Source: a virus. From it: a DNA stretch of 36,511 bases. Where the stretch lies: IMG/VR virus record IMGVR_UViG_3300048023_000466, positions 1 to 36,511 of that record; one strand, given 5' to 3'. This document shows positions 1-36,511 of this stretch, piece by piece. A model generated the notes under the pieces. It saw nothing but the letters and a program-made list of their open reading frames with translations. It did not search any database and had not been told where the DNA came from. Within the stretch, counting starts at the first letter, position 1; every line of letters begins with the position of its first letter. A program made the position numbers and the translations under genes.

Positions 1-513
1 GGGCGTGAGTACGCCAGTAATCCCGACCGCTCCGCCGAACGACGTGCTGAGATCGTCGGTGTCGAACTCGGCGATCTTCGTTCCCGAGCCGTCCTCGAAC
101 GACCACGAGTTCGGCGACGTCCGGTAGAAGAGCGCACCCTCCCGGCCGGATGACGTGTGCGCCTCCAGTCCGTGCGGTCCAGTCTCGTCCTGGCGACCGA
201 ACACGATCGAACGAACCGCTCCCACGATGTCAACGTCGCCGTTGACGGCGAGAGTCAGACCGGGCGTCGCGGTCCCGATCCCGACCCGGTTGTTCGTCGA
301 GTCGACCTTCAGCGTAGAGGTGTCGACGGTGAGGTCGTCGTCGATCACGACCGATCCTCCGACGTCGAGCGCGACCGACGGCGACGCGGTGTTGATCCCG
401 ACCCGGTCGTTCGTGGCGTCGACGACGAGCGTGTCGGTGTCGACCGTCAGCGACGTGATGTCGAGGACGTTGAGTTCGGCCGCTGTCAGGACCTGCCCTG
501 GAACGAACGTCAT
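1..513 (-). CDS. Tail fibre, N-terminal part (gene continues across the contig join)
   Basis: This is the first 171 codons of a tail-fibre or tail-appendage protein. It starts at the ATG at 513-511 and runs off the left end; the same frame continues at 36511 and ends at 35378, giving about 545-548 residues in all. The N-terminus has the 'PGQVLTAAELN' type opening seen at the start of many phage fibre proteins, followed by two near-copies of a short motif, DRVGINTASPSVALDV and NRVGIGTATPGLTLAV, typical of beta-rich fibre shafts. The other half carries a peptidase-S74-type chaperone domain. The upstream 56-residue gene stops at 517, three bases before this start, so the two are probably translated together. 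Fibre function is inferred from repeats, the chaperone domain and position after the minor tail genes. Confidence 0.85.
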   Translation of the reverse strand, partial: MTFVPGQVLTAAELNVLDITSLTVDTDTLVVDATNDRVGINTASPSVALDVGGSVVIDDDLTVDTSTLKVDSTNNRVGIGTATPGLTLAVNGDVDIVGAVRSIVFGRQDETGPHGLEAHTSSGREGALFYRTSPNSWSFEDGSGTKIAEFDTDDLSTSFGGAVGITGVLTP

Positions 514-516
514 CGC

Positions 517-687
517 CTACTCCTCGTCGATGTACGAGGGCGGGTCGATCTTCTCCGTGCCGACCTGGCTCTCAATCCAGGCATCCCACTCGTCGGTCGT
601 CATCACGCGAACGTCGTCGTCGACCTGGACGTTCACGGTCCCGTCAGGGTGCGCTGCTTCGAGTTCGGCTCTCGTCCACTCAGGCAT
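517..687 (-). CDS. Small acidic protein (56 aa) before the tail fibre
   Basis: A short gene starting at the ATG at 687-685 and stopping at TAG 519-517. The product opens MPEWTRAELEAAHPDG and ends with an acidic tail (DPPSYIDEE). Its start overlaps the end of the preceding tail gene (stop 682-680), and its stop lies three bases upstream of the tail-fibre start, so it fits tightly into the tail operon. It has no membrane segment or cysteine motif. No family is recognised. The evidence for it being real is the tight packing and an uninterrupted frame across an otherwise gene-free gap of about 160 bases. A minor tail or fibre-assembly role is only a guess from position. Confidence 0.6.
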   Translation of the reverse strand: MPEWTRAELEAAHPDGTVNVQVDDDVRVMTTDEWDAWIESQVGTEKIDPPSYIDEE

Positions 688-1231
688 TGTTGTATCCGTA
701 CACTCGAATGTTGCCGCTGTTGAAGGTGCCAGATGCGAGCGTCAGATGAAACCCGGTGCGGCTGACTCCGTCGGGCGATTCATAACCGAAGCTTCCGTTG
801 TTGCCGTAGCCGTAGTACAGGCCGGTGATGCCTTTGCGTTGCGTGGTCGCTGGTGCGTACACGTCTAGCGAACTGTAACTTTGGTCGCTGTTTGCGGTTA
901 TGGAAATTTCGGCGTATGCCGTACCTCCGCCGCCGGTGAAACTGTTCGTTATCGTTGCCGTGCCGTTGTTGAGTTGTAGCCGGTTGCCATAGAAGTTCGC
1001 ACCGCCTGAAGACACGAATTGGAATCGCACAGCAACATTCGGCGAGCTGTGGTCCATGCTGTCAAGCACGATGCGGTAGCTGTGGAAGTCGGACGAGAAC
1101 GCGTCGGACACGGTCACCGACGCGACGCCAGACCCGATCGACTGCGACTTGATGAACACGAGTCCGGCGTAGCTGTTGAGGTCGGCGGCGGTCAGGGTCG
1201 CGCCTGCGGCGAACGGGTACGGGCTGGTCAC
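680..1231 (-). CDS. Tail appendage / minor tail protein (183 aa)
   Basis: A 183-residue protein starting with GTG at 1231. It opens with MTSPYPFAAGATLTAADLN, close in style to the start of the tail-fibre gene (PGQVLTAAELN), which suggests both attach to the same site on the tail. The rest is rich in Ser, Thr, Gly and Asn with alternating hydrophobic residues, as expected for a beta-sandwich, and resembles receptor-binding or fibre-tip domains. It lies between the large minor tail protein (stop 1236) and the small 56-aa gene. No enzyme motif is seen. There is no Shine-Dalgarno sequence; a TAGGAT box sits 6 nt before the GTG, the same spacing as the leaderless promoters elsewhere in this genome, though here it overlaps the upstream gene and may be chance. 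Confidence 0.7.
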   Translation of the reverse strand: MTSPYPFAAGATLTAADLNSYAGLVFIKSQSIGSGVASVTVSDAFSSDFHSYRIVLDSMDHSSPNVAVRFQFVSSGGANFYGNRLQLNNGTATITNSFTGGGGTAYAEISITANSDQSYSSLDVYAPATTQRKGITGLYYGYGNNGSFGYESPDGVSRTGFHLTLASGTFNSGNIRVYGYNNA

Positions 1232-1235
1232 GGCA

Positions 1236-2531
1236 TCATCCTAGGTGATTAGCGTCGAGCACGCCGCGGTCTGGATCGTCCAGAATGAAGGCCAGGTAGA
1301 TCGACTGCGGGCGAACCTTGAGCGTCACGACAATGTCAGCCGGGGTCGCTTCGATCGTGCGGCCAGCGATGACGAAGTCGTCACCAGCAGCAGCGCCTCC
1401 CGTCGGGGTGTAGGCGATCTGCCCGGTCTGCCACAACTGCTCCACGTCGAGCAGCCCCTTCAGCGACAACGAGTTGTCCGTGGCACGGCACATTCCGTCT
1501 GTGACCTGGAAGCTCGACACGGTCATCTCGGCTTGTTCTTTGTACGAGTACCGGTTCACCCACAACTGGGCGGTGTAGAGGGCGCGTGCGTCCGAGGTCG
1601 AGGTCGTCTGGTAAGAGCGAGCGCGGGTGCCGTATCGCTCTTGCGAATCAGAGTCGGAGAATGTCTGGGCCGTGCCGCCATCGAGAGCGGTGACTTCTGC
1701 GGCGTTCGTGATGAGGTCGATGTGGAAGTCGCGTTTGAGATTCCGGTATGGGCGATGGAAGGACAGCAGCGACCCGTCGCCGTCCGGCTGCGAGAACTTG
1801 AACACGTTGCCGGTAGCTAGGACGTTGGCCCGCGCCAAGCCGTCGACGGTAAACCCGACCCACGAGTCGTTCGCGACGTAAGTGCCCGAGTCGTCGAGAA
1901 TGGTTGGGAACGCCACGGTCTGCTCGTTCGGCATCACCGAGTTGTTGATCGCATCGCCCAGGACGAACGACCCGGCCGATGCTGGCAGGTTGTGGGCGAC
2001 GCTCTCAGTCGACGCGTTCAGTTCTTCCCACCATGTCCGCATCGTCGGGTAGCCGATCGTCGGGACCTTCGTGCTGTTCAGCAGCGACGCCGGGTTCGTC
2101 ATGTCGAACAACTGGTCGGCGGTCGATGCGTTCGTCATCCCGTAAGTGAACGCCTGCTGTCGCCCGATCACCTGGAACGCGTCAACCGACGTGAGGGTCA
2201 TCCTGCTGCGCCCGTCGCCATCGTCGTCGAACAGCAGATCGGTCACGACACCGTGGAACACTTGCACGGCAGAACCGACCCCGTCGCTTGCTTCGATGAA
2301 GCACCCCGACGACAGCCAGTCGAACCCGGCATAGGTGCCAGACCCGGCAGGAGTAAGTTCGCCGTCGCTGTTGTCGAGCGTAACGGTGCAGGTGCCGGTC
2401 CCCATCATGCCGGGGTCGCACTGCTGGTCGATGAACAGCCCGAGCGTGCGCGACGTGAAGTCAGTCAGCGACAGGCTCGCGCCGCTGTACTTGCCGAAGC
2501 GAATCGTGAAGTTCGTCGCCTCCTGGACCAT
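1236..2531 (-). CDS. Minor tail protein (431 aa)
   Basis: A 431-residue protein directly after the tape measure gene, sharing one base with it (TGATG at 2533-2529). The sequence is beta-rich, with an N-terminal stretch (residues about 1-110) containing GMMGTGTCTVTLDN, a pattern recurrent in siphovirus minor tail proteins where the N-terminal region docks to the tail tip. There is no predicted membrane segment. In siphoviruses the genes after the tape measure encode distal tail, hub and appendage proteins, and this is the largest of them here. It probably forms the tail-tip hub or baseplate, contacting the tape measure. The exact part cannot be named from sequence alone. Confidence 0.75.
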   Translation of the reverse strand: MVQEATNFTIRFGKYSGASLSLTDFTSRTLGLFIDQQCDPGMMGTGTCTVTLDNSDGELTPAGSGTYAGFDWLSSGCFIEASDGVGSAVQVFHGVVTDLLFDDDGDGRSRMTLTSVDAFQVIGRQQAFTYGMTNASTADQLFDMTNPASLLNSTKVPTIGYPTMRTWWEELNASTESVAHNLPASAGSFVLGDAINNSVMPNEQTVAFPTILDDSGTYVANDSWVGFTVDGLARANVLATGNVFKFSQPDGDGSLLSFHRPYRNLKRDFHIDLITNAAEVTALDGGTAQTFSDSDSQERYGTRARSYQTTSTSDARALYTAQLWVNRYSYKEQAEMTVSSFQVTDGMCRATDNSLSLKGLLDVEQLWQTGQIAYTPTGGAAAGDDFVIAGRTIEATPADIVVTLKVRPQSIYLAFILDDPDRGVLDANHLG

Positions 2532-5248
2532 CAGTACCTCGCCGTGCCGACCGGGACCGGGATCGCTCCACGCCTGCGCGTGTAGTCTTGCAGCGCCCGC
2601 ACCACGTCGTCACCGTTCGCACCGGTCGGCATGTTGATCGTGATGTGGGTGTCGCCTCCGCCACCGAACCCGGCAGGCAGCGGCGACGATCCTGGCGTGC
2701 GATGCAACGGCACGACCGCCTCCGGTCCTGCCTCGCCGATCAGCGCCCTAGTCGGTCGGGTCACGATGCCGCCCTCAGCACCGAACGCACCGAAGTCGAT
2801 CTGGCCGATCTGGTTCGACAACTGCGCCGTGGTAATGCCGTAGGCCTGCGCGAACAGGTTGAGTCGAAGGTCGATCGGGATGCTGATGCCTGACATCCGT
2901 TCGAGCGCGCCGATCGCTGCGCCGATCTCGGACACGGCGACGTCGCCCGCCGCTGCGACCGCACCGATGCTTTCGATGAAACTCGTGAACGCCGCATTGA
3001 CTTCCGGCCCGTCCAGGTCGCCGCCAGCGTCGACGATCTGACCGATCGCTGCTGCGGCTTCTCCTGCCATCTCGCCGAACTGGACTTTGAGTTCGGGCAG
3101 CGACTGGTCGCCGATGTTCTCGACAATCTCCTTGAAGTCCTCGGCGAGCACCTGCGCTTCGGCGAGTGCCTGACTCTCGGACAGGATCGTTCCCATCAGG
3201 TCGCGGAACGCCTCTTCGAGCGTCTTCGCTTCCTCGGCTGCTTCGTCGAGAGCTTCGGCGACGTCGAGCGTCGGTGCCTCGGTCTCTTCGAGTTCGTCGG
3301 CCAGGTCGCCCGTCGCGATCCCGGCGCGGTGCGCTTCGATCGAATAGCCGTCGGTGCTGCGCGTGATGTCTTGCGTGATAATGTCGATCCGACGAGCCAT
3401 GTCGGTGTACGACATACCTGCGCGTGTCCACCGGGCGAGGACTTTCTCGCCGTCAAGGTTGGCGTCGTTCAACAGTTTGACCGCATCGGCTCCCTTGATG
3501 AACTCCTCGGCCTGCTCTTCAAGAACCTTGCGGTTGTCGTCGAACGCGTCGGCAGTCTCATCTACAACGTCGAGCAGGTCGTCGAACTGAGCGTGCGTGA
3601 TATCGCCCGCCTCGTAAGCGGCGACGAGGCCTTCGGCGACCTTGCGTTCGGCTTCGCTGAGTTGGTCGAAGTTAGCGCGCAGCGTCGTTCCCAAGTTGGC
3701 GCTCGTGTGGAAGCGCTTCTCCATGTTCTCGAACTCGTCAGAGCCGTTAGCTGCGGCGGCGGCCACGTCGTCCATCGAGATGCCGAGGTCGTCGAACAGC
3801 GGCAGGACTTCGTTGTCCATCGCCATCCCGAGAGCAAGGTTCGACCCGACAAGATTGTTGACCGGTCGAGCGGCGTCGCCTGCCTCGTCGCCCACGTCCT
3901 CGATCGACGCGGCGAGTTCTGTCATGCGGTCGATCATGGTCGCAGCGGGATCGTTCGCTGCCTTGAACTCGTCGGTGAGAGCCTGCTGACGGTCCTTCGC
4001 CTTGCGGGATTCTTCGCCCATCTTGCCGAACAAGTAGAGCAAGCCGCCGACCGCGAGCGCGACCTGACCGATGGGGCCGGATGCGACAACGAACGCTGCG
4101 AGCGCCGCCGCTGCGAGCTTGATCGGGGTCGGCATGGCCTTGAACGCAGCGACCATGCTCTTAGCGCCCTCAAGCATGGTGAGAACGATCGGCAGGACCG
4201 TCGAGCCGATCCCGACGAGCGCTTCTTGTGCTTCGGCCATTGCCTGCCGGAACTTGAACCCGGCAGTCTCCGACGCGACCTCGAACGCTTGATTCAACGT
4301 CCCGGTCGTTTCTTCCATGCTGGCGAAGATCGCTTCGGTCGTTTCGGCACCGGCACCCATCAGGTCGAGCACACCGGTCAGGGCGCGCACGTTGCCGAAC
4401 ACGGCCGCGGTAGCTGCTGCGTTGCCGTCGAACGCTCCCACGAGCGTCTGCAGCACGTTCAGCAGGCCCTCGTCTTTGATCTGCTGGCGCAGTCCCTCCG
4501 ACGACATGCCCATGTCGTTCAGCGCGTCTTCGGCCTGCTTCGACGGGCGCAGCAGGGTCGACAAGATGCCCCGCAACTGGGTCGCTGCTTCGGACGCTCC
4601 GGTACCGGTTCGAGACATGGCGGCGAACGCTGCGCCGACCTCATCGAACCGCACACCCATCGCCGACGCGACCGGCAACGTCTGACCCATCGCGCCGGAC
4701 AGTTCCGACGCCTCGAGCTTGCCTTCGCGCACCGCGGCGGTCAGCACGTCGGTCGCGTCGGTCGCTGAGAGGTTCTCTGCGCCGTATGCGTTCAGAGCGG
4801 ACGTTGCAAGGTCAGCGATCTGGTCGACCTCGCCGAGGCCAACTGCTGCAGCCTTCGCTGACGCTTCGAGTGTTTCCATCGCGGTCGCGCCCCGGAGGCC
4901 CGCCGACTGAATGAAGAACATCGCGTCTGCGAGCTTCGTCGGTGCCTGCGCTGTCTGTCCGGCGAGCGCCCGAACAGACTCTTTCATCGCGTCGACCTCG
5001 TCCCCTGCGATGCCGACCAACGATTCGATCTTCGACATGGAGTCGTCGAAGTCGGTTGCGGCCTTGACCGCGGCACCGCCAACGGCGAGCAGACCCATCG
5101 TGAGCGGGCCGGACGCTGCGCGAGCAGCGGTGGCAGCGACAGCGGCGAACTTGCCCGCGCGCGTTTGAGCTTTCGCCATCGCCGCGGTGAACTGGGTCGT
5201 GTTCGCCGTGACGATTGTGTTGATCCGAGCGACGGTTGTTGCGCTCAT
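2531..5248 (-). CDS. Tape measure protein (905 aa)
   Basis: The longest gene in the window. The product sets tail length and is ejected during infection. Residues about 65-330 are a TP901-1-type tape measure core: DFDDSMSKIESLVGIAG, then helical repeats rich in Ala, Glu and Gly (for example ALNAYG and SAMGVRFDEVGAAFAAMSR). A hydrophobic segment near residues 375-412 (AAAALAAFVVASG onward) is the membrane-interacting part usual in these proteins. The C-terminus has the common GEAGPEAVVPL motif followed by a Gly-rich linker. By the usual rule of about 1.5 angstrom per residue, 905 residues predict a tail near 135 nm. It follows the frameshifted chaperone genes, as in nearly all siphoviruses. 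Confidence 0.96.
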   Translation of the reverse strand: MSATTVARINTIVTANTTQFTAAMAKAQTRAGKFAAVAATAARAASGPLTMGLLAVGGAAVKAATDFDDSMSKIESLVGIAGDEVDAMKESVRALAGQTAQAPTKLADAMFFIQSAGLRGATAMETLEASAKAAAVGLGEVDQIADLATSALNAYGAENLSATDATDVLTAAVREGKLEASELSGAMGQTLPVASAMGVRFDEVGAAFAAMSRTGTGASEAATQLRGILSTLLRPSKQAEDALNDMGMSSEGLRQQIKDEGLLNVLQTLVGAFDGNAAATAAVFGNVRALTGVLDLMGAGAETTEAIFASMEETTGTLNQAFEVASETAGFKFRQAMAEAQEALVGIGSTVLPIVLTMLEGAKSMVAAFKAMPTPIKLAAAALAAFVVASGPIGQVALAVGGLLYLFGKMGEESRKAKDRQQALTDEFKAANDPAATMIDRMTELAASIEDVGDEAGDAARPVNNLVGSNLALGMAMDNEVLPLFDDLGISMDDVAAAAANGSDEFENMEKRFHTSANLGTTLRANFDQLSEAERKVAEGLVAAYEAGDITHAQFDDLLDVVDETADAFDDNRKVLEEQAEEFIKGADAVKLLNDANLDGEKVLARWTRAGMSYTDMARRIDIITQDITRSTDGYSIEAHRAGIATGDLADELEETEAPTLDVAEALDEAAEEAKTLEEAFRDLMGTILSESQALAEAQVLAEDFKEIVENIGDQSLPELKVQFGEMAGEAAAAIGQIVDAGGDLDGPEVNAAFTSFIESIGAVAAAGDVAVSEIGAAIGALERMSGISIPIDLRLNLFAQAYGITTAQLSNQIGQIDFGAFGAEGGIVTRPTRALIGEAGPEAVVPLHRTPGSSPLPAGFGGGGDTHITINMPTGANGDDVVRALQDYTRRRGAIPVPVGTARY

Positions 5249-5789
5249 TACTTCCTAGCCTTCGCTCGTTGGGCGGCTTGCTCTCGCTCTGAATGTTCGA
5301 TCCGGTAGATGGCGATCCACTCGGTCAGTTCTTCGGACGACATGCGGGTGAGCAGTTCACCGACTGTCATCCCGAGGTCGCGTGCGAGGCGGAAGTAGAA
5401 GCGGCGCTCGGGGTTGCCGCCGCCGAACCCTAAGAGTCTTTTCCCGCCTCGTTGACCTTGTCTTCGGTCATGCCTGACTGCTCGAAGCACATCGTCCACA
5501 ACCGTTCGATCACGGTCGCCGACTTGTCCATGAGCGCCTCCATGTCGTCCAACGTGAACACGGCGTCGCCGGTCTCCGGGTCGACGATGCAGCCCTGCAG
5601 GGTGCGCGCCCACATTCCGAGGACTTTGTCGGCGTCGATGCCGTCGCCCTGCTGCGCGAGTTCCATCACCGCAGCGCGGGACTTGGCTGACATTGAACGA
5701 ATGCCGACCGTCACTCCCCACTCCGGCACTTCGACCGTTTCGATCGGTGTGTCGCTTGCGGCGAAGATGGCGTCTCGGAGGTTTCGCAT
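5248..5789 (-). CDS. Tail assembly chaperone, -1 frameshift fusion (G-T type)
   Basis: The longer of two chaperones made from one start. Translation begins at the ATG at 5789 and slips back one base at the heptamer GGGAAAA (5445-5439, minus strand), joining about 117 residues of the first frame to 63 residues of the -1 frame (KRLLGFGGGNPERRF... to KARK at 5248), about 180 residues in total. In the zero frame a TAG follows two codons after the heptamer. The fusion binds the tape measure protein and the tail tube protein in well-studied phages such as lambda (gpGT). Its stop meets the tape measure start at 5248. The -1 frame has no convincing start or ribosome site of its own, which supports the fusion. 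Confidence 0.88.
5430..5789 (-). CDS. Tail assembly chaperone, short form (gpG-like, 119 aa)
   Basis: The zero-frame product, stopping at TAG 5432-5430. The start is placed at the ATG at 5789 because AGGAG lies six bases upstream; an upstream in-frame GTG (5816) has no ribosome site. The product (MRNLRDAIFAASDTPIETV...) is acidic and mostly helical, and has the usual length of siphovirus G proteins. It keeps the tape measure soluble during tail assembly. It lies between the tail tube genes and the tape measure, the expected place. See the fusion entry for the slip site. Confidence 0.9.
   Translation of the reverse strand: MRNLRDAIFAASDTPIETVEVPEWGVTVGIRSMSAKSRAAVMELAQQGDGIDADKVLGMWARTLQGCIVDPETGDAVFTLDDMEALMDKSATVIERLWTMCFEQSGMTEDKVNEAGKDS
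5439..5445 (-). promoter_or_regulatory. Programmed -1 ribosomal frameshift site (GGGAAAA)
   Basis: On the minus strand the heptamer reads G GGA AAA in the zero frame, the canonical X XXY YYZ slippery form. Both anticodons can re-pair after slipping back one base (GGA to GGG, AAA to AAA). The zero frame ends at TAG seven bases later while the -1 frame stays open to 5248. Confidence 0.9.
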
Positions 5790-5861
5790 GAGGTGCTCCT
5801 GTCGTGGGTGATCCACCCGGCACGCTATCGGGGTGCGATGCGCGCCGGGTGGATTGCACGA

Positions 5862-6269
5862 CTAGACGGTGCCTCGGGTGACCGTCCCGGTGACTTGGAA
5901 GTCAGCGGTGAAGGTCACCACGTCGCCGACGGGCGACGACAGCGAGTAGTTCGTCAGGATGCACTCGCCGGTGTACTTCGACTCGCCGGAGGTGCCGGTC
6001 GGCTGGTACTCGAACGAGCGGGACGCCGGTTCGGCACCGCCCTTCAAGTAGCCGTCGACGGTGGCGTCGTACATGCCGGAGATCGAGATGGTGGCCGACT
6101 CGAGCGACACGATGTAGCTGCGGGACGACGCTCCGAACGCCGTCACCTCCGCTGTATCAGTCGTCTCAGGAAAGTCGACGCTATTGAGCACGTCGCTGAT
6201 CGTTCGTTCTGTTCCGCTGGTGTCGTCAATCTTGAAGACCGCGGACTTGCCGGTGGTGAATGTGGGCAT
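5862..6269 (-). CDS. Major tail (tube) protein, shorter paralogue (135 aa)
   Basis: A 135-residue structural protein with a strong ribosome site (AAGGAGGAG upstream of the ATG at 6269). It opens MPTFTTGKSAVFKIDD and has the pattern DTAEVTAFGASSRSYI, which is shared almost exactly by the next gene upstream (6283-7041). This N-terminal pattern, DTAE followed by SR and a beta-rich core, is typical of tail tube subunits in actinophages. Position between head-tail genes and the tail chaperones supports tail tube. Because two paralogues exist, one may form the tube and the other a decorated or end-specific subunit; which is which is not decided by the sequence. Confidence 0.8.
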   Translation of the reverse strand: MPTFTTGKSAVFKIDDTSGTERTISDVLNSVDFPETTDTAEVTAFGASSRSYIVSLESATISISGMYDATVDGYLKGGAEPASRSFEYQPTGTSGESKYTGECILTNYSLSSPVGDVVTFTADFQVTGTVTRGTV

Positions 6270-6282
6270 GGTGCGCTCCTCC

Positions 6283-7041
6283 TTAGAAGCGGGCGAAGCT
6301 CACCATGAAGGTGATGCTCCCGGATGAGCCTGCGGTGCTGGCCGTGACCCGCAGGTACTGGTTGACGGTGCCGGTCACGGCCGACAGTTGAGAAGTGATG
6401 GTCGATGCACCGACGTCGGTGAACGTCAACAGGTCGGCCCAGACGGCGTCGTCGGCCGAGTGCTGGACCTTGATGGTGGTCGCGCCGTCGACGGTGTTCG
6501 TCGGGACGTGGAGCAGACCGGCTCCGCCGTTAGCGCTCGAGGCTGCGTTGTCGACCGAGGCGAGGTCGCCGAGCGAGCCGTGCGCGATCGACGCGCCGGT
6601 CGTGAGCTGCACCGCGGACGCCACACCGAAGTCGACGTTGTTCGCCGGGTCAGCAGAGCACTGAAAGTCGGCAGTCAAGGAGTTCACGTCGGCGACTGGG
6701 GTGGCCATCGTGTAGTTCGTTTCGTTGGCGCGCGCGATGATCGCCCGGTTGCCGATGGTGCCTCCCTCGATGGCGACGGTCAGCAGCGGGTGCGTCGCCG
6801 ACCCGAGGATGGCCTCGAACTCTTTGTCGGAGGTGCCCGCGGTGTTGGTCGCGTCGATCAGACCACCGAACGAAAGCGTGCCGGATGCCTGCGATGCGAT
6901 GAACGCTCGGCTCGACGCACCGTACACTGTCGTCTCCGCGGTGTCCTGAGTGTGGGTTACGTCTGTCGATGACAGGTACCCGCTCATGTCGAACTCGTCG
7001 AGGTAGACCTTCGATCCCTTGCCGTGTTGGAACGTCGGCAT
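6283..7041 (-). CDS. Major tail (tube) protein, longer paralogue with C-terminal domain (252 aa)
   Basis: A 252-residue protein with GAGGAG ahead of its ATG at 7041. Residues 1-130 match the shorter neighbour (MPTFQHGKGS, DTAETTVYGASSRAFI), so the two genes arose by duplication. Residues about 135-252 are an added beta-rich domain with TTIKVQHSADDAVWADLLTF and VNQYLRVTASTAGSSGSITF, a pattern I recognise from surface domains at the C-terminus of tail tube proteins in other phages. The gene lies just upstream of the shorter paralogue with a 13-base gap. It is likely a tail tube subunit with a surface domain. Confidence 0.82.
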   Translation of the reverse strand: MPTFQHGKGSKVYLDEFDMSGYLSSTDVTHTQDTAETTVYGASSRAFIASQASGTLSFGGLIDATNTAGTSDKEFEAILGSATHPLLTVAIEGGTIGNRAIIARANETNYTMATPVADVNSLTADFQCSADPANNVDFGVASAVQLTTGASIAHGSLGDLASVDNAASSANGGAGLLHVPTNTVDGATTIKVQHSADDAVWADLLTFTDVGASTITSQLSAVTGTVNQYLRVTASTAGSSGSITFMVSFARF

Positions 7042-7044
7042 CTG

Positions 7045-7227
7045 CTACTCCTCCTCGTCAGCCGGTGCGGCTGCGGTCTTGCCCGCCGGAGTCAAGTAGC
7101 CGTCGTCGACCAGCCACTTCACGTTCTTCGCTGGAGCGTCGAGCGTGTCGCCTGGTTCGTAGCGCTTGTCGCCGATGTTGATTCCGGCGTCGCCGCTCGG
7201 GCCTCCGGTGACTGTGTAGCGCGGCAT
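7045..7227 (-). CDS. Small protein before the tail tube genes (60 aa)
   Basis: The start is placed at the ATG at 7227, which has AGGGAG a few bases upstream; the frame is open further upstream without a ribosome site. The product opens MPRYTVTGGPSG, has a middle segment DAPAKNVKWLVDDGYLTPAG and an acidic end (PADEEE). Small proteins of this kind, with a W-L-V/I-x-x-G-Y segment, are common beside tail tube genes in actinophages, and their role is unknown. It lies 3 bases upstream of the long tail tube paralogue and downstream of a terminator at 7320-7342, so it may be the first gene of the tail transcript. Confidence 0.7.
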   Translation of the reverse strand: MPRYTVTGGPSGDAGINIGDKRYEPGDTLDAPAKNVKWLVDDGYLTPAGKTAAAPADEEE

Positions 7228-7315
7228 CTGGTCTCCCTGGACATGGGTGTCCCCCGTCAGGGAGGCCACCGGGGCACAAGGCGACTCAGCGCACTACGGC
7301 GAGTGTAGGAGAACG

Positions 7316-7350
7316 ACGAAGCCCCCGCCAGAGGCGAGGGCTAGGTCGTT
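7316..7350 (-). terminator. Intrinsic terminator after the zinc-finger/OB gene
   Basis: An inverted repeat at 7320-7329 and 7333-7342 (AGCCCCCGCC / GGCGAGGGCT, one mismatch, 3-nt loop) with outer arms AACGAC (7312-7317) and GTCGTT (7345-7350). On the minus strand it is followed by TTCGTCGTT. It sits 15 bases after the stop of the gene at 7365-8585 and separates it from the tail genes. Confidence 0.75.
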
Positions 7351-7364
7351 GGGATCGGTTGGGG

Positions 7365-8585
7365 TTAGGCGGCGACTTCGACCTCGCCGCGGGCGACGAT
7401 CTCGCCCTTCGTCGGGCGGGTGAAGAACCCGAACTTGTCGTCGTCGGCGCTGACCTCGATGCGGGCCATGAAGGCGATCCGGTCGCCACGACCGGCCTCG
7501 GCCTCGATCTCGTCGTCGTCCTTCCAGGACCCGTCCTCGTTCCACGGCGACCCGGCCTCGCAGTCCTTCGGGAGGGTGCCCCAGCACGCCCAGCCCTCGT
7601 CGGTCTCGACCCGGATCTTCGTGGTGGTGCCCCAGTCGGTGTCGACGTTGCGGACGGTGGTGATGATGCCCTCGATGCGGATGCGCTTGTCGGTGACGGG
7701 GACCGGGGCGGCTTCGGCCTTGCGGGCTTCCTCGGCGGCACGCTTGGCGGCGGCGGCGGCCATCTTGTCGCGCCATGCGTCGGCACCGGCCGGGGCGTAG
7801 GAGGCGATCCCGAGGCCTCGTGCGCCGATGGTGGGCGACTCGGCGAGGCGGCGCATGTTCGCTCCGAAGTCGCCGTCGCCCGACTCGTTCAGCATCCAGT
7901 CGATGACCTCGTCGACCGTGTGGCGGGCGGGAGGTGCTGCGGCGAGCTGCTTGTGCTCGTGCTCGTAGGACTTCTTGGTGAACGATCCGTTGAGCATGGC
8001 GAACACGAGGCTCTTCGTCGGGGACTCGTCGTTGGCCTTGCGGTAACCGATGCGGCACGCCTCGATGGCGGCGGCGATGACCATCTTGGTCGGGTACACC
8101 GTCGGGACCGTTCCGGCTTCGGGCGTCTCGATCGCGTCGGCGATCCAGGTCAGCCACTCGGGGTTGCGGCCGAGGAAGTCCTGCGCGCAGGTGCCGCCGA
8201 CGTGGATCAGGTCGGTGCCGTCGGTGACGACGACGACCTTGTTGCGGTTGCGGTGGCGGCCGCAGTGGTCGCAGCGGGTCGGGTCGAGGTCTTCGCCGAT
8301 CTCGACCGTGTCGTCGATGGTGAGGACGAGGCCGGTCTCGATGGCGGTGAAGTCGATGACCGCGACCGGCGCGTAGTCGCCGAGAGCGAAGTCGCCGGTG
8401 AAGTCGAGGGTGAGGACCCACTCGGCGGCGTTGTCGTCGGTCTCCGGGACCTCGACCCAGGTGTAGGCGAGCGAGCCGTTGAGGTCCTTCTTCTCGGCCC
8501 GTGCCTGGAGGGCGTCGAGCTTCTCGATGACGCAGGCGAGGTCGCTCGCCGTGTCGTACTTGCGGGTGACAGAGGTGCTTTCCAT
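7365..8585 (-). CDS. Zinc-finger protein with OB-like C-terminal region (406 aa), early-type promoter
   Basis: A 406-residue protein starting at the ATG at 8585, six bases after a -10 box, so probably leaderless. Near residues 105-140 it has CDHCGRHRNRNK followed by a VGGTCAQDFLG segment, a zinc-binding layout found in phage nucleic-acid proteins. The C-terminal 100 residues (GIITTVRNVDTDWG, KIRVETDEGWACWGTLP, DRIAFMARIEVS) look like an OB-fold beta barrel. I infer single-strand DNA or RNA binding, but the family is not named. It lies in the middle of the late head-tail genes yet carries the same promoter element as the early genes at 25170 and 30994, and has its own terminator. That makes it an independently expressed cassette. 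Confidence 0.75.
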   Translation of the reverse strand: MESTSVTRKYDTASDLACVIEKLDALQARAEKKDLNGSLAYTWVEVPETDDNAAEWVLTLDFTGDFALGDYAPVAVIDFTAIETGLVLTIDDTVEIGEDLDPTRCDHCGRHRNRNKVVVVTDGTDLIHVGGTCAQDFLGRNPEWLTWIADAIETPEAGTVPTVYPTKMVIAAAIEACRIGYRKANDESPTKSLVFAMLNGSFTKKSYEHEHKQLAAAPPARHTVDEVIDWMLNESGDGDFGANMRRLAESPTIGARGLGIASYAPAGADAWRDKMAAAAAKRAAEEARKAEAAPVPVTDKRIRIEGIITTVRNVDTDWGTTTKIRVETDEGWACWGTLPKDCEAGSPWNEDGSWKDDDEIEAEAGRGDRIAFMARIEVSADDDKFGFFTRPTKGEIVARGEVEVAA

Positions 8586-8627
8586 GACCCCAGTATCGCC
8601 CGGATTATTGACAACTAGCAACGATCA
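8586..8627 (-). promoter_or_regulatory. Early-type promoter/operator, leaderless
   Basis: Minus strand: TTGCTA (8621-8616), 18 bp, GATACT (8597-8592), 6 nt, then the ATG at 8585. The -35 region lies in the conserved element 8607-8627 (TTGACAA, three bases, GCAACGATCA on the plus strand), which matches the elements at 25192 and 31048 with one difference in the core. The upstream Com-like gene stops inside the element. Confidence 0.78.
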
Positions 8628-8780
8628 CGGGCGCGGTTCGTTCACTTTCCGACAGCGCGGGCACAACACTCGGAACGGCGCGTTCACAAGCTCCGCGAGC
8701 AGCTTGCCGCAATCGGTGCAGCGCAACTCGGCGGGCCATGCGGCCTCGCGGTCGTCGCCGTATGGGTCAGGAGACCTCAC
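8625..8780 (-). CDS. Com-like zinc ribbon protein (51 aa)
   Basis: A short gene with a probable GTG start at 8780, overlapping the end of the tail terminator gene by 14 bases, and stopping at TGA 8627-8625. The product has two CxxC pairs: LRCTDCGKLLAEL and VLCPRCRKVNEPR. This matches the small Com family (phage Mu Com and relatives), zinc ribbons of which Mu Com activates translation of the mom DNA-modification gene. Many phages carry Com-like proteins with unknown role, so a link to the DNA-modification operon here is speculative. No ribosome site is visible, so translation probably depends on the upstream gene. Confidence 0.62.
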   Translation of the reverse strand: MRSPDPYGDDREAAWPAELRCTDCGKLLAELVNAPFRVLCPRCRKVNEPRP

Positions 8781-9177
8781 GGGACACGAGGAAGTTGCAG
8801 ACGTGCAGCATCCGGTCTTGATCGTCGCGGTCGAGCGCGAACGGGGACTGAACCGGGTCGGCGAACAAGTACCGGGTCGAGTTGATCGTTTCGTTGTCGA
8901 TTAGGCAGAGCGCAACCCACACGTCGGTGCAGAGCGCCTCGGAGGTGGAGTAGGCCGACGCGCGTGCGACTACTTGCAGGCCGCGCGTCTCGATCGGCGG
9001 TGCCGCGTTGGTTCCGAACACAAGCTCCGGCGCGGTGCCGCCCGTTTCGTACAACGCGACGAGCGTGTCGGGCGTGTCGGGTCGGCGACCGAGGAACAGG
9101 TTCGTGCCGAGGGTGAGGTCTTGCGCCGGGATGGTCGCCGCGGCGAGGTGGGTTCCTATGTCGTCGAGGAAAGCCAT
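8767..9177 (-). CDS. Tail terminator-like / minor structural protein (136 aa)
   Basis: A 136-residue protein (MAFLDDIGTHLAAATIPAQ...) ending LHVCNFLVSREVS. The layout, an N-terminal helix, a TPDTLVALYETGG strand, a PPIETRGLQVVARA segment and a closing strand, matches the small 'tail terminator / minor capsid' proteins encoded between the HK97 gp10-like protein and the tail tube in actinophages. Such proteins cap the tail tube and join it to the head. It shares its start with the stop of the gp10-like gene at 9177, so translation is coupled. Confidence 0.75.
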   Translation of the reverse strand: MAFLDDIGTHLAAATIPAQDLTLGTNLFLGRRPDTPDTLVALYETGGTAPELVFGTNAAPPIETRGLQVVARASAYSTSEALCTDVWVALCLIDNETINSTRYLFADPVQSPFALDRDDQDRMLHVCNFLVSREVS

Positions 9178-9587
9178 TACCGGATCGCTTTCGCCTGCTG
9201 CACCGACCGAGCGATGATCTGTTCGGCGCGCTTGCCGATCTGCCGGGACGGGAACTCGAGGTACTTCGGCCCGCGGCCTTGACCCGGCGCTACCGGCGAC
9301 CCGCCTTTCGACTTCGGCGGGTGCGACAGGGAGAGGTCTTCATGCTGCACGAGCGCGTATGCCGCTGCCGGTCCCCCGTAGCCGATCTCGCCTCGGATGG
9401 TCTTGCCGGTCTCCTTGACGCTGGTCGTCTGCGACCGCGACAGCGTGCCGGTGTCGAACGGGACCAGCTCGTCGGCGCGCGCACCTATCTCAAGCAGAAT
9501 CTGTCCGACACCTAACCTGACGCCTCGCTCGATCGCTCGCCTTGTGCGGCCCGCTTCGTCGTCGAAGTTTGACGTGACGAGACTCAT
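9177..9587 (-). CDS. HK97 gp10-like neck protein (136 aa)
   Basis: A 136-residue protein starting at the ATG at 9587, overlapping the upstream stop by four bases (ATGA). It is basic, with the typical features of the HK97 gp10 family: a long N-terminal helix, then ADELVPFDTGTLSRS, and a YALVQHEDLSLSHP segment near residue 90. In siphoviruses these proteins sit at the head-tail interface. The order connector, head closure, gp10-like and tail terminator seen here (10434 to 8767) is the standard neck module. Confidence 0.85.
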   Translation of the reverse strand: MSLVTSNFDDEAGRTRRAIERGVRLGVGQILLEIGARADELVPFDTGTLSRSQTTSVKETGKTIRGEIGYGGPAAAYALVQHEDLSLSHPPKSKGGSPVAPGQGRGPKYLEFPSRQIGKRAEQIIARSVQQAKAIR

Positions 9588-9949
9588 GACCCGCGTCTGC
9601 CGATGTAGACGACCTGCCCGACCTGCCCGAGCGGGTCGGCGAGCGTTTCGACCGCAAGGATCGGGCGGGTGCCGGACACCGGAGCCGGGAGTGTGATCTG
9701 GTCGCCGGTGTCGACCGCGATTGTGCGGTCCGGGATGAACACTTTGTACTCGACGGTCACGTCGGCGTTCACACCGGCAGGCTGATCGAGGGTGCGCTCG
9801 ATGTAGCAGTCGTAGGTCGTGGCGTCGCCGGTGAAGGTTGCCTCGCCGTAGTTGTTGAGCGTCGACGAGGTGCGCGTGTCGACCGTCTGCGGGGTCATGT
9901 TGACCCGGAGTGCCGTGGCGAACACGTCGGACGAGGCTGCGCCGGTCAT
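9584..9949 (-). CDS. Head-tail connector / head closure protein (121 aa)
   Basis: A 121-residue protein between the adaptor (9946-10434) and the gp10-like protein, overlapping both by four bases. It is beta-rich, with DVTVEYKVFIPDRTIAVDTG, a strand pattern typical of head closure or stopper proteins, and ends VVYIGRRGS. Such proteins seal the portal after packaging and dock the tail. The assignment comes mainly from gene order and size. Confidence 0.72.
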   Translation of the reverse strand: MTGAASSDVFATALRVNMTPQTVDTRTSSTLNNYGEATFTGDATTYDCYIERTLDQPAGVNADVTVEYKVFIPDRTIAVDTGDQITLPAPVSGTRPILAVETLADPLGQVGQVVYIGRRGS

Positions 9950-10434
9950 AGCTCGAGGTCGTTGTCGTCTCCGGCATCGGCCCGCGCCGGGCCTGCGCCG
10001 TAGTCGGTCGTGTTGGCGAACTGCGCGGTGGTGAAGAACGGGTCGACCCGGTCGCTGTTGTCGCGGTCAATATCTTTGTCGGACACCGAGATGCCGCCCG
10101 CGTAGGGGATCGGGACGAGGTTCTCGCGACCGGCGAGCGCCCGAAGTTCCTCGGCCTGCTTCCGAGCGTTGTCGGCCTTCTGGGAAAGGTCGACGCGCAT
10201 GTCGCCGATGGCTTGATTCGCGAGGCGGGAGAACTTCGACGCGATCGCGATCATGACCCGGTACGCGACGGTGTACAGGTCCGTCGTGGCGGTGTCCGAG
10301 CCGGTCACCTGATTATTCGTCCACGCGATCTCTTCATCGCTGACGAGCTGGTCGTTCGTGTCGGTGTCGCCGACAAGGAAACGAACCGAGTCGCGCGCGT
10401 TCGTGGCAGGGTCACCGGAGTACGTCCACGTCAT
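9946..10434 (-). CDS. Head-tail adaptor protein (162 aa)
   Basis: A 162-residue protein opening MTWTYSGDPATNARDSVRFL and containing FLVGDTDTNDQLVSDEEIAW, a hallmark opening of the head-tail adaptor family that binds the portal ring (the 'VGDTD...SDEEI' pattern). Helices follow at residues 55-105. It is the first gene of the neck module, after the capsid terminator. There is no Shine-Dalgarno sequence; TAGTAT sits six bases before the ATG at 10434, so the message is probably leaderless. Confidence 0.88.
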   Translation of the reverse strand: MTWTYSGDPATNARDSVRFLVGDTDTNDQLVSDEEIAWTNNQVTGSDTATTDLYTVAYRVMIAIASKFSRLANQAIGDMRVDLSQKADNARKQAEELRALAGRENLVPIPYAGGISVSDKDIDRDNSDRVDPFFTTAQFANTTDYGAGPARADAGDDNDLEL

Positions 10435-10446
10435 GCGGTCATACTA
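10435..10446 (-). promoter_or_regulatory. Probable leaderless promoter for the neck module
   Basis: Minus strand TAGTAT (10446-10441), 6 nt, ATG at 10434. The -35 region is poor. Placement directly after the capsid terminator supports a new transcript start here. Confidence 0.5.
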
Positions 10447-10484
10447 GATCACACGCTGCCGCGCGTCTGTATGAGAAGACGCAA

Positions 10485-10523
10485 CAGCCCGCCCGGGAAA
10501 GGAGAACAAAACCGGGCGGGCTG
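10485..10523 (-). terminator. Strong hairpin after the major capsid gene
   Basis: A perfect 12-bp stem: CAGCCCGCCCGG (10485-10496) and its complement at 10512-10523, with a 15-nt loop. No U-run follows on the minus strand, which is common in high-GC hosts. It would end or reduce transcription after the capsid gene (stop 10556), giving more capsid than connector message. Confidence 0.8.
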
Positions 10524-10555
10524 CTACGTGTTGGGTGTGGGATCTACCCGCTACG

Positions 10556-11509
10556 TCAGGCGACGCAGTTCGAGAAGAAGTACCCGAGGGCGCTCGACAC
10601 GACCTTCATGTCCCACGAGGACTGAATCTCGAGACGGTCGGCGCGGAGGTGGTCCATGCGGAACCGGGACACGCTGGTCGAGGTGCCGATGCCGCCGGAG
10701 TTGGCGAGACCGGTCCACGTGAAGTTGTAGCCCGCGGAGGGCTGCATGAGGCCAGCGGTCGCCGGACGGTACGCGAGGAGCATGTCCTTGTCGCCGATCT
10801 GGCTGTACGACGCGGTCGCGCCTTCGTTGGCGGTGTTCACGATCGAACCCATGACGTGCAGCTCATCGAGACCGAGGACTCGCGCGATGAGATCAGCCGT
10901 CATGCTCTCCGAGGTCGTGTACTTGTAGCGCTCGACGACGTCGGGGTGATTCTTCAGGATCGAGAAGACTGCATAACTGCACACGGCGACATTGGGGCGA
11001 TATCCCGTCGCGCTCAACATCGTGTTGATGCCTGCCTGGACGTCACCGATCGGGTCCGAACCCGTGGCCGACCACAGGGTGCCGGGGGTGGTGTCGGTGT
11101 CCCAGATGCCGGTGCCGAAGTAGTTGGTCGCCCAGTCGCGCTCCTGACGGATCAGCATCTGCTGCGCGAGGTACCGGGTGGCGTCCTGATCCATGTTGAG
11201 CGGCGCGTCAGCGTTGGCACGCGTCTGGTCGCCGATGTCCTTGTGGAGCGCCCACACGTCAGCCGAGTAGGTGGCGGTGCTGAGGCCGTAGCCGGAGCCA
11301 GCGGACTCGGTGCCGTCGGCGCGGTACTGGACCTCGTCGCGGAAGAAGTCATCCTGCGAGTACACGAAGTACTTGTCCGACTGTTTGCTGACCGGCACGC
11401 TCGGGAAGACCTTGCCAGCGACGAAGTGATCCGCCTCCTGCATGTAGGCGACCGAGATGCCGGTGAGGATCGCGTCGACGTGGACGTCGGATTGAGTTGG
11501 CTGAGGCAT
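10556..11509 (-). CDS. Major capsid protein (317 aa)
   Basis: A 317-residue protein, directly after the decoration protein and before a strong terminator, the expected place and size for an HK97-fold capsid subunit. It contains the pattern VSKQSDKYFVYSQDDFFRD near residues 40-58, which is typical of a capsid family common in actinophages and environmental siphoviruses, then ATRYLAQQMLIRQERDWA in the long spine helix, and RPNVAVCSYAVFSILKNHP in the axial domain. No protease or scaffold domain is fused; these are encoded separately upstream. Confidence 0.92.
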   Translation of the reverse strand: MPQPTQSDVHVDAILTGISVAYMQEADHFVAGKVFPSVPVSKQSDKYFVYSQDDFFRDEVQYRADGTESAGSGYGLSTATYSADVWALHKDIGDQTRANADAPLNMDQDATRYLAQQMLIRQERDWATNYFGTGIWDTDTTPGTLWSATGSDPIGDVQAGINTMLSATGYRPNVAVCSYAVFSILKNHPDVVERYKYTTSESMTADLIARVLGLDELHVMGSIVNTANEGATASYSQIGDKDMLLAYRPATAGLMQPSAGYNFTWTGLANSGGIGTSTSVSRFRMDHLRADRLEIQSSWDMKVVSSALGYFFSNCVA

Positions 11510-11895
11510 CAGCTAGCCCTCCCGTTCGAGATGTTGATGTAGGCGGTGAGCGTCTCACCAGCGGCACCGGCTTCAATGGCCTGGCCGCAGGTGTAGACGG
11601 TGGTCTCGGTGCCGACGGTGAGCGGCTGAGCCTGCCCATCGGCCGAGGTTCCGATGACGTTGCCCGCGGCGAGGGTCGCGTCGGCGACAACCTTCGACAC
11701 GCCGATGAAGCACACGCTCGCGGACTTACCCGAGGTCGGGTTGTTCTGGAGCACGCCGATCGGCACGTCGGTGACTGCGGAGCAGACGTCCACGGTCGTC
11801 GCGCTCGCGAGCTTGACGAAGTGGTACTGCTTCGAGGAAAGGTCGGCGGCAGCGGTGAACGTGCCGATCGCCATTCCGGGTGATTCGGTGGCCAT
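11509..11895 (-). CDS. Head decoration protein (128 aa)
   Basis: A 128-residue beta-rich protein whose stop overlaps the capsid start. It has the pattern DVPIGVLQNNPTSGKSASVC then AAGNVIGTSADGQAQP, which matches the DUF2190-type capsid decoration or cement family (recombination of GVLQN-P and G-A-V segments). Such proteins stabilise the shell after expansion. It lies between scaffold and capsid genes, the standard place. Confidence 0.82.
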   Translation of the reverse strand: MATESPGMAIGTFTAAADLSSKQYHFVKLASATTVDVCSAVTDVPIGVLQNNPTSGKSASVCFIGVSKVVADATLAAGNVIGTSADGQAQPLTVGTETTVYTCGQAIEAGAAGETLTAYINISNGRAS

Positions 11896-11898
11896 AGG

Positions 11899-12540
11899 TC
11901 AGCCCTTCCCGCCGACGTACTCGGCGTAGAGGTCGGGGCGGTCGGCTGCGACGAGCGCGATCGCCTTGTGAATGTTGTCGGCCTTGCCTTCGGCGACGAG
12001 GCCCTTCGCGAGGGTCTCGATGGTCGAAAGGGCATCGCCGTCGCCGGGGGCGTCGGTGCCGAGTTCTTTCGTCACGTCCGCTTCGGCGAACGCGATCTGG
12101 CAAGCGTCGAAGACTGCGGCCACGGCGGCGTGCTGCTCGTCGTTGAGCGAGCGAAGCACCGGAACGAAGTCGTCGGTCATGCCGGGGACCTGATCCCACT
12201 CGGCAACCTTCGCGGTGGCCTTCTCGACTTCGGCAGCGTCGGCGAGCGCGTCACGCTCGGCTGCGGCCTTCTCGAAGTGGGCGGTCATGTCGGTGAGGGC
12301 CTTACGCAGATCGCCGAGTTCCTTCGCCAACGCTTCGTCAGCGACCGGGACTTCGTCGACCGGCTCGGCCGCGTGGGTGTCTGCCACGGGGTCCATCTCC
12401 TGGTCGGTGATTAGGTCGGCGAACGCGTCGGAGATCGGGTCGTCGGCTTTCATGACGAGCCAGCCCTCGACGAGCGACGCAGGGTGGTCAACTCCGCTCA
12501 CTTCGTCGAGTTCGAGATCTACAAGTTGATGCGCTTGCAC
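11899..12540 (-). CDS. Scaffold protein with XkdF-like N-terminal motif (213 aa)
   Basis: A 213-residue, very acidic, Ala-rich protein starting with GTG at 12540. Residues 7-23 (VDLELDEVSGVDHPAS) are the 'E-V-S-x-V-D-x-P-A' strand seen at the end of prohead protease domains and at the start of their scaffolds. Residues 65-110 form a coiled coil (DEALAKELGDLRKALTDM...). It is expected to fill the procapsid and be removed by the protease at 15422-16780. A well-formed promoter lies upstream and the GTG is 7 nt after the -10 box, so translation is probably leaderless. Confidence 0.8.
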   Translation of the reverse strand: MQAHQLVDLELDEVSGVDHPASLVEGWLVMKADDPISDAFADLITDQEMDPVADTHAAEPVDEVPVADEALAKELGDLRKALTDMTAHFEKAAAERDALADAAEVEKATAKVAEWDQVPGMTDDFVPVLRSLNDEQHAAVAAVFDACQIAFAEADVTKELGTDAPGDGDALSTIETLAKGLVAEGKADNIHKAIALVAADRPDLYAEYVGGKG

Positions 12541-12576
12541 GAGTGCGAGTGTAGGGCTACGTAAAGCGCTTGTCAG
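12541..12576 (-). promoter_or_regulatory. Promoter for scaffold-decoration-capsid genes, leaderless
   Basis: Minus strand CTGACA (12576-12571), 17 bp, TACACT (12553-12548), 7 nt, GTG at 12540. It matches the sigma-70-type consensus well, and no Shine-Dalgarno sequence is present between it and the start. Confidence 0.72.
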
Positions 12577-12582
12577 TAGGAG

Positions 12583-13785
12583 TCACCCGGTCGGGTTGAT
12601 CGGGGCGACCCAGCCGTCTGAGAACACATACCGGAACGGGTCGTCGGGTGTGTTCGTGCCGGTGCGGACTGGTGCCGTGTCGATCGTCGGAACGATCCGG
12701 GTCTTGCAACGGCAGTTGGGATGCGCGGGTGGATTGCCTGACCCGTTGCGCCATGTGAAGTCCATCGACAGCGGGACGCGGGTGCCGCCGAGCGGGACGC
12801 AGATATCGCACACGTCGAACGGGCCGGTCACCCACTCCTTGACCGACTCGGGGGCGACGACGCCGGAGTTCATCAGCAGTTCGTTCTGATACTGAATGCC
12901 TGCGTTCTGCGCATAGGCAATCTCGGTTCGGGCGATCGCTCGAGCGCGGGAGCGGCGCAGCTTGTCGCCGTAGCGTTGCATCGCCCGGTCGGCGATCCGA
13001 AGCGCGTTGCGAGGTCGCTGGCCTGCAGCGATCTGTTCGTAAGCGACCGCGTTGCCGTGGTTGATGACCGCGGCGGTGTAGCGGTCAGTCAAGCCGCGGG
13101 TGTGACCGACATACCGGGCAGCGAGGTCGGCACCGGTCGGGCGGGTCGGAGCTATGTCGTCGAGGATCGCGTAGATCGTCTGCGCGGTCTGCTGCGGGGT
13201 GAGGCCGGTCACGGTGCGGCCGGTCGTGAAAGACTGCGACACGGTGAACGCATCGGCGACCGCAGTTTCGATCGAGGTGCGGACCGTGGTGGTCAGGTCG
13301 GTCAAGATTGACTCGGACCGGAACCGAGCGTAGATACGGCTCGGGGCGTTCGGGTCGGATCGGTCGAAGGTTCGCAGGTCGGCATCCCACAACACCTCCC
13401 GCTTCGCCTTTCGTAGCTCCGCGTTCGAGCGAAGCATGACCGGCGACCCGAGGTTGTAGAGGACCCGGTTCACGTCCCGGCGCTGCTGCTCGGCTGCGTC
13501 TTGCGCGCCGGACTGAAACGCTGCGAACACTGGGCGCTCAAGCGCGTTCGGGTCGTCCGCGATCAGGTCGGCGATGCGGGAGGTGAGCGCTTCGATCGAC
13601 ACACGGTCGTAGATGTAGTCGACCAGCAGGTCGGCCGGGATTGCTTCGGCGATCTTCCCGACCAGCGTGGCGAGGGTTCGTTCCGACCCGTACAGCTTGT
13701 CCGAGTCGACCGGTCGAAACTCGGGGCGGTGGTTCTTGTAGACCTCGCCGGGGTCGCGGTCGCCCATGTCGACCCGGACGGTCAT
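12583..13785 (-). CDS. MuF-like head morphogenesis protein (400 aa)
   Basis: A 400-residue protein with a long helical N-terminal part and, near residues 265-375, a MuF/SPP1-gp7-type domain: RARAIARTEIAYAQNAG, then PFDVCDICVPLGG and PPAHPNCRCKTRIVP. The last motif (HPNCRC) is the signature of this family. Such proteins bind the portal and a few copies are packaged in the head. The gene lies two places after the portal, overlapping a small gene by four bases. The ending (residues 375-400) is Pro-rich. Confidence 0.92.
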   Translation of the reverse strand: MTVRVDMGDRDPGEVYKNHRPEFRPVDSDKLYGSERTLATLVGKIAEAIPADLLVDYIYDRVSIEALTSRIADLIADDPNALERPVFAAFQSGAQDAAEQQRRDVNRVLYNLGSPVMLRSNAELRKAKREVLWDADLRTFDRSDPNAPSRIYARFRSESILTDLTTTVRTSIETAVADAFTVSQSFTTGRTVTGLTPQQTAQTIYAILDDIAPTRPTGADLAARYVGHTRGLTDRYTAAVINHGNAVAYEQIAAGQRPRNALRIADRAMQRYGDKLRRSRARAIARTEIAYAQNAGIQYQNELLMNSGVVAPESVKEWVTGPFDVCDICVPLGGTRVPLSMDFTWRNGSGNPPAHPNCRCKTRIVPTIDTAPVRTGTNTPDDPFRYVFSDGWVAPINPTG

Positions 13786-14084
13786 GGCGAGTAGAACACC
13801 GAACCGACTGCGGTCCCGGTGATGACCTCGCAGTAGATCCCGTCGGGGCAGTGAACGCCGTTCGGCCCGTACCAGATTGTTCCGGCACCGTTCGACGAGA
13901 TGTCGAGAGCGGCGACGTGCTCGCCCGAGGTGGACGTTCCGTTGTGGAGGTGGACCTTGACGTTGGCTGCGCCCTCGTCGCAGAGGACGATCCCGTACAG
14001 GACCGAACTACCGGTCACGATCTGCTCGTTGCCGCCGGTGAACTCGGCGATCGAGGCGGGCGGGTCAATGTACGAGTTGGGCAT
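13782..14084 (-). CDS. Small beta-rich structural protein (100 aa)
   Basis: A 100-residue protein between portal and MuF genes, overlapping both (start at the portal stop; stop inside the MuF start). It opens MPNSYIDPPASIAEFTGG and has alternating strand residues with LYGIVLCDEGAANVKVHLH and IWYGPNGVHCPDGIYCEV. It looks like a single beta-sandwich domain and may be a minor head or fibre protein. The family is not recognised; similar small beta proteins appear several times in environmental phage head modules. Confidence 0.62.
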   Translation of the reverse strand: MPNSYIDPPASIAEFTGGNEQIVTGSSVLYGIVLCDEGAANVKVHLHNGTSTSGEHVAALDISSNGAGTIWYGPNGVHCPDGIYCEVITGTAVGSVFYSP

Positions 14085-15412
14085 CAGTCGACCTCGGCTT
14101 CGTCCTCGTTCGGCAGGCCGCCGACCTCGCGCAGGTAGTCGTCAAGGTTGTCGTCCGGCACGAGCGCGCCCGCGGTGGTCAAGCGGCTGACGTAGTTCGA
14201 GATCGTGTCGAGGTCCGGCGCGCGCGGTGCGGTGTAGTTGATCGTCGGGGCGAGCGCCGGGTCGATGCCGTTGATCCGCATGAGCCGCGGCACCGCATAG
14301 CTGTTCAGCACGTCGGCGATGTTGGCGAGGTAGGCGCTGATCGAGTCTTGAAACAGCTCAATCTTTGACACGCTCAACGCCTGCGCGCCGATGCGGTCAT
14401 GCCCGACGAGCAGGAAGTCAGCCAACATCGTCATCGCGATGCGGGTGTCGTAGCGGCCGATGATCTGGTTCGTGTCGAACTGGCGGCGACCGCCCGTCGA
14501 CATGAGCTTTATGTCGTAGGCGAGGTTCCCGGTCTCCGGGTCGTACGCCAGCGGGAACACGAGGCCTTCTTGCTCGTCGCGACGAATATTGCGAACGATC
14601 TCTTTGATCGCGTCGAGGGCTTGCGTCTCCGCGGTCGTGGCCGAGTTGGAAAGCAGTTGTGGCGGCACTAGCGCGACCGGCATGCCTGCCAGATCGCGCT
14701 CGATGCCGATGGCCTCAATCTCGGTGATGCGTTTCTGGTAGTACCACGAAACATACGCCGACCGGAGAATCGACCGGCCCTGCGGATTGTTGAGTCGGGT
14801 CGTGGTGCGGAACAGCAGCGACTTCTCGATCGGGATGAAGACGTTCGTGCCAGCGTTCGGGTCCTGTTGGATCGCACCTTCGATGCCGCCATGCGAGTCG
14901 AGCCGCCACTCGGTGATCGTGTCTTGTGCCCGCACCGGGAGCTTGCGCCAACCGATCCGGCCGTCATCAAACTTCGAGGACATGCCGTCGTCGGTGTGAC
15001 CTGCGCGGCGCTTGTAAACGATCTCGTGCAGCGAGTAGCCGTAGACGAGGAAGCCGAGGACCGACGACACGAAGTCCTCCCACGAGGTGCTCATGTCGGC
15101 CATGCACTCCGCGACGAACTCGGCCTCGTCGATCGCGGCCTGATTGTCCGTGTCGGCGGGCTGCACGGTCCATTCGACCGAACGGAACAGCATCTCGATC
15201 GAAGCAAGCGTCGCGCCGATGACCGGATGGTTCTCGGCCATCTCCCGGTAGATCGCCATACCGGCGCGGCCTTGAAGCTGTCGCAGGAAGTCGTCGGTGA
15301 CTTGACCGGCGTTGACCGACAGGCCCGCCGAACCGACCTCGGCGAAGTCGGTCGAGGTCATGTGCTTCTTCTTGACCGGCGTGGTCCGGCCACCCGTCTT
15401 GTTCTGCGCCAC
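14084..15412 (-). CDS. Portal protein (442 aa)
   Basis: A 442-residue protein starting with GTG at 15412. It has the DUF935/Mu gp29-type portal features: MAENHPVIGATLASIEMLF (residues about 58-76), FVSSVLGFLVYGYSLHEIVY near 112-131, and the loop NNPQGRSILRSAYVSWYYQK near residues 205-224. Portals form the 12-fold ring for DNA passage. It lies between the protease and the MuF-like gene, as usual. There is no Shine-Dalgarno sequence; a TAGGCT box lies six bases before the GTG and contains the upstream stop codon. Confidence 0.93.
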   Translation of the reverse strand: MAQNKTGGRTTPVKKKHMTSTDFAEVGSAGLSVNAGQVTDDFLRQLQGRAGMAIYREMAENHPVIGATLASIEMLFRSVEWTVQPADTDNQAAIDEAEFVAECMADMSTSWEDFVSSVLGFLVYGYSLHEIVYKRRAGHTDDGMSSKFDDGRIGWRKLPVRAQDTITEWRLDSHGGIEGAIQQDPNAGTNVFIPIEKSLLFRTTTRLNNPQGRSILRSAYVSWYYQKRITEIEAIGIERDLAGMPVALVPPQLLSNSATTAETQALDAIKEIVRNIRRDEQEGLVFPLAYDPETGNLAYDIKLMSTGGRRQFDTNQIIGRYDTRIAMTMLADFLLVGHDRIGAQALSVSKIELFQDSISAYLANIADVLNSYAVPRLMRINGIDPALAPTINYTAPRAPDLDTISNYVSRLTTAGALVPDDNLDDYLREVGGLPNEDEAEVD

Positions 15413-15421
15413 GTCGGAAGC

Positions 15422-16780
15422 CTAGTCGTTGCCGGATGCGAGGGACAGGTCTGCCTCGACCCGGCGTGCCTTGCCGCCGATCGAATAGCCGCGAAGCTGA
15501 CCTGCCTTGACGAGGTCCCACGCCCACGACTCCCACACGACACCCATGAACGGGGTCTCGGCCGGGAACTCAACCTTTCGCACTTCCTCACCCGGCAGCG
15601 ACAGCGAGGTCTGAATCGGCATCGGCCATGTCAGAATCTCGACCATCTCGCCCGCGGCCTTCTCGGAGTGCTGCAGGAAGATCGTCCGGTCGCCGGAGCG
15701 GACCCAGTCCCAGATGGCCTTCTGTAGCGTGTCGCTGTCGATGAACTCGCCGTGACCGTCGATGCGTCCCGGCACGTAGACCGGGCCGAGGGTGTAGCGG
15801 TCCTCTGCTTTCGCGAACGGGACGACCGAGTGCAGCGCGGCGAGCTTCGCGGTCGTGTCGCCGGTGGTGTATGGGGGAGCGAAGCCGAGGTACTCGAGCC
15901 GGTCCTCGATGACGTGGCGGGCGAGTTCGAGCATGGTGTCGCCGGTCGACTTGTGGGTCAGTTGATGAGCGGCGATGAGTTGTTCCGGGGTGAGGCCTTC
16001 GAGCGACCGTGCGAACGATTCGATCTGGGCGAGCCGTTCCTCTGCTGCTTCCATCGAGTCGTAGCAGCCGAAGCGGCGACCGCGGCCTTCCGAGTAGACG
16101 CAGAACTCGCCACCTTCCTCGACGATCTCCTTTCGGAAGTCGTAGCCGTAGCCCTTGTCCTCGTCCATGTAGCCGCGGCCCTTCATCTCGTCTTCTTCGT
16201 GGTGCATGGCCTCGAGGTCGGCCTCGCCGAGGATCGGCTTCCACGCCTTGCACCAGTACCCGGCGCGCACCGCCGCGCCCCACTTCAAGCACGCGCCGAT
16301 CTTGTAGTACGCGCAGTTGTCGCAGCGGTTCGCGCCCTGCGCCGGAGCGTAGGCGTCTGGGAGCGCGTGCGGGATCGGTTCGCCGTCCGGGTAGCGGATG
16401 TGGGCCTTGTCGGTGTCCATGTCTTTCCTCGGTGAGTCGGGTTGGCTCTTGTCGAGCCGGTCGCGGGTTCGTTCGGCCCAGTTCATCGCGGCCATGCGGT
16501 CGCGCCCGAGACTGCCGCCCCATAACAGCCACGCCACTTGACCCGGTGTGGGCCGCTCGCTGTCGCCGCGCAGGTACTCGCCTGCTTTCGGCGAGTCGAG
16601 GTCGGGCCGGTGTCGGGCGAACCAGGCAGCCATCCGGGTCACCTTGTCTTCGGACACGTTGCCGCCCGCCATTGCTCGGGCTTCGCGCACGGTGGCGGGA
16701 CGTAGCCCGTCGCCTGCGAACTCGAGCAGGTCAAGACCACGGCGTGCGTTGGCTGATATGTAGGAAGGGACTGCGACCAC
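15422..16780 (-). CDS. Prohead protease, XkdF-like, with N-terminal Cys-rich module (452 aa)
   Basis: A 452-residue, three-part protein starting with GTG at 16780. Residues 1-95 are a helical domain (VPSYISANARRGLDLLEFAG ... PGQVAWLLWGG). Residues 152-185 hold four cysteines in the layout CDNC, GAC, YWC (Cys-x2-Cys-x6-Cys-x10-Cys), resembling a high-potential iron-sulfur protein motif. Residues about 318-445 match the XkdF-type phage serine protease: GPVYVPGRIDGHGEFID, TIFLQHSEKAAGE, and a closing GYSIGGKARRVEAD strand. The protease cleaves scaffold and capsid during maturation. What the Cys module does is unknown. The GTG follows TAGCAT by six bases with no Shine-Dalgarno sequence. Confidence 0.85.
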   Translation of the reverse strand: MVAVPSYISANARRGLDLLEFAGDGLRPATVREARAMAGGNVSEDKVTRMAAWFARHRPDLDSPKAGEYLRGDSERPTPGQVAWLLWGGSLGRDRMAAMNWAERTRDRLDKSQPDSPRKDMDTDKAHIRYPDGEPIPHALPDAYAPAQGANRCDNCAYYKIGACLKWGAAVRAGYWCKAWKPILGEADLEAMHHEEDEMKGRGYMDEDKGYGYDFRKEIVEEGGEFCVYSEGRGRRFGCYDSMEAAEERLAQIESFARSLEGLTPEQLIAAHQLTHKSTGDTMLELARHVIEDRLEYLGFAPPYTTGDTTAKLAALHSVVPFAKAEDRYTLGPVYVPGRIDGHGEFIDSDTLQKAIWDWVRSGDRTIFLQHSEKAAGEMVEILTWPMPIQTSLSLPGEEVRKVEFPAETPFMGVVWESWAWDLVKAGQLRGYSIGGKARRVEADLSLASGND

Positions 16781-16792
16781 GGCACGATGCTA
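16781..16792 (-). promoter_or_regulatory. Possible leaderless promoter of the protease-portal genes
   Basis: Minus strand TAGCAT (16792-16787), 6 nt, GTG at 16780. No good -35 is seen; the repeat array starts about 30 bases upstream and could bind an activator. Confidence 0.4.
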
Positions 16793-16817
16793 GTCGAGGA
16801 AAACGTGAGCCGCCGCG

Positions 16818-17114
16818 GAGTACCAGCGTGTTCCGATGAGTTCTCATGAGTTCCGGTGTGTTCCGGCGAGTACCTGCGGGTTCCGCGGAGTACGACCGGG
16901 TACAACTGTGTTCCGCGGAGTACCTGCGGGTACCTCGGTGTTCCGCGGAGACCCGGCGAGCACCCGGCGTGTACCACCGTGTTCAAGGTGAACAACCGTG
17001 TTCTACTTGAACACGATGAGACACGGGCGTGTTCCGCAAGGTTCCGCTCAGACCCCGCGTGTACCGCGATGTTCAGCTTGAACAAGCGTGTTCTACTTGA
17101 ACACCGTTGTTCAC
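16818..17114. repeat. Decamer repeat array (about 29 units, 10-bp period)
   Basis: The 330-bp gap between the terminase and protease genes is almost filled by degenerate 10-bp units. On the plus strand the unit approximates TTCCGCGGAG or TACCTGCGGG, that is T-(T/A)-C-C at its start and G-x-G at its end. The units from 16821 to 16950 keep an exact 10-bp register; later units shift by single bases. Higher-order copies occur: a 24-bp block at 16990-17013 repeats at 17080-17103 with one change. Many units carry GTTC or GAAC half-sites, some forming short dyads (GTGTTC-TACTT-GAACAC twice). A 10-bp period places every half-site on the same DNA face. It could be a packaging site, a protein-binding array or a curvature element. 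Confidence 0.85.
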
Positions 17115-18436
17115 ACCGCCCACGGCGATTGCCGGGTCGACTGAAACGGCACCACCGCCTCGGCCTGCCGGTTCGTCACCATAAGCTCGGTCAGCGCCCA
17201 CACGAGCGCATCGAGCCGGTCCGGCGACGGGCCATCGGGCGTCCATGTGCAGAGCTGGTCTTCAAGCTCGGGAAACAGACCGGCGTGCGCGACCCTGCCC
17301 TGCTCATACAACGCTGCGACCGGTTCGGCGCGTGTCCGCTTACCGCGGGAGGCTCGCACGAGCTTCACCGGGACCGAAGCGTCGACCGTGCGGATCGTGT
17401 GAGAGATCATGTCGCCGCCCTGATTCGCCTCGGCCACAATGCGGTCTGCCTTGTGCACGTGGTACCCGGTGACCGCCGCTGCCGCCCATTCCGACGGCGA
17501 GGCCTTGAGGGAGCGGTCCTCGAGGACGTAGCCGCGGCCTTGCGAGTCGATTCCGGCGACAACGATTCCGGTCTCGTCCGAGTCTGCGTTCGAGGTCACC
17601 GCAGGGTCGACCGCGACGACGATGCGCTTGAGCGGCGGCACGCTGGTCGTGCGGGCGTCATCGAGCATGTCCCGGGTCCAGAGCGCTCCGTCCGCGTCGA
17701 GCAGAATCTCAGCGTTCAACTCCTGGCGACCGAGGCGGGTGCCTTCATACTGCTGCCGCATCTCGTCGAGGAAAGCGGGCGACAGGTTCGCGGCGTTGTC
17801 GTAGGTCGAGCCGCGGGTGACTGCTACGTCGTTGCGCTCGACTAGCTCCCGGATCAGCCGGGTCGGCTTCGGGGTGGTGGTCGCCACGACTCTGGGCCGG
17901 TCGCCGATGCGAAGCCCGAACATGAGCTGCGCCCACGCCTCCGGGTAGCGCCATGCGGCGATCTCGTCGGCCCATGCGAGGTCGTGGTTCGGGCCGCGGA
18001 GCCGGTCGGGTTCGTCTGCGGAGTACGTCGTCGCGATCGCTCCGTTGTGGAACGTGATGCGTCGTTTCGACGGTTCGTAGCGTGGTCGTCGTTCCTCGTG
18101 AAACACTTTCAGCAGACCCGACTCGCCTTCGATCATCGTGTCGCGCACGTCAGCGGCGGTGGCTCCGACGAGGGCGATGCGACCGGCGCAACCCTGCTCG
18201 ACCTGCCCCCGGACCCATTCCGCTCCCGACCGGGTCTTGCCGAACCCTCGACCGGCGAGGATCAGCCAGATACGCCAGTCGGTGTCGGGCGGCATCTGCG
18301 ACGGGCGCGCCCAGAGCGACCAGTCGTGCCAGACCGAGCGCGCTTCCTCGTCGGTTAGGTCTTCGGTCCAGTCAAGACCCTTCGCGGTCGCCGCGTCGGT
18401 GAGGCGCTGGACAATCGACCGCTGATCGTCGTTCAC
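17111..18436 (-). CDS. terL: Terminase large subunit (441 aa)
   Basis: The packaging ATPase and nuclease. Walker A is LAGRGFGKT at residues 60-68, Walker B with catalytic Glu is LAWADE near 153-158, and a coupling-type motif TTTPKPTRL lies at 187-194. The nuclease domain begins near residue 270 with VVAVDPAVTS (Asp277), continues with RIVAEANQGGDM and ends with DRLDALVWAL near 411; these hold the acidic metal ligands. The start is GTG at 18436, overlapping the small-subunit stop by four bases (GTGA). Length fits the compact terminases of environmental siphoviruses. The repeat array begins immediately after its 3' end. Confidence 0.96.
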   Translation of the reverse strand: MNDDQRSIVQRLTDAATAKGLDWTEDLTDEEARSVWHDWSLWARPSQMPPDTDWRIWLILAGRGFGKTRSGAEWVRGQVEQGCAGRIALVGATAADVRDTMIEGESGLLKVFHEERRPRYEPSKRRITFHNGAIATTYSADEPDRLRGPNHDLAWADEIAAWRYPEAWAQLMFGLRIGDRPRVVATTTPKPTRLIRELVERNDVAVTRGSTYDNAANLSPAFLDEMRQQYEGTRLGRQELNAEILLDADGALWTRDMLDDARTTSVPPLKRIVVAVDPAVTSNADSDETGIVVAGIDSQGRGYVLEDRSLKASPSEWAAAAVTGYHVHKADRIVAEANQGGDMISHTIRTVDASVPVKLVRASRGKRTRAEPVAALYEQGRVAHAGLFPELEDQLCTWTPDGPSPDRLDALVWALTELMVTNRQAEAVVPFQSTRQSPWAV

Positions 18437-18873
18437 TGCTCAAGCTGACGCAGACGTTCCCGGAGCATGTCGCCAACGTCGGTCCGCAGCGCGCCGCCGC
18501 CCTCGCCGGTCACCTCGACCTGCCTGGGAGCGTCGAGGCCCATCAGGCCGGAGCGGCGCTGCGAGATGCGGATCATCGTCTGCTGCAGCTTCGCGAAGTC
18601 GTCGTTTGACTCGGCAGAGTTCATCCGCGCATAGGCGCGTCGCCATAGGTCGTCGAGCCGTTCGTTCTCAAGCACGCGCAAGTCGTCGGTCGCCTCGCGG
18701 CCCATCCGCTTGATCGCAGCGTCGTAGGCCTCTTTCGCACCCTGCCGTCCGGCGTAGCCGACCTCTCTCGCGATCGTGTCGAACGTAAACCCGGCGCGGC
18801 GCAGGTCGAGCACGCGCGCGTAGCGTTCGGCTTGATCTGGGGTGAGCGCGGGGGTGTTGCCCTTAGGTGGCAT
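18433..18873 (-). CDS. terS: Terminase small subunit (146 aa)
   Basis: A 146-residue protein with an N-terminal helix-turn-helix (YARVLDLRRAGFTFDTIARE, then VGYAGRQGAKEAYDAA) and a helical middle region, coupled to the large terminase by a four-base overlap. Small terminases bind the packaging site and recruit the large subunit. It starts at the ATG at 18873, ten bases after the FolE stop. There is no Shine-Dalgarno sequence; TAAGCT, which includes the FolE stop codon, lies six bases before the ATG, so a leaderless start is possible. Confidence 0.88.
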   Translation of the reverse strand: MPPKGNTPALTPDQAERYARVLDLRRAGFTFDTIAREVGYAGRQGAKEAYDAAIKRMGREATDDLRVLENERLDDLWRRAYARMNSAESNDDFAKLQQTMIRISQRRSGLMGLDAPRQVEVTGEGGGALRTDVGDMLRERLRQLEQ

Positions 18874-18882
18874 GTCCAGAGC

Positions 18883-19788
18883 TTATGCGTCCAGAGCGAT
18901 CGACATGAACTCTGCTCGGCGTGTGGGGTCGTCGGCGATGATTCCGCGGAGCGAGTTTGTGGTCATGGTGGCTCCGGGCTTGCCGACACCGCGGCAGCTC
19001 ATGCACTGGTGGTGGGCGTGGATGACGACACCGACGCCTGCTGGCTCGAGGTGGTGGTGCAGGTCGGTCGCAATGTCTTCGGTGAGTCGTTCTTGCACTT
19101 GGAGGCGCTTGGCGTGTGCGTCGACGAGGCGTGCCAGTTTCGACAGGCCGACGACTTTGAGGCCGGGGACGTAGCCGACTGTGGCGGTCCCGGTGAACGG
19201 GAGCATGTGGTGCTCGCAGAGCGACGTGAAGGGAATGTCGGAGAGGACGACGGTGCCGGACACTTCGCCCACGTCGAACTGCACTCCGAGGATCGTTTCA
19301 ATGTCGGTGTGGTAGCCGACGGTCATCTCGGACATGGCCTTGATGACGCGCTTCGGGGTGTCGATTAGACCTTCGCGGGTTGGGTCTTCGCCGATGTGTT
19401 GCAGGATTCGCACGACGGCGTCTGTCGGGTCGCCCGCGTCTCGTTCCCACGGGAACGCGAGCCATGTGTCGACCAGCGTTGCGTCGGGGGCGATATCGGC
19501 TGGCGAGTAGGGCTTGCGGTACAGGGTGTCGCGGTCGTTGGCTTCATAGGCCGAGAGTGTGCGGCCCGTGTCGACAAGGTCGTCTACGACGAGTGTGCGG
19601 TCGTCGATCTCGTCTGGTCGGTCAACGAGGTGCCACCCGGCTCGTTCTGAGGCCATGACGGCGATCGGTGCGCCACCTTGCGGGACGCCGTAGACCTTCT
19701 CGATGTGCTGCGCGTCGGCCCATCTTGCGACGAGGCGGTCGACCTCGAGCGAGATATCGCTCCACGTCAGGTGTTCGACTTCGCTCAT
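18883..19788 (-). CDS. folE: Phosphoribosyltransferase-GTP cyclohydrolase I fusion (301 aa)
   Basis: A two-domain enzyme. Residues about 1-115 form a type-I phosphoribosyltransferase with the PRPP loop LVVDDLVDTGRT (66-77) and a VYGVPQGGAPIAVM strand-loop. Residues about 120-301 are a GTP cyclohydrolase I with all hallmark segments: TSLCEHHMLPFTG, GLSKLARLVDAHAKRLQVQE and HHQCMSCRGV. Zinc ligands Cys191, His194 and Cys262 are present. FolE converts GTP to dihydroneopterin triphosphate, the first step towards queuosine-type bases. The gene follows QueE by one base and is the last of the modification operon. The fused transferase may recycle a purine base, possibly guanine released by DpdA; this is inference. 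Confidence 0.93.
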   Translation of the reverse strand: MSEVEHLTWSDISLEVDRLVARWADAQHIEKVYGVPQGGAPIAVMASERAGWHLVDRPDEIDDRTLVVDDLVDTGRTLSAYEANDRDTLYRKPYSPADIAPDATLVDTWLAFPWERDAGDPTDAVVRILQHIGEDPTREGLIDTPKRVIKAMSEMTVGYHTDIETILGVQFDVGEVSGTVVLSDIPFTSLCEHHMLPFTGTATVGYVPGLKVVGLSKLARLVDAHAKRLQVQERLTEDIATDLHHHLEPAGVGVVIHAHHQCMSCRGVGKPGATMTTNSLRGIIADDPTRRAEFMSIALDA

Positions 19789-19789
19789 G

Positions 19790-20506
19790 TCATCGTCCTC
19801 TTTCGTCGTTCCATATGCGGACGTGCAGTCTGTCGGAGTAGTGGTAGCCGGTTTCTAGCGCATACTGAGCGACGCGGGGTGCATTGACGTTCAGTTCGAG
19901 CTTCGTTCTGCCTTCGGGCATGAGCCAGACCCGGTTGTGTGGCCAGTCGTAGCGTTCGACGAACTGCTCTACCGCTGTCATGTCTTCGTCGGTTGCGATG
20001 ACGAACTTGGCGTCGGCGCGTTCGTGCCATGCTTCCTCGGCGAACGCAGCGTAGGTCTCGTCCCAGTTCTCTTTGACGGTGATGCCTGATCCGGGCAGCT
20101 TCGGCGACACGGAGTAGGTCACGTCGGTCGATGCTCGACTGAGCGGCGGTCGGGTGCCGTTCGTTTCGATGTGAACGTGCGCGTCGACTTGCTCGGCCAG
20201 TTCGGTCACCGCTCTGGCTTGCAGCAGCGGTTCGCCGCCTGAGATGACAAGCTGGTGGGTCGTCGGGTCGAAGCCGAGGTCGACGAGCGCGAGGATGAGC
20301 GCTTCGATGTTGACGGTCGTTTGTTCTTTCGCGCGGTCGTAGGCGACGCCGTTCTTGCCGGTCCAGTCCCACGTGTAGGGCGTGTCGCACCACGAACAGT
20401 CGAGGTTGCAGCCGGAGGTGCGGATGAAGACGCATGGTGTGCCGGTGTAGCGGCCTTCGCCTTGCAGGGTCGGCCCGAACACTTCACTGATTCGCAAGTT
20501 GGTCAT
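19790..20506 (-). CDS. queE: 7-carboxy-7-deazaguanine synthase (238 aa)
   Basis: A radical-SAM enzyme that makes 7-carboxy-7-deazaguanine from 6-carboxytetrahydropterin. The cluster motif SGCNLDCSWC gives Cys33, Cys37 and Cys40 (Cys-x3-Cys-x2-Cys). The N-terminal LRISEVFGPTLQGEG and the SAM-contact segment LVISGGEPLLQ (residues 87-96) are the standard QueE signatures, and the length fits the family. It overlaps QueD by four bases. There is no sign of a QueC domain, so the pathway encoded here stops at the carboxy compound. Confidence 0.95.
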   Translation of the reverse strand: MTNLRISEVFGPTLQGEGRYTGTPCVFIRTSGCNLDCSWCDTPYTWDWTGKNGVAYDRAKEQTTVNIEALILALVDLGFDPTTHQLVISGGEPLLQARAVTELAEQVDAHVHIETNGTRPPLSRASTDVTYSVSPKLPGSGITVKENWDETYAAFAEEAWHERADAKFVIATDEDMTAVEQFVERYDWPHNRVWLMPEGRTKLELNVNAPRVAQYALETGYHYSDRLHVRIWNDERGR

Positions 20507-20931
20507 GTGGCTGTCCAGATGGCCGCGTTGCGTTCATTCTCCCAACACTCGATGCGGATGACCTCGGCTTCTTCGGCGATCGAAGGTTGTAGGTCTTGCA
20601 CAAGGTCCCTCACCCACAACGTCATGCCTTCCATCGTCGGGTCCATGACGCGCAGGTCGATCGCGCCCGCGGCGTGCAGTTCCCGGAAGCGGTCAAGCTC
20701 GGGGTCGTCTGGCGAGATGAGGCAGGTGTGGTCGAACTGCCGTTCGAGCGTCGCTTTCAGTTCTTTGAGGCCTCCGAAGTCGACGACCCATCCGAGGTAG
20801 TCGCGCGGGCCGGTCCATTCGATCTCGACCCATCGGTCGTAGCCGTGCAGGTAGCGGCAGTGTGAGGTTGCGGCCCACTGTCGGTGACAGCATGGGAAGC
20901 CGCCGAGGCGCTTGCGGACGTTCGTGCTCAT
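20503..20931 (-). CDS. queD: QueD-like 6-carboxytetrahydropterin synthase (142 aa)
   Basis: A T-fold enzyme of the QueD / 6-pyruvoyl-tetrahydropterin synthase family. The start is the ATG at 20931, overlapping the upstream stop (ATGA). Residues: first His at CCHRQW (His16), then HCRYLHGYD with Cys25 and His29, but Tyr31 where QueD normally has the third zinc His (HGH). Other family features are WVVDFGGLK (48-56), FDHTCL near 66-71, PTMEG (98-102) with Glu101, and a C-terminal IECWENERNAAIW. The HGY form is, from memory, common in phage QueD-like proteins, and the enzyme may still bind metal with another ligand. It acts between FolE and QueE. Confidence 0.88.
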   Translation of the reverse strand: MSTNVRKRLGGFPCCHRQWAATSHCRYLHGYDRWVEIEWTGPRDYLGWVVDFGGLKELKATLERQFDHTCLISPDDPELDRFRELHAAGAIDLRVMDPTMEGMTLWVRDLVQDLQPSIAEEAEVIRIECWENERNAAIWTAT

Positions 20932-21290
20932 GAGTCCTCCGAGTGGAACGTGAGGGTCGCGCCGACCTCGTCGTCCTCGGTGACCTCGACCGCGACCCAC
21001 GGCGTTGTCGGGTAGGCGTCGAATACGGCGGCGGCGACTTCGCCGGCGAGGTGCTCGCAGGATGAGCGGCCGTGCTCTCGCCGGGTCAGAGGCGGTGAGT
21101 CGTTGACGACGTCGAGCAGGTCGTGGAACTCGATGTCGCGGTCGTCGTGGTTGACCGGTGCGGTGACCCGGTAGTGGAACAGGTGCCGGTGCCGGTCGGA
21201 AAGGTACGCGCGGGTGTCTTTCGCTTCGGGCCAACGATGGAAGCCGATGCTCGCGGTCGAGACGGTGATTCGGCGGTCGGTGACGTTCAC
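20928..21290 (-). CDS. Small T-fold-like protein with His triad (120 aa)
   Basis: A 120-residue protein between DpdA and QueD, starting with GTG at 21290 and overlapping both neighbours by four bases. It appears related to the QueD fold: IGFHRWPEA (His18), DRHRHLFHYRV (His34 and His36, like the HGH zinc pair), DDRDIEFHDL and SSCEHLAGEV (Glu79, like the PTxE segment of QueD). The catalytic Cys of QueD is absent. It therefore keeps the metal triad that the neighbouring QueD has partly lost. Its reaction is unknown; it could be a second pterin-binding subunit or partner of QueD. The family relation is inferred by eye. Confidence 0.6.
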   Translation of the reverse strand: MNVTDRRITVSTASIGFHRWPEAKDTRAYLSDRHRHLFHYRVTAPVNHDDRDIEFHDLLDVVNDSPPLTRREHGRSSCEHLAGEVAAAVFDAYPTTPWVAVEVTEDDEVGATLTFHSEDS

Positions 21291-22207
21291 TGCTCTTGGC
21301 CTTTCATGTAGGTCGGGGTCCCAAAGTAGTCGCTGCGTGTGTCGTGGTAGTGCTTCATGCCGCGCGTCATAAGCGTCATCTCGGTCATCGCGAAGCGGGC
21401 GACATGCTCACGAACCTCGAACGGTGCCGAGAACGGGGTGTGCCACTTCTCGGGAATCTTCCAACCGCGTCGGCCTGCCGCACCGACCTTCATCGACGAG
21501 GGCCAGTTCCACATCGCAAGCCACGACGACGAGTCGGCAGAGTCCCACGGCAGGCCCATCTGCATCTCGTTCGGGGTGATCCCGAGGAAGTGGATGAACA
21601 GGTCCGGGTAGTCGGCGTGACGTTCGTAGGCGGTGGCGAACAATCGGCGGCGAGTGTGCGCGTCGGCTTGAACGAGGTTGCCGAAACACATCCGGTCGTA
21701 GCCTTGCGCCAGTTCGTCGAAGTAGTCCCAACCGTCGTTGAGCGGATGGTAGACCGGGATCGGATTCAGTCCTTCGGCCTCGAGCGTTGCCCGGACGCGC
21801 CGCTTGTTCTCCCGGCCGCCCTGATCTAGTTCGTTGTATCCCCAGAGGCGGTCGCCGAACTCGGAACAGATCTCGCAGTAGACGTCAAACAGCCAGTTGA
21901 AGTTGTCGATCTCCTCCGGTGCGAGCGCGAGCGCGTCGTCCATCGAAACGTCGTGCGCCCGCTTGTGCTGGTTCGTCAGGAAGAAGATGCCGGAGTCGAG
22001 GAACGTGTCGACGCCCGCGTCGAGCGACTCCATGAACTTCTCCCACGGGCGACCCTTTCGACCAAGAGGTCGACCGACCGCAGCGAACTCGTTGACGGCG
22101 AACAGCGTCGGGTATTCCGGGACCGTTGGCTTCTGATCGTTGCCGCCACCTGCGAAGAAGTACTTACACCGGTCGTCCTTGTCCCACTTGCCGTCGGTCT
22201 TCTTCAT
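21287..22207 (-). CDS. dpdA: DpdA-like DNA 7-deazaguanine transglycosylase (306 aa)
   Basis: A relative of tRNA-guanine transglycosylase of the DpdA type, which swaps guanine in DNA for a 7-deazaguanine base. The start is set at the ATG at 22207 (four-base overlap with the ParB-like gene). TGT-like features are FLDSG at residues 69-73 (Asp71, general acid/base position), HFLGI (206-210), and GLPWDSADSSSWL (218-230), where Asp222 or Asp225 would be the nucleophile. It is shorter than tRNA TGT and lacks the Cys3-His zinc site, as is common in phage DpdA. The FolE-QueD-QueE neighbours make DNA as the target much more likely than tRNA. Confidence 0.88.
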   Translation of the reverse strand: MKKTDGKWDKDDRCKYFFAGGGNDQKPTVPEYPTLFAVNEFAAVGRPLGRKGRPWEKFMESLDAGVDTFLDSGIFFLTNQHKRAHDVSMDDALALAPEEIDNFNWLFDVYCEICSEFGDRLWGYNELDQGGRENKRRVRATLEAEGLNPIPVYHPLNDGWDYFDELAQGYDRMCFGNLVQADAHTRRRLFATAYERHADYPDLFIHFLGITPNEMQMGLPWDSADSSSWLAMWNWPSSMKVGAAGRRGWKIPEKWHTPFSAPFEVREHVARFAMTEMTLMTRGMKHYHDTRSDYFGTPTYMKGQEQ

Positions 22208-22953
22208 GCGTTGATCTCGCGCGCTTCTGAGATGCCTGCCGCGTTCCACTTCGACAGGACGTGCCCGGCGAGGTACCGGTCGGCCTGCACCATGACGAGC
22301 GACTGACCTTGCATCGCTGCGGTGATTGCCACATACGGGGCCGGATATGGGACGAAGATGCGGTCGTTGGCGAGGTGCTCATACCAGAGCGACCACTCGG
22401 TCATCACGTCTGCGACAACGAGGACGTGCGGGCCGAGCAGCCATGTGCTCCCCTTCTCCGGGATGAAGTCCGGTTCGGCGATGCTTACGTCTTCAAGACC
22501 TTCGAGCGTGCGGGTCTCGTTGATCGCGTCCTCGCCCAACCCTGGCATGTCGAGGTCTTGCAGCAGTAGGTCAAGGTCGTCGCCGTCCCAACCGGTGCCG
22601 AGCAGACCTTCCTCCGACGTTGCGATGTTGCCGAGTAGCTCGGCGAGGAAAGCGTCGTCGTAGCTTGCAAGGTCCGAGGTGCGGTTGTCGGCGATCAAGA
22701 TGCGGCGGGCGGTGTCGTCGTCTACGTCGACCCAGTGGACCGGCACGCGGTCGAGGCCGCAATGCATCGCAGCTTGTAACCGGTGGTTTCCGGCGAGCAC
22801 GTTCCCGGTGGACACCTGCGCGACGAGCGTGCCGTACCAGCCGTTCGCCTCGATCGACTGAATGATCGCGCCGATGTCACCCTGCCGCGGGTTGTCGGGG
22901 TGGACGTTCAACGCCGTCAGCGGCGTCTTTCGGATGCCTGGCTTCTGTTCCAT
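22204..22953 (-). CDS. ParB-like nuclease-domain protein (249 aa), partner of DpdA
   Basis: A 249-residue protein with an N-terminal ParB/sulfiredoxin-type domain: VHPDNPRQGD (residues 17-26), NGWYGTLVAQVSTGNVLAGN and GNHRLQAAMHCG (55-66), VDVDDDTARRILIADNRT. It is not a partition ParB, as no ParA or helix-turn-helix is present. ParB-like proteins next to DpdA occur in bacterial dpd clusters (DpdB) and in mycobacteriophages with this modification, where they are thought to help DpdA act on DNA. It is the first gene of the operon. An in-frame GTG lies three bases upstream. C-terminal residues about 130-249 are specific to this protein and unassigned. Confidence 0.85.
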   Translation of the reverse strand: MEQKPGIRKTPLTALNVHPDNPRQGDIGAIIQSIEANGWYGTLVAQVSTGNVLAGNHRLQAAMHCGLDRVPVHWVDVDDDTARRILIADNRTSDLASYDDAFLAELLGNIATSEEGLLGTGWDGDDLDLLLQDLDMPGLGEDAINETRTLEGLEDVSIAEPDFIPEKGSTWLLGPHVLVVADVMTEWSLWYEHLANDRIFVPYPAPYVAITAAMQGQSLVMVQADRYLAGHVLSKWNAAGISEAREINA

Positions 22954-22986
22954 CACTCGTCAAGCTAACAGCGGCATGTACCGTTC

Positions 22987-23226
22987 GTGGGGATGGACGC
23001 CGTCGGATGGATGAGCGAGGCGCGCTGTCGCGGCGTTTCGCCCGACGTGTTCTACCCGCTAGAACCTAACTTCGCCGACGCGCGGGCGGTGTGCCGTCGC
23101 TGCGCGGTGCAGGCCGAATGTCTGACCTACGCGCTCGACAAGCCTGAACTGTTCGGTGTGTGGGGCGGGAAGTCTCCGCAAGAGCGGGACGACCTTCGAC
23201 GGGAACGGTTCGCGCCCCGAGCCTGA
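22987..23226 (+). CDS. whiB: WhiB-family regulator (77-79 aa)
   Basis: A small iron-sulfur transcription factor of a family restricted to actinobacteria and their phages. The four cysteines are ARC, then VCRRCAVQAEC (Cys-x2-Cys-x5-Cys), followed by the GVWGG turn and a basic end (ERDDLRRERF). The start is GTG at 22987 or, equally likely, ATG at 22993. It is the only rightward gene between 1 and 28314 and is divergent from the ParB-dpdA operon, with about 30 bases between them, so it may act on that shared region. A hairpin overlaps its stop. Phage WhiB proteins can redirect host transcription. Confidence 0.92.
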   Translation: MGMDAVGWMSEARCRGVSPDVFYPLEPNFADARAVCRRCAVQAECLTYALDKPELFGVWGGKSPQERDDLRRERFAPRA

Positions 23227-23253
23227 TAGGGGGAGGGCCAGACTCGGGGCGCG
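23211..23253. terminator. Hairpin terminator at the end of whiB
   Basis: A perfect 11-bp stem, CGCGCCCCGAG (23211-23221) with its complement at 23243-23253, and a 21-nt loop that contains the whiB stop codon. It lies between convergent genes (whiB and the 38-aa membrane protein) and may stop both. Confidence 0.75.
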
Positions 23254-23293
23254 TTGCGGGTCGCTGGTCGTCGTGGTGAGCGACGCGTCTAGA

Positions 23294-23410
23294 TTAGCAC
23301 GACGTCCAACACACAGAGGCGTCATACAACACGTCGAAGCGGGAGAACGCGAGCCAGCCGAGCAACAGCAGACCGATGAGGGCGGCGGTGTCGATGAGGC
23401 GGTCTTTCAT
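23294..23410 (-). CDS. Small single-pass membrane protein (38 aa)
   Basis: A short gene with AGGAG eight bases before its ATG at 23410. The product opens MKDRLIDTAALIGLLLLGWL, one hydrophobic segment at residues 7-22, and ends DASVCWTSC. It overlaps the upstream zinc-binding gene by four bases (ATGA), which supports coding. The function is unknown. Small membrane peptides in early phage regions often affect the host envelope or superinfection, but nothing here decides this. Confidence 0.65.
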   Translation of the reverse strand: MKDRLIDTAALIGLLLLGWLAFSRFDVLYDASVCWTSC

Positions 23411-23664
23411 GATCGTTCTCCTAGCACGCGGCTGCTCTTCGTTCGTCCGGTGTTGAGTCGCCAGAGTGCCCGGTACTCGGACTCGCGGGTGACGCATTCG
23501 TCGCAGCGGCAGCCCTTCGCGTAGCGCTTGCGGGTGCCGTGGATCGGCGGCTGGTGACGTTCGTGCCACTCCTCCTGCATCCGGTCGCGGAGCCGCCGCC
23601 AATGCTGGACGCACAAGCCGCGCGCGTAATACGGCTTGCCGCATCCTTCCATCCCGCAGGTCAT
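23407..23664 (-). CDS. Cys-rich zinc-binding protein (85 aa)
   Basis: The start is the ATG at 23664, overlapping the upstream stop by four bases. The N-terminal MTCGMEGCGKPYYARGLCVQ followed by HW is a common phage zinc-finger pattern (Cys-x4-Cys ... Gly-Leu-Cys-x2-His). A second pair, KGCRCDECV, lies near residue 53. The layout resembles short HNH-like or DNA-binding modules in actinophages, but the catalytic HNH residues are not visible. A nucleic-acid-binding role is likely. Confidence 0.7.
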   Translation of the reverse strand: MTCGMEGCGKPYYARGLCVQHWRRLRDRMQEEWHERHQPPIHGTRKRYAKGCRCDECVTRESEYRALWRLNTGRTKSSRVLGERS

Positions 23665-23885
23665 CCGATCGGCTCCCACTCGGCAAAGTTCAGCTCGAAC
23701 TGTTCGACGGTGAGGCTCATCTCTTCGGCGGCGGTGACGAGGTCGCTGTTGACGAGGCTGATGCGGACGTTGGCGGCGAGGTCGGACAGGTGGCAGAGCT
23801 TGTCGATGATGTCTTCGTCGTCGTGGCATCCGAACAGGTTCGCCATCGTCGAGACGATGTTGATGGTGCGGCGTGGGTCCCTCAC
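23661..23885 (-). CDS. Small acidic protein (74 aa)
   Basis: A GTG start at 23885 is chosen because AAGGAG lies eight bases upstream and the start overlaps the upstream stop (GTGA). The product opens with a basic stretch (RDPRRTINIVSTMANLFG) and continues with helices rich in Asp, Glu and Leu (DEDIIDKLCHLSDLAANV). No family is recognised. It belongs to a chain of overlapping small early genes from 25170 to 23294. Confidence 0.6.
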   Translation of the reverse strand: MRDPRRTINIVSTMANLFGCHDDEDIIDKLCHLSDLAANVRISLVNSDLVTAAEEMSLTVEQFELNFAEWEPIG

Positions 23886-24220
23886 GACACCGACTCCTTG
23901 ACGTACTCGGTCATGTGGCGACCGATCGAAGCGTCGTCGATTCGCCACCACGACCCAACGTCCTGCAGCATAAGCGAGCAGTCCTTCCACATCGGGTCGC
24001 GGAAGCCGGTCGCGTTGTGCACGACGTTCGTGGCCCACTCCCGGAAGCGACGGACGACCTCGTCGCCGACGACGGCCGGGTGGTAGCCCAGCTCGACCAT
24101 CGGGCGGGCCACCTCGAGCGCCCGCTTGAGAAGCGTCTCGGTCTGGGTGATGTGGGTGTAGAAGGCCCACGTCTCGTAGTTCGTGTGCCCGTTGTGTTCT
24201 TCGGTGCTGCGCTCCCACAT
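23882..24220 (-). CDS. Conserved phage protein with NYETW motif (112 aa)
   Basis: A 112-residue protein starting at the ATG at 24220 (TGATG overlap). It contains GHTNYETWAFYTHITQTE, a recurrent motif of small phage and plasmid proteins (usually N-x-E-T-W followed by a helix) of unknown function. The rest is helical with several Trp residues (DPMWKDCSLMLQDVGSWWRI). It is soluble, with no catalytic motif. Confidence that it is a real gene is high from the motif and the tight overlaps. Confidence 0.72.
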   Translation of the reverse strand: MWERSTEEHNGHTNYETWAFYTHITQTETLLKRALEVARPMVELGYHPAVVGDEVVRRFREWATNVVHNATGFRDPMWKDCSLMLQDVGSWWRIDDASIGRHMTEYVKESVS

Positions 24221-24726
24221 CACGCCACCTCCACGTTGTCGAGGTGAGTCCACCCGGTCGGGCGGGGCGTGCCGAGACCGGCGCAGATCGAGTAGTCGCC
24301 GAGCGTGGCGCGGAGGTGCTCCGGGACCCACTCGGTGACGGTCTTCACGTCGCGCACCTCGACCTTGCGGACGGTGTAGCGGCCGAGCTTCTTGTACTCG
24401 TCGGTGACCCGGACGAAGACCCGGAGGCCGGTGTTACTGAACTCGGCGAACTGCCACCCGGCGTCCGCGATGGTGGTGTCGACCGTCGCGCGGTTGAGGT
24501 AGTCGTCGCCGAGCACGAGAACGCAGCGGCCGTTGAGCTTGCGAGCGTCGAGCGCGACGAGCGTGCCGGGCTTGATCCGCGGCGTGGCGGCGAGCGACGG
24601 GTCGCAGTCGTGGCCGTAGTGCCACTCGTTCGCCGCGTCTGCGTCGAGCAGGTCGAACGCTCTGCCGCATTCTTCGCAGCGGGCATATCCCCAGTCTTGC
24701 GGGGCGGGTGTGGTGGTTGTTTCCAT
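24220..24726 (-). CDS. Unknown protein with N-terminal zinc-finger-like region (168 aa)
   Basis: The start is the ATG at 24726 with AAAGGA upstream. Residues 12-40 contain YARCEECGRAFDLLDAD then HYGHDCDP, a probable zinc site (Cys-x2-Cys ... His-x2-Asp-Cys). The remaining part is beta-rich (LNGRCVLVLGDDYLNRATV; LRVFVRVTDEYKKLGRYTV). It may bind nucleic acid. No family is recognised. Confidence 0.68.
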   Translation of the reverse strand: METTTTPAPQDWGYARCEECGRAFDLLDADAANEWHYGHDCDPSLAATPRIKPGTLVALDARKLNGRCVLVLGDDYLNRATVDTTIADAGWQFAEFSNTGLRVFVRVTDEYKKLGRYTVRKVEVRDVKTVTEWVPEHLRATLGDYSICAGLGTPRPTGWTHLDNVEVA

Positions 24727-24745
24727 GGTGAGTGTCCTTTCGGGA

Positions 24746-24913
24746 CTAGAGGTGCCCGTTGAGGGCGATGTGAAGTTCGGCTGCGGCCTGCTCAAGACTG
24801 GCGGCAGGGTTGTCGTATGCGTCGAGCAGTTCTTGTGCTGCATCGACGACGAAGTCCTCGAACATCTCCGGGTCGGCGACGATCATGCGGGCGGTGTTGA
24901 GCGGAGCGTTCAT
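24746..24913 (-). CDS. Small helical protein (55 aa)
   Basis: A short gene starting at the ATG at 24913, overlapping the upstream stop (TGATG), and ending at TAG 24748-24746. The product opens MNAPLNTARMIVADPEMFED and is a mostly helical, acidic protein. There is no recognised family. The frame is open across the only gap in this chain and the overlap is typical of this genome, so it is likely real. Confidence 0.6.
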   Translation of the reverse strand: MNAPLNTARMIVADPEMFEDFVVDAAQELLDAYDNPAASLEQAAAELHIALNGHL

Positions 24914-25170
24914 CAGCAGCCCGCTCCCTCGTGGCTGACCGCCACCTCGAGGAAGTCGCGCGCGGACTCGAGCGTCTTGCGGACGTGCTTGAGGTTGGCG
25001 ACGTTGCCGTAGTTGATCTGGCCGACGCCGTTCAGGTCGGCTTCGGAGTTGAGGGCGTGCGCGATGAGCAGGTGTTGCAGGTCTTCGACCAGCTCGCCGA
25101 CGGCGATGTGCTCGGCGCGGTAGGACTCGGTGAAGCCGAGGCGGTTGGTGGGGCGGGTGCTGTTGGTCAT
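24913..25170 (-). CDS. Early gene of unknown function (85 aa), leaderless
   Basis: The first gene of a leftward early transcript. The ATG at 25170 lies six bases after a GATAAT box with no Shine-Dalgarno sequence. The product opens MTNSTRPTNRLGFTESYRAE and is helical (AVGELVEDLQHLLIAHAL; LKHVRKTLESARDFLEV), probably a small coiled-coil protein. The family is not recognised. It is expressed from the same promoter element as the genes at 8585 and 30994, so it is probably an early host-takeover or regulatory gene. Confidence 0.72.
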   Translation of the reverse strand: MTNSTRPTNRLGFTESYRAEHIAVGELVEDLQHLLIAHALNSEADLNGVGQINYGNVANLKHVRKTLESARDFLEVAVSHEGAGC

Positions 25171-25213
25171 GACTTCATTATCATGCCGACGATTGACAAC
25201 TTGCAACGATCAA
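25171..25213 (-). promoter_or_regulatory. Early promoter/operator, leaderless
   Basis: Minus strand TTGCAA (25206-25201), 18 bp, GATAAT (25182-25177), 6 nt, ATG at 25170. The 22-bp element at 25192-25213 is identical to that at 31048-31069. Confidence 0.85.
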
Positions 25214-25229
25214 CCGTGACGAATGTTTG

Positions 25230-25325
25230 TGTCTGGCCGAGGTGTTTCATGCGGCAACAACCGGCGCTCCGCAGCGCACTAGGCCGGTCCGCGGCTCTCC
25301 CGCGGCACCATGCCTCGGCCAGACA
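25230..25325. other. Structured intergenic element with 13-bp terminal inverted repeat
   Basis: A 96-bp segment in the only sizeable gene-free stretch of the small-gene region (25214-25334). Its ends are perfect 13-bp inverted repeats (TGTCTGGCCGAGG at 25230-25242; complement at 25313-25325). Inside are three further hairpins: TGTT/AACA (25243-25259), ACCGGC/GCCGGT (25260-25288) and CCGCGG/CCGCGG (25289-25305). The predicted shape is a cross or cloverleaf. It is not a tRNA: the arms and loops have the wrong sizes. It could be a terminator for the gene ending at 25335, a structured RNA, or an origin-like element. Confidence 0.7.
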
Positions 25326-25334
25326 GTTCTGATA

Positions 25335-25730
25335 CTAGCGGACCTGAACGGAGAGCGACTCGCTGGTCGTTTCCGCGAACTCGTCCGGGTCGAGGCCACG
25401 CTCGCGCAGTGCGCCGACTCGCCAGTAACTAATCCCGGCGCAGTCGCGCAGCGCGCGGGTGACGACCTGCCACGACGGCTCGACCTCTCCGGTGTCCGGG
25501 TCGATCACCCGTTCGTCGAGGGCACGCGACACGACATGCTTCGTTGCCTCTTCGTGGTCCCACTTGCGGTTGCGGCGCTTCGACACCTCGACGAGTCCGA
25601 AGGTGGTTTCGGTCTTGCGACCCGGCGCTGCAGCGTGCACGGCTTCAACCAGTTCGCGCTCACGATCACGAAGCTCGGCGATGCGGGCGCGCGTGTCGAG
25701 CAGGTCGGCGACAAGCTCATCAAACGTCAT
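25335..25730 (-). CDS. Coiled-coil phage protein (131 aa)
   Basis: The ATG at 25730 has GGAGG seven bases upstream. Residues 1-35 form a coiled coil (TFDELVADLLDTRARIAELR...). Then come ETTFGLVEVSKRRNRKWDHE and DPDTGEVEPSWQVVTRAL. I have a sense of similar proteins in actinophage early regions, with a basic central patch suited to DNA binding, but no named family. It is coupled to the upstream gene. Confidence 0.7.
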   Translation of the reverse strand: MTFDELVADLLDTRARIAELRDRERELVEAVHAAAPGRKTETTFGLVEVSKRRNRKWDHEEATKHVVSRALDERVIDPDTGEVEPSWQVVTRALRDCAGISYWRVGALRERGLDPDEFAETTSESLSVQVR

Positions 25731-26122
25731 CACACCGCCTCCGTCCCGTAGCGCATCACGAACAAGGTCGGGTCCCAGATCGGTTCGTCCTCGTCCCCGT
25801 AGAGCACGCTGACGCCACCGGCCGAGTGCAGCACGAGGCAGGGGACGCCGTCCCGGTGCGGCAGCGGCGGGGCGATCAGAGTTCCCGCTTCACGCTCGCA
25901 GGCTGCGAACAACAGCGAGGCGATGAACACACCGCCCGGTATGTCGCTCATGCTGATCCCGAAGTCGGACGTGTGGCCGATCGTGTCGGCGATCATGGCG
26001 AGCACGTCGCGCGGCGTCAGCAGGGAGAACAGCAGCGTGTAAGACCACACGTCGTGTTCGCCGATGTGCTCGACGCGGATGGCCGCGGTGTCGTCGGCGA
26101 CCGGTTCCCAAGAGACGGTCAT
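25730..26122 (-). CDS. Unknown protein (130 aa)
   Basis: It starts at the ATG at 26122, overlapping the ArdA-like gene's stop by four bases (ATGA). The product (MTVSWEPVADDTAAIRVEHI...) has alternating strands and a helical middle section (TLLFSLLTPRDVLAMIADTI), and ends YGTEAV. There is no metal or membrane motif. Its position directly after ArdA suggests a related antidefence or accessory role, by context only. Confidence 0.65.
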   Translation of the reverse strand: MTVSWEPVADDTAAIRVEHIGEHDVWSYTLLFSLLTPRDVLAMIADTIGHTSDFGISMSDIPGGVFIASLLFAACEREAGTLIAPPLPHRDGVPCLVLHSAGGVSVLYGDEDEPIWDPTLFVMRYGTEAV

Positions 26123-26469
26123 TCTGGGTCTGCCTCTGTCCGGGTCATGATGACCGGACCGACCTTCTTCGGCTCTTCGTCGGTCTGAAAGACCCACACG
26201 CCGGTCGGGTGGCCGATGGACAAGAAGCAGCCGCCGAGGCCGAAGACCCATTCGATGTAGGCGTCGGCGTTGAAGAACGGGACGAGCATGTCCGGCAGGC
26301 CGTGCTCCCACGTCGCCCGGTCGTAGGCGAACCGGGTGAGGTTGGGCCACTCGCCGAGGTACGCGTCCTCGAACGATTCGGCTGCGACCTCGAGGCTCTG
26401 CTCGTTGATGCGCGCCCACGCTTCGAGCGCGGGCCAGTCGTGCGACGCGATGCGGTCGAGTGCTTCCAT
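26119..26469 (-). CDS. ardA: ArdA-type antirestriction protein, short (116 aa)
   Basis: A small acidic protein similar to the C-terminal part of ArdA, the DNA mimic that blocks type I restriction enzymes. Matching features are SFEDAYLGEWPNLTRFAYD (ArdA 'F-x-D-x-Y-x-G-E-x' segment), then LPDMLVPFFNADAYIEWVFG (counterpart of 'L-x-x-Y-I-D-x-E-x-Y'), and GVWVFQTD near the end. Net charge is strongly negative, as needed for DNA mimicry. At 116 residues it is shorter than typical ArdA (about 165), lacking the N-terminal domain. It overlaps both neighbours by a few bases. It fits with the DNA-modification operon as a second antirestriction layer. Confidence 0.78.
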   Translation of the reverse strand: MEALDRIASHDWPALEAWARINEQSLEVAAESFEDAYLGEWPNLTRFAYDRATWEHGLPDMLVPFFNADAYIEWVFGLGGCFLSIGHPTGVWVFQTDEEPKKVGPVIMTRTEADPE

Positions 26470-26717
26470 CAGAACGCACCTGCCTCGAACGGCTCGTCGC
26501 CCTCGACGGTGATGCCGCGGGCGCGAGCGTCTTGCTCCCACATGCGCTGCTCGGCGAGCAGGAGTGTGTCGAGCAGGTCTTGAAGCCGGTGCCCGAACGG
26601 ACTGCCCGACTTGCGTTGGTCTGCTTCGTAGCCTCGGACGGCTCCGATGAGGTTGTGGAGGTCTCCGGCCTTCGCCTCGAGGACGACCCGGTCGGGATGT
26701 GCGACTGCGATCTTCAT
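26469..26717 (-). CDS. Small helical protein (82 aa)
   Basis: It starts at the ATG at 26717 (ATGA overlap) and ends in the start of the ArdA-like gene. The product opens MKIAVAHPDRVVLEAKAGDL, then GAVRGYEADQRKSGSPFGHR and a helical end. No family is recognised. It is coupled on both sides, so probably expressed with ArdA. Confidence 0.62.
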   Translation of the reverse strand: MKIAVAHPDRVVLEAKAGDLHNLIGAVRGYEADQRKSGSPFGHRLQDLLDTLLLAEQRMWEQDARARGITVEGDEPFEAGAF

Positions 26718-27058
26718 GCTGCGACCTGCTTCTCGGTGAGGGCGGCGGCGATCGCTTCGGCAATCTCGATCGGGAGGAACAGGTGCTCGTGTGCGGTGAG
26801 GTTGACGACGACGTAGCGGGAGCCGTCGTCGCTCGTCTTCACCTCGGCGGTGAGCTGGTCCTCGTCCTCGACCCCACCGGTGCAGACGTGGACGTAGCGG
26901 GAGAAGAAGCGGCCGCCGTCGTAGCTGGTCGTCCGCTCGGCGACGAGCTTCGACGAGTAGGCCGTGGTCTCGTACTCGGTGCCGCTGTCGAGCGTGTCGG
27001 TCGAGGTGTCGAGCCGGACGCCGGTGGCGTCGTGTCGGATCGTATGGATGTTGGTCAT
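26714..27058 (-). CDS. Unknown beta-rich protein (114 aa)
   Basis: A 114-residue protein with a good ribosome site (GGAGG) before its ATG at 27058. It is rich in Thr, Asp and Glu, with GGRFFSRYVHVCTGGVEDE and GSRYVVVNLTAHEHLFLPIE, mainly strands. It is the first gene of the cluster that includes ArdA. No family is recognised. Its upstream neighbour is separated by a hairpin, so this cluster either starts here or depends on read-through. Confidence 0.68.
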   Translation of the reverse strand: MTNIHTIRHDATGVRLDTSTDTLDSGTEYETTAYSSKLVAERTTSYDGGRFFSRYVHVCTGGVEDEDQLTAEVKTSDDGSRYVVVNLTAHEHLFLPIEIAEAIAAALTEKQVAA

Positions 27059-27105
27059 GTTGCCCTCCCTGGGCGGTAGGTGGTCGGACCGATAAGTCCG
27101 GGAGG

Positions 27106-27133
27106 GCGACCGGCCGGGGGGAGCCGGTCGCCA
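27106..27133 (-). terminator. Hairpin after the 70-aa early gene
   Basis: A perfect 10-bp stem, GGCGACCGGC (27106-27115) with its complement at 27124-27133, and an 8-nt loop. It lies 12 bases after the stop at 27145 on the minus strand. A weaker 5-bp hairpin (CGGAC/GTCCG) follows. Confidence 0.72.
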
Positions 27134-27144
27134 ACCCGCACCGA

Positions 27145-27357
27145 TCAGCCGAAGCGTCGGTCGCGAGCCGCGTCAAGCATCTCGCGCACCTCTGGGGTCC
27201 GGGTCGCAGCGACCGCCCATTCGGGCACAAGCGCAGTCAGGCAGTCCGCTGGACTCTGCGGACGCACCGAAGCGTTCGCGAGATATGGATGATCGGCTGG
27301 GCGACCGGCTGCTTTCCATGCGGCTCGGTCAGCGAGGAACTGGTCGATGTCGGACAT
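27145..27357 (-). CDS. Early gene of unknown function (70 aa)
   Basis: The ATG at 27357 has GAGGAGG eight bases upstream and sits in a transcript that begins near 27399, giving a leader of about 40 nt. The frame is open upstream to another ATG at 27399. The product (MSDIDQFLADRAAWKAAGRP...) is a small, Ala/Arg/Asp-rich helical protein ending DAARDRRFG. The family is unknown. It has its own promoter with the early operator and its own terminator, a one-gene unit. Confidence 0.68.
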   Translation of the reverse strand: MSDIDQFLADRAAWKAAGRPADHPYLANASVRPQSPADCLTALVPEWAVAATRTPEVREMLDAARDRRFG

Positions 27358-27399
27358 GGGCGGGACCTCCTCGGGTCGCGGTAGGGGCGGTGTTGCCAT

Positions 27400-27441
27400 G
27401 CGCCGATCATCGGCCATGTGTTGACAATGGTCAACGATCAA
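27400..27441 (-). promoter_or_regulatory. Early promoter/operator with perfect dyad
   Basis: Minus strand TTGACC (27434-27429), 17 bp, GATGAT (27411-27406), 6 nt, ATG at 27399. The operator here has a perfect dyad, GTTGAC, four bases, GTCAAC (27420-27435), the most symmetric of the group, followed by the shared CAACGATCA part. Confidence 0.75.
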
Positions 27442-27592
27442 CGTGCAACCGCTTCGGTTCTCCGAACCTTTCCCTGCGGGTCGGCGAATCTCGCCATGCC
27501 TCGCGGCACTCGTGGCAGCAGAAGAACAACGCGCGCGATGGGTCGCCGCACCACTTGCATTCGTAGCGGGGTTCACTCTCGGCGGCGTGCAC
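27431..27592 (-). CDS. Small zinc-finger protein (53 aa)
   Basis: A short gene with a GTG start at 27592 (a stop codon lies four codons upstream, so no earlier start is possible) and TGA at 27433-27431, inside the next promoter. The product contains YECKWCGDPSRALFFCCHEC then REAW, two cysteine pairs with a His, matching the 'C-x2-C ... F-C-x-x-x-C-R-x-x-W' finger common in small phage proteins. It probably binds nucleic acid or protein. It overlaps the 28-aa gene by 20 bases. Confidence 0.58.
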   Translation of the reverse strand: MHAAESEPRYECKWCGDPSRALFFCCHECREAWRDSPTRRERFGEPKRLHVDR

Positions 27593-27659
27593 CTTCTGAG
27601 ACTAGCAACATGAAGCCGAGCAGCAGGGCGAGCGCGAGATAAGCCTGCGGGGTCGTCAT
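27573..27659 (-). CDS. Tiny membrane peptide (28 aa)
   Basis: It starts at the ATG at 27659 in a four-base overlap with the upstream RHH gene stop and ends at TGA 27575-27573. The product opens MTTPQAYLALALLLGFMLLV, one hydrophobic helix, then a basic tail (SEGARRRE). Such size makes it uncertain; the ATGA coupling and membrane-like composition are the only support. Confidence 0.42.
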   Translation of the reverse strand: MTTPQAYLALALLLGFMLLVSEGARRRE

Positions 27660-27811
27660 ACGAACTCATCGCCAACCTTGACGAGGTTGTAGATCGCGTA
27701 GCGCAGAGCCTTCGACCGGCTCATCGAATGACGTTCGGCGAACTGGTCGAGCGCCTCGATGATCGCGACGTCCATCTTCGCGCTGATCCATTCTTTGTCG
27801 GAGCCGCTCAT
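27656..27811 (-). CDS. Ribbon-helix-helix regulator (51 aa)
   Basis: A 51-residue protein (ATG at 27811, four-base overlap with the upstream gene) with an Arc/CopG-like layout: a strand WISAKMDVAI, helix IEALDQFAERH, turn SMSRSKAL and helix RYAIYNLVKV. The S-R-S-K-A turn is the hallmark of RHH DNA-binding proteins, which bind dyads as dimers. It is co-transcribed with the winged-helix protein from the divergent control region and is one candidate for the factor that reads the shared early operator. Confidence 0.85.
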   Translation of the reverse strand: MSGSDKEWISAKMDVAIIEALDQFAERHSMSRSKALRYAIYNLVKVGDEFV

Positions 27812-28254
27812 GACGCCACCTCCGGTCGAAGCAGATGCAGATACGGGTTCGCCGGTCGACCGGTCCGTTCGATCATGGTCTCGCCGAGCGCGGTGATCTT
27901 GTGAACGCGGCCGGTGTTGCCGTTCGTCGTCTCGCGCGTGGCGATGTTGCCGAAGCGGTCGAGCGCGTAGGTGACGAACCCGTCTTCGTGCAGCTCGCCG
28001 AGGCGGGTCGCGGTCTGGTTCGGTGACCGGTCGAGAAGCTCGGCGATCTGTCGAGCGGTCATCGGGCCGCGGTACGACAGCGCGACGAGGACTTTCATCC
28101 GCTGCGATCCCTTTCGGGGTGTCGTGCCTGCCTTCCTCGAGGTGGCCGGGTGCGATGCTCCCGTCTTGCCTTCGCGCTCGAGTCGAGCAGTCATGTCGGT
28201 GGTGCTGATGAGGCCGGAGCCGCAGCACGTTGGGCATTGAATCATGTGTTCCAT
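27808..28254 (-). CDS. Winged-helix regulator with N-terminal zinc motif (148 aa)
   Basis: A 148-residue protein starting at the ATG at 28254, seven bases after a TACGCT box (leaderless). Residues 4-15 hold MIQCPTCCGSGLI, a Cys-x2-Cys pair of the zinc-knuckle type. Residues about 53-125 form a winged helix: MKVLVALSYRGPMTARQIAE, LLDRSPNQTATRLGELHEDG (recognition helix) and a wing ending RVHKITALGETMIERTG. It resembles MarR-like phage regulators. It is divergent from the recombination operon across a 60-bp region with overlapping promoters, as a repressor would be. Confidence 0.82.
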   Translation of the reverse strand: MEHMIQCPTCCGSGLISTTDMTARLEREGKTGASHPATSRKAGTTPRKGSQRMKVLVALSYRGPMTARQIAELLDRSPNQTATRLGELHEDGFVTYALDRFGNIATRETTNGNTGRVHKITALGETMIERTGRPANPYLHLLRPEVAS

Positions 28255-28314
28255 GAGGGCGAGCGTACTGACGGGTGTTGGTCTTGACAATGATCCCGGC
28301 GTACCCTCCCGCGC
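28255..28314. promoter_or_regulatory. Divergent promoter pair with shared operator
   Basis: Rightward: TTGGTC (28278-28283), 18 bp, TACCCT (28302-28307), 7 nt, ATG at 28315. Leftward: TTGTCA (28290-28285), 17 bp, TACGCT (28267-28262), 7 nt, ATG at 28254. The two -35 boxes touch, forming the imperfect dyad TTGGTCTTGACAA (28278-28290) that resembles the early operator. Confidence 0.72.
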
Positions 28315-28338
28315 ATGGCTCAACCGAAGGAGAGCGCC

Positions 28339-28776
28339 ATGACCGAACAGACCAGACTTGCGAAGCCGTTTCGTGCCTCGCTCATCAAGAAGAACCCGAC
28401 CGGGTACGGCGACTACGTCCCGCACTCGGCCTACGTGGAGCGGATGCTGCACCACGGCGGGTACGACTTCGAGATCGTCGAGATTATCCGCGGCGAGTTT
28501 CAGGACAAGTCGAAGCAGACCGCGGTCGGCGTCGTCGGATGCCTCGCCCGTTTGACCGCGACCGTCGACGGGAAGGTCCGCACGGTCGTCGAGGTCGGCG
28601 ACTGCGAACTCCCGTCCAACTGGCCTCACGACGGAGCGCGACTCAAGGACGCAGCCTCGGACGCGTTCAAGCGTTGCTGCATGCGCGGGTTCGGTCTCGG
28701 CCTGCACCTCTACTGCGGCGACAGCTACGCGCTGTACGACGCGCTCGCGCAGCGCGACAAGACCGCAGCCGAGTAG
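28339..28776 (+). CDS. Rad52-like single-strand annealing protein (145 aa)
   Basis: The start is set at the ATG at 28339 because AAGGAG lies six bases upstream; an in-frame ATG at 28315 coincides with the predicted transcript start and would give a 153-residue form. The product has the Rad52/22-type signature: IKKNPTGYGDYVPHSAYVER in the N-terminal third and DGARLKDAASDAFKRCC then GFGLGLHLY near the end (the 'KDAxSDAxKRAxxxxGxGxYLY' pattern). Such proteins anneal single strands for recombination-dependent replication. It is the first gene of the rightward operon. Confidence 0.88.
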   Translation: MTEQTRLAKPFRASLIKKNPTGYGDYVPHSAYVERMLHHGGYDFEIVEIIRGEFQDKSKQTAVGVVGCLARLTATVDGKVRTVVEVGDCELPSNWPHDGARLKDAASDAFKRCCMRGFGLGLHLYCGDSYALYDALAQRDKTAAE

Positions 28777-29294
28777 TGGCAGGCGTCGACCATCCCTTCG
28801 CCATCGTCCCGTGCTTGATGCTTCGCGAGGTCCGAGCGACTAGCGTTGTGGTCTACGCGGTGCTCGCCGAGCACGCGAACGCCGATCAAGAATGTTGGCC
28901 GTCAATCGGGAGGATTGCAGACCGCGCCAACGTCACACCGAGCACGGTTCGGGCGGCGGTGAAAGAACTCGAGGCGAAGGGATGGCTGACCGTCCGGGGG
29001 CGAGTGACAGAAGACGGGCGACAGACCTCAAACTTGTTCAAGGTCCGGCGCGTCCGGCACTCCGATGTGACCCTGCAAGAACTTACAGGGTCCCCCTCTA
29101 AGAAACGAAAGGGTCCCGGTCCGAAAAGTGACAGGGGAACTAGACCTAAAGAACAAGACCCATTGAAGAAGGCTTCGCCGAAGTATCGGACGGCAGCCGA
29201 AACGAGGGAGATGCTTGATGACCTCAACACCGACGACGCGGTCGACGATCTGGGCGATCGCGTTCGCAGCGCTCGCGACGAGCTGCGCGGCTGA
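28776..29294 (+). CDS. Helix-turn-helix replication-type protein (172 aa)
   Basis: It starts with GTG at 28776, sharing one base with the upstream stop (TAGTG). Residues 14-85 form a winged helix-turn-helix of the replication initiator type: SVVVYAVLAEHANADQECWP, SIGRIADRANVTPSTVRAAV, KELEAKGWLTVRGR. The C-terminal half is basic and disordered, then helical (AETREMLDDLN). Proteins of this shape next to an annealing protein often act as phage replication initiators. No polymerase or helicase is encoded, so it may recruit host factors. The last 80 bases overlap the next gene. Confidence 0.8.
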   Translation: MAGVDHPFAIVPCLMLREVRATSVVVYAVLAEHANADQECWPSIGRIADRANVTPSTVRAAVKELEAKGWLTVRGRVTEDGRQTSNLFKVRRVRHSDVTLQELTGSPSKKRKGPGPKSDRGTRPKEQDPLKKASPKYRTAAETREMLDDLNTDDAVDDLGDRVRSARDELRG

Positions 29295-29868
29295 CGACCC
29301 GCTCGTCCAACCGACCACGACTACAATCGAACCCGAGGGCGTGAACGTCGGGTTCGCCGATCCTGCTACTGCGGGACCGGGTCACGCGGGTTCGATCCCC
29401 GCCACGTCCACCACCACCACGACCACCACGACGACCGTGCCGCCGACCACGACCTCGAGCGCGCCGCCGACGACCACGACCGCCGCTCCGGCACCGCGAG
29501 CGACCAACGATGTACCGGCTCCGATTCTGGACGCGGTACAGAGTTTGTGGCCCGAGGACGAATGGGACCGGGCGCTCTCGGTTGCGTTCTGCGAATCGAA
29601 CTACCGGCTCGATGCAGCCAACCCGACCTCGTCCGCGCGTGGAGTGTTCCAACTGCTCGCACCCTGGACCCGCGACCCTGGCTCGGGCCGCACCGTATGG
29701 GGATGGGACTACACCGACGACGGCGAGAAGCTGTCCGCCGCTGCAGGACTTGGCATCGCGCAAGAGGACGCTCGGACGGGTCTGGCCAACATCACCGTCG
29801 CGCATCGCATCTGGCAGTCCGAAGGCTGGGTCCCGTGGGCGGCGAGTCAACTGTGTTGGGCCGAGTGA
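29218..29868 (+). CDS. Exported lytic transglycosylase-like protein (216 aa)
   Basis: The start is the ATG at 29218 with GGGAG seven bases upstream. Residues 1-25 resemble a lipoprotein signal (STIWAIAFAALATSCAADD, possible lipid Cys near 24). Residues about 60-100 are a Thr/Pro linker. Residues about 105-215 are an SLT/lysozyme-like domain: ALSVAFCESNYRLDAANPTS, ARGVFQLLAPW, where Glu of CES is the likely catalytic residue. It may open peptidoglycan or be an early exclusion or lysis factor. It overlaps the preceding gene by 77 bases, unusual here. A tRNA-like sequence (29337-29413) encodes part of the linker. Confidence 0.82.
   Translation: MTSTPTTRSTIWAIAFAALATSCAADDPLVQPTTTTIEPEGVNVGFADPATAGPGHAGSIPATSTTTTTTTTTVPPTTTSSAPPTTTTAAPAPRATNDVPAPILDAVQSLWPEDEWDRALSVAFCESNYRLDAANPTSSARGVFQLLAPWTRDPGSGRTVWGWDYTDDGEKLSAAAGLGIAQEDARTGLANITVAHRIWQSEGWVPWAASQLCWAE
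29337..29413 (+). other. tRNA-like sequence inside the transglycosylase gene
   Basis: The segment has a full acceptor stem (GGGCGTG with CACGTCC, seven pairs, one G-U), a perfect T arm (GCGGG-TTCGATC-CCCGC, 29386-29402) and an encoded A-CCA end. The D arm is poor and the anticodon arm is non-standard (five pairs, TCCTG/CGGGA, but a six-base loop). It reads as a decayed or captured tRNA, or the remnant of an attachment site. Confidence 0.6.
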
Positions 29869-30209
29869 TGAAGCGCTCCGGCCCGATCCAACGCAAGACG
29901 CCACTCAACCGAACCTCAAAGAAGACCGCGAAACGGGACCGCGCTCGAGCGAAGTTCAGGGACGAACAACTCGCCGAGCGACCTTCCTGCGAAGCGCGCG
30001 AAACGATCTGGACCACCGACCCTACGTGGGACGGGTGCACCTACTGGGCGACAGACCTGCACGAGCCGCTAACTCGGGCGCGTGGCGGCAGCGTGCTAGA
30101 CGAATCGAATACGATTGCCACATGCCGCTCATGCCACCGTTGGATTCACGACCACCCGAAGAAGGCGACGGCGACTGGACTGCTACGAACGGCAGACGCT
30201 GGAGCCTGA
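29868..30209 (+). CDS. HNH endonuclease (113 aa)
   Basis: It starts at the ATG at 29868, overlapping the upstream stop (TGATG). The N-terminus is basic (MKRSGPIQRKTPLNRTSKKT). The HNH core is DLHEPLTRARGGSVLDESNT followed by IATCRSCHRWIHDHP: the His of LHEP, the Asn of ESNT and the final His pair, with the zinc Cys pair CRSC. Short HNH proteins assist packaging or DNA processing, and often lie near terminase; here the gene lies in the early rightward operon beside a RusA-like resolvase, so DNA processing during replication is more likely. Confidence 0.88.
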   Translation: MKRSGPIQRKTPLNRTSKKTAKRDRARAKFRDEQLAERPSCEARETIWTTDPTWDGCTYWATDLHEPLTRARGGSVLDESNTIATCRSCHRWIHDHPKKATATGLLRTADAGA

Positions 30210-30559
30210 CCCACTACGACGACATTCTGACCGTCAACAAGGAACGCTCGGTCCACTGGTCGACCCGTTCGTCGGTCGTGAAGGCATGGCGCGAGGCCTA
30301 CGCGTGGCTCGCCATGTCGTCGAAGCTCCCGACGAACGGGTCGGTCGGCCCTTGCCACATCGACGCGGTTCCCTTGACCGCTGGTCGGCGGCGGCAGGAT
30401 GTGGGCGCGTGCCTGCCAGTCGTGAAAGCGGCGATCGATGGCCTCGTCGATGCTGGCGTGTGGCCCGACGACACACCCGCGCATGTCTTGTCGGTCCGGT
30501 TCTGGCCGCAGCAGCTAGGCGCTGACTCGGGTCTGCGGCTGGTGATCTCGGAGGACTGA
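30122..30559 (+). CDS. RusA-like Holliday junction resolvase (145 aa)
   Basis: The ATG at 30122 is the most upstream plausible start; it overlaps the HNH gene by 88 bases. Residues about 28-60 show HYDDILTVNKERSVHWSTRS, the usual RusA-like opening (N-x-R ... HW). The core is TAGRRRQDVGACLPVVKAAI, then DGLVDAGVWPDDTP: Asp of RRQD and the DD pair are the metal ligands of the family. RusA resolvases cut branched DNA before packaging. It is the last gene of the rightward operon and is followed by a terminator. Confidence 0.86.
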   Translation: MPLMPPLDSRPPEEGDGDWTATNGRRWSLTHYDDILTVNKERSVHWSTRSSVVKAWREAYAWLAMSSKLPTNGSVGPCHIDAVPLTAGRRRQDVGACLPVVKAAIDGLVDAGVWPDDTPAHVLSVRFWPQQLGADSGLRLVISED

Positions 30560-30562
30560 AAA

Positions 30563-30599
30563 CGACAACCGCCCCGACCGTCTGGCCGGGGCGGTGTCG
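30563..30599. terminator. Bidirectional terminator between convergent operons
   Basis: A 9-bp stem, ACCGCCCCG (30568-30576) with its complement at 30587-30595, extended by CGAC/GTCG outer arms with a one-base bulge; 10-nt loop. It lies four bases after the resolvase stop and 14 before the end of the leftward gene. Confidence 0.82.
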
Positions 30600-30613
30600 T
30601 CGATGCGAGTCGA

Positions 30614-30994
30614 TCAGGCGACGAACACGCCGTCCTCGACCGGCCAGGTGTAGCCGTTGCCGGTCCAGACGGTACGACCCTGACGACGTGCCTTGTCGGC
30701 GTACTCGGCGGACATGGCCCGGTCGTAGGCGTCTTCGACGCTGACGTACATGCCGACCATCCGGGCGGGACGACGGTGGAGGGGCAGGTCGGTCCAGTTG
30801 GGGCCGAGGACGATCGGGTTCGCCTTGTCCCATTCCATCTGGGCGCGGACCTTGCCGACCATGGTGGCGGTGACGTAGTCGTCGGTGAACATCGCGACGA
30901 CTTCGGCGTCGGTCTGACCGGCGATGATGAACTGCTCGACGAGGTGGCGGTAGTTGTTGCGGATGCGGACGGTCGGGCGGGTCGTGGTCTTCAT
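30614..30994 (-). CDS. Early gene of unknown function (126 aa)
   Basis: The start is set at the ATG at 30994 because AAGGAG lies six bases upstream. An in-frame ATG at 31027 lies six bases after the -10 box and would give a 137-residue leaderless form. The same double-start layout occurs at 28315/28339. The product (MKTTTRPTVRIRNNYRHLVE...) has a helical N-terminal part (QTDAEVVAMFTDDYVTATMV) with a helix-turn-helix feel, then LPLHRRPARMVGMYVSVEDA. It is possibly DNA-binding, but no family is recognised. Confidence 0.72.
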   Translation of the reverse strand: MKTTTRPTVRIRNNYRHLVEQFIIAGQTDAEVVAMFTDDYVTATMVGKVRAQMEWDKANPIVLGPNWTDLPLHRRPARMVGMYVSVEDAYDRAMSAEYADKARRQGRTVWTGNGYTWPVEDGVFVA

Positions 30995-31027
30995 GGCGAT
31001 CTCCTTGCGGTTTGTGGTTGCTGCCAT

Positions 31028-31069
31028 GTCTTTAGTATCAGCCGTACATTGACAACTTGCAACGATCAA
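31028..31069 (-). promoter_or_regulatory. Early promoter/operator
   Basis: Minus strand TTGCAA (31062-31057), 17 bp, GATACT (31039-31034), 6 nt, ATG at 31027. The element 31048-31069 is identical over 22 bp to that at 25192-25213. The metallophosphoesterase stop codon lies at its outer edge. Confidence 0.85.
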
Positions 31070-32220
31070 ACGACCCGAACGTCGCCGACCGTCCCGGCGC
31101 TCACATCGACCGTGACCGACCCGGACCGGCGCGCGCCCGCACCAGCCGACTCCGCGTACTGCGGCGAACCTGCATCCTCGCTCGGGCATTGAATCCATGT
31201 GCGCGGGCCGAGCCACTCATGCCGGAACGAATGGAAGTGACCAGAGATGAGCAGGTCGGCCGCACCGATCGGGCGATGGTTGCCTGCCTGCTTGTCGTGC
31301 CACGCTTGAGCCTTGCCCTGCCCGCCGACTTGATGACCGTGGAACAGACCGACCCGCAGCCCGTCGACCTCAACACACACGGTGAGGTCATCACCCGGCA
31401 CCGCCCACGACACGTGACGGTAGGCCTCGAGGTCCATGCACGCCCAACGGCAGTCGTCGATCGCAGCGGCGTCGACGTTGTCGCCGACGATGTGGTCGCG
31501 CTTCCCTTGCCGGTTCTCGCCGTGGTTGCCGGGTACCGCGGCGACGGTGACCGACTCGGCGAGCGTCGCGGCCTTGTCGATGACCGCCATCGCCGCCTCC
31601 CGGACGACCGCCCGCTGTTCCCGGTCGGTCATCTCAACCGAGTAGAGCTGCTGCGCCCCGTAATGATTCGGCGAACACGATTCGACAAGGTCACCGCCGA
31701 AGCAGACCAGCACGTCGCCGGGTCGACCGGCCTGCTTCCACGACTGCTCGAACCGGGCCGGTAGCTGGCCGAGCGACTCGAGGACATGCTCGATCGTGCC
31801 TGCCTTGCCGACCTGCCAGTCCGACGTGGCCCACACCTGCCCGCCAGAGGCCTCCGAGAGCCTCGTGGTGCGCTTGCGGCGTCGTAGCGCCCTCACGAGG
31901 TCGTCGAGGTCTGCGAAGGCTTTAGAGCGGCGCACCGCGGTGATGCGGTAATACCAGCACCACTCACCCGTGCCTGCCTTCTGTTGCCACTTGCGGACCT
32001 GCAACGTGCCCGGCTTGATCGCCCACTCGGAAGGGTCGAGCCGCATCTCGGCGAGGATGCCTGCCTCGTCCGGGTCGATCGCTTCGGTCGTTGCGAGGCC
32101 GGTGAACTCGGCGACGCCTGATTCGTGGTTGACGATGTGGCCCGGTTCCCATCCCGGAGGGGGACGGTCCGGCCCATTGTGATGGGCGGTCAGCCGGGTG
32201 AAGTCTTCAGCGGCGGACAT
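31066..32220 (-). CDS. Calcineurin-like metallophosphoesterase (384 aa)
   Basis: A two-domain protein. Residues 1-115 are a phage-specific N-terminal region with a beta-strand core and an Arg-rich linker (ALRRRKRTTRL). Residues about 125-384 are a metallophosphoesterase: VWATSDWQVGK (Asp at the first metal position, with Gln where His is usual), VLVCFGGDLVE, AVPGNHGENRQ (GNH motif), GLFHGHQVG and ISGHFHSF (GHxH). This matches SbcD/Mre11-type or phage phosphoesterases acting on DNA or nucleotides. It lies downstream of the lysis genes in the leftward direction, after a small HTH gene. Confidence 0.88.
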   Translation of the reverse strand: MSAAEDFTRLTAHHNGPDRPPPGWEPGHIVNHESGVAEFTGLATTEAIDPDEAGILAEMRLDPSEWAIKPGTLQVRKWQQKAGTGEWCWYYRITAVRRSKAFADLDDLVRALRRRKRTTRLSEASGGQVWATSDWQVGKAGTIEHVLESLGQLPARFEQSWKQAGRPGDVLVCFGGDLVESCSPNHYGAQQLYSVEMTDREQRAVVREAAMAVIDKAATLAESVTVAAVPGNHGENRQGKRDHIVGDNVDAAAIDDCRWACMDLEAYRHVSWAVPGDDLTVCVEVDGLRVGLFHGHQVGGQGKAQAWHDKQAGNHRPIGAADLLISGHFHSFRHEWLGPRTWIQCPSEDAGSPQYAESAGAGARRSGSVTVDVSAGTVGDVRVV

Positions 32221-32437
32221 GGTCTCGCCAACGGATCAGGGACGAGTAGCCGATGTCGACCCCGACCTCTTTCAGACTGCGATGTATCGCAGCGAGCGAA
32301 GCAGCCTCGTCGGCGAGCGCTTCGTTGACCGCATCGAGCAGATCAGGGTCGGCGACCTCGAGGTGCGTCATGATCTGCCCGAAGCTCGGCCGTCTAGTCG
32401 GCGAGATGCTGGTCTTGAACTGATCTGCTTTCGACAC
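32207..32437 (-). CDS. Small HTH protein (76 aa)
   Basis: The GTG at 32437 has GGAGG six bases upstream, a strong site, and it overlaps the end of the membrane protein gene. The product contains FGQIMTHLEVADPDLLDAVN and LKEVGVDIGYSSLIRWRDHV: a helix-turn-helix with a final W-R-x-H, a pattern common in small phage DNA-binding proteins (regulators or terminase-like). It overlaps the metallophosphoesterase start by 14 bases and probably acts with it. Confidence 0.72.
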   Translation of the reverse strand: MSKADQFKTSISPTRRPSFGQIMTHLEVADPDLLDAVNEALADEAASLAAIHRSLKEVGVDIGYSSLIRWRDHVRR

Positions 32438-32651
32438 GATGCGCCTCCAGATGGTCGTCGAGCCGCTCGGACACGTGCTCGACGCGATCAAGAGTAATCG
32501 CCGAGCGTTCATCGACGCGCGATAGCAGCGCGAGCGACTTGCCGTGCTGCGCTTCGTTCTCGTGCCGTAGCTGTCGAAACTGAAACGCAGCGCTCAGGCT
32601 GATGCCTGCCAGCATGAACAACCCGGAGACGATCGCGACCCAGAGTTCCAT
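32394..32651 (-). CDS. Membrane protein with coiled coil (85 aa), lysis cassette
   Basis: It starts at the ATG at 32651, three bases after the endolysin stop. Residues 4-26 (WVAIVSGLFMLAGISLSAAF) form one membrane segment with the N-terminus short; residues 30-85 are a charged coiled coil (ALLSRVDERSAITLDRVEHV...). The shape, one N-terminal anchor plus a long helix next to an endolysin, is that of a spanin-like or antiholin-like protein. The exact lysis role is undecided. Confidence 0.72.
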   Translation of the reverse strand: MELWVAIVSGLFMLAGISLSAAFQFRQLRHENEAQHGKSLALLSRVDERSAITLDRVEHVSERLDDHLEAHRVESRSVQDQHLAD

Positions 32652-32653
32652 CG

Positions 32654-33361
32654 TTAGTCGAGCAGCGCCGCCCACGTCACCGGTCCAACGATGCCGTCGG
32701 CGGTGAGACCGTTGGCCGACTGAAACATCCGGACGGCCTTGAGGGTGGCGGGTCCGAACGCCCCGTCGCTCGTCAGCGGGTAGCCCTTGTTCGTCAGTTG
32801 GGTCTGCAAGAACTCAACGACCGCGCCGCGCTGCCCGCGCTTCACGACCGTCTTGCGGCACGCTGCAACAAACTTCGCGACCTCGGCGAGCACGTTCTTC
32901 GGTTCTGGCTTCGGCAGGTCATCAGAGCCGTCGGGCATCGGACCATCGACCCATCCCTGCGACGTGAGAGCCTGCACGTGCCACCACTCACTGCGCACGG
33001 TCGCGCGAAGGCCGTGACGCTCGAGGAACGGGTGAACCTCCGCTCGGGCCTGCGCGCGGCTCCGGTTCCACGGACGCTTCAAGTCGACGGCATGCCCGTA
33101 CCCGTCGCCCTGCACCATGTGCCAGCTACCCTTCGGGGTCCAGTCATACGGGAACGCGGCACCGGTCCGCAGGGTGCGATTCGGGTCAGCCGCGAGGTTG
33201 CCGCGCCCTGCCTTCCACTTCGCGAACAACGCTTCTTGCTTCGCACGGTCCCGGACTGCCGGGTATGTGCCGTAGCGGCTCAAGCTCGGCTCGGCGAGCA
33301 GCCGCTTCACCCGGTAGGCGAGGACCGGATGCACACCTCGCAAGTTTGAGTCGAGAGACAT
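32654..33361 (-). CDS. Endolysin: M15-type peptidase with PG-binding domain (235 aa)
   Basis: Residues about 1-130 are a VanY/M15-type D-alanyl-D-alanine carboxypeptidase or L-alanoyl-D-glutamate peptidase: SWHMVQGDGYGHAVDLKRP (His-x6-Asp zinc pair) and EWWHVQ (the third zinc His with catalytic Glu). Residues about 165-235 are a peptidoglycan-binding domain type 1: GAVVEFLQTQLTNKGYPLTS, DGAFGPATLKAVRMFQSANG. No signal peptide is present, so it needs a holin, and two holin candidates lie directly upstream. Confidence 0.93.
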   Translation of the reverse strand: MSLDSNLRGVHPVLAYRVKRLLAEPSLSRYGTYPAVRDRAKQEALFAKWKAGRGNLAADPNRTLRTGAAFPYDWTPKGSWHMVQGDGYGHAVDLKRPWNRSRAQARAEVHPFLERHGLRATVRSEWWHVQALTSQGWVDGPMPDGSDDLPKPEPKNVLAEVAKFVAACRKTVVKRGQRGAVVEFLQTQLTNKGYPLTSDGAFGPATLKAVRMFQSANGLTADGIVGPVTWAALLD

Positions 33362-33615
33362 TAGTCGTCGAGGTCGTCGTCGGACTGCGGGGTCAGGTCG
33401 ATCAGGCTCGCGTCGGGTCCCCCGATCGGGCCGCGGACCGCGGCGTAGCTCTTTACGACCGAAAGCACGCCAGCGACGAGCGACGCCTGCAGCGCGTCGC
33501 TGATTCCCACGTCGAGCATCCCTGCCCCGTCGGTGCCGATGAGGGCGAGCAGCGTCTGGCAGAACGCGGCGACTGCCCGCTCGGCGGCGTCCTTGAAACT
33601 GTTAGAGCTGAACAT
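33361..33615 (-). CDS. Holin, r1t-like (84 aa)
   Basis: It starts at the ATG at 33615, and its stop meets the endolysin start. The product has an N-terminal amphipathic helix (FKDAAERAVAAFCQTLLALI), a second hydrophobic segment (ALQASLVAGVLSVVKSYAAV) and an acidic tail (PQSDDDLDD). This is the r1t-type holin layout (A-E-R-A-x-x-x-F-x-Q). Holins form membrane lesions that release the endolysin. Confidence 0.85.
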   Translation of the reverse strand: MFSSNSFKDAAERAVAAFCQTLLALIGTDGAGMLDVGISDALQASLVAGVLSVVKSYAAVRGPIGGPDASLIDLTPQSDDDLDD

Positions 33616-33626
33616 GGAACAACAGG

Positions 33627-33803
33627 CTAGTCGTTGTCGTCTTCGGGCGAAAGGGCGAGCGAGACCATGTGCATGAAGAACGCGACCGCGGTGACGGTCA
33701 GCGCCAGCTTGAACGTCTGCGATCCGGGCGGCAGCGTGATCAGAATGTAAGCGGACCCGGCGAGGGTCCATGCAAGGATGAAGACTTCGCGCAAGTATCT
33801 CAT
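33627..33803 (-). CDS. Small two-helix membrane protein, possible second holin (58 aa)
   Basis: A short gene starting at the ATG at 33803, overlapping the stop of the exported Thr-rich protein (ATGA), and ending at TAG 33629-33627, just before the r1t-type holin. Residues 6-25 (EVFILAWTLAGSAYILITL) and 33-52 (LALTVTAVAFFMHMVSLA) are hydrophobic, and the tail is acidic (SPEDDND). This resembles small two-helix holin or antiholin proteins. Two adjacent membrane proteins before an endolysin are common in actinophages. Confidence 0.75.
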   Translation of the reverse strand: MRYLREVFILAWTLAGSAYILITLPPGSQTFKLALTVTAVAFFMHMVSLALSPEDDND

Positions 33804-35245
33804 CGGCGGTTCCTTCGACGTGTTGGGCCAGACGGTCCGGCAGGTGCGGACGGGCCAGCAGTTGGAGCGGGTGGCGGTGTCGGGCGCGGCATGGCGAGTG
33901 CCGCTGTCGACGCTGCCGTGACAGCGATAACTGTCCGGCGCTCGCCGTTCGTAATAGTGGAGTCGGTTCGGGTGAAGTCGTCCAGAGCACCCGAGAATGT
34001 TTCGTCAGCGACGGCGTCCTCGAACACCTCTTTCACCTCATCGGGCGCGTCATCGAGCACTTCTGCGATCGCTGCAAGCTGCTCGTCTGCAACGTCATCG
34101 AACGACTCCTGCTCGAGCATCGCTTCTACGTCGGCGACCGCTATGTCCTCCGGCTCGACTGCGATCACTTCAACGATCGCCTCGGCCAGTTCCTCGTCGG
34201 CGATTGCCGCTACGACCGCGAGCGCTTCAACGACCAGCGGCGGCGGCTCGGTTGTTGTCGTCGGCGGCGGTTCAGTCGTTGTCGTCGACGGCGGCTCGGT
34301 TGTGGTGGTCGGCGCGACGGTTGTGGTCGTAGAGGTAGTAGACGTTGTCGTCGTGGTCGAGGTGGTCGTCGGCGGCAGGGTCGTCACCGGGACCGGGACC
34401 GTCGTCGTCGAGGTAGTAGGGGTTGGGATTGCCGAGGTCGTCGGTGGGACCGTCGTCACCACCGGCAACGTAGTCGTAGTCGTGGTAGTCGTCGGCGGCG
34501 CTGTCGTCGTTGAGGTCGTCGACGATGTTGAGGTGGACGTAGTAGGCGGCAGCGTCGTCGTCGTCGGTGCCTGCGTTGTCGTGGTCGTAGTTGATGGCGG
34601 TGCCTCGGTGGTCGTTGTGGTCGTCGTCGGGGCGGCGGTCGTTGTGGTCGAGGTCGTTGTGGCCGGCGCGGCGGTAGTCGTGGTCGGCGGCGCTTCTGTT
34701 GTAGTCGTCGGAGCAGCAGTCGTCGAGGTGGTGGTCGTAGATGTAGTGGTCGAGGTCGTACTCGAGGTCGTGGTTGTTGTTGTGGTGGTCGGTGGCGACC
34801 AGCCCTCATCCGAGAACGTCACCGCCATCGACCCGGTCGGCACCGTGTAGTTGCCGCCCGACTCCCGTTGGAACGTCGTGAACCGCAGAACGTAATCGCC
34901 CGCCTCGGGTGTGAGGTGCAGCTTCGCCGAATAGCAGTCGCCCGTGTCGTTGTGATTGCCGTCGTCGTTTGACGCCACGGTCGCCCCGGTGGAGTCAAAC
35001 AAGATCAGCCACGGGTCGACCTGAGTGGCGAAGTCGAGCGGGCAGTCGACCCCGGACGATGCGATGACGTGCAGCAGCGTTTCACCGTCGAGCGATAGGT
35101 CCCAGTCGACGTATGGGTCGTCGGCCGACACCGACACGTTCCACCCGTCGGCGTAGACCGGCGCGACCGGGCCGACGAGGGCGATCAGATAGGACGCCGC
35201 GAGTGCGGCTCTACTCGTCCGGCGGGTCCAGGTCCGCAGCCGCAT
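33800..35245 (-). CDS. Exported protein with Thr/Pro linker (481 aa)
   Basis: The start is set at the ATG at 35245, giving a signal peptide (MRLRTWTRRTSRAALAASYL, then hydrophobic residues and a VYADG cleavage region near 32). Residues about 35-140 form a beta-rich domain resembling bacterial pre-peptidase C-type domains (WLILFDSTGATVASNDDGNH, EAGDYVLRFTTF). Residues about 150-330 are almost only Thr, Pro, Ala and Ser. Residues about 335-430 are a highly acidic helical part (ADEELAEAIVEVIAVEPEDI). The C-terminus is Pro/Ala-rich and basic. A surface or tail-adhesion role, or a secreted factor, is possible. The linker style suggests the gene came from, or mimics, the host. Confidence 0.72.
   Translation of the reverse strand: MRLRTWTRRTSRAALAASYLIALVGPVAPVYADGWNVSVSADDPYVDWDLSLDGETLLHVIASSGVDCPLDFATQVDPWLILFDSTGATVASNDDGNHNDTGDCYSAKLHLTPEAGDYVLRFTTFQRESGGNYTVPTGSMAVTFSDEGWSPPTTTTTTTTSSTTSTTTSTTTTSTTAAPTTTTEAPPTTTTAAPATTTSTTTTAAPTTTTTTTEAPPSTTTTTTQAPTTTTLPPTTSTSTSSTTSTTTAPPTTTTTTTTLPVVTTVPPTTSAIPTPTTSTTTVPVPVTTLPPTTTSTTTTTSTTSTTTTVAPTTTTEPPSTTTTEPPPTTTTEPPPLVVEALAVVAAIADEELAEAIVEVIAVEPEDIAVADVEAMLEQESFDDVADEQLAAIAEVLDDAPDEVKEVFEDAVADETFSGALDDFTRTDSTITNGERRTVIAVTAASTAALAMPRPTPPPAPTAGPSAPAGPSGPTRRRNRR
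34240..34795. repeat. Low-complexity Thr-codon tract
   Basis: On the plus strand this reads as runs of GTCGTCGTGGT-like triplets; on the minus strand it encodes ACN-ACN Thr runs broken by Pro, Ala and Glu. It is a coding microsatellite in which length can vary by slippage in threes, changing linker length without breaking the frame. Confidence 0.85.
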
Positions 35246-35381
35246 CGTCGCCGCTCTCGGCTTCGGCGACGCGCGCACTCAGGATCTCGTTCTGCGCCGT
35301 GAGGACGGCGATCTCGAACTGCTCGGGGAATCGTGTCTGGAGGATCGCGAGGACCCGGTCGGTGATGTTCGTCTCGGTCAT
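35211..35381 (-). CDS. Small coiled-coil protein after the tail fibre (56 aa)
   Basis: It starts at the ATG at 35381, in a four-base overlap with the fibre stop (35378). The product opens MTETNITDRVLAILQTRFPE, continues with a heptad-like helix (FEIAVLTAQNEILSARVAEA) and ends with an acidic tail (DLDPPDE). Small coiled-coil genes directly after a fibre often encode fibre assembly helpers. It overlaps the exported protein start by 35 bases. Confidence 0.65.
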   Translation of the reverse strand: MTETNITDRVLAILQTRFPEQFEIAVLTAQNEILSARVAEAESGDDAAADLDPPDE

Positions 35382-36511
35382 GCGGACTCCAGCGTAGCAA
35401 CCCGAGCGTTCAGGTCTTGGATCGCCGGGAGGAAGTAGGTCGACAGCTTCTCGTAGTCGACCGCCTCGATGATCGGGTCTGGTGGCGTGTCGGGGTCGTC
35501 GTCCGATGGCGGAGGCGTCGACCATTGAACGATCGACGGCATGACGAGGTTCGCCTCCTCGGCGATGAGACCGTAGTCGCTCCGGTCGTCCGGGACGCCA
35601 GCCGGGTCGCCGTCGAACATCGACTCTTTCCACTCAAACGTCCGAGGCCGGAGGTTGTAGATCTGCCGCCAGGTGTCATCGGCGTCGACGATGTTCTCCT
35701 TGTATCGCTGCGATGACGAGTTGTAGCCGAGGAGTCCGTCCGAGTTGCGGCGGCGCATCGTGTACCAGCCTGTGATGCCGGGGAAAGCCGAGTTGATGTA
35801 GTGGTAGCCGTTCGACGCGATCGTGTACCGGTCGGCGAGTCCGCCTCGGCTTGTGCCGGTGCGGGTGACGATCCCGTAGGCCGAGATGTAACCGAGCGCC
35901 GGACTATCGGACCCGGAGTTAGTCATTCCGAGTTCGGCGTAGTTCGTGACGCCGCTGTCGAGGACCGACACGGCTCGGTTCTGCGACAGCACTTGCAGCT
36001 TGCCGGGTGCCGTCGTGATCCCGATCCCGACGTTGCCGTTCTGATGCACGGTCATTCGGGTCGTGTTGTTCGTCGAGAGATAGATGCGACCGTTGGAGGT
36101 TTCGTTCTTGACGTGCAGGTCGTCGTTGTCCGGGAAACCCATGTACCCGACCCGACTGCTGGTGTCCCGAAAGCTAATGTACGGTCCCTTGTTTGCGCCG
36201 CTGTTGGTCTGGAGCCGCATGATCTCGCCACCGCTGCTCCGGAGAACCTGGAACGGCACGACCGGAGTTGTCCCGATGCCGAGGCCAGCCGTGTCGAATA
36301 CGAAGTCGACGCCGGTCGCGCCGTCGTCCTTCGACACGAAGATTCGCATCGACTTCGGGTTCGACGTCTGGCTCAGCGACGTGATGTAGTTGCCGTTCGA
36401 TCCTCCGTGGAACGCGATCGCCTGACTCGACGATCGACCGAACAGGAACTTCGCCGACGACGAGGTCACCGAGTTCGCGCTCTGGAACGCGTCGATCTCG
36501 GTGGGCGTGAG
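35378..36511 (-). CDS. Tail fibre, C-terminal part with peptidase-S74-type chaperone
   Basis: This is the continuation of the gene that begins at 513. About 377 residues are encoded here. The shaft has more repeats of the VGIG-T-x-x-P type (GLGIGTTPVVPFQVL, NVGIGITTAPGKLQVL). The C-terminal about 120 residues are an intramolecular chaperone: NSSSQRYKENIVDADDTWRQ, where Ser-x4-Lys is the usual self-cleavage dyad, RPRTFEWKE, and DYGLIAEEANLVMP. In phage fibres this domain trimerises the shaft and then cuts itself off. The extreme C-terminus (DYEKLSTYFLPAIQDLNARV) is a coiled coil. The fibre probably binds the host surface. Confidence 0.92.
   Translation of the reverse strand, partial: LTPTEIDAFQSANSVTSSSAKFLFGRSSSQAIAFHGGSNGNYITSLSQTSNPKSMRIFVSKDDGATGVDFVFDTAGLGIGTTPVVPFQVLRSSGGEIMRLQTNSGANKGPYISFRDTSSRVGYMGFPDNDDLHVKNETSNGRIYLSTNNTTRMTVHQNGNVGIGITTAPGKLQVLSQNRAVSVLDSGVTNYAELGMTNSGSDSPALGYISAYGIVTRTGTSRGGLADRYTIASNGYHYINSAFPGITGWYTMRRRNSDGLLGYNSSSQRYKENIVDADDTWRQIYNLRPRTFEWKESMFDGDPAGVPDDRSDYGLIAEEANLVMPSIVQWSTPPPSDDDPDTPPDPIIEAVDYEKLSTYFLPAIQDLNARVATLESA
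36503..36511. repeat. 9-bp terminal overlap with positions 1-9
   Basis: GGGCGTGAG occurs at both ends. Joining the ends keeps the fibre frame open either with or without removing nine bases (nine is a multiple of three), so the genome is circular or circularly permuted in this assembly. Confidence 0.75.

Follow-up and report, generated by a model that had tools for sequence, protein, structure and literature searches.

A repeated operator-like element at predicted leaderless promoters of unlinked genes in an uncultivated phage

Introduction

Dispersed operators are already known in phages, and several described systems resemble the one considered here. The repressor gp33 of mycobacteriophage BPs has five binding regions across the genome and four regulated promoters; its operator lies between the -35 and -10 hexamers at PR, a divergent promoter is found at the repressor locus, and a palindromic half site is paired with a variable partner (PMC4557955). 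The stoperators of Cluster A phages (L5/Bxb1) are asymmetric and 13 bp long; a genome can have up to about 30 of them, many located off promoters (PMC6550527). The start-associated sequences of Cluster K are 13-mers that contain a Shine-Dalgarno sequence and lie 3–7 bp before the start codon (PMC3203893). Predicted leaderless SigA promoters, one of them TGTCAA-17 bp-TAGAAT, have been described in a Cluster O actinophage, in which one of the leaderless promoters serves a gene that is odd among those of the structural operon (PMC4351075). The ribbon-helix-helix (RHH) protein Omega of pSM19035 binds contiguous 7-bp repeats overlapping promoters, in arrays of 7–10 repeats of WATCACW (PMC9499535), and in archaeal viruses a shared early-gene regulatory sequence marks anti-defence genes (PMC11065993).

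Here, we analyse a stretch of viral DNA of 36,511 nucleotides (IMG/VR virus record IMGVR_UViG_3300048023_000466, positions 1 to 36,511), called the window below. The virus is uncultivated and is taken as actinobacterial. As judged from its sequence, a control element repeated in the window very likely serves as the docking site for a regulator of the virus's own, at promoters with leaderless messages. The fuller reading that we consider probable is that a regulator encoded by the phage itself, most likely an RHH protein, has its operators in these elements, on leaderless SigA-type promoters forming one autoregulated regulon. Sibling phages very likely employ this layout, spelled differently, for the control of interchangeable small genes.

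Results

Because the four genes concerned run on the minus strand, the element reads TTGATCGTTGnnnnTTGTCAA on the coding strand, and each of its four copies lies 28–29 nt before an ATG (8585, 25170, 27399 and 31027). The predicted operator copies, all on the minus strand, occupy 8608–8628 (GTGATCGTTGCTAGTTGTCAA; -10 box GATACT at 8592–8597, 6 nt before the ATG at 8585), 25193–25213 (TTGATCGTTGCAAGTTGTCAA; GATAAT at 25177–25182), 27421–27441 (TTGATCGTTGACCATTGTCAA; GATGAT at 27406–27411) and 31049–31069 (TTGATCGTTGCAAGTTGTCAA; GATACT at 31034–31039), the last of which overlaps the stop codon that ends the exonuclease gene upstream. A first-pass annotation had reported these four elements, and they were found where it had placed them, including the identity over 22 bp between two copies (25192–25213 and 31048–31069). 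The window holds four exact matches to the pattern, against 0.05 in shuffles, and at up to three mismatches none of 100 shuffles reaches five matches. Sixteen of the 21 element positions are invariant across the copies, and no conservation is seen in the stretch that leads from the element to the -10 box. An all-against-all repeat search without a filter was swamped by coding repeats. Searched for in all of IMG/VR, the exact motif occurs in two other contigs (GC 39–47%), away from any comparable promoter, and these matches were taken as chance.

In each of the four copies the -10-like hexamer ends exactly 6 nt before the ATG and, together with the predicted -35 hexamers (TTGCTA, TTGCAA, TTGACC and TTGCAA, in the same order), leaves a spacer of 17–18 bp, as had been described before; the operator overlaps or sits between the two predicted hexamers. 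A SigA-type RNA polymerase would use the -35-like hexamer and a -10 box 6–7 nt before the ATG, and transcripts are therefore expected to begin with the ATG or very close to it, which makes transcription from these promoters leaderless by prediction.

The core TTGWCAA occurs at exactly five places in the 36.5-kb window, every one at a predicted promoter. The set of four genes proposed in the first-pass annotation was thus real in its copies and incomplete in its number: a motif search for further copies, which it had suggested, returned only the four for the exact pattern and found the core once more, at 28284–28290. TTGWCAA combined with a -10 box 6–7 nt before an ATG reading frame was observed six times, against 0.013 in shuffles (maximum 1), a combination for which it ranks first of 420 7-mers of the same composition; in the window it also ranks first of 515 such 7-mers for occurrence 24–40 nt before ATG reading frames.

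This fifth box (TTGACAA/TTGTCAA), which had been missed earlier, lies in the divergent promoter region between a Rad52-like gene read rightward (28315–28776, plus strand) and a leftward regulator operon. It is without the TTGATCGTTG part of the element, and the leftward promoter is TTGTCA-17 bp-TACGCT. The first gene of the leftward operon (27808–28254, minus strand) encodes a protein of 148 aa with a zinc-finger-like N terminus and a winged helix (HTH_24 above cut-off), and it shares the operon with the gene of a 51-aa RHH protein (27656–27811, minus strand). Whether the regulator is the RHH or the winged-helix protein, the candidate's own operon carries the site; since this operon would be among the controlled genes, the loop is probably autoregulatory.

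The genes behind the element are for the most part small, accessory and located in variable slots, which are empty or differently filled in siblings, a property that had also escaped the first-pass annotation. Gene G1 (7365–8585, minus strand; 406 aa, phrog_2319, unknown function) lies between the head-tail connector and major tail protein genes. It is an accessory gene absent from siblings L015 and L039/L042/L045, in which the slot (7309–8640) shrinks to about 40 nt. G1 is moron-like in having its own predicted promoter, in being inserted among core genes and in being missing from close relatives; no terminator-like site passes the scan at 7000–9000. The slot of gene G3 (24913–25170, minus strand; 85 aa, no family) is filled by a different gene in each sibling examined, and that of L026 holds a homologue (82% aa) of window gene G4 (30614–31027, minus strand; 137 aa, no family). 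The box also precedes core genes, namely rad52 and gene B (27145–27399, minus strand; 84 aa, no family), which is kept in siblings at 75–76% behind differing operators and has, in addition to the predicted leaderless ATG, an in-frame Shine-Dalgarno-led ATG 14 codons downstream. PADLOC gave no match on the regulated genes, and when ten sibling genes that follow the element were compared with PHROGs, a single weak match resulted, its function unknown.

The siblings are phages with a major capsid protein 87–93% identical to that of the window. They are without the window's element sequence and keep the TTGWCAA core and the layout, the rest being different: TTGWCAA is found 26–31 and/or 36–37 nt before the ATG, and the -10 box 6–7 nt from it. 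For occurrence in the zone 24–40 nt before ATG reading frames, TTGWCAA ranks first in siblings too, of 980 7-mers of the same composition: its 43 sites give 40 strand hits in this zone, which covers about 9% of the sequence. Among 27 non-redundant sites (about 25 of them convincing), the -10-to-ATG distance is 6–7 nt in all but two doubtful calls, and the boxes lie 26–31 or 36–37 nt before the ATG, 10 bp apart where doubled; because of these distances and the 10-bp doubling, the inner box cannot be the -35 hexamer. This conservation of architecture and core argues for what the first-pass annotation had proposed, a shared promoter/operator with leaderless starts at a set of unlinked genes under one regulator. 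Element copies inside one phage usually agree (0.53–0.94 in clear families), and the elements of the same gene across different phages agree at a mean of 0.45. Agreement within a phage could also come from the spread of promoter-gene cassettes.

Which protein would bind the element? The most likely candidate, on indirect evidence, is the RHH protein, which scores 21.1 bits against PF01402 (cut-off 20.5); all six RHH proteins match phrog_876, a transcriptional repressor. Its gene is present in eight of the eight operator-bearing contigs that span the exonuclease-rad52 region, and the RHH-containing operon is preceded by the box in the window, L037, L040, L072, L079 and L080; relatives without the RHH gene have three hits in the zone from 19 sites, which is no enrichment. 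The association of RHH gene and box follows lineage and is therefore not independent evidence, and the heterogeneous sites of L037 and L040, despite identical RHH proteins, count against the RHH reading. Sibling RHH proteins are 38–57% identical to that of the window. In AlphaFold2 monomer models of six RHH sequences only helices are formed and the N-terminal strand is not; a PDB search for RHH relatives yielded nothing usable, and the sole match in an RHH profile scan of IMG/VR was a sibling already in the set.

It is possible, though we hold it unlikely, that the same regulon is controlled by the zinc-finger/winged-helix protein (27808–28254) and that the RHH protein acts elsewhere. The winged-helix gene is the first behind the divergent box, its profile match is above the cut-off, and a protein of the same layout precedes the RHH protein in siblings; its AlphaFold2 model has a mean pLDDT of 49. 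However, its putative recognition helix varies widely (SPNQTATRLGELHED in the window, GNVPRIAARRLSDLKQ in L079 and TTRTETARRWVRTLREE in L037/L040) while TTGWCAA is kept, and this helix is common to L072/L080 and L037/L040, although L072/L080 differ from the latter in the RHH protein and in the box, which is GTTGATAAC (one promoter region).

Somewhat less probable still is that there is no operator, and that strong SigA promoters on moron-like cassettes are alike through spread of the cassettes between slots. The empty or differently filled slots would fit this, as would a gene of the tail-module slot of L020 that is met again, behind the same promoter, in the L069 early region. However, conservation is highest in the 21-bp element rather than in the -10 box or spacer, the inner TTGWCAA is too near the -10 box to serve as a -35, the box also stands at core genes, and the element is common to different genes of one phage and differs for one gene between phages. 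That the phage exploits sites of a host regulator is very improbable: TTGWCAA is indeed kept while siblings vary otherwise, but relatives with an 86–89% identical exonuclease show no TTGWCAA enrichment. In 198 genomes from the order to which the sole host candidate belongs, the window 21-mer (up to two mismatches) is found no more often than the reversed pattern, a result that counts for a phage-encoded regulator, the host being uncertain (one Acidimicrobiales MAG contig in a genome-contig scan, which is weak evidence).

Discussion

According to the operator reading, the regulator, presumably the RHH protein, would bind at the palindromic TTGWCAA core and make a second contact over TTGATCGTTG; once bound, it would block the polymerase at the -35 hexamer and spacer. 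Repression would be expected rather than activation. Apart from the Rad52-like gene and the operon of the regulator itself, the controlled set would mostly comprise small variable-slot accessory genes. As to timing, the set, called early in the first-pass annotation, may be expressed in a burst after genome entry and be shut off as the regulator accumulates.

More tentatively, the operator could be a lineage-specific tag for plug-in accessory genes under one RHH regulator. On this view, small genes that may serve in host takeover or counter-defence would pass from one fixed slot to another, whether in the head, tail or early region, and would bring along or pick up the resident operator-promoter, the sequence of which would shift from lineage to lineage along with the regulator. 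If so, the motif could pick candidate takeover genes in phages without a cultured relative.

The analysis offers a predicted regulon open to testing in a phage group for which no cultured relative was found here, and links one candidate regulator with a series of small genes that would otherwise go unrecognised. It also shows genes that change from one fixed slot to another and appear to stay under the same promoter type. Should the regulator be the RHH protein, the siblings, with the same core and different surroundings, form a natural set for following co-change of RHH protein and operator.

Comparison with known systems

The first-pass annotation had likened the element to the start-associated sites of mycobacteriophages. 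Both recur shortly ahead of the start codons of non-structural genes that are not linked; however, the Cluster K sites contain a Shine-Dalgarno core 3–7 bp before the start (PMC3203893), whereas the element here lies 28–29 nt before the ATG, with the -10 box between and no leader predicted, and the likeness was given up. In Cluster A, too, a repeated site exists in a variant particular to each related phage, its divergence following the repressor (PMC6550527), but instead of many asymmetric sites off promoters the window has five, all at promoters. The 17-bp palindrome of Cluster O (over 30 copies) is not tied to the leaderless promoters and is unrelated in sequence to the element (PMC4351075). 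The window element can be read, as for Omega, as three 7-bp units each beginning with TTG (PMC9499535); this heptad reading fits the window and is not general because siblings space their boxes by 10 bp. As in archaeal viruses, small accessory genes without known function are marked by a shared sequence upstream of them that is specific to the virus, although the promoters there are archaeal and the regulated genes here have no PADLOC match (PMC11065993).

By function, the closest match appears to be the dispersed operator set of BPs, a better one than the start-associated sequences. BPs is temperate and gp33 is its immunity repressor, whereas the candidate here is an RHH protein (PMC4557955); no integrase or resolvase was found in six records, which are possibly fragments, and the immunity-repressor reading has been lowered for this reason. 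The BPs core is CGACATATGTCG, against TTGWCAA here, and predicted starts are consistently leaderless here (PMC4557955). What the two have in common is a near-identical operator, predicted in the present case, at several unlinked promoters, placed between or over the -35 and -10 hexamers and made of a palindromic half site with a variable partner, with the locus of the repressor, or candidate repressor, at a divergent one (PMC4557955).

A repeated operator-like element at predicted leaderless promoters

The gene content of the 36.5-kb IMG/VR virus record (GC 65%), with terminase, portal, capsid, tail, holin and endolysin genes, is that of a tailed phage, and nearly all genes lie on the minus strand. 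The first-pass annotation had proposed a shared promoter/operator before four unlinked genes, and all four copies were found where it had placed them, on the minus strand at 8608-8628, 25193-25213, 27421-27441 and 31049-31069, upstream of genes G1 (7365-8585), G3 (24913-25170), B (27145-27399) and G4 (30614-31027). On the coding strand the element reads TTGATCGTTGnnnnTTGTCAA, with 16 of 21 positions invariant; exact copies number four, as against 0.05 in shuffled sequences, and the stretch from the element to the -10 shows no conservation among them. A -10-like hexamer and, 17-18 bp upstream of it, a -35-like hexamer (TTGCAA, TTGACC or TTGCTA) are likewise present at all four. Since the -10-like hexamer ends 6 nt before each ATG and is accompanied by a -35-like hexamer, the transcript is predicted to start at or near the A of the ATG.

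The proposed set of four was nevertheless incomplete. Apart from its central base, the 7-bp core TTGWCAA is palindromic, and the window has five copies of it, each at a predicted promoter. The fifth lies where two transcription units diverge: on one side a Rad52-like gene, which starts at 28315 on the plus strand, reads away from it, and on the other a leftward operon consists of a zinc-finger/winged-helix protein gene (27808-28254) followed by a gene for a 51-aa ribbon-helix-helix (RHH) protein (27656-27811). When a -10 box 6-7 nt upstream of an ATG-initiated reading frame was also demanded, TTGWCAA scored six, with the divergent box entered twice; shuffles averaged 0.013, and every other 7-mer of equal composition stayed at three or fewer.

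Layout was compared over 27 non-redundant sites. In all except two, which are doubtful, 6-7 nt separate the -10 from the ATG; the boxes are found 26-31 or 36-37 nt upstream of the ATG and are 10 bp apart where both positions are occupied. The outer box may overlap a -35 but the inner one cannot, and thus the box is better read as a putative operator than as a sigma-factor element. In the promoter zone (24-40 nt before ATG reading frames) TTGWCAA ranks first among same-composition 7-mers in the window and in its siblings but is unremarkable in relatives sharing an 86-89% identical exonuclease (3 hits in 19 sites, rank 187 of 1042), these ranks being descriptive only because the sets were chosen with the data already in view and from related contigs.

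Phage-specific versions of the element

A search of deposited phages turned up no close relative; the best capsid match, about 48%, is to Arthrobacter phages. IMG/VR siblings, mostly partial contigs, have major capsid proteins 87-93% identical to that of the window and include two 34-kb contigs (L037+L038 and L039+L040). A single MAG contig, whose capsid protein is 75% identical, hints that the host may be Acidimicrobiales, which is uncertain. The exonuclease-sharing relatives (L048-L067) have a different early region, with neither the RHH gene nor TTGWCAA promoters.

The exact element of the window is in none of the siblings: nucleotide homology is interrupted at the elements, and their places hold sibling-specific versions, namely CTTGACAACTATTGTCAA...GTTGAATGRGGGCATG in L043 (two copies), a TTGACAAnnnTTGWCAA...CATACT type in L025 (three), TTGACTTGCGG (or GTGACTTGCGG)...GTTGTCAACTTGTGCCTATAATC in L041 and L021 (two) and a type of its own in L029 (three). 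In the clear families, elements before different genes of one phage are 53-94% identical over 34 positions, whereas those before the same gene in different phages average 45%, little more than the 41% of unrelated pairs. This pattern is seen at G1, at B and at the slot adjoining gene 25335-25733; it does not hold throughout, the sites of L037 and L040 being heterogeneous.

Putatively controlled genes

The genes behind the elements mostly encode 70-150 aa and belong to no family; G1 (406 aa) is a member of phrog_2319, of unknown function. They occupy slots that are flanked by core genes. That of G1 is filled by G1 itself in L038, L041 and L093 and by another gene in L020, of which L069 has an 82% homologue in its early region; in L015 and L039/L042/L045 it is reduced to some 40 nt. 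G4, at 31 kb in the window, has as its neighbor in L026 the homologue of gene 25335-25733, and a slot at 12580/12593, empty in the window, is occupied in L015, L016, L020 and L041. These genes are moron-like accessory genes that would share one switch, together with the more conserved B and rad52.

At 27399, 28315 and 31027, and at sites in L020, L037, L040 and L069, the predicted leaderless ATG is followed 8-17 codons on by an ATG led by a Shine-Dalgarno sequence. The second ATG is in frame in all seven detected cases, which suggests dual starts.

The region 27046-30555, including B and an HTH_36 winged-helix gene (28845-29294), is inverted and rearranged relative to L037 and L040. A tRNA-Arg gene (anticodon TCG; 26385-26459) is on the plus strand, opposite to its neighbors. 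Genes of a 7-deazaguanine pathway at 18883-22249, encoding GTP cyclohydrolase I (3.9e-65), a QueE-like radical SAM protein, a QueD-like 6-pyruvoyl tetrahydropterin synthase and a queuine tRNA-ribosyltransferase-like protein (phrog_887), suggest that the phage DNA is modified; a ParB-like protein gene (22204-22956; phrog_723, 4e-36) adjoins them.

Candidate regulator

Which protein would recognize the box? An RHH gene is present in all eight operator-bearing contigs that span the exonuclease-rad52 region, its products being 38-57% identical to the RHH protein of the window, and no RHH match was found in relatives without the TTGWCAA promoter signal. The window protein passes Pfam RHH_1, six of six RHH proteins hit phrog_876 (transcriptional repressor), and a box precedes the RHH-containing operon in the window, L037, L040, L072, L079 and L080. 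The alternative is the zinc-finger/winged-helix protein of the same operon. Its putative recognition helix, however, is wholly different in the window, L079 and L037/L040, yet the core remains TTGWCAA; conversely, L072/L080 share the helix of L037/L040 but have a different RHH protein and a different box, GTTGATAAC. Structure predictions were of no help. The variation of the helix under a constant core and the L072/L080 pattern, drawn from few phages, favor the RHH protein as the candidate regulator. It would presumably act by repression, and the genes under its control would be expressed early.

Comparison with known systems

By analogy, the closest described system is that of mycobacteriophage BPs, in which a single repressor binds five regions genome-wide and controls four promoters, the PR operator lying between -35 and -10 with a strong and a weak half site (PMC4557955). 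Cluster A phages similarly have a repeated site in phage-specific variants whose divergence tracks the repressor (PMC6550527). The likeness to start-associated sequences proposed initially is not supported, those of Cluster K being different in kind (PMC3203893). Leaderless SigA promoters were predicted earlier in Cluster O (PMC4351075). New to the present case are a predicted layout that is consistently leaderless, a candidate regulator of the RHH type, TTGWCAA as the core and a gene set that fills slots, in a phage group without cultured relatives.

Follow-up and report, generated by a model that had tools for sequence, protein, structure and literature searches.

What base does a phage operon for 7-deazaguanine DNA modification make when it has no QueC, and how do phages deal with the guanine necessarily freed by base exchange? 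Both questions are raised by an operon, probably from a virus of actinobacteria, in IMG/VR record IMGVR_UViG_3300048023_000466; the window analysed here is the 36,511 nucleotides (nt) at positions 1 to 36,511 of that record. QueC (PF06508), which defines the preQ0 group, was not found in the record. Judged from its predicted proteins, the operon is a gene set for 7-deazaguanine modification of DNA, with a phage DpdA alongside FolE, QueD and QueE as in the systems of Hutinet 2019. Systems of this kind are already known; what is new is a recurring variant with a T-fold protein for QueC and a phosphoribosyltransferase (PRT) joined to FolE, and the T-fold part may be known as DpdL.

Operon layout and proposed pathway

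We recovered all six minus-strand genes that a first-pass annotation had placed at 18883-22956 (Table 1), with families backed by Pfam and PHROG profiles; profiles and folds together support the assignments. That annotation had also recognized the 7-deazaguanine gene set, which is supported, but overlooked the absence of QueC and its replacement by the T-fold protein. Its description of six overlapping genes applies to four junctions, each overlapping by 4 nt, whereas QueE and PRT-FolE are separated by 1 nt; the small terminase gene (TerS) directly adjoins the operon as described, starting at 18873 after 9 nt rather than ten. TerS and the large terminase gene (TerL) overlap by 4 nt. PHROG names the putative TerS 'RNase E', and a Bipper gene between FolE and TerL is labelled likewise. 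QueD retains its Cys and Asp-His motifs, with Tyr at the third zinc ligand position (HGY). Dozens of viral contigs share the operon's gene order, far beyond chance.

Table 1 Operon genes, PRT-FolE domains and neighbouring terminase genes, with positions in the window
Feature	Position	Strand	Evidence
ParB-like protein, 250 aa, GTG start	22204..22956	-	phrog_723 3.7e-36; phrog_498 DNA methyltransferase 1.6e-30; PADLOC MTase_II 4.9e-20
DpdA, DNA guanine transglycosylase, 306 aa counted from ATG	21287..22207	-	phrog_887 7.3e-17
T-fold protein, 120 aa, GTG start, QueD paralogue, QueC slot	20928..21290	-	fold, profile, motifs
QueD, 6-carboxytetrahydropterin synthase, 142 aa	20503..20931	-	PTPS 5.8e-20; phrog_2389 2.9e-32
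QueE	19790..20506	-	radical SAM 1.1e-10; phrog_2076 7e-59; TIGR03365 1.2e-30 (score under that model's curated cut-off); invariant cysteines
PRT-FolE fusion, 301 aa	18883..19788	-	GTP_cyclohydroI 3.9e-65; PRT signal
Gpt-like PRT domain, residues 7-116 of PRT-FolE	19441..19770	-	XGPRT 1a95 match; conservation
FolE domain (GTP cyclohydrolase I), residues 123-297 of PRT-FolE	18898..19422	-	GTP_cyclohydroI 3.9e-65; NF006825 6.6e-67
Putative small terminase (TerS), neighbour outside pathway	18433..18873	-	phrog_645 5.9e-25; position
Large terminase (TerL), neighbour	17111..18436	-	Terminase_6N 8.4e-24; Terminase_6C 1.1e-18

From the observed gene content, gene order, folds, motif conservation, exclusion between QueC and T-fold and distribution of PRT, we infer the reactions, substrates, products and protection as follows. 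FolE, QueD and QueE would convert GTP to 7-carboxy-7-deazaguanine (CDG). Since QueC is absent, preQ0 would not be made; the T-fold protein in its stead would convert CDG, most likely decarboxylating it to 7-deazaguanine, and DpdA, helped by the ParB-like protein, would swap guanines of replicated DNA for the resulting base, giving dDG, or dCDG where the T-fold step is incomplete. This swap should block restriction enzymes. One guanine would be freed per exchange, and the Gpt-like domain would probably convert it to GMP, renewing GTP for FolE. As an explanation of the whole operon, 7-deazaguanine modification with T-fold in place of QueC and a guanine-salvaging PRT appears moderately probable. 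In related systems, dPreQ0 has been shown experimentally in the DNA of Rosebush, which carries QueC unlike the window operon, and of CAjan, where it needs dpdA (PMC6884629).

QueC and the T-fold protein in one slot

T-fold and QueC occupy the same slot within the same gene order. In a QueE-anchored sample of the 80 nearest relatives, on contigs that were frequently fragments, we counted 45 loci with QueC, 9 with T-fold, 0 with both and 5 with neither (P = 1.6e-7); after 90% clustering the counts were 36, 8, 0 and 2 (P = 1.7e-7). Anchoring on DpdA gave 49 contigs, 44 with T-fold, 3 with QueC, 1 with another slot gene, 1 without any and 0 with both. QueC was found in 0 of 48 T-fold-anchored records and a true T-fold in 0 of 50 QueC records; a weak T-fold match in one QueC record (G154) is, by position, that record's own QueD gene. 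The DpdA tree contains 7 slot changes (several of them swaps), at least 4 of which are forced by supported branches. T-fold adjoins FolE/QueE/DpdA in unrelated named phages without a full QueC, and both Cellulophaga phage phiST and Acidovorax phage ACP17 have homologues. The observed occurrence with FolE/QueD/QueE/DpdA and without QueC is the pattern expected of a CDG decarboxylase.

Other relatives without QueC have the slot held by one of two unrelated genes, a Bipper gp4 type and a methyltransferase-like ORF. We also considered and rejected gp4 as a divergent T-fold, for which no profile match was obtained with the two sequences available. Overall, gene content alone predicts phages with a 7-deazaguanine lacking the cyano group, at about 150 loci (duplicates included) and in hundreds more IMG/VR matches.

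Proposed chemistry of the PRT and T-fold steps

The PRT domain finds its best PDB match in E. coli XGPRT (1a95, E 1.1e-3) and carries the PRPP loop VVDDLVDTGRT, Lys92, Trp109 and FPWE. It shares the PRPP loop, the purine-site Lys and Trp and the PW motif with E. coli Gpt but is a shorter and divergent domain, either joined to FolE or encoded separately within FolE's operon. Gpt purine-site and PRPP residues are conserved across 95 PRT domains, 56 of them fused to FolE and 39 separate; an apparent PRT-QueD fusion (L020) was discarded because the two lie in different frames. PRT is present in 29 of 53 QueC loci and 8 of 10 T-fold loci, which fits a step that the two branches share, and its absence from the other 24 QueC loci indicates that it is not essential. 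A tblastn search with the window PRT matched no named phage; with a PRT consensus query, named phages were found in which PRT adjoins or is fused to 7-deazaguanine genes, Campylobacter phages among them. These features suggest that the domain may recycle the guanine released by DpdA, which offers a likely role for an unannotated domain within the 'FolE' of numerous sequenced phages (NP1-like, VpKK5-like, Stenotrophomonas, Sphingomonas).

The PRT could instead use CDG or 7-deazaguanine as its substrate and yield a nucleotide that is stored or incorporated by polymerase. TubE, a purine-type PRT of tubercidin synthesis, couples CDG to PRPP (PMC6112128), and a modified-dGTP route has been proposed for the PRT-carrying Campylobacter phages (PMC6884629), which lends this alternative some credence. 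Set against it, the best structural relatives of PRT are guanine and xanthine PRTs, its fusion partner FolE is the GTP-consuming first step, it accompanies the QueC and T-fold branches alike though their end products differ, and PRT-bearing operons encode DpdA, which requires no nucleotide; we therefore see it as a minor possibility. Guanine salvage might also be general: we tentatively propose, as a plausible but less secure idea than the pathway itself, that 7-deazaguanine operons are modular closed loops, in which one exchangeable slot after DpdA (QueC, T-fold, Bipper-gp4 type or methyltransferase-like) sets the base chemistry and a FolE-linked PRT, often fused and unannotated in GenBank, recycles guanine to GTP.

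The T-fold protein (AlphaFold2 pLDDT 95.1) has E. coli QueD as its top PDB fold (TM 0.71-0.75) and matches QueD by profile (prob 96.3, E 1.5e-9). Its invariant residues H18, H34, H36 and E105 correspond to the three zinc histidines and the pterin-anchoring (base-binding) Glu, and it has no residues equivalent to C30 and D72-H73, which are invariant in the QueD alignment. We rejected a second QueD, the nearest fold, because the QueD catalysts are missing, and QueF because QueF-like structures rank below QueD. The protein probably processes CDG; the exclusion of QueC, the fold and an earlier naming point to decarboxylation to 7-deazaguanine as the most likely reaction, though the protein may convert CDG in a different way or not at all. 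Cui 2023 reportedly proposed DpdL, a predicted CDG decarboxylase said to be QueD-like, for phages without QueC. Judged from that description, the T-fold family may be DpdL, which would likewise act on CDG where QueC is missing.

Alternatively, the T-fold protein might perform some other step on CDG or deliver it as a chaperone to DpdA, so that the DNA would hold dCDG or an unknown derivative. CDG is indicated as its substrate only by exclusion and position; for Bipper, which is without QueC, Hutinet 2019 proposed CDG (PMC6884629), and with two unrelated slot genes in QueC-less relatives, several side-chain chemistries look possible. However, a zinc T-fold that has lost the QueD reaction residues and kept the ligand-binding ones fits an enzyme with a 2-amino-4-oxopyrimidine as substrate, and both the invariant residues and the almost universal retention of the protein speak for catalysis rather than a passive role, making this account rather unlikely. 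Supply of QueC by the host, with dPreQ0 in the phage DNA as in Rosebush, is conceivable for this single phage but seems improbable: host pathway steps can serve phages (PMC6884629), but host supply does not predict that QueC and T-fold never occur together in operons of identical order.

Terminase neighbourhood, DpdA and related systems

Among named phages, Bipper (KU728633) has the same order of ParB-like, DpdA, a small gene, QueD, QueE, FolE, 'RNaseE'/TerS and TerL, and lacks QueC like the window operon. It differs in its slot gene gp4, which has no detectable relation to T-fold, in a FolE without a PRT domain and in a DpdA from a different clade. Gordonia phage Sour and mycobacteriophage Knocker have ParB-DpdA ... 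QueD-QueE-FolE adjoining terminase, as in the window, but carry QueC and lack T-fold and PRT; CRB2 has a similar set next to terminase, in an arrangement resembling the Sour/Knocker type (PMC6392294). Like Rosebush, these three are grouped here with the dPreQ0-type operons. The first-pass annotation had called both the compact six-gene form and the direct link to terminase unusual, and this is corrected by their recurrence in Sour, Bipper (also a mycobacteriophage), Knocker, CRB2 and many contigs. It had further suggested that modification is timed with packaging, for which the short distance from the PRT-FolE stop to TerS and the recurring neighbourhood could speak. Shared transcription alone does not demonstrate coupling, however, and the same operon lies 3-8 kb from terminase in L009, L038, L043, L184 and L192 and about 48 kb from it in L018, while in L032 terminase is upstream on the opposite strand. 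This variable placement argues against packaging-coupled timing, which we rejected as unsupported and regard as highly doubtful.

The annotation's choice of a DpdA-type over a tRNA-type transglycosylase is borne out, with the 306-aa protein placed among phage DpdA by profile (against Bipper DpdA, prob 97.6, E 3.1e-12) and by the DpdA tree. Alignment identified D71-S-G, D128 and D225-S-S as invariant, and the AlphaFold2 model (pLDDT 88.9) has archaeosine TGT 1j2b as top PDB fold (E 1.3e-4). Searched against Pfam, DpdA had no match at E ≤ 1, TGT family included, and the C-terminal zinc cysteines of tRNA TGTs are absent (only Cys 14, 111, 114 and 174 are present), on which grounds we rejected a tRNA TGT. 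A tblastn search with the window DpdA as query matched no named phage. That the operon serves host tRNA queuosine rather than DNA, as might be read from FolE/QueD/QueE being common to queuosine synthesis and from the label 'queuine tRNA-ribosyltransferase' on the phrog_887 match, is scarcely credible given these features of DpdA and a record in which QueC was not found.

The bacterial dpd island (DpdA-K) comprises DpdA and a ParB-superfamily protein, DpdB (PMC12839542), and the phage operon shares both kinds of protein. It differs in that the PADLOC dpd models match none of the operon's proteins, with no DpdB match for the ParB-like protein, and in having no restriction genes; the DNA modified is presumably the phage's own. 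In its C-terminal part the ParB-like protein is similar to the N-terminal region of a DNA methyltransferase and carries a degenerate DPPY-like motif. As a ParB-like protein adjoining DpdA, it is a candidate phage counterpart of bacterial DpdB, and in 114 of the 121 loci that could be assessed ParB lies upstream of DpdA at a distance of no more than 2.2 kb.

Operon layout and the DpdA transglycosylase

The 36,511-base window is a complete IMG/VR record, and ORF calls on it returned six reading frames where the first-pass annotation had placed them, joined by four overlaps of 4 nt each and one gap of 1 nt. The gene identities read there were correct in outline, with profiles strongly backing FolE, QueE, QueD and TerL. 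The window QueD belongs to a subfamily with HGY in place of HGH, in some members of which (for example, L010 and ACP17) the first zinc histidine is also missing.

Coordinates of the modification and terminase genes in the window
Feature	Position	Strand	Remark
ParB-like	22204–22956	minus	first of six, upstream to downstream
DpdA	21287–22207	minus	second
T-fold protein	20928–21290	minus	third
QueD	20503–20931	minus	fourth
QueE	19790–20506	minus	fifth
PRT-FolE	18883–19788	minus	sixth; strong profile support for FolE part
Putative TerS	18433–18873		9 nt beyond PRT-FolE stop
TerL	17111–18436		4-nt overlap with putative TerS

DpdA had no Pfam match in a search of the window proteins. Its AlphaFold2 model (pLDDT 88.9) has an archaeosine TGT as top structural match, and the invariant motifs D-S-G, D128 and D-S-S are present. 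A zinc-cysteine motif is an established feature of tRNA TGTs. These cysteines were not found in the DpdA sequence, which, together with a match to a phage transglycosylase PHROG (7.3e-17) and a profile alignment to Bipper DpdA at 97.6% probability, bears out the original DpdA call. Of 121 assessable loci, 114 have ParB no more than 2.2 kb upstream of DpdA, and we infer that the ParB-like protein is a putative DNA-targeting partner of DpdA; a DpdB homologue was proposed by the CRB2 authors (PMC6392294), DpdB being the ParB-like ATPase of dpd systems (PMC12839542). Profile matches relate the C-terminal half of the ParB-like protein to the beginning of a DNA methyltransferase; in the window (22204–22600) it looks like a truncated version of such a start, with a degenerate DPPY-type motif, VPYPAPY.

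A T-fold protein in place of QueC

QueC (PF06508) was not found anywhere in the 36,511-base record, which may miss some genes. Among 49 contigs retrieved with the window DpdA as query, 44 carried the T-fold protein, three QueC, one a Bipper gp4 relative and one none of these; no contig carried both T-fold and QueC. Because this sample was tied to one DpdA type, a second was anchored on QueE, an enzyme common to the QueC and T-fold branches: loci with an observable slot between DpdA and QueD comprised 45 with QueC only, 9 with T-fold only, 5 with neither and 0 with both (Fisher P = 1.6e-7), or 36, 8, 2 and 0 after clustering QueE at 90% identity (P = 1.7e-7). Whole-record searches found QueC in 0 of 48 T-fold-anchored records; the lone weak T-fold match among 50 whole QueC records was rejected, its position being that of the QueD gene. 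Full QueC was not found in 12 named T-fold phages from unrelated groups, which include Vibrio phage D479, with a partial match (positions 133–201), and Xanthomonas phage X1, with a match below the cut-off. A quick DpdA tree with some long branches, on which counts are approximate, requires at least seven slot-state changes, at least four of them forced by supported branches, and the window's T-fold clade encloses three separate QueC cases (L031, L052 and L076). The T-fold protein takes QueC's place, and the window operon forms a separate branch without QueC, whose predicted base can be tested.

The T-fold structure model is of high confidence (pLDDT 95.1, pTM 0.87) and is nearest to E. coli QueD among solved folds (TM 0.71–0.75), and its profile matches that of QueD (96.3% probability, E = 1.5e-9). 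The roles of the zinc histidines, Glu, Cys and Asp-His of QueD are established. In the T-fold protein, the three zinc histidines correspond to H18, H34 and H36 and the ligand-binding Glu to E105; counterparts of the invariant Cys30 and Asp72-His73 were not found in the alignment and profile comparison. A role as CPH4 synthase was rejected because a separate QueD adjoins the T-fold gene in nearly all DpdA-anchored loci and is equally present in QueC operons. QueC uses CDG as its substrate, and its replacement instead points to a predicted enzyme acting on CDG; the simplest such reaction would be decarboxylation, yielding dDG. Cui et al. (2023) reportedly detected both dDG and dCDG in phages and gave the name DpdL to a predicted CDG decarboxylase, a possible lead for the protein's identity.

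Other genes also occupy the slot. A third type, unrelated to the other slot genes, occurs in Bipper (gp4, 2047–2472 in L054) and L050 (10939–11358), with 53% identity and conserved His residues; both operons are without QueC. Four loci (L165, L166, L168 and L169), in whose records QueC was not found, carry a class I methyltransferase-like ORF of 199 aa (about 8914–9510 in L165), possibly a fourth side-chain chemistry.

The phosphoribosyltransferase domain of PRT-FolE

At the N terminus of PRT-FolE, residues 1–116 give a match to E. coli xanthine-guanine phosphoribosyltransferase (E = 1.1e-3). Across 95 PRT domains (56 fused to FolE and 39 separate, duplicate loci included), the PRPP loop, the purine-site Trp and PW-E show almost no variation, and 79% keep the Lys. 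The match also underlies genes whose sole annotation is 'GTP cyclohydrolase' in Quinobequin-P09, VpKK5, a Stenotrophomonas phage and Sphingomonas phage MMDA13. PRT stands as a gene of its own between QueE and FolE in Flavobacterium immuto phages, and is likewise separate in Cellulophaga phiST, Synechococcus BUCT-ZZ01 and Campylobacter CP220-like phages.

PRT accompanies QueC (29/53) and T-fold (8/10) operons alike, and is therefore more likely to serve both branches in a shared step than to process a single end product. Each modified site must give up one guanine in base exchange, and PRT would salvage it to GMP, feeding the GTP supply of FolE; this hypothesis would explain the fusion partner. 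A rival reading is a counterpart of TubE, a CDG phosphoribosyltransferase (PMC6112128). We regard PRT-FolE as a probable guanine-recycling fusion. Nucleotide kinase genes adjoin FolE or PRT (5581–6147 in L003; 2623–3288 in L235), an adenylate kinase in Knocker and a dNMP kinase in Brevundimonas phage MaInes, and would suit a guanine-to-GTP route.

Terminase neighbourhood and host

The compact six-gene form and direct terminase link had been called unusual; this did not hold, as the order is the commonest in viral contigs, ParB-DpdA-(T-fold or QueC)-QueD-QueE-(PRT-)FolE, and modification genes lie directly upstream of terminase in Gordonia phage Sour, Mycobacterium phages Knocker and Bipper and, likewise, CRB2 (PMC6392294). 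Nor was evidence seen for the suggested timing of modification with packaging: among carriers, terminase lies within ~1.3 kb of the operon (for example, L005, L016, L035, L052, L160, L171, L176, L197 and L225), at 3–8 kb (L009, L038, L043, L184 and L192) or at ~48 kb (L018), and in L032 it is upstream on the opposite strand. Between TerL and the next gene, the window (16880–17013) carries short imperfect tandem repeats of 30 and 19 bp.

The remaining genes are those of a tailed phage (portal, head protease, scaffold, major head, tape measure, holin, endolysin and tail fibre), in an order consistent with a circularly permuted, nearly complete genome; no terminal overlap was found in the record, and some genes may therefore be missing from it. 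Two features suggest an actinobacterial host: a WhiB gene (22987–23226) oriented divergently to the operon, and related prophages in Streptomyces, Kitasatospora, Amycolatopsis and Pseudonocardia. A tRNA-Arg(TCG) lies at 26385–26459 on the plus strand.

Follow-up and report, generated by a model that had tools for sequence, protein, structure and literature searches.

When a phage exchanges guanine in its own DNA for a modified base, what becomes of the guanine that is expelled? Phages with a 7-deazaguanine cassette would make the base from GTP, each new base costing one GTP, and the transglycosylase DpdA would then swap guanine in phage DNA for it, freeing one guanine per exchange. The literature that we searched on phage 7-deazaguanine DNA follows the incoming base and does not take up what happens to the guanine that leaves. 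The question is raised here by a virus record from IMG/VR, 36,511 bases long and possibly a fragment, which is taken over its whole length and hereafter named the window. A first-pass annotation had noted in it a gene fusing a phosphoribosyltransferase (PRT) to GTP cyclohydrolase I (FolE). This observation is confirmed below, and we examine what such a fusion might do.

A PRT-FolE fusion at the end of a 7-deazaguanine cassette

The fusion gene (18883..19788, minus strand) is a single unbroken open reading frame, running from an ATG at 19788 to a stop at 18883 and encoding 301 amino acids. A ribosome-binding-like stretch, GAAAGAGGA, was read by eye 5' of this ATG. Pfam, PHROG and NCBIfam all place domains in the protein. 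The N-terminal Gpt/XGPRT-like PRT domain covers residues 1 to about 117 (19438..19788, minus strand; PHROG, profile, AlphaFold2 and fold matches), and the C-terminal FolE domain residues 123-301 (18886..19422, minus strand; Pfam, NCBIfam and residue conservation). With the window protein and its IMG/VR relatives as sole input, AlphaFold2 modelled both the whole protein (pLDDT 95.2) and the N-terminal domain alone (pLDDT 96.2) with high confidence.

The FolE half is complete, as the first-pass annotation had proposed. Residues 123-297 match Pfam PF01227 (E 3.9e-65), the NCBIfam folE model TIGR00063 scores 196.8 bits, above its curated cut-off of 181.6, and C191, H194, H260 and C262, at the expected zinc and catalytic positions, are invariant among 59 fusions. 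The FolE of phage 9g complements E. coli folE mutants (PMC6884629).

DpdA, FolE, QueD and QueE are all present in the window. In transcription order, and all on the minus strand, a ParB-like gene is followed by dpdA, a QueD paralog, queD, queE and lastly the fusion. The dpdA-like DNA guanine transglycosylase gene (21287..22207) was recognized by PHROG 887 (8.2e-17) and a local DpdA profile (1e-64); ATG 22207 is its preferred start, the frame being open to 22249 and beyond. The QueD-paralogous T-fold protein (20928..21290) was identified by PHROG and profile comparison, queD, for 6-carboxytetrahydropterin synthase (20503..20931), by PF01242 (5.8e-20) and PHROG 2389 (2.9e-32), and queE, for the radical SAM 7-carboxy-7-deazaguanine synthase (19790..20506), by PHROG 2076 (7e-59) and by TIGR03365 at 1.2e-30, under its cut-off. 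From dpdA through queE, successive genes overlap by 4 bases, and the queE stop lies 1 base before the ATG of the fusion. PF06508 found no QueC in the record, which may be a fragment, so that the gene could lie outside it.

In the product of the ParB-like gene (22204-22956, minus strand), the ParB-like domain is N-terminal, and the part after it is similar to the beginning of a phage DNA methyltransferase (phrog_498, 2e-30); this product seems too short for a whole methyltransferase. Further away, 33800-35278 (minus strand) encodes a long Thr-rich low-complexity protein of unusual composition, with TTTTT runs; the opposite strand also has a long open frame there.

The QueD paralog belongs to phrog_17812, which aligned with QueD in hhalign (95.6%, E 1e-8) and with the archaeal PTPS-like protein PH0634 (2e-4). 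It keeps three His, and the QueD catalytic Cys is apparently missing. The same family is found in 16 other loci of our collection (L004, L010, L015, L025, L027, L032, L042, L057, L066, L072, L073, L076, L078, L083, L084 and L086). Across loci, 79 had QueC only, 24 had phrog_17812 only, and none had both. Perhaps phrog_17812 acts on CDG instead of QueC, in which case the base inserted by phages with this protein may not be preQ0.

The N-terminal domain resembles a shortened Gpt

The N-terminal domain matches PHROG 8995, 'phosphoribosyl transferase' (1.6e-9). Pfam PF00156 scores it at 20.4 bits, under the cut-off of 26.3, probably the reason for which annotation pipelines miss it, and the NCBIfam xanthine PRT model NF006613 gave the window protein 27.2 bits for a cut-off of 138. 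When its profile was compared with solved structures, it matched the Pyrococcus horikoshii purine PRTase 1vdm (3e-20), enterobacterial XGPRT (about 1e-16) and Sulfolobus solfataricus HGXPRT. The PRPP loop announced by the first-pass annotation was located at residues 66-77 (LVVDDLVDTGRT), and these profile matches to solved purine PRTases indicate that the motif is not there by chance. The modelled domain superimposes on E. coli XGPRT (4jls_A) over 116 of 119 residues (VIA-align Z 16.0, rmsd 2.8; Foldseek 3.1e-9), and structural neighbours ranked as XGPRT (Z 16.0), HGXPRT (14.6) and PyrR (11).

The active site could be followed residue by residue. The window domain has a pyrophosphate loop 37-QGG-39, a PRPP loop 69-DDLVDTGRT-77, K92 and the segment 109-WLAFPWE-115, and alignment equates D69, D70, D73, K92 and W109 with Gpt D88, D89, D92, K115 and W134. 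In 6-oxopurine PRTases, the purine is contacted at N7 by the residue equivalent to Gpt D92 and at O6 by that equivalent to K115, with W134 stacked on it; conserved residues of this active site also bind PRPP. Since searches with the PRPP motif favour sequences in which it is conserved, conservation was re-measured on 39 distinct fusions for which similarity to FolE was the sole criterion of retrieval, so that they had not been selected for PRT motifs. D88, D89 and W134 were found in 39/39 of them, D92 in 38/39 and K115 in 35/39, and the PRPP-binding motif DDxxDxGxT (window residues 69-77) is kept in 38-39/39. Between close pairs of fusions, dN/dS of the PRT half was 0.06-0.28, and this half is therefore under purifying selection; it evolves faster than the FolE half. 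Sequence and modelled fold together identify the domain as related to E. coli Gpt (XGPRT), but shortened. The guanine PRT initially proposed is upheld as to type: sequence, fold and active-site residues are those of a 6-oxopurine (guanine/xanthine) PRT.

These residues also bear on the substrate. Judging from the gene neighbourhood, the PRT might act on CDG, preQ0 or 7-deazaguanine, and yield a nucleotide for incorporation by the polymerase or stop the loss of the base. Yet 7-deazapurines lack N7, whereas the Asp that contacts it is kept in 38 of the 39 fusions, and nearly all fusions come with DpdA, which needs the free base. We regard this reading as very improbable.

Two departures from Gpt are of importance, one of them a deletion. 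Flexible loop II, of about 20 residues in Gpt, is deleted between window residues ~52 and 65. The spacing from the GG of the pyrophosphate loop to the DD of the PRPP loop is 29 residues in the window versus 48 in Gpt, and 20-37 in nearly all fusions with cleanly placed motifs versus 48-65 in cellular Gpt; likewise, 1vdm and XGPRT carry an insert of ~20-25 residues relative to the N-domain profile. Loop II, which normally closes the PRT active site, is thus shortened or deleted across the fusions. In addition, Arg37 of the Gpt pyrophosphate loop is Gln (Q37) in the window, Arg being found in 17/39 fusions.

Such changes might suit binding without turnover, and the domain could then be a sensor rather than an enzyme, binding PRPP, guanine or a guanine nucleotide and tuning FolE allosterically to nucleotide supply. 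Its structural matches include PyrR (Z 11) and a ppGpp-bound PRT (5vog, Z 12.5), and PyrR and related PRT-fold regulators bind such ligands with a regulatory role. Mammalian FolE is itself regulated by a separate protein, in GFRP complexes, and phages CAjan and 9g manage without the PRT domain. However, a sensor would not account well for the conservation of the base-recognition Lys and Trp and of the N7-contacting Asp, which goes beyond the PRPP loop alone. Separate PRT genes in 7-deazaguanine cassettes, some of them with an intact loop II (L010, L096 and L097), also speak more for an enzyme than for a regulator acting in cis. On balance a sensor seems unlikely to us, although it is the most probable of the alternatives.

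The fusion accompanies DpdA in phages

We gathered about 90 distinct PRT-FolE fusions from IMG/VR and cultured phages. The cultured ones include Vibrio phages 1.207.B and VpKK5, Pseudomonas phage NP1 (Nipunavirus), Stenotrophomonas phage ply2008005c and Sphingomonas phage MMDA13, and each of these five has QueC, QueD, QueE and DpdA genes beside its fusion. In GenBank, the cultured-phage fusions are labelled GTP cyclohydrolase only. With the N-terminal domain of the window as sole query, tblastn gave no match in cultured phages; since matches are obtained with the NP1 domain or with the whole protein, this blank reflects a limit of sensitivity.

The first-pass annotation had suggested checking whether the fusion is always found with dpdA, and the outcome is nearly as predicted. 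Flanks of more than 4.5 kb on either side were available for 41 distinct fused loci, which are interrelated and cannot be counted as independent trials. Of these, 39 had DpdA in the fetched stretch, and 40 when counting L039, where it lies elsewhere in the record; the remaining one, L215, is a 15.5-kb fragment. The Pfam TGT model (PF01702) was dropped as a DpdA detector, as it misses phage DpdA even where the PHROG model matches. In a tree of PRT domains, which rests on few columns and has weak inner support, fused domains group away from cellular Gpt, with no more than two changes.

In other loci the PRT is encoded by a gene of its own. Such loci hold folE as well in 17/25 cases, most of these being accompanied by 7-deazaguanine genes. 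Cultured examples of a separate PRT in a 7-deazaguanine cassette are Synechococcus phage BUCT-ZZ01 (L097), Cellulophaga phage phi19:2 (L096) and Flavobacterium phage immuto_3-5A (L098). Loop II is intact in some separate PRTs, namely in L010, phi19:2 and BUCT-ZZ01. The PRT is thus not merely an appendage of FolE.

The cassettes of phi19:2, BUCT-ZZ01 and immuto_3-5A gave no match to the DpdA profiles used; in the latter phage, immuto35A_64 is annotated as DpdA all the same. By sequence, the DpdA of these three phages would be a subfamily too divergent for our models.

These distributions allow a broader salvage function to be weighed. The PRT might recover guanine or xanthine from any source, such as degraded host nucleic acid, to feed FolE, and its link with DpdA would be indirect, such phages needing a high FolE flux. 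A few separate PRTs (L007 and L081) indeed come from records that gave no DpdA match, and a fusion from a Peribacteria genome, described below, adjoins folate genes, with no dpdA detected, so that the protein can serve folate synthesis. Nevertheless, viral fusions almost always sit with DpdA, QueD and QueE, and four loci whose FolE is accompanied by no other 7-deazaguanine gene in the fetched stretch (L226, L246, L249 and L255) are without the PRT. General salvage therefore appears improbable to us.

Occurrences in cellular genomes

That the fusion might be a general bacterial gene was rejected: of 80 PRT loci from bacterial or archaeal genomes, 3 were fused. Two of these three sit in full que/dpdA cassettes, and are probably viral contigs in metagenome-assembled genomes. 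The search of 192 genomes of the Peribacteria phylum yielded one fusion and, otherwise, separate FolEs or PRTs. This fusion (L099, 7911-8882, from a Candidatus Peribacteria genome) lies between a SecD-like gene and genes for DHFR and thymidylate synthase (ThyA), in a genome that gave no dpdA match. The fusion can therefore also accompany folate genes, and this copy is possibly a viral gene recruited for folate synthesis.

A possible route for guanine recycling

The reading that we favour, with moderate confidence, is that PRT-FolE is bifunctional and returns the guanine released by DpdA, as GMP, to the GTP pool that feeds FolE. The Gpt-like N-terminal domain would join freed guanine to PRPP to give GMP, host kinases would convert GMP to GTP, and from this GTP the fused FolE would begin the synthesis of another 7-deazaguanine. 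PRT catalysis, guanine as the physiological substrate and coupling to DpdA are what we infer from domain type and gene association.

The recycling proposed by the first-pass annotation therefore stands in part. It agrees with the 6-oxopurine PRT type and with the link to dpdA, and sits less easily with the absent loop II, Q37, the domain scores under the Pfam and NCBIfam cut-offs, the Peribacteria exception and the fact that some phages do without the PRT. No PRT of this family is present anywhere in CAjan, 9g, Dp-1, nt-1 or Knedl. As modified bases replace 32% of G in CAjan and up to 27% in 9g (PMC6884629), the PRT is not required for exchange on this scale, and would be an optional addition. 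A phage-borne guanylate kinase, which might close the loop, was looked for in 32 PRT-bearing records and none was found, so that the loop would need host kinases, as had been assumed at first.

Besides saving GTP, recycling may help the exchange itself. We counted 23,659 G-C pairs in the 36.5 kb record. If 30% of these were exchanged and the burst were 100, both being assumed values, some 0.7 million guanines would be freed, i.e. about 1 mM in a cell of 1 fL. The solubility of guanine is in the tens of µM, and this amount exceeds it, so that a sink would serve the exchange as well as the GTP economy: since guanine dissolves poorly, taking it away would drive the reversible exchange in the forward direction. 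In its full form, this closed cycle would have a small Gpt lacking the lid, joined to the enzyme with which the replacement-base pathway begins, turn expelled guanine into GTP and so drive the exchange; it is a tentative proposal, which we hold to be slightly less than an even prospect. If true, it would represent a form of salvage peculiar to the modification of viral DNA, and a PRT that works although loop II is missing.

Comparison with known systems

In the literature searched, neither the fusion nor a salvage of guanine by phages that exchange bases is described, although a prior mention is possible; PMC6884629 does not mention a PRT (0 occurrences of 'phosphoribosyl'). The system is a known one, and what is new here is a domain architecture within it; the sequences were already in public records. 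The PRT, joined to FolE in many phages that exchange bases and encoded separately in other cassettes, is a candidate answer to the fate of the outgoing guanine. The fusion also offers a natural PRT devoid of its catalytic lid, and phage genes labelled 'GTP cyclohydrolase' may merit a check for a second domain.

Compared with the phage 7-deazaguanine cassettes of Hutinet et al. 2019 (PMC6884629), the window has the same DpdA, QueD, QueE and FolE in a coupled gene run, but it is without QueC, has a QueD paralog in its place, and its FolE is fused to a PRT. The FolE itself is the same complete domain as in phages (e.g. 9g) and cells, with the zinc and catalytic residues and a score above curated cut-offs, and differs in being preceded by the PRT domain. 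As for the latter, E. coli XGPRT (Gpt), S. solfataricus HGXPRT (4z1o) and 1vdm share its whole-domain fold (Z 14-16), the PRPP motif, the N7-contacting Asp, the O6 Lys, the stacking Trp and the W..xPWE/D end, whereas the window domain is about 20 residues shorter, loop II being gone, has R37 replaced, is fused to FolE and is 23-28% identical to them. Finally, the PHROG 8995 PRTs of phi19:2, immuto_3-5A and BUCT-ZZ01 belong to the same PRT family and are likewise found in phages with queE and folE, but they are separate genes, and those of phi19:2 and BUCT-ZZ01 retain loop II.
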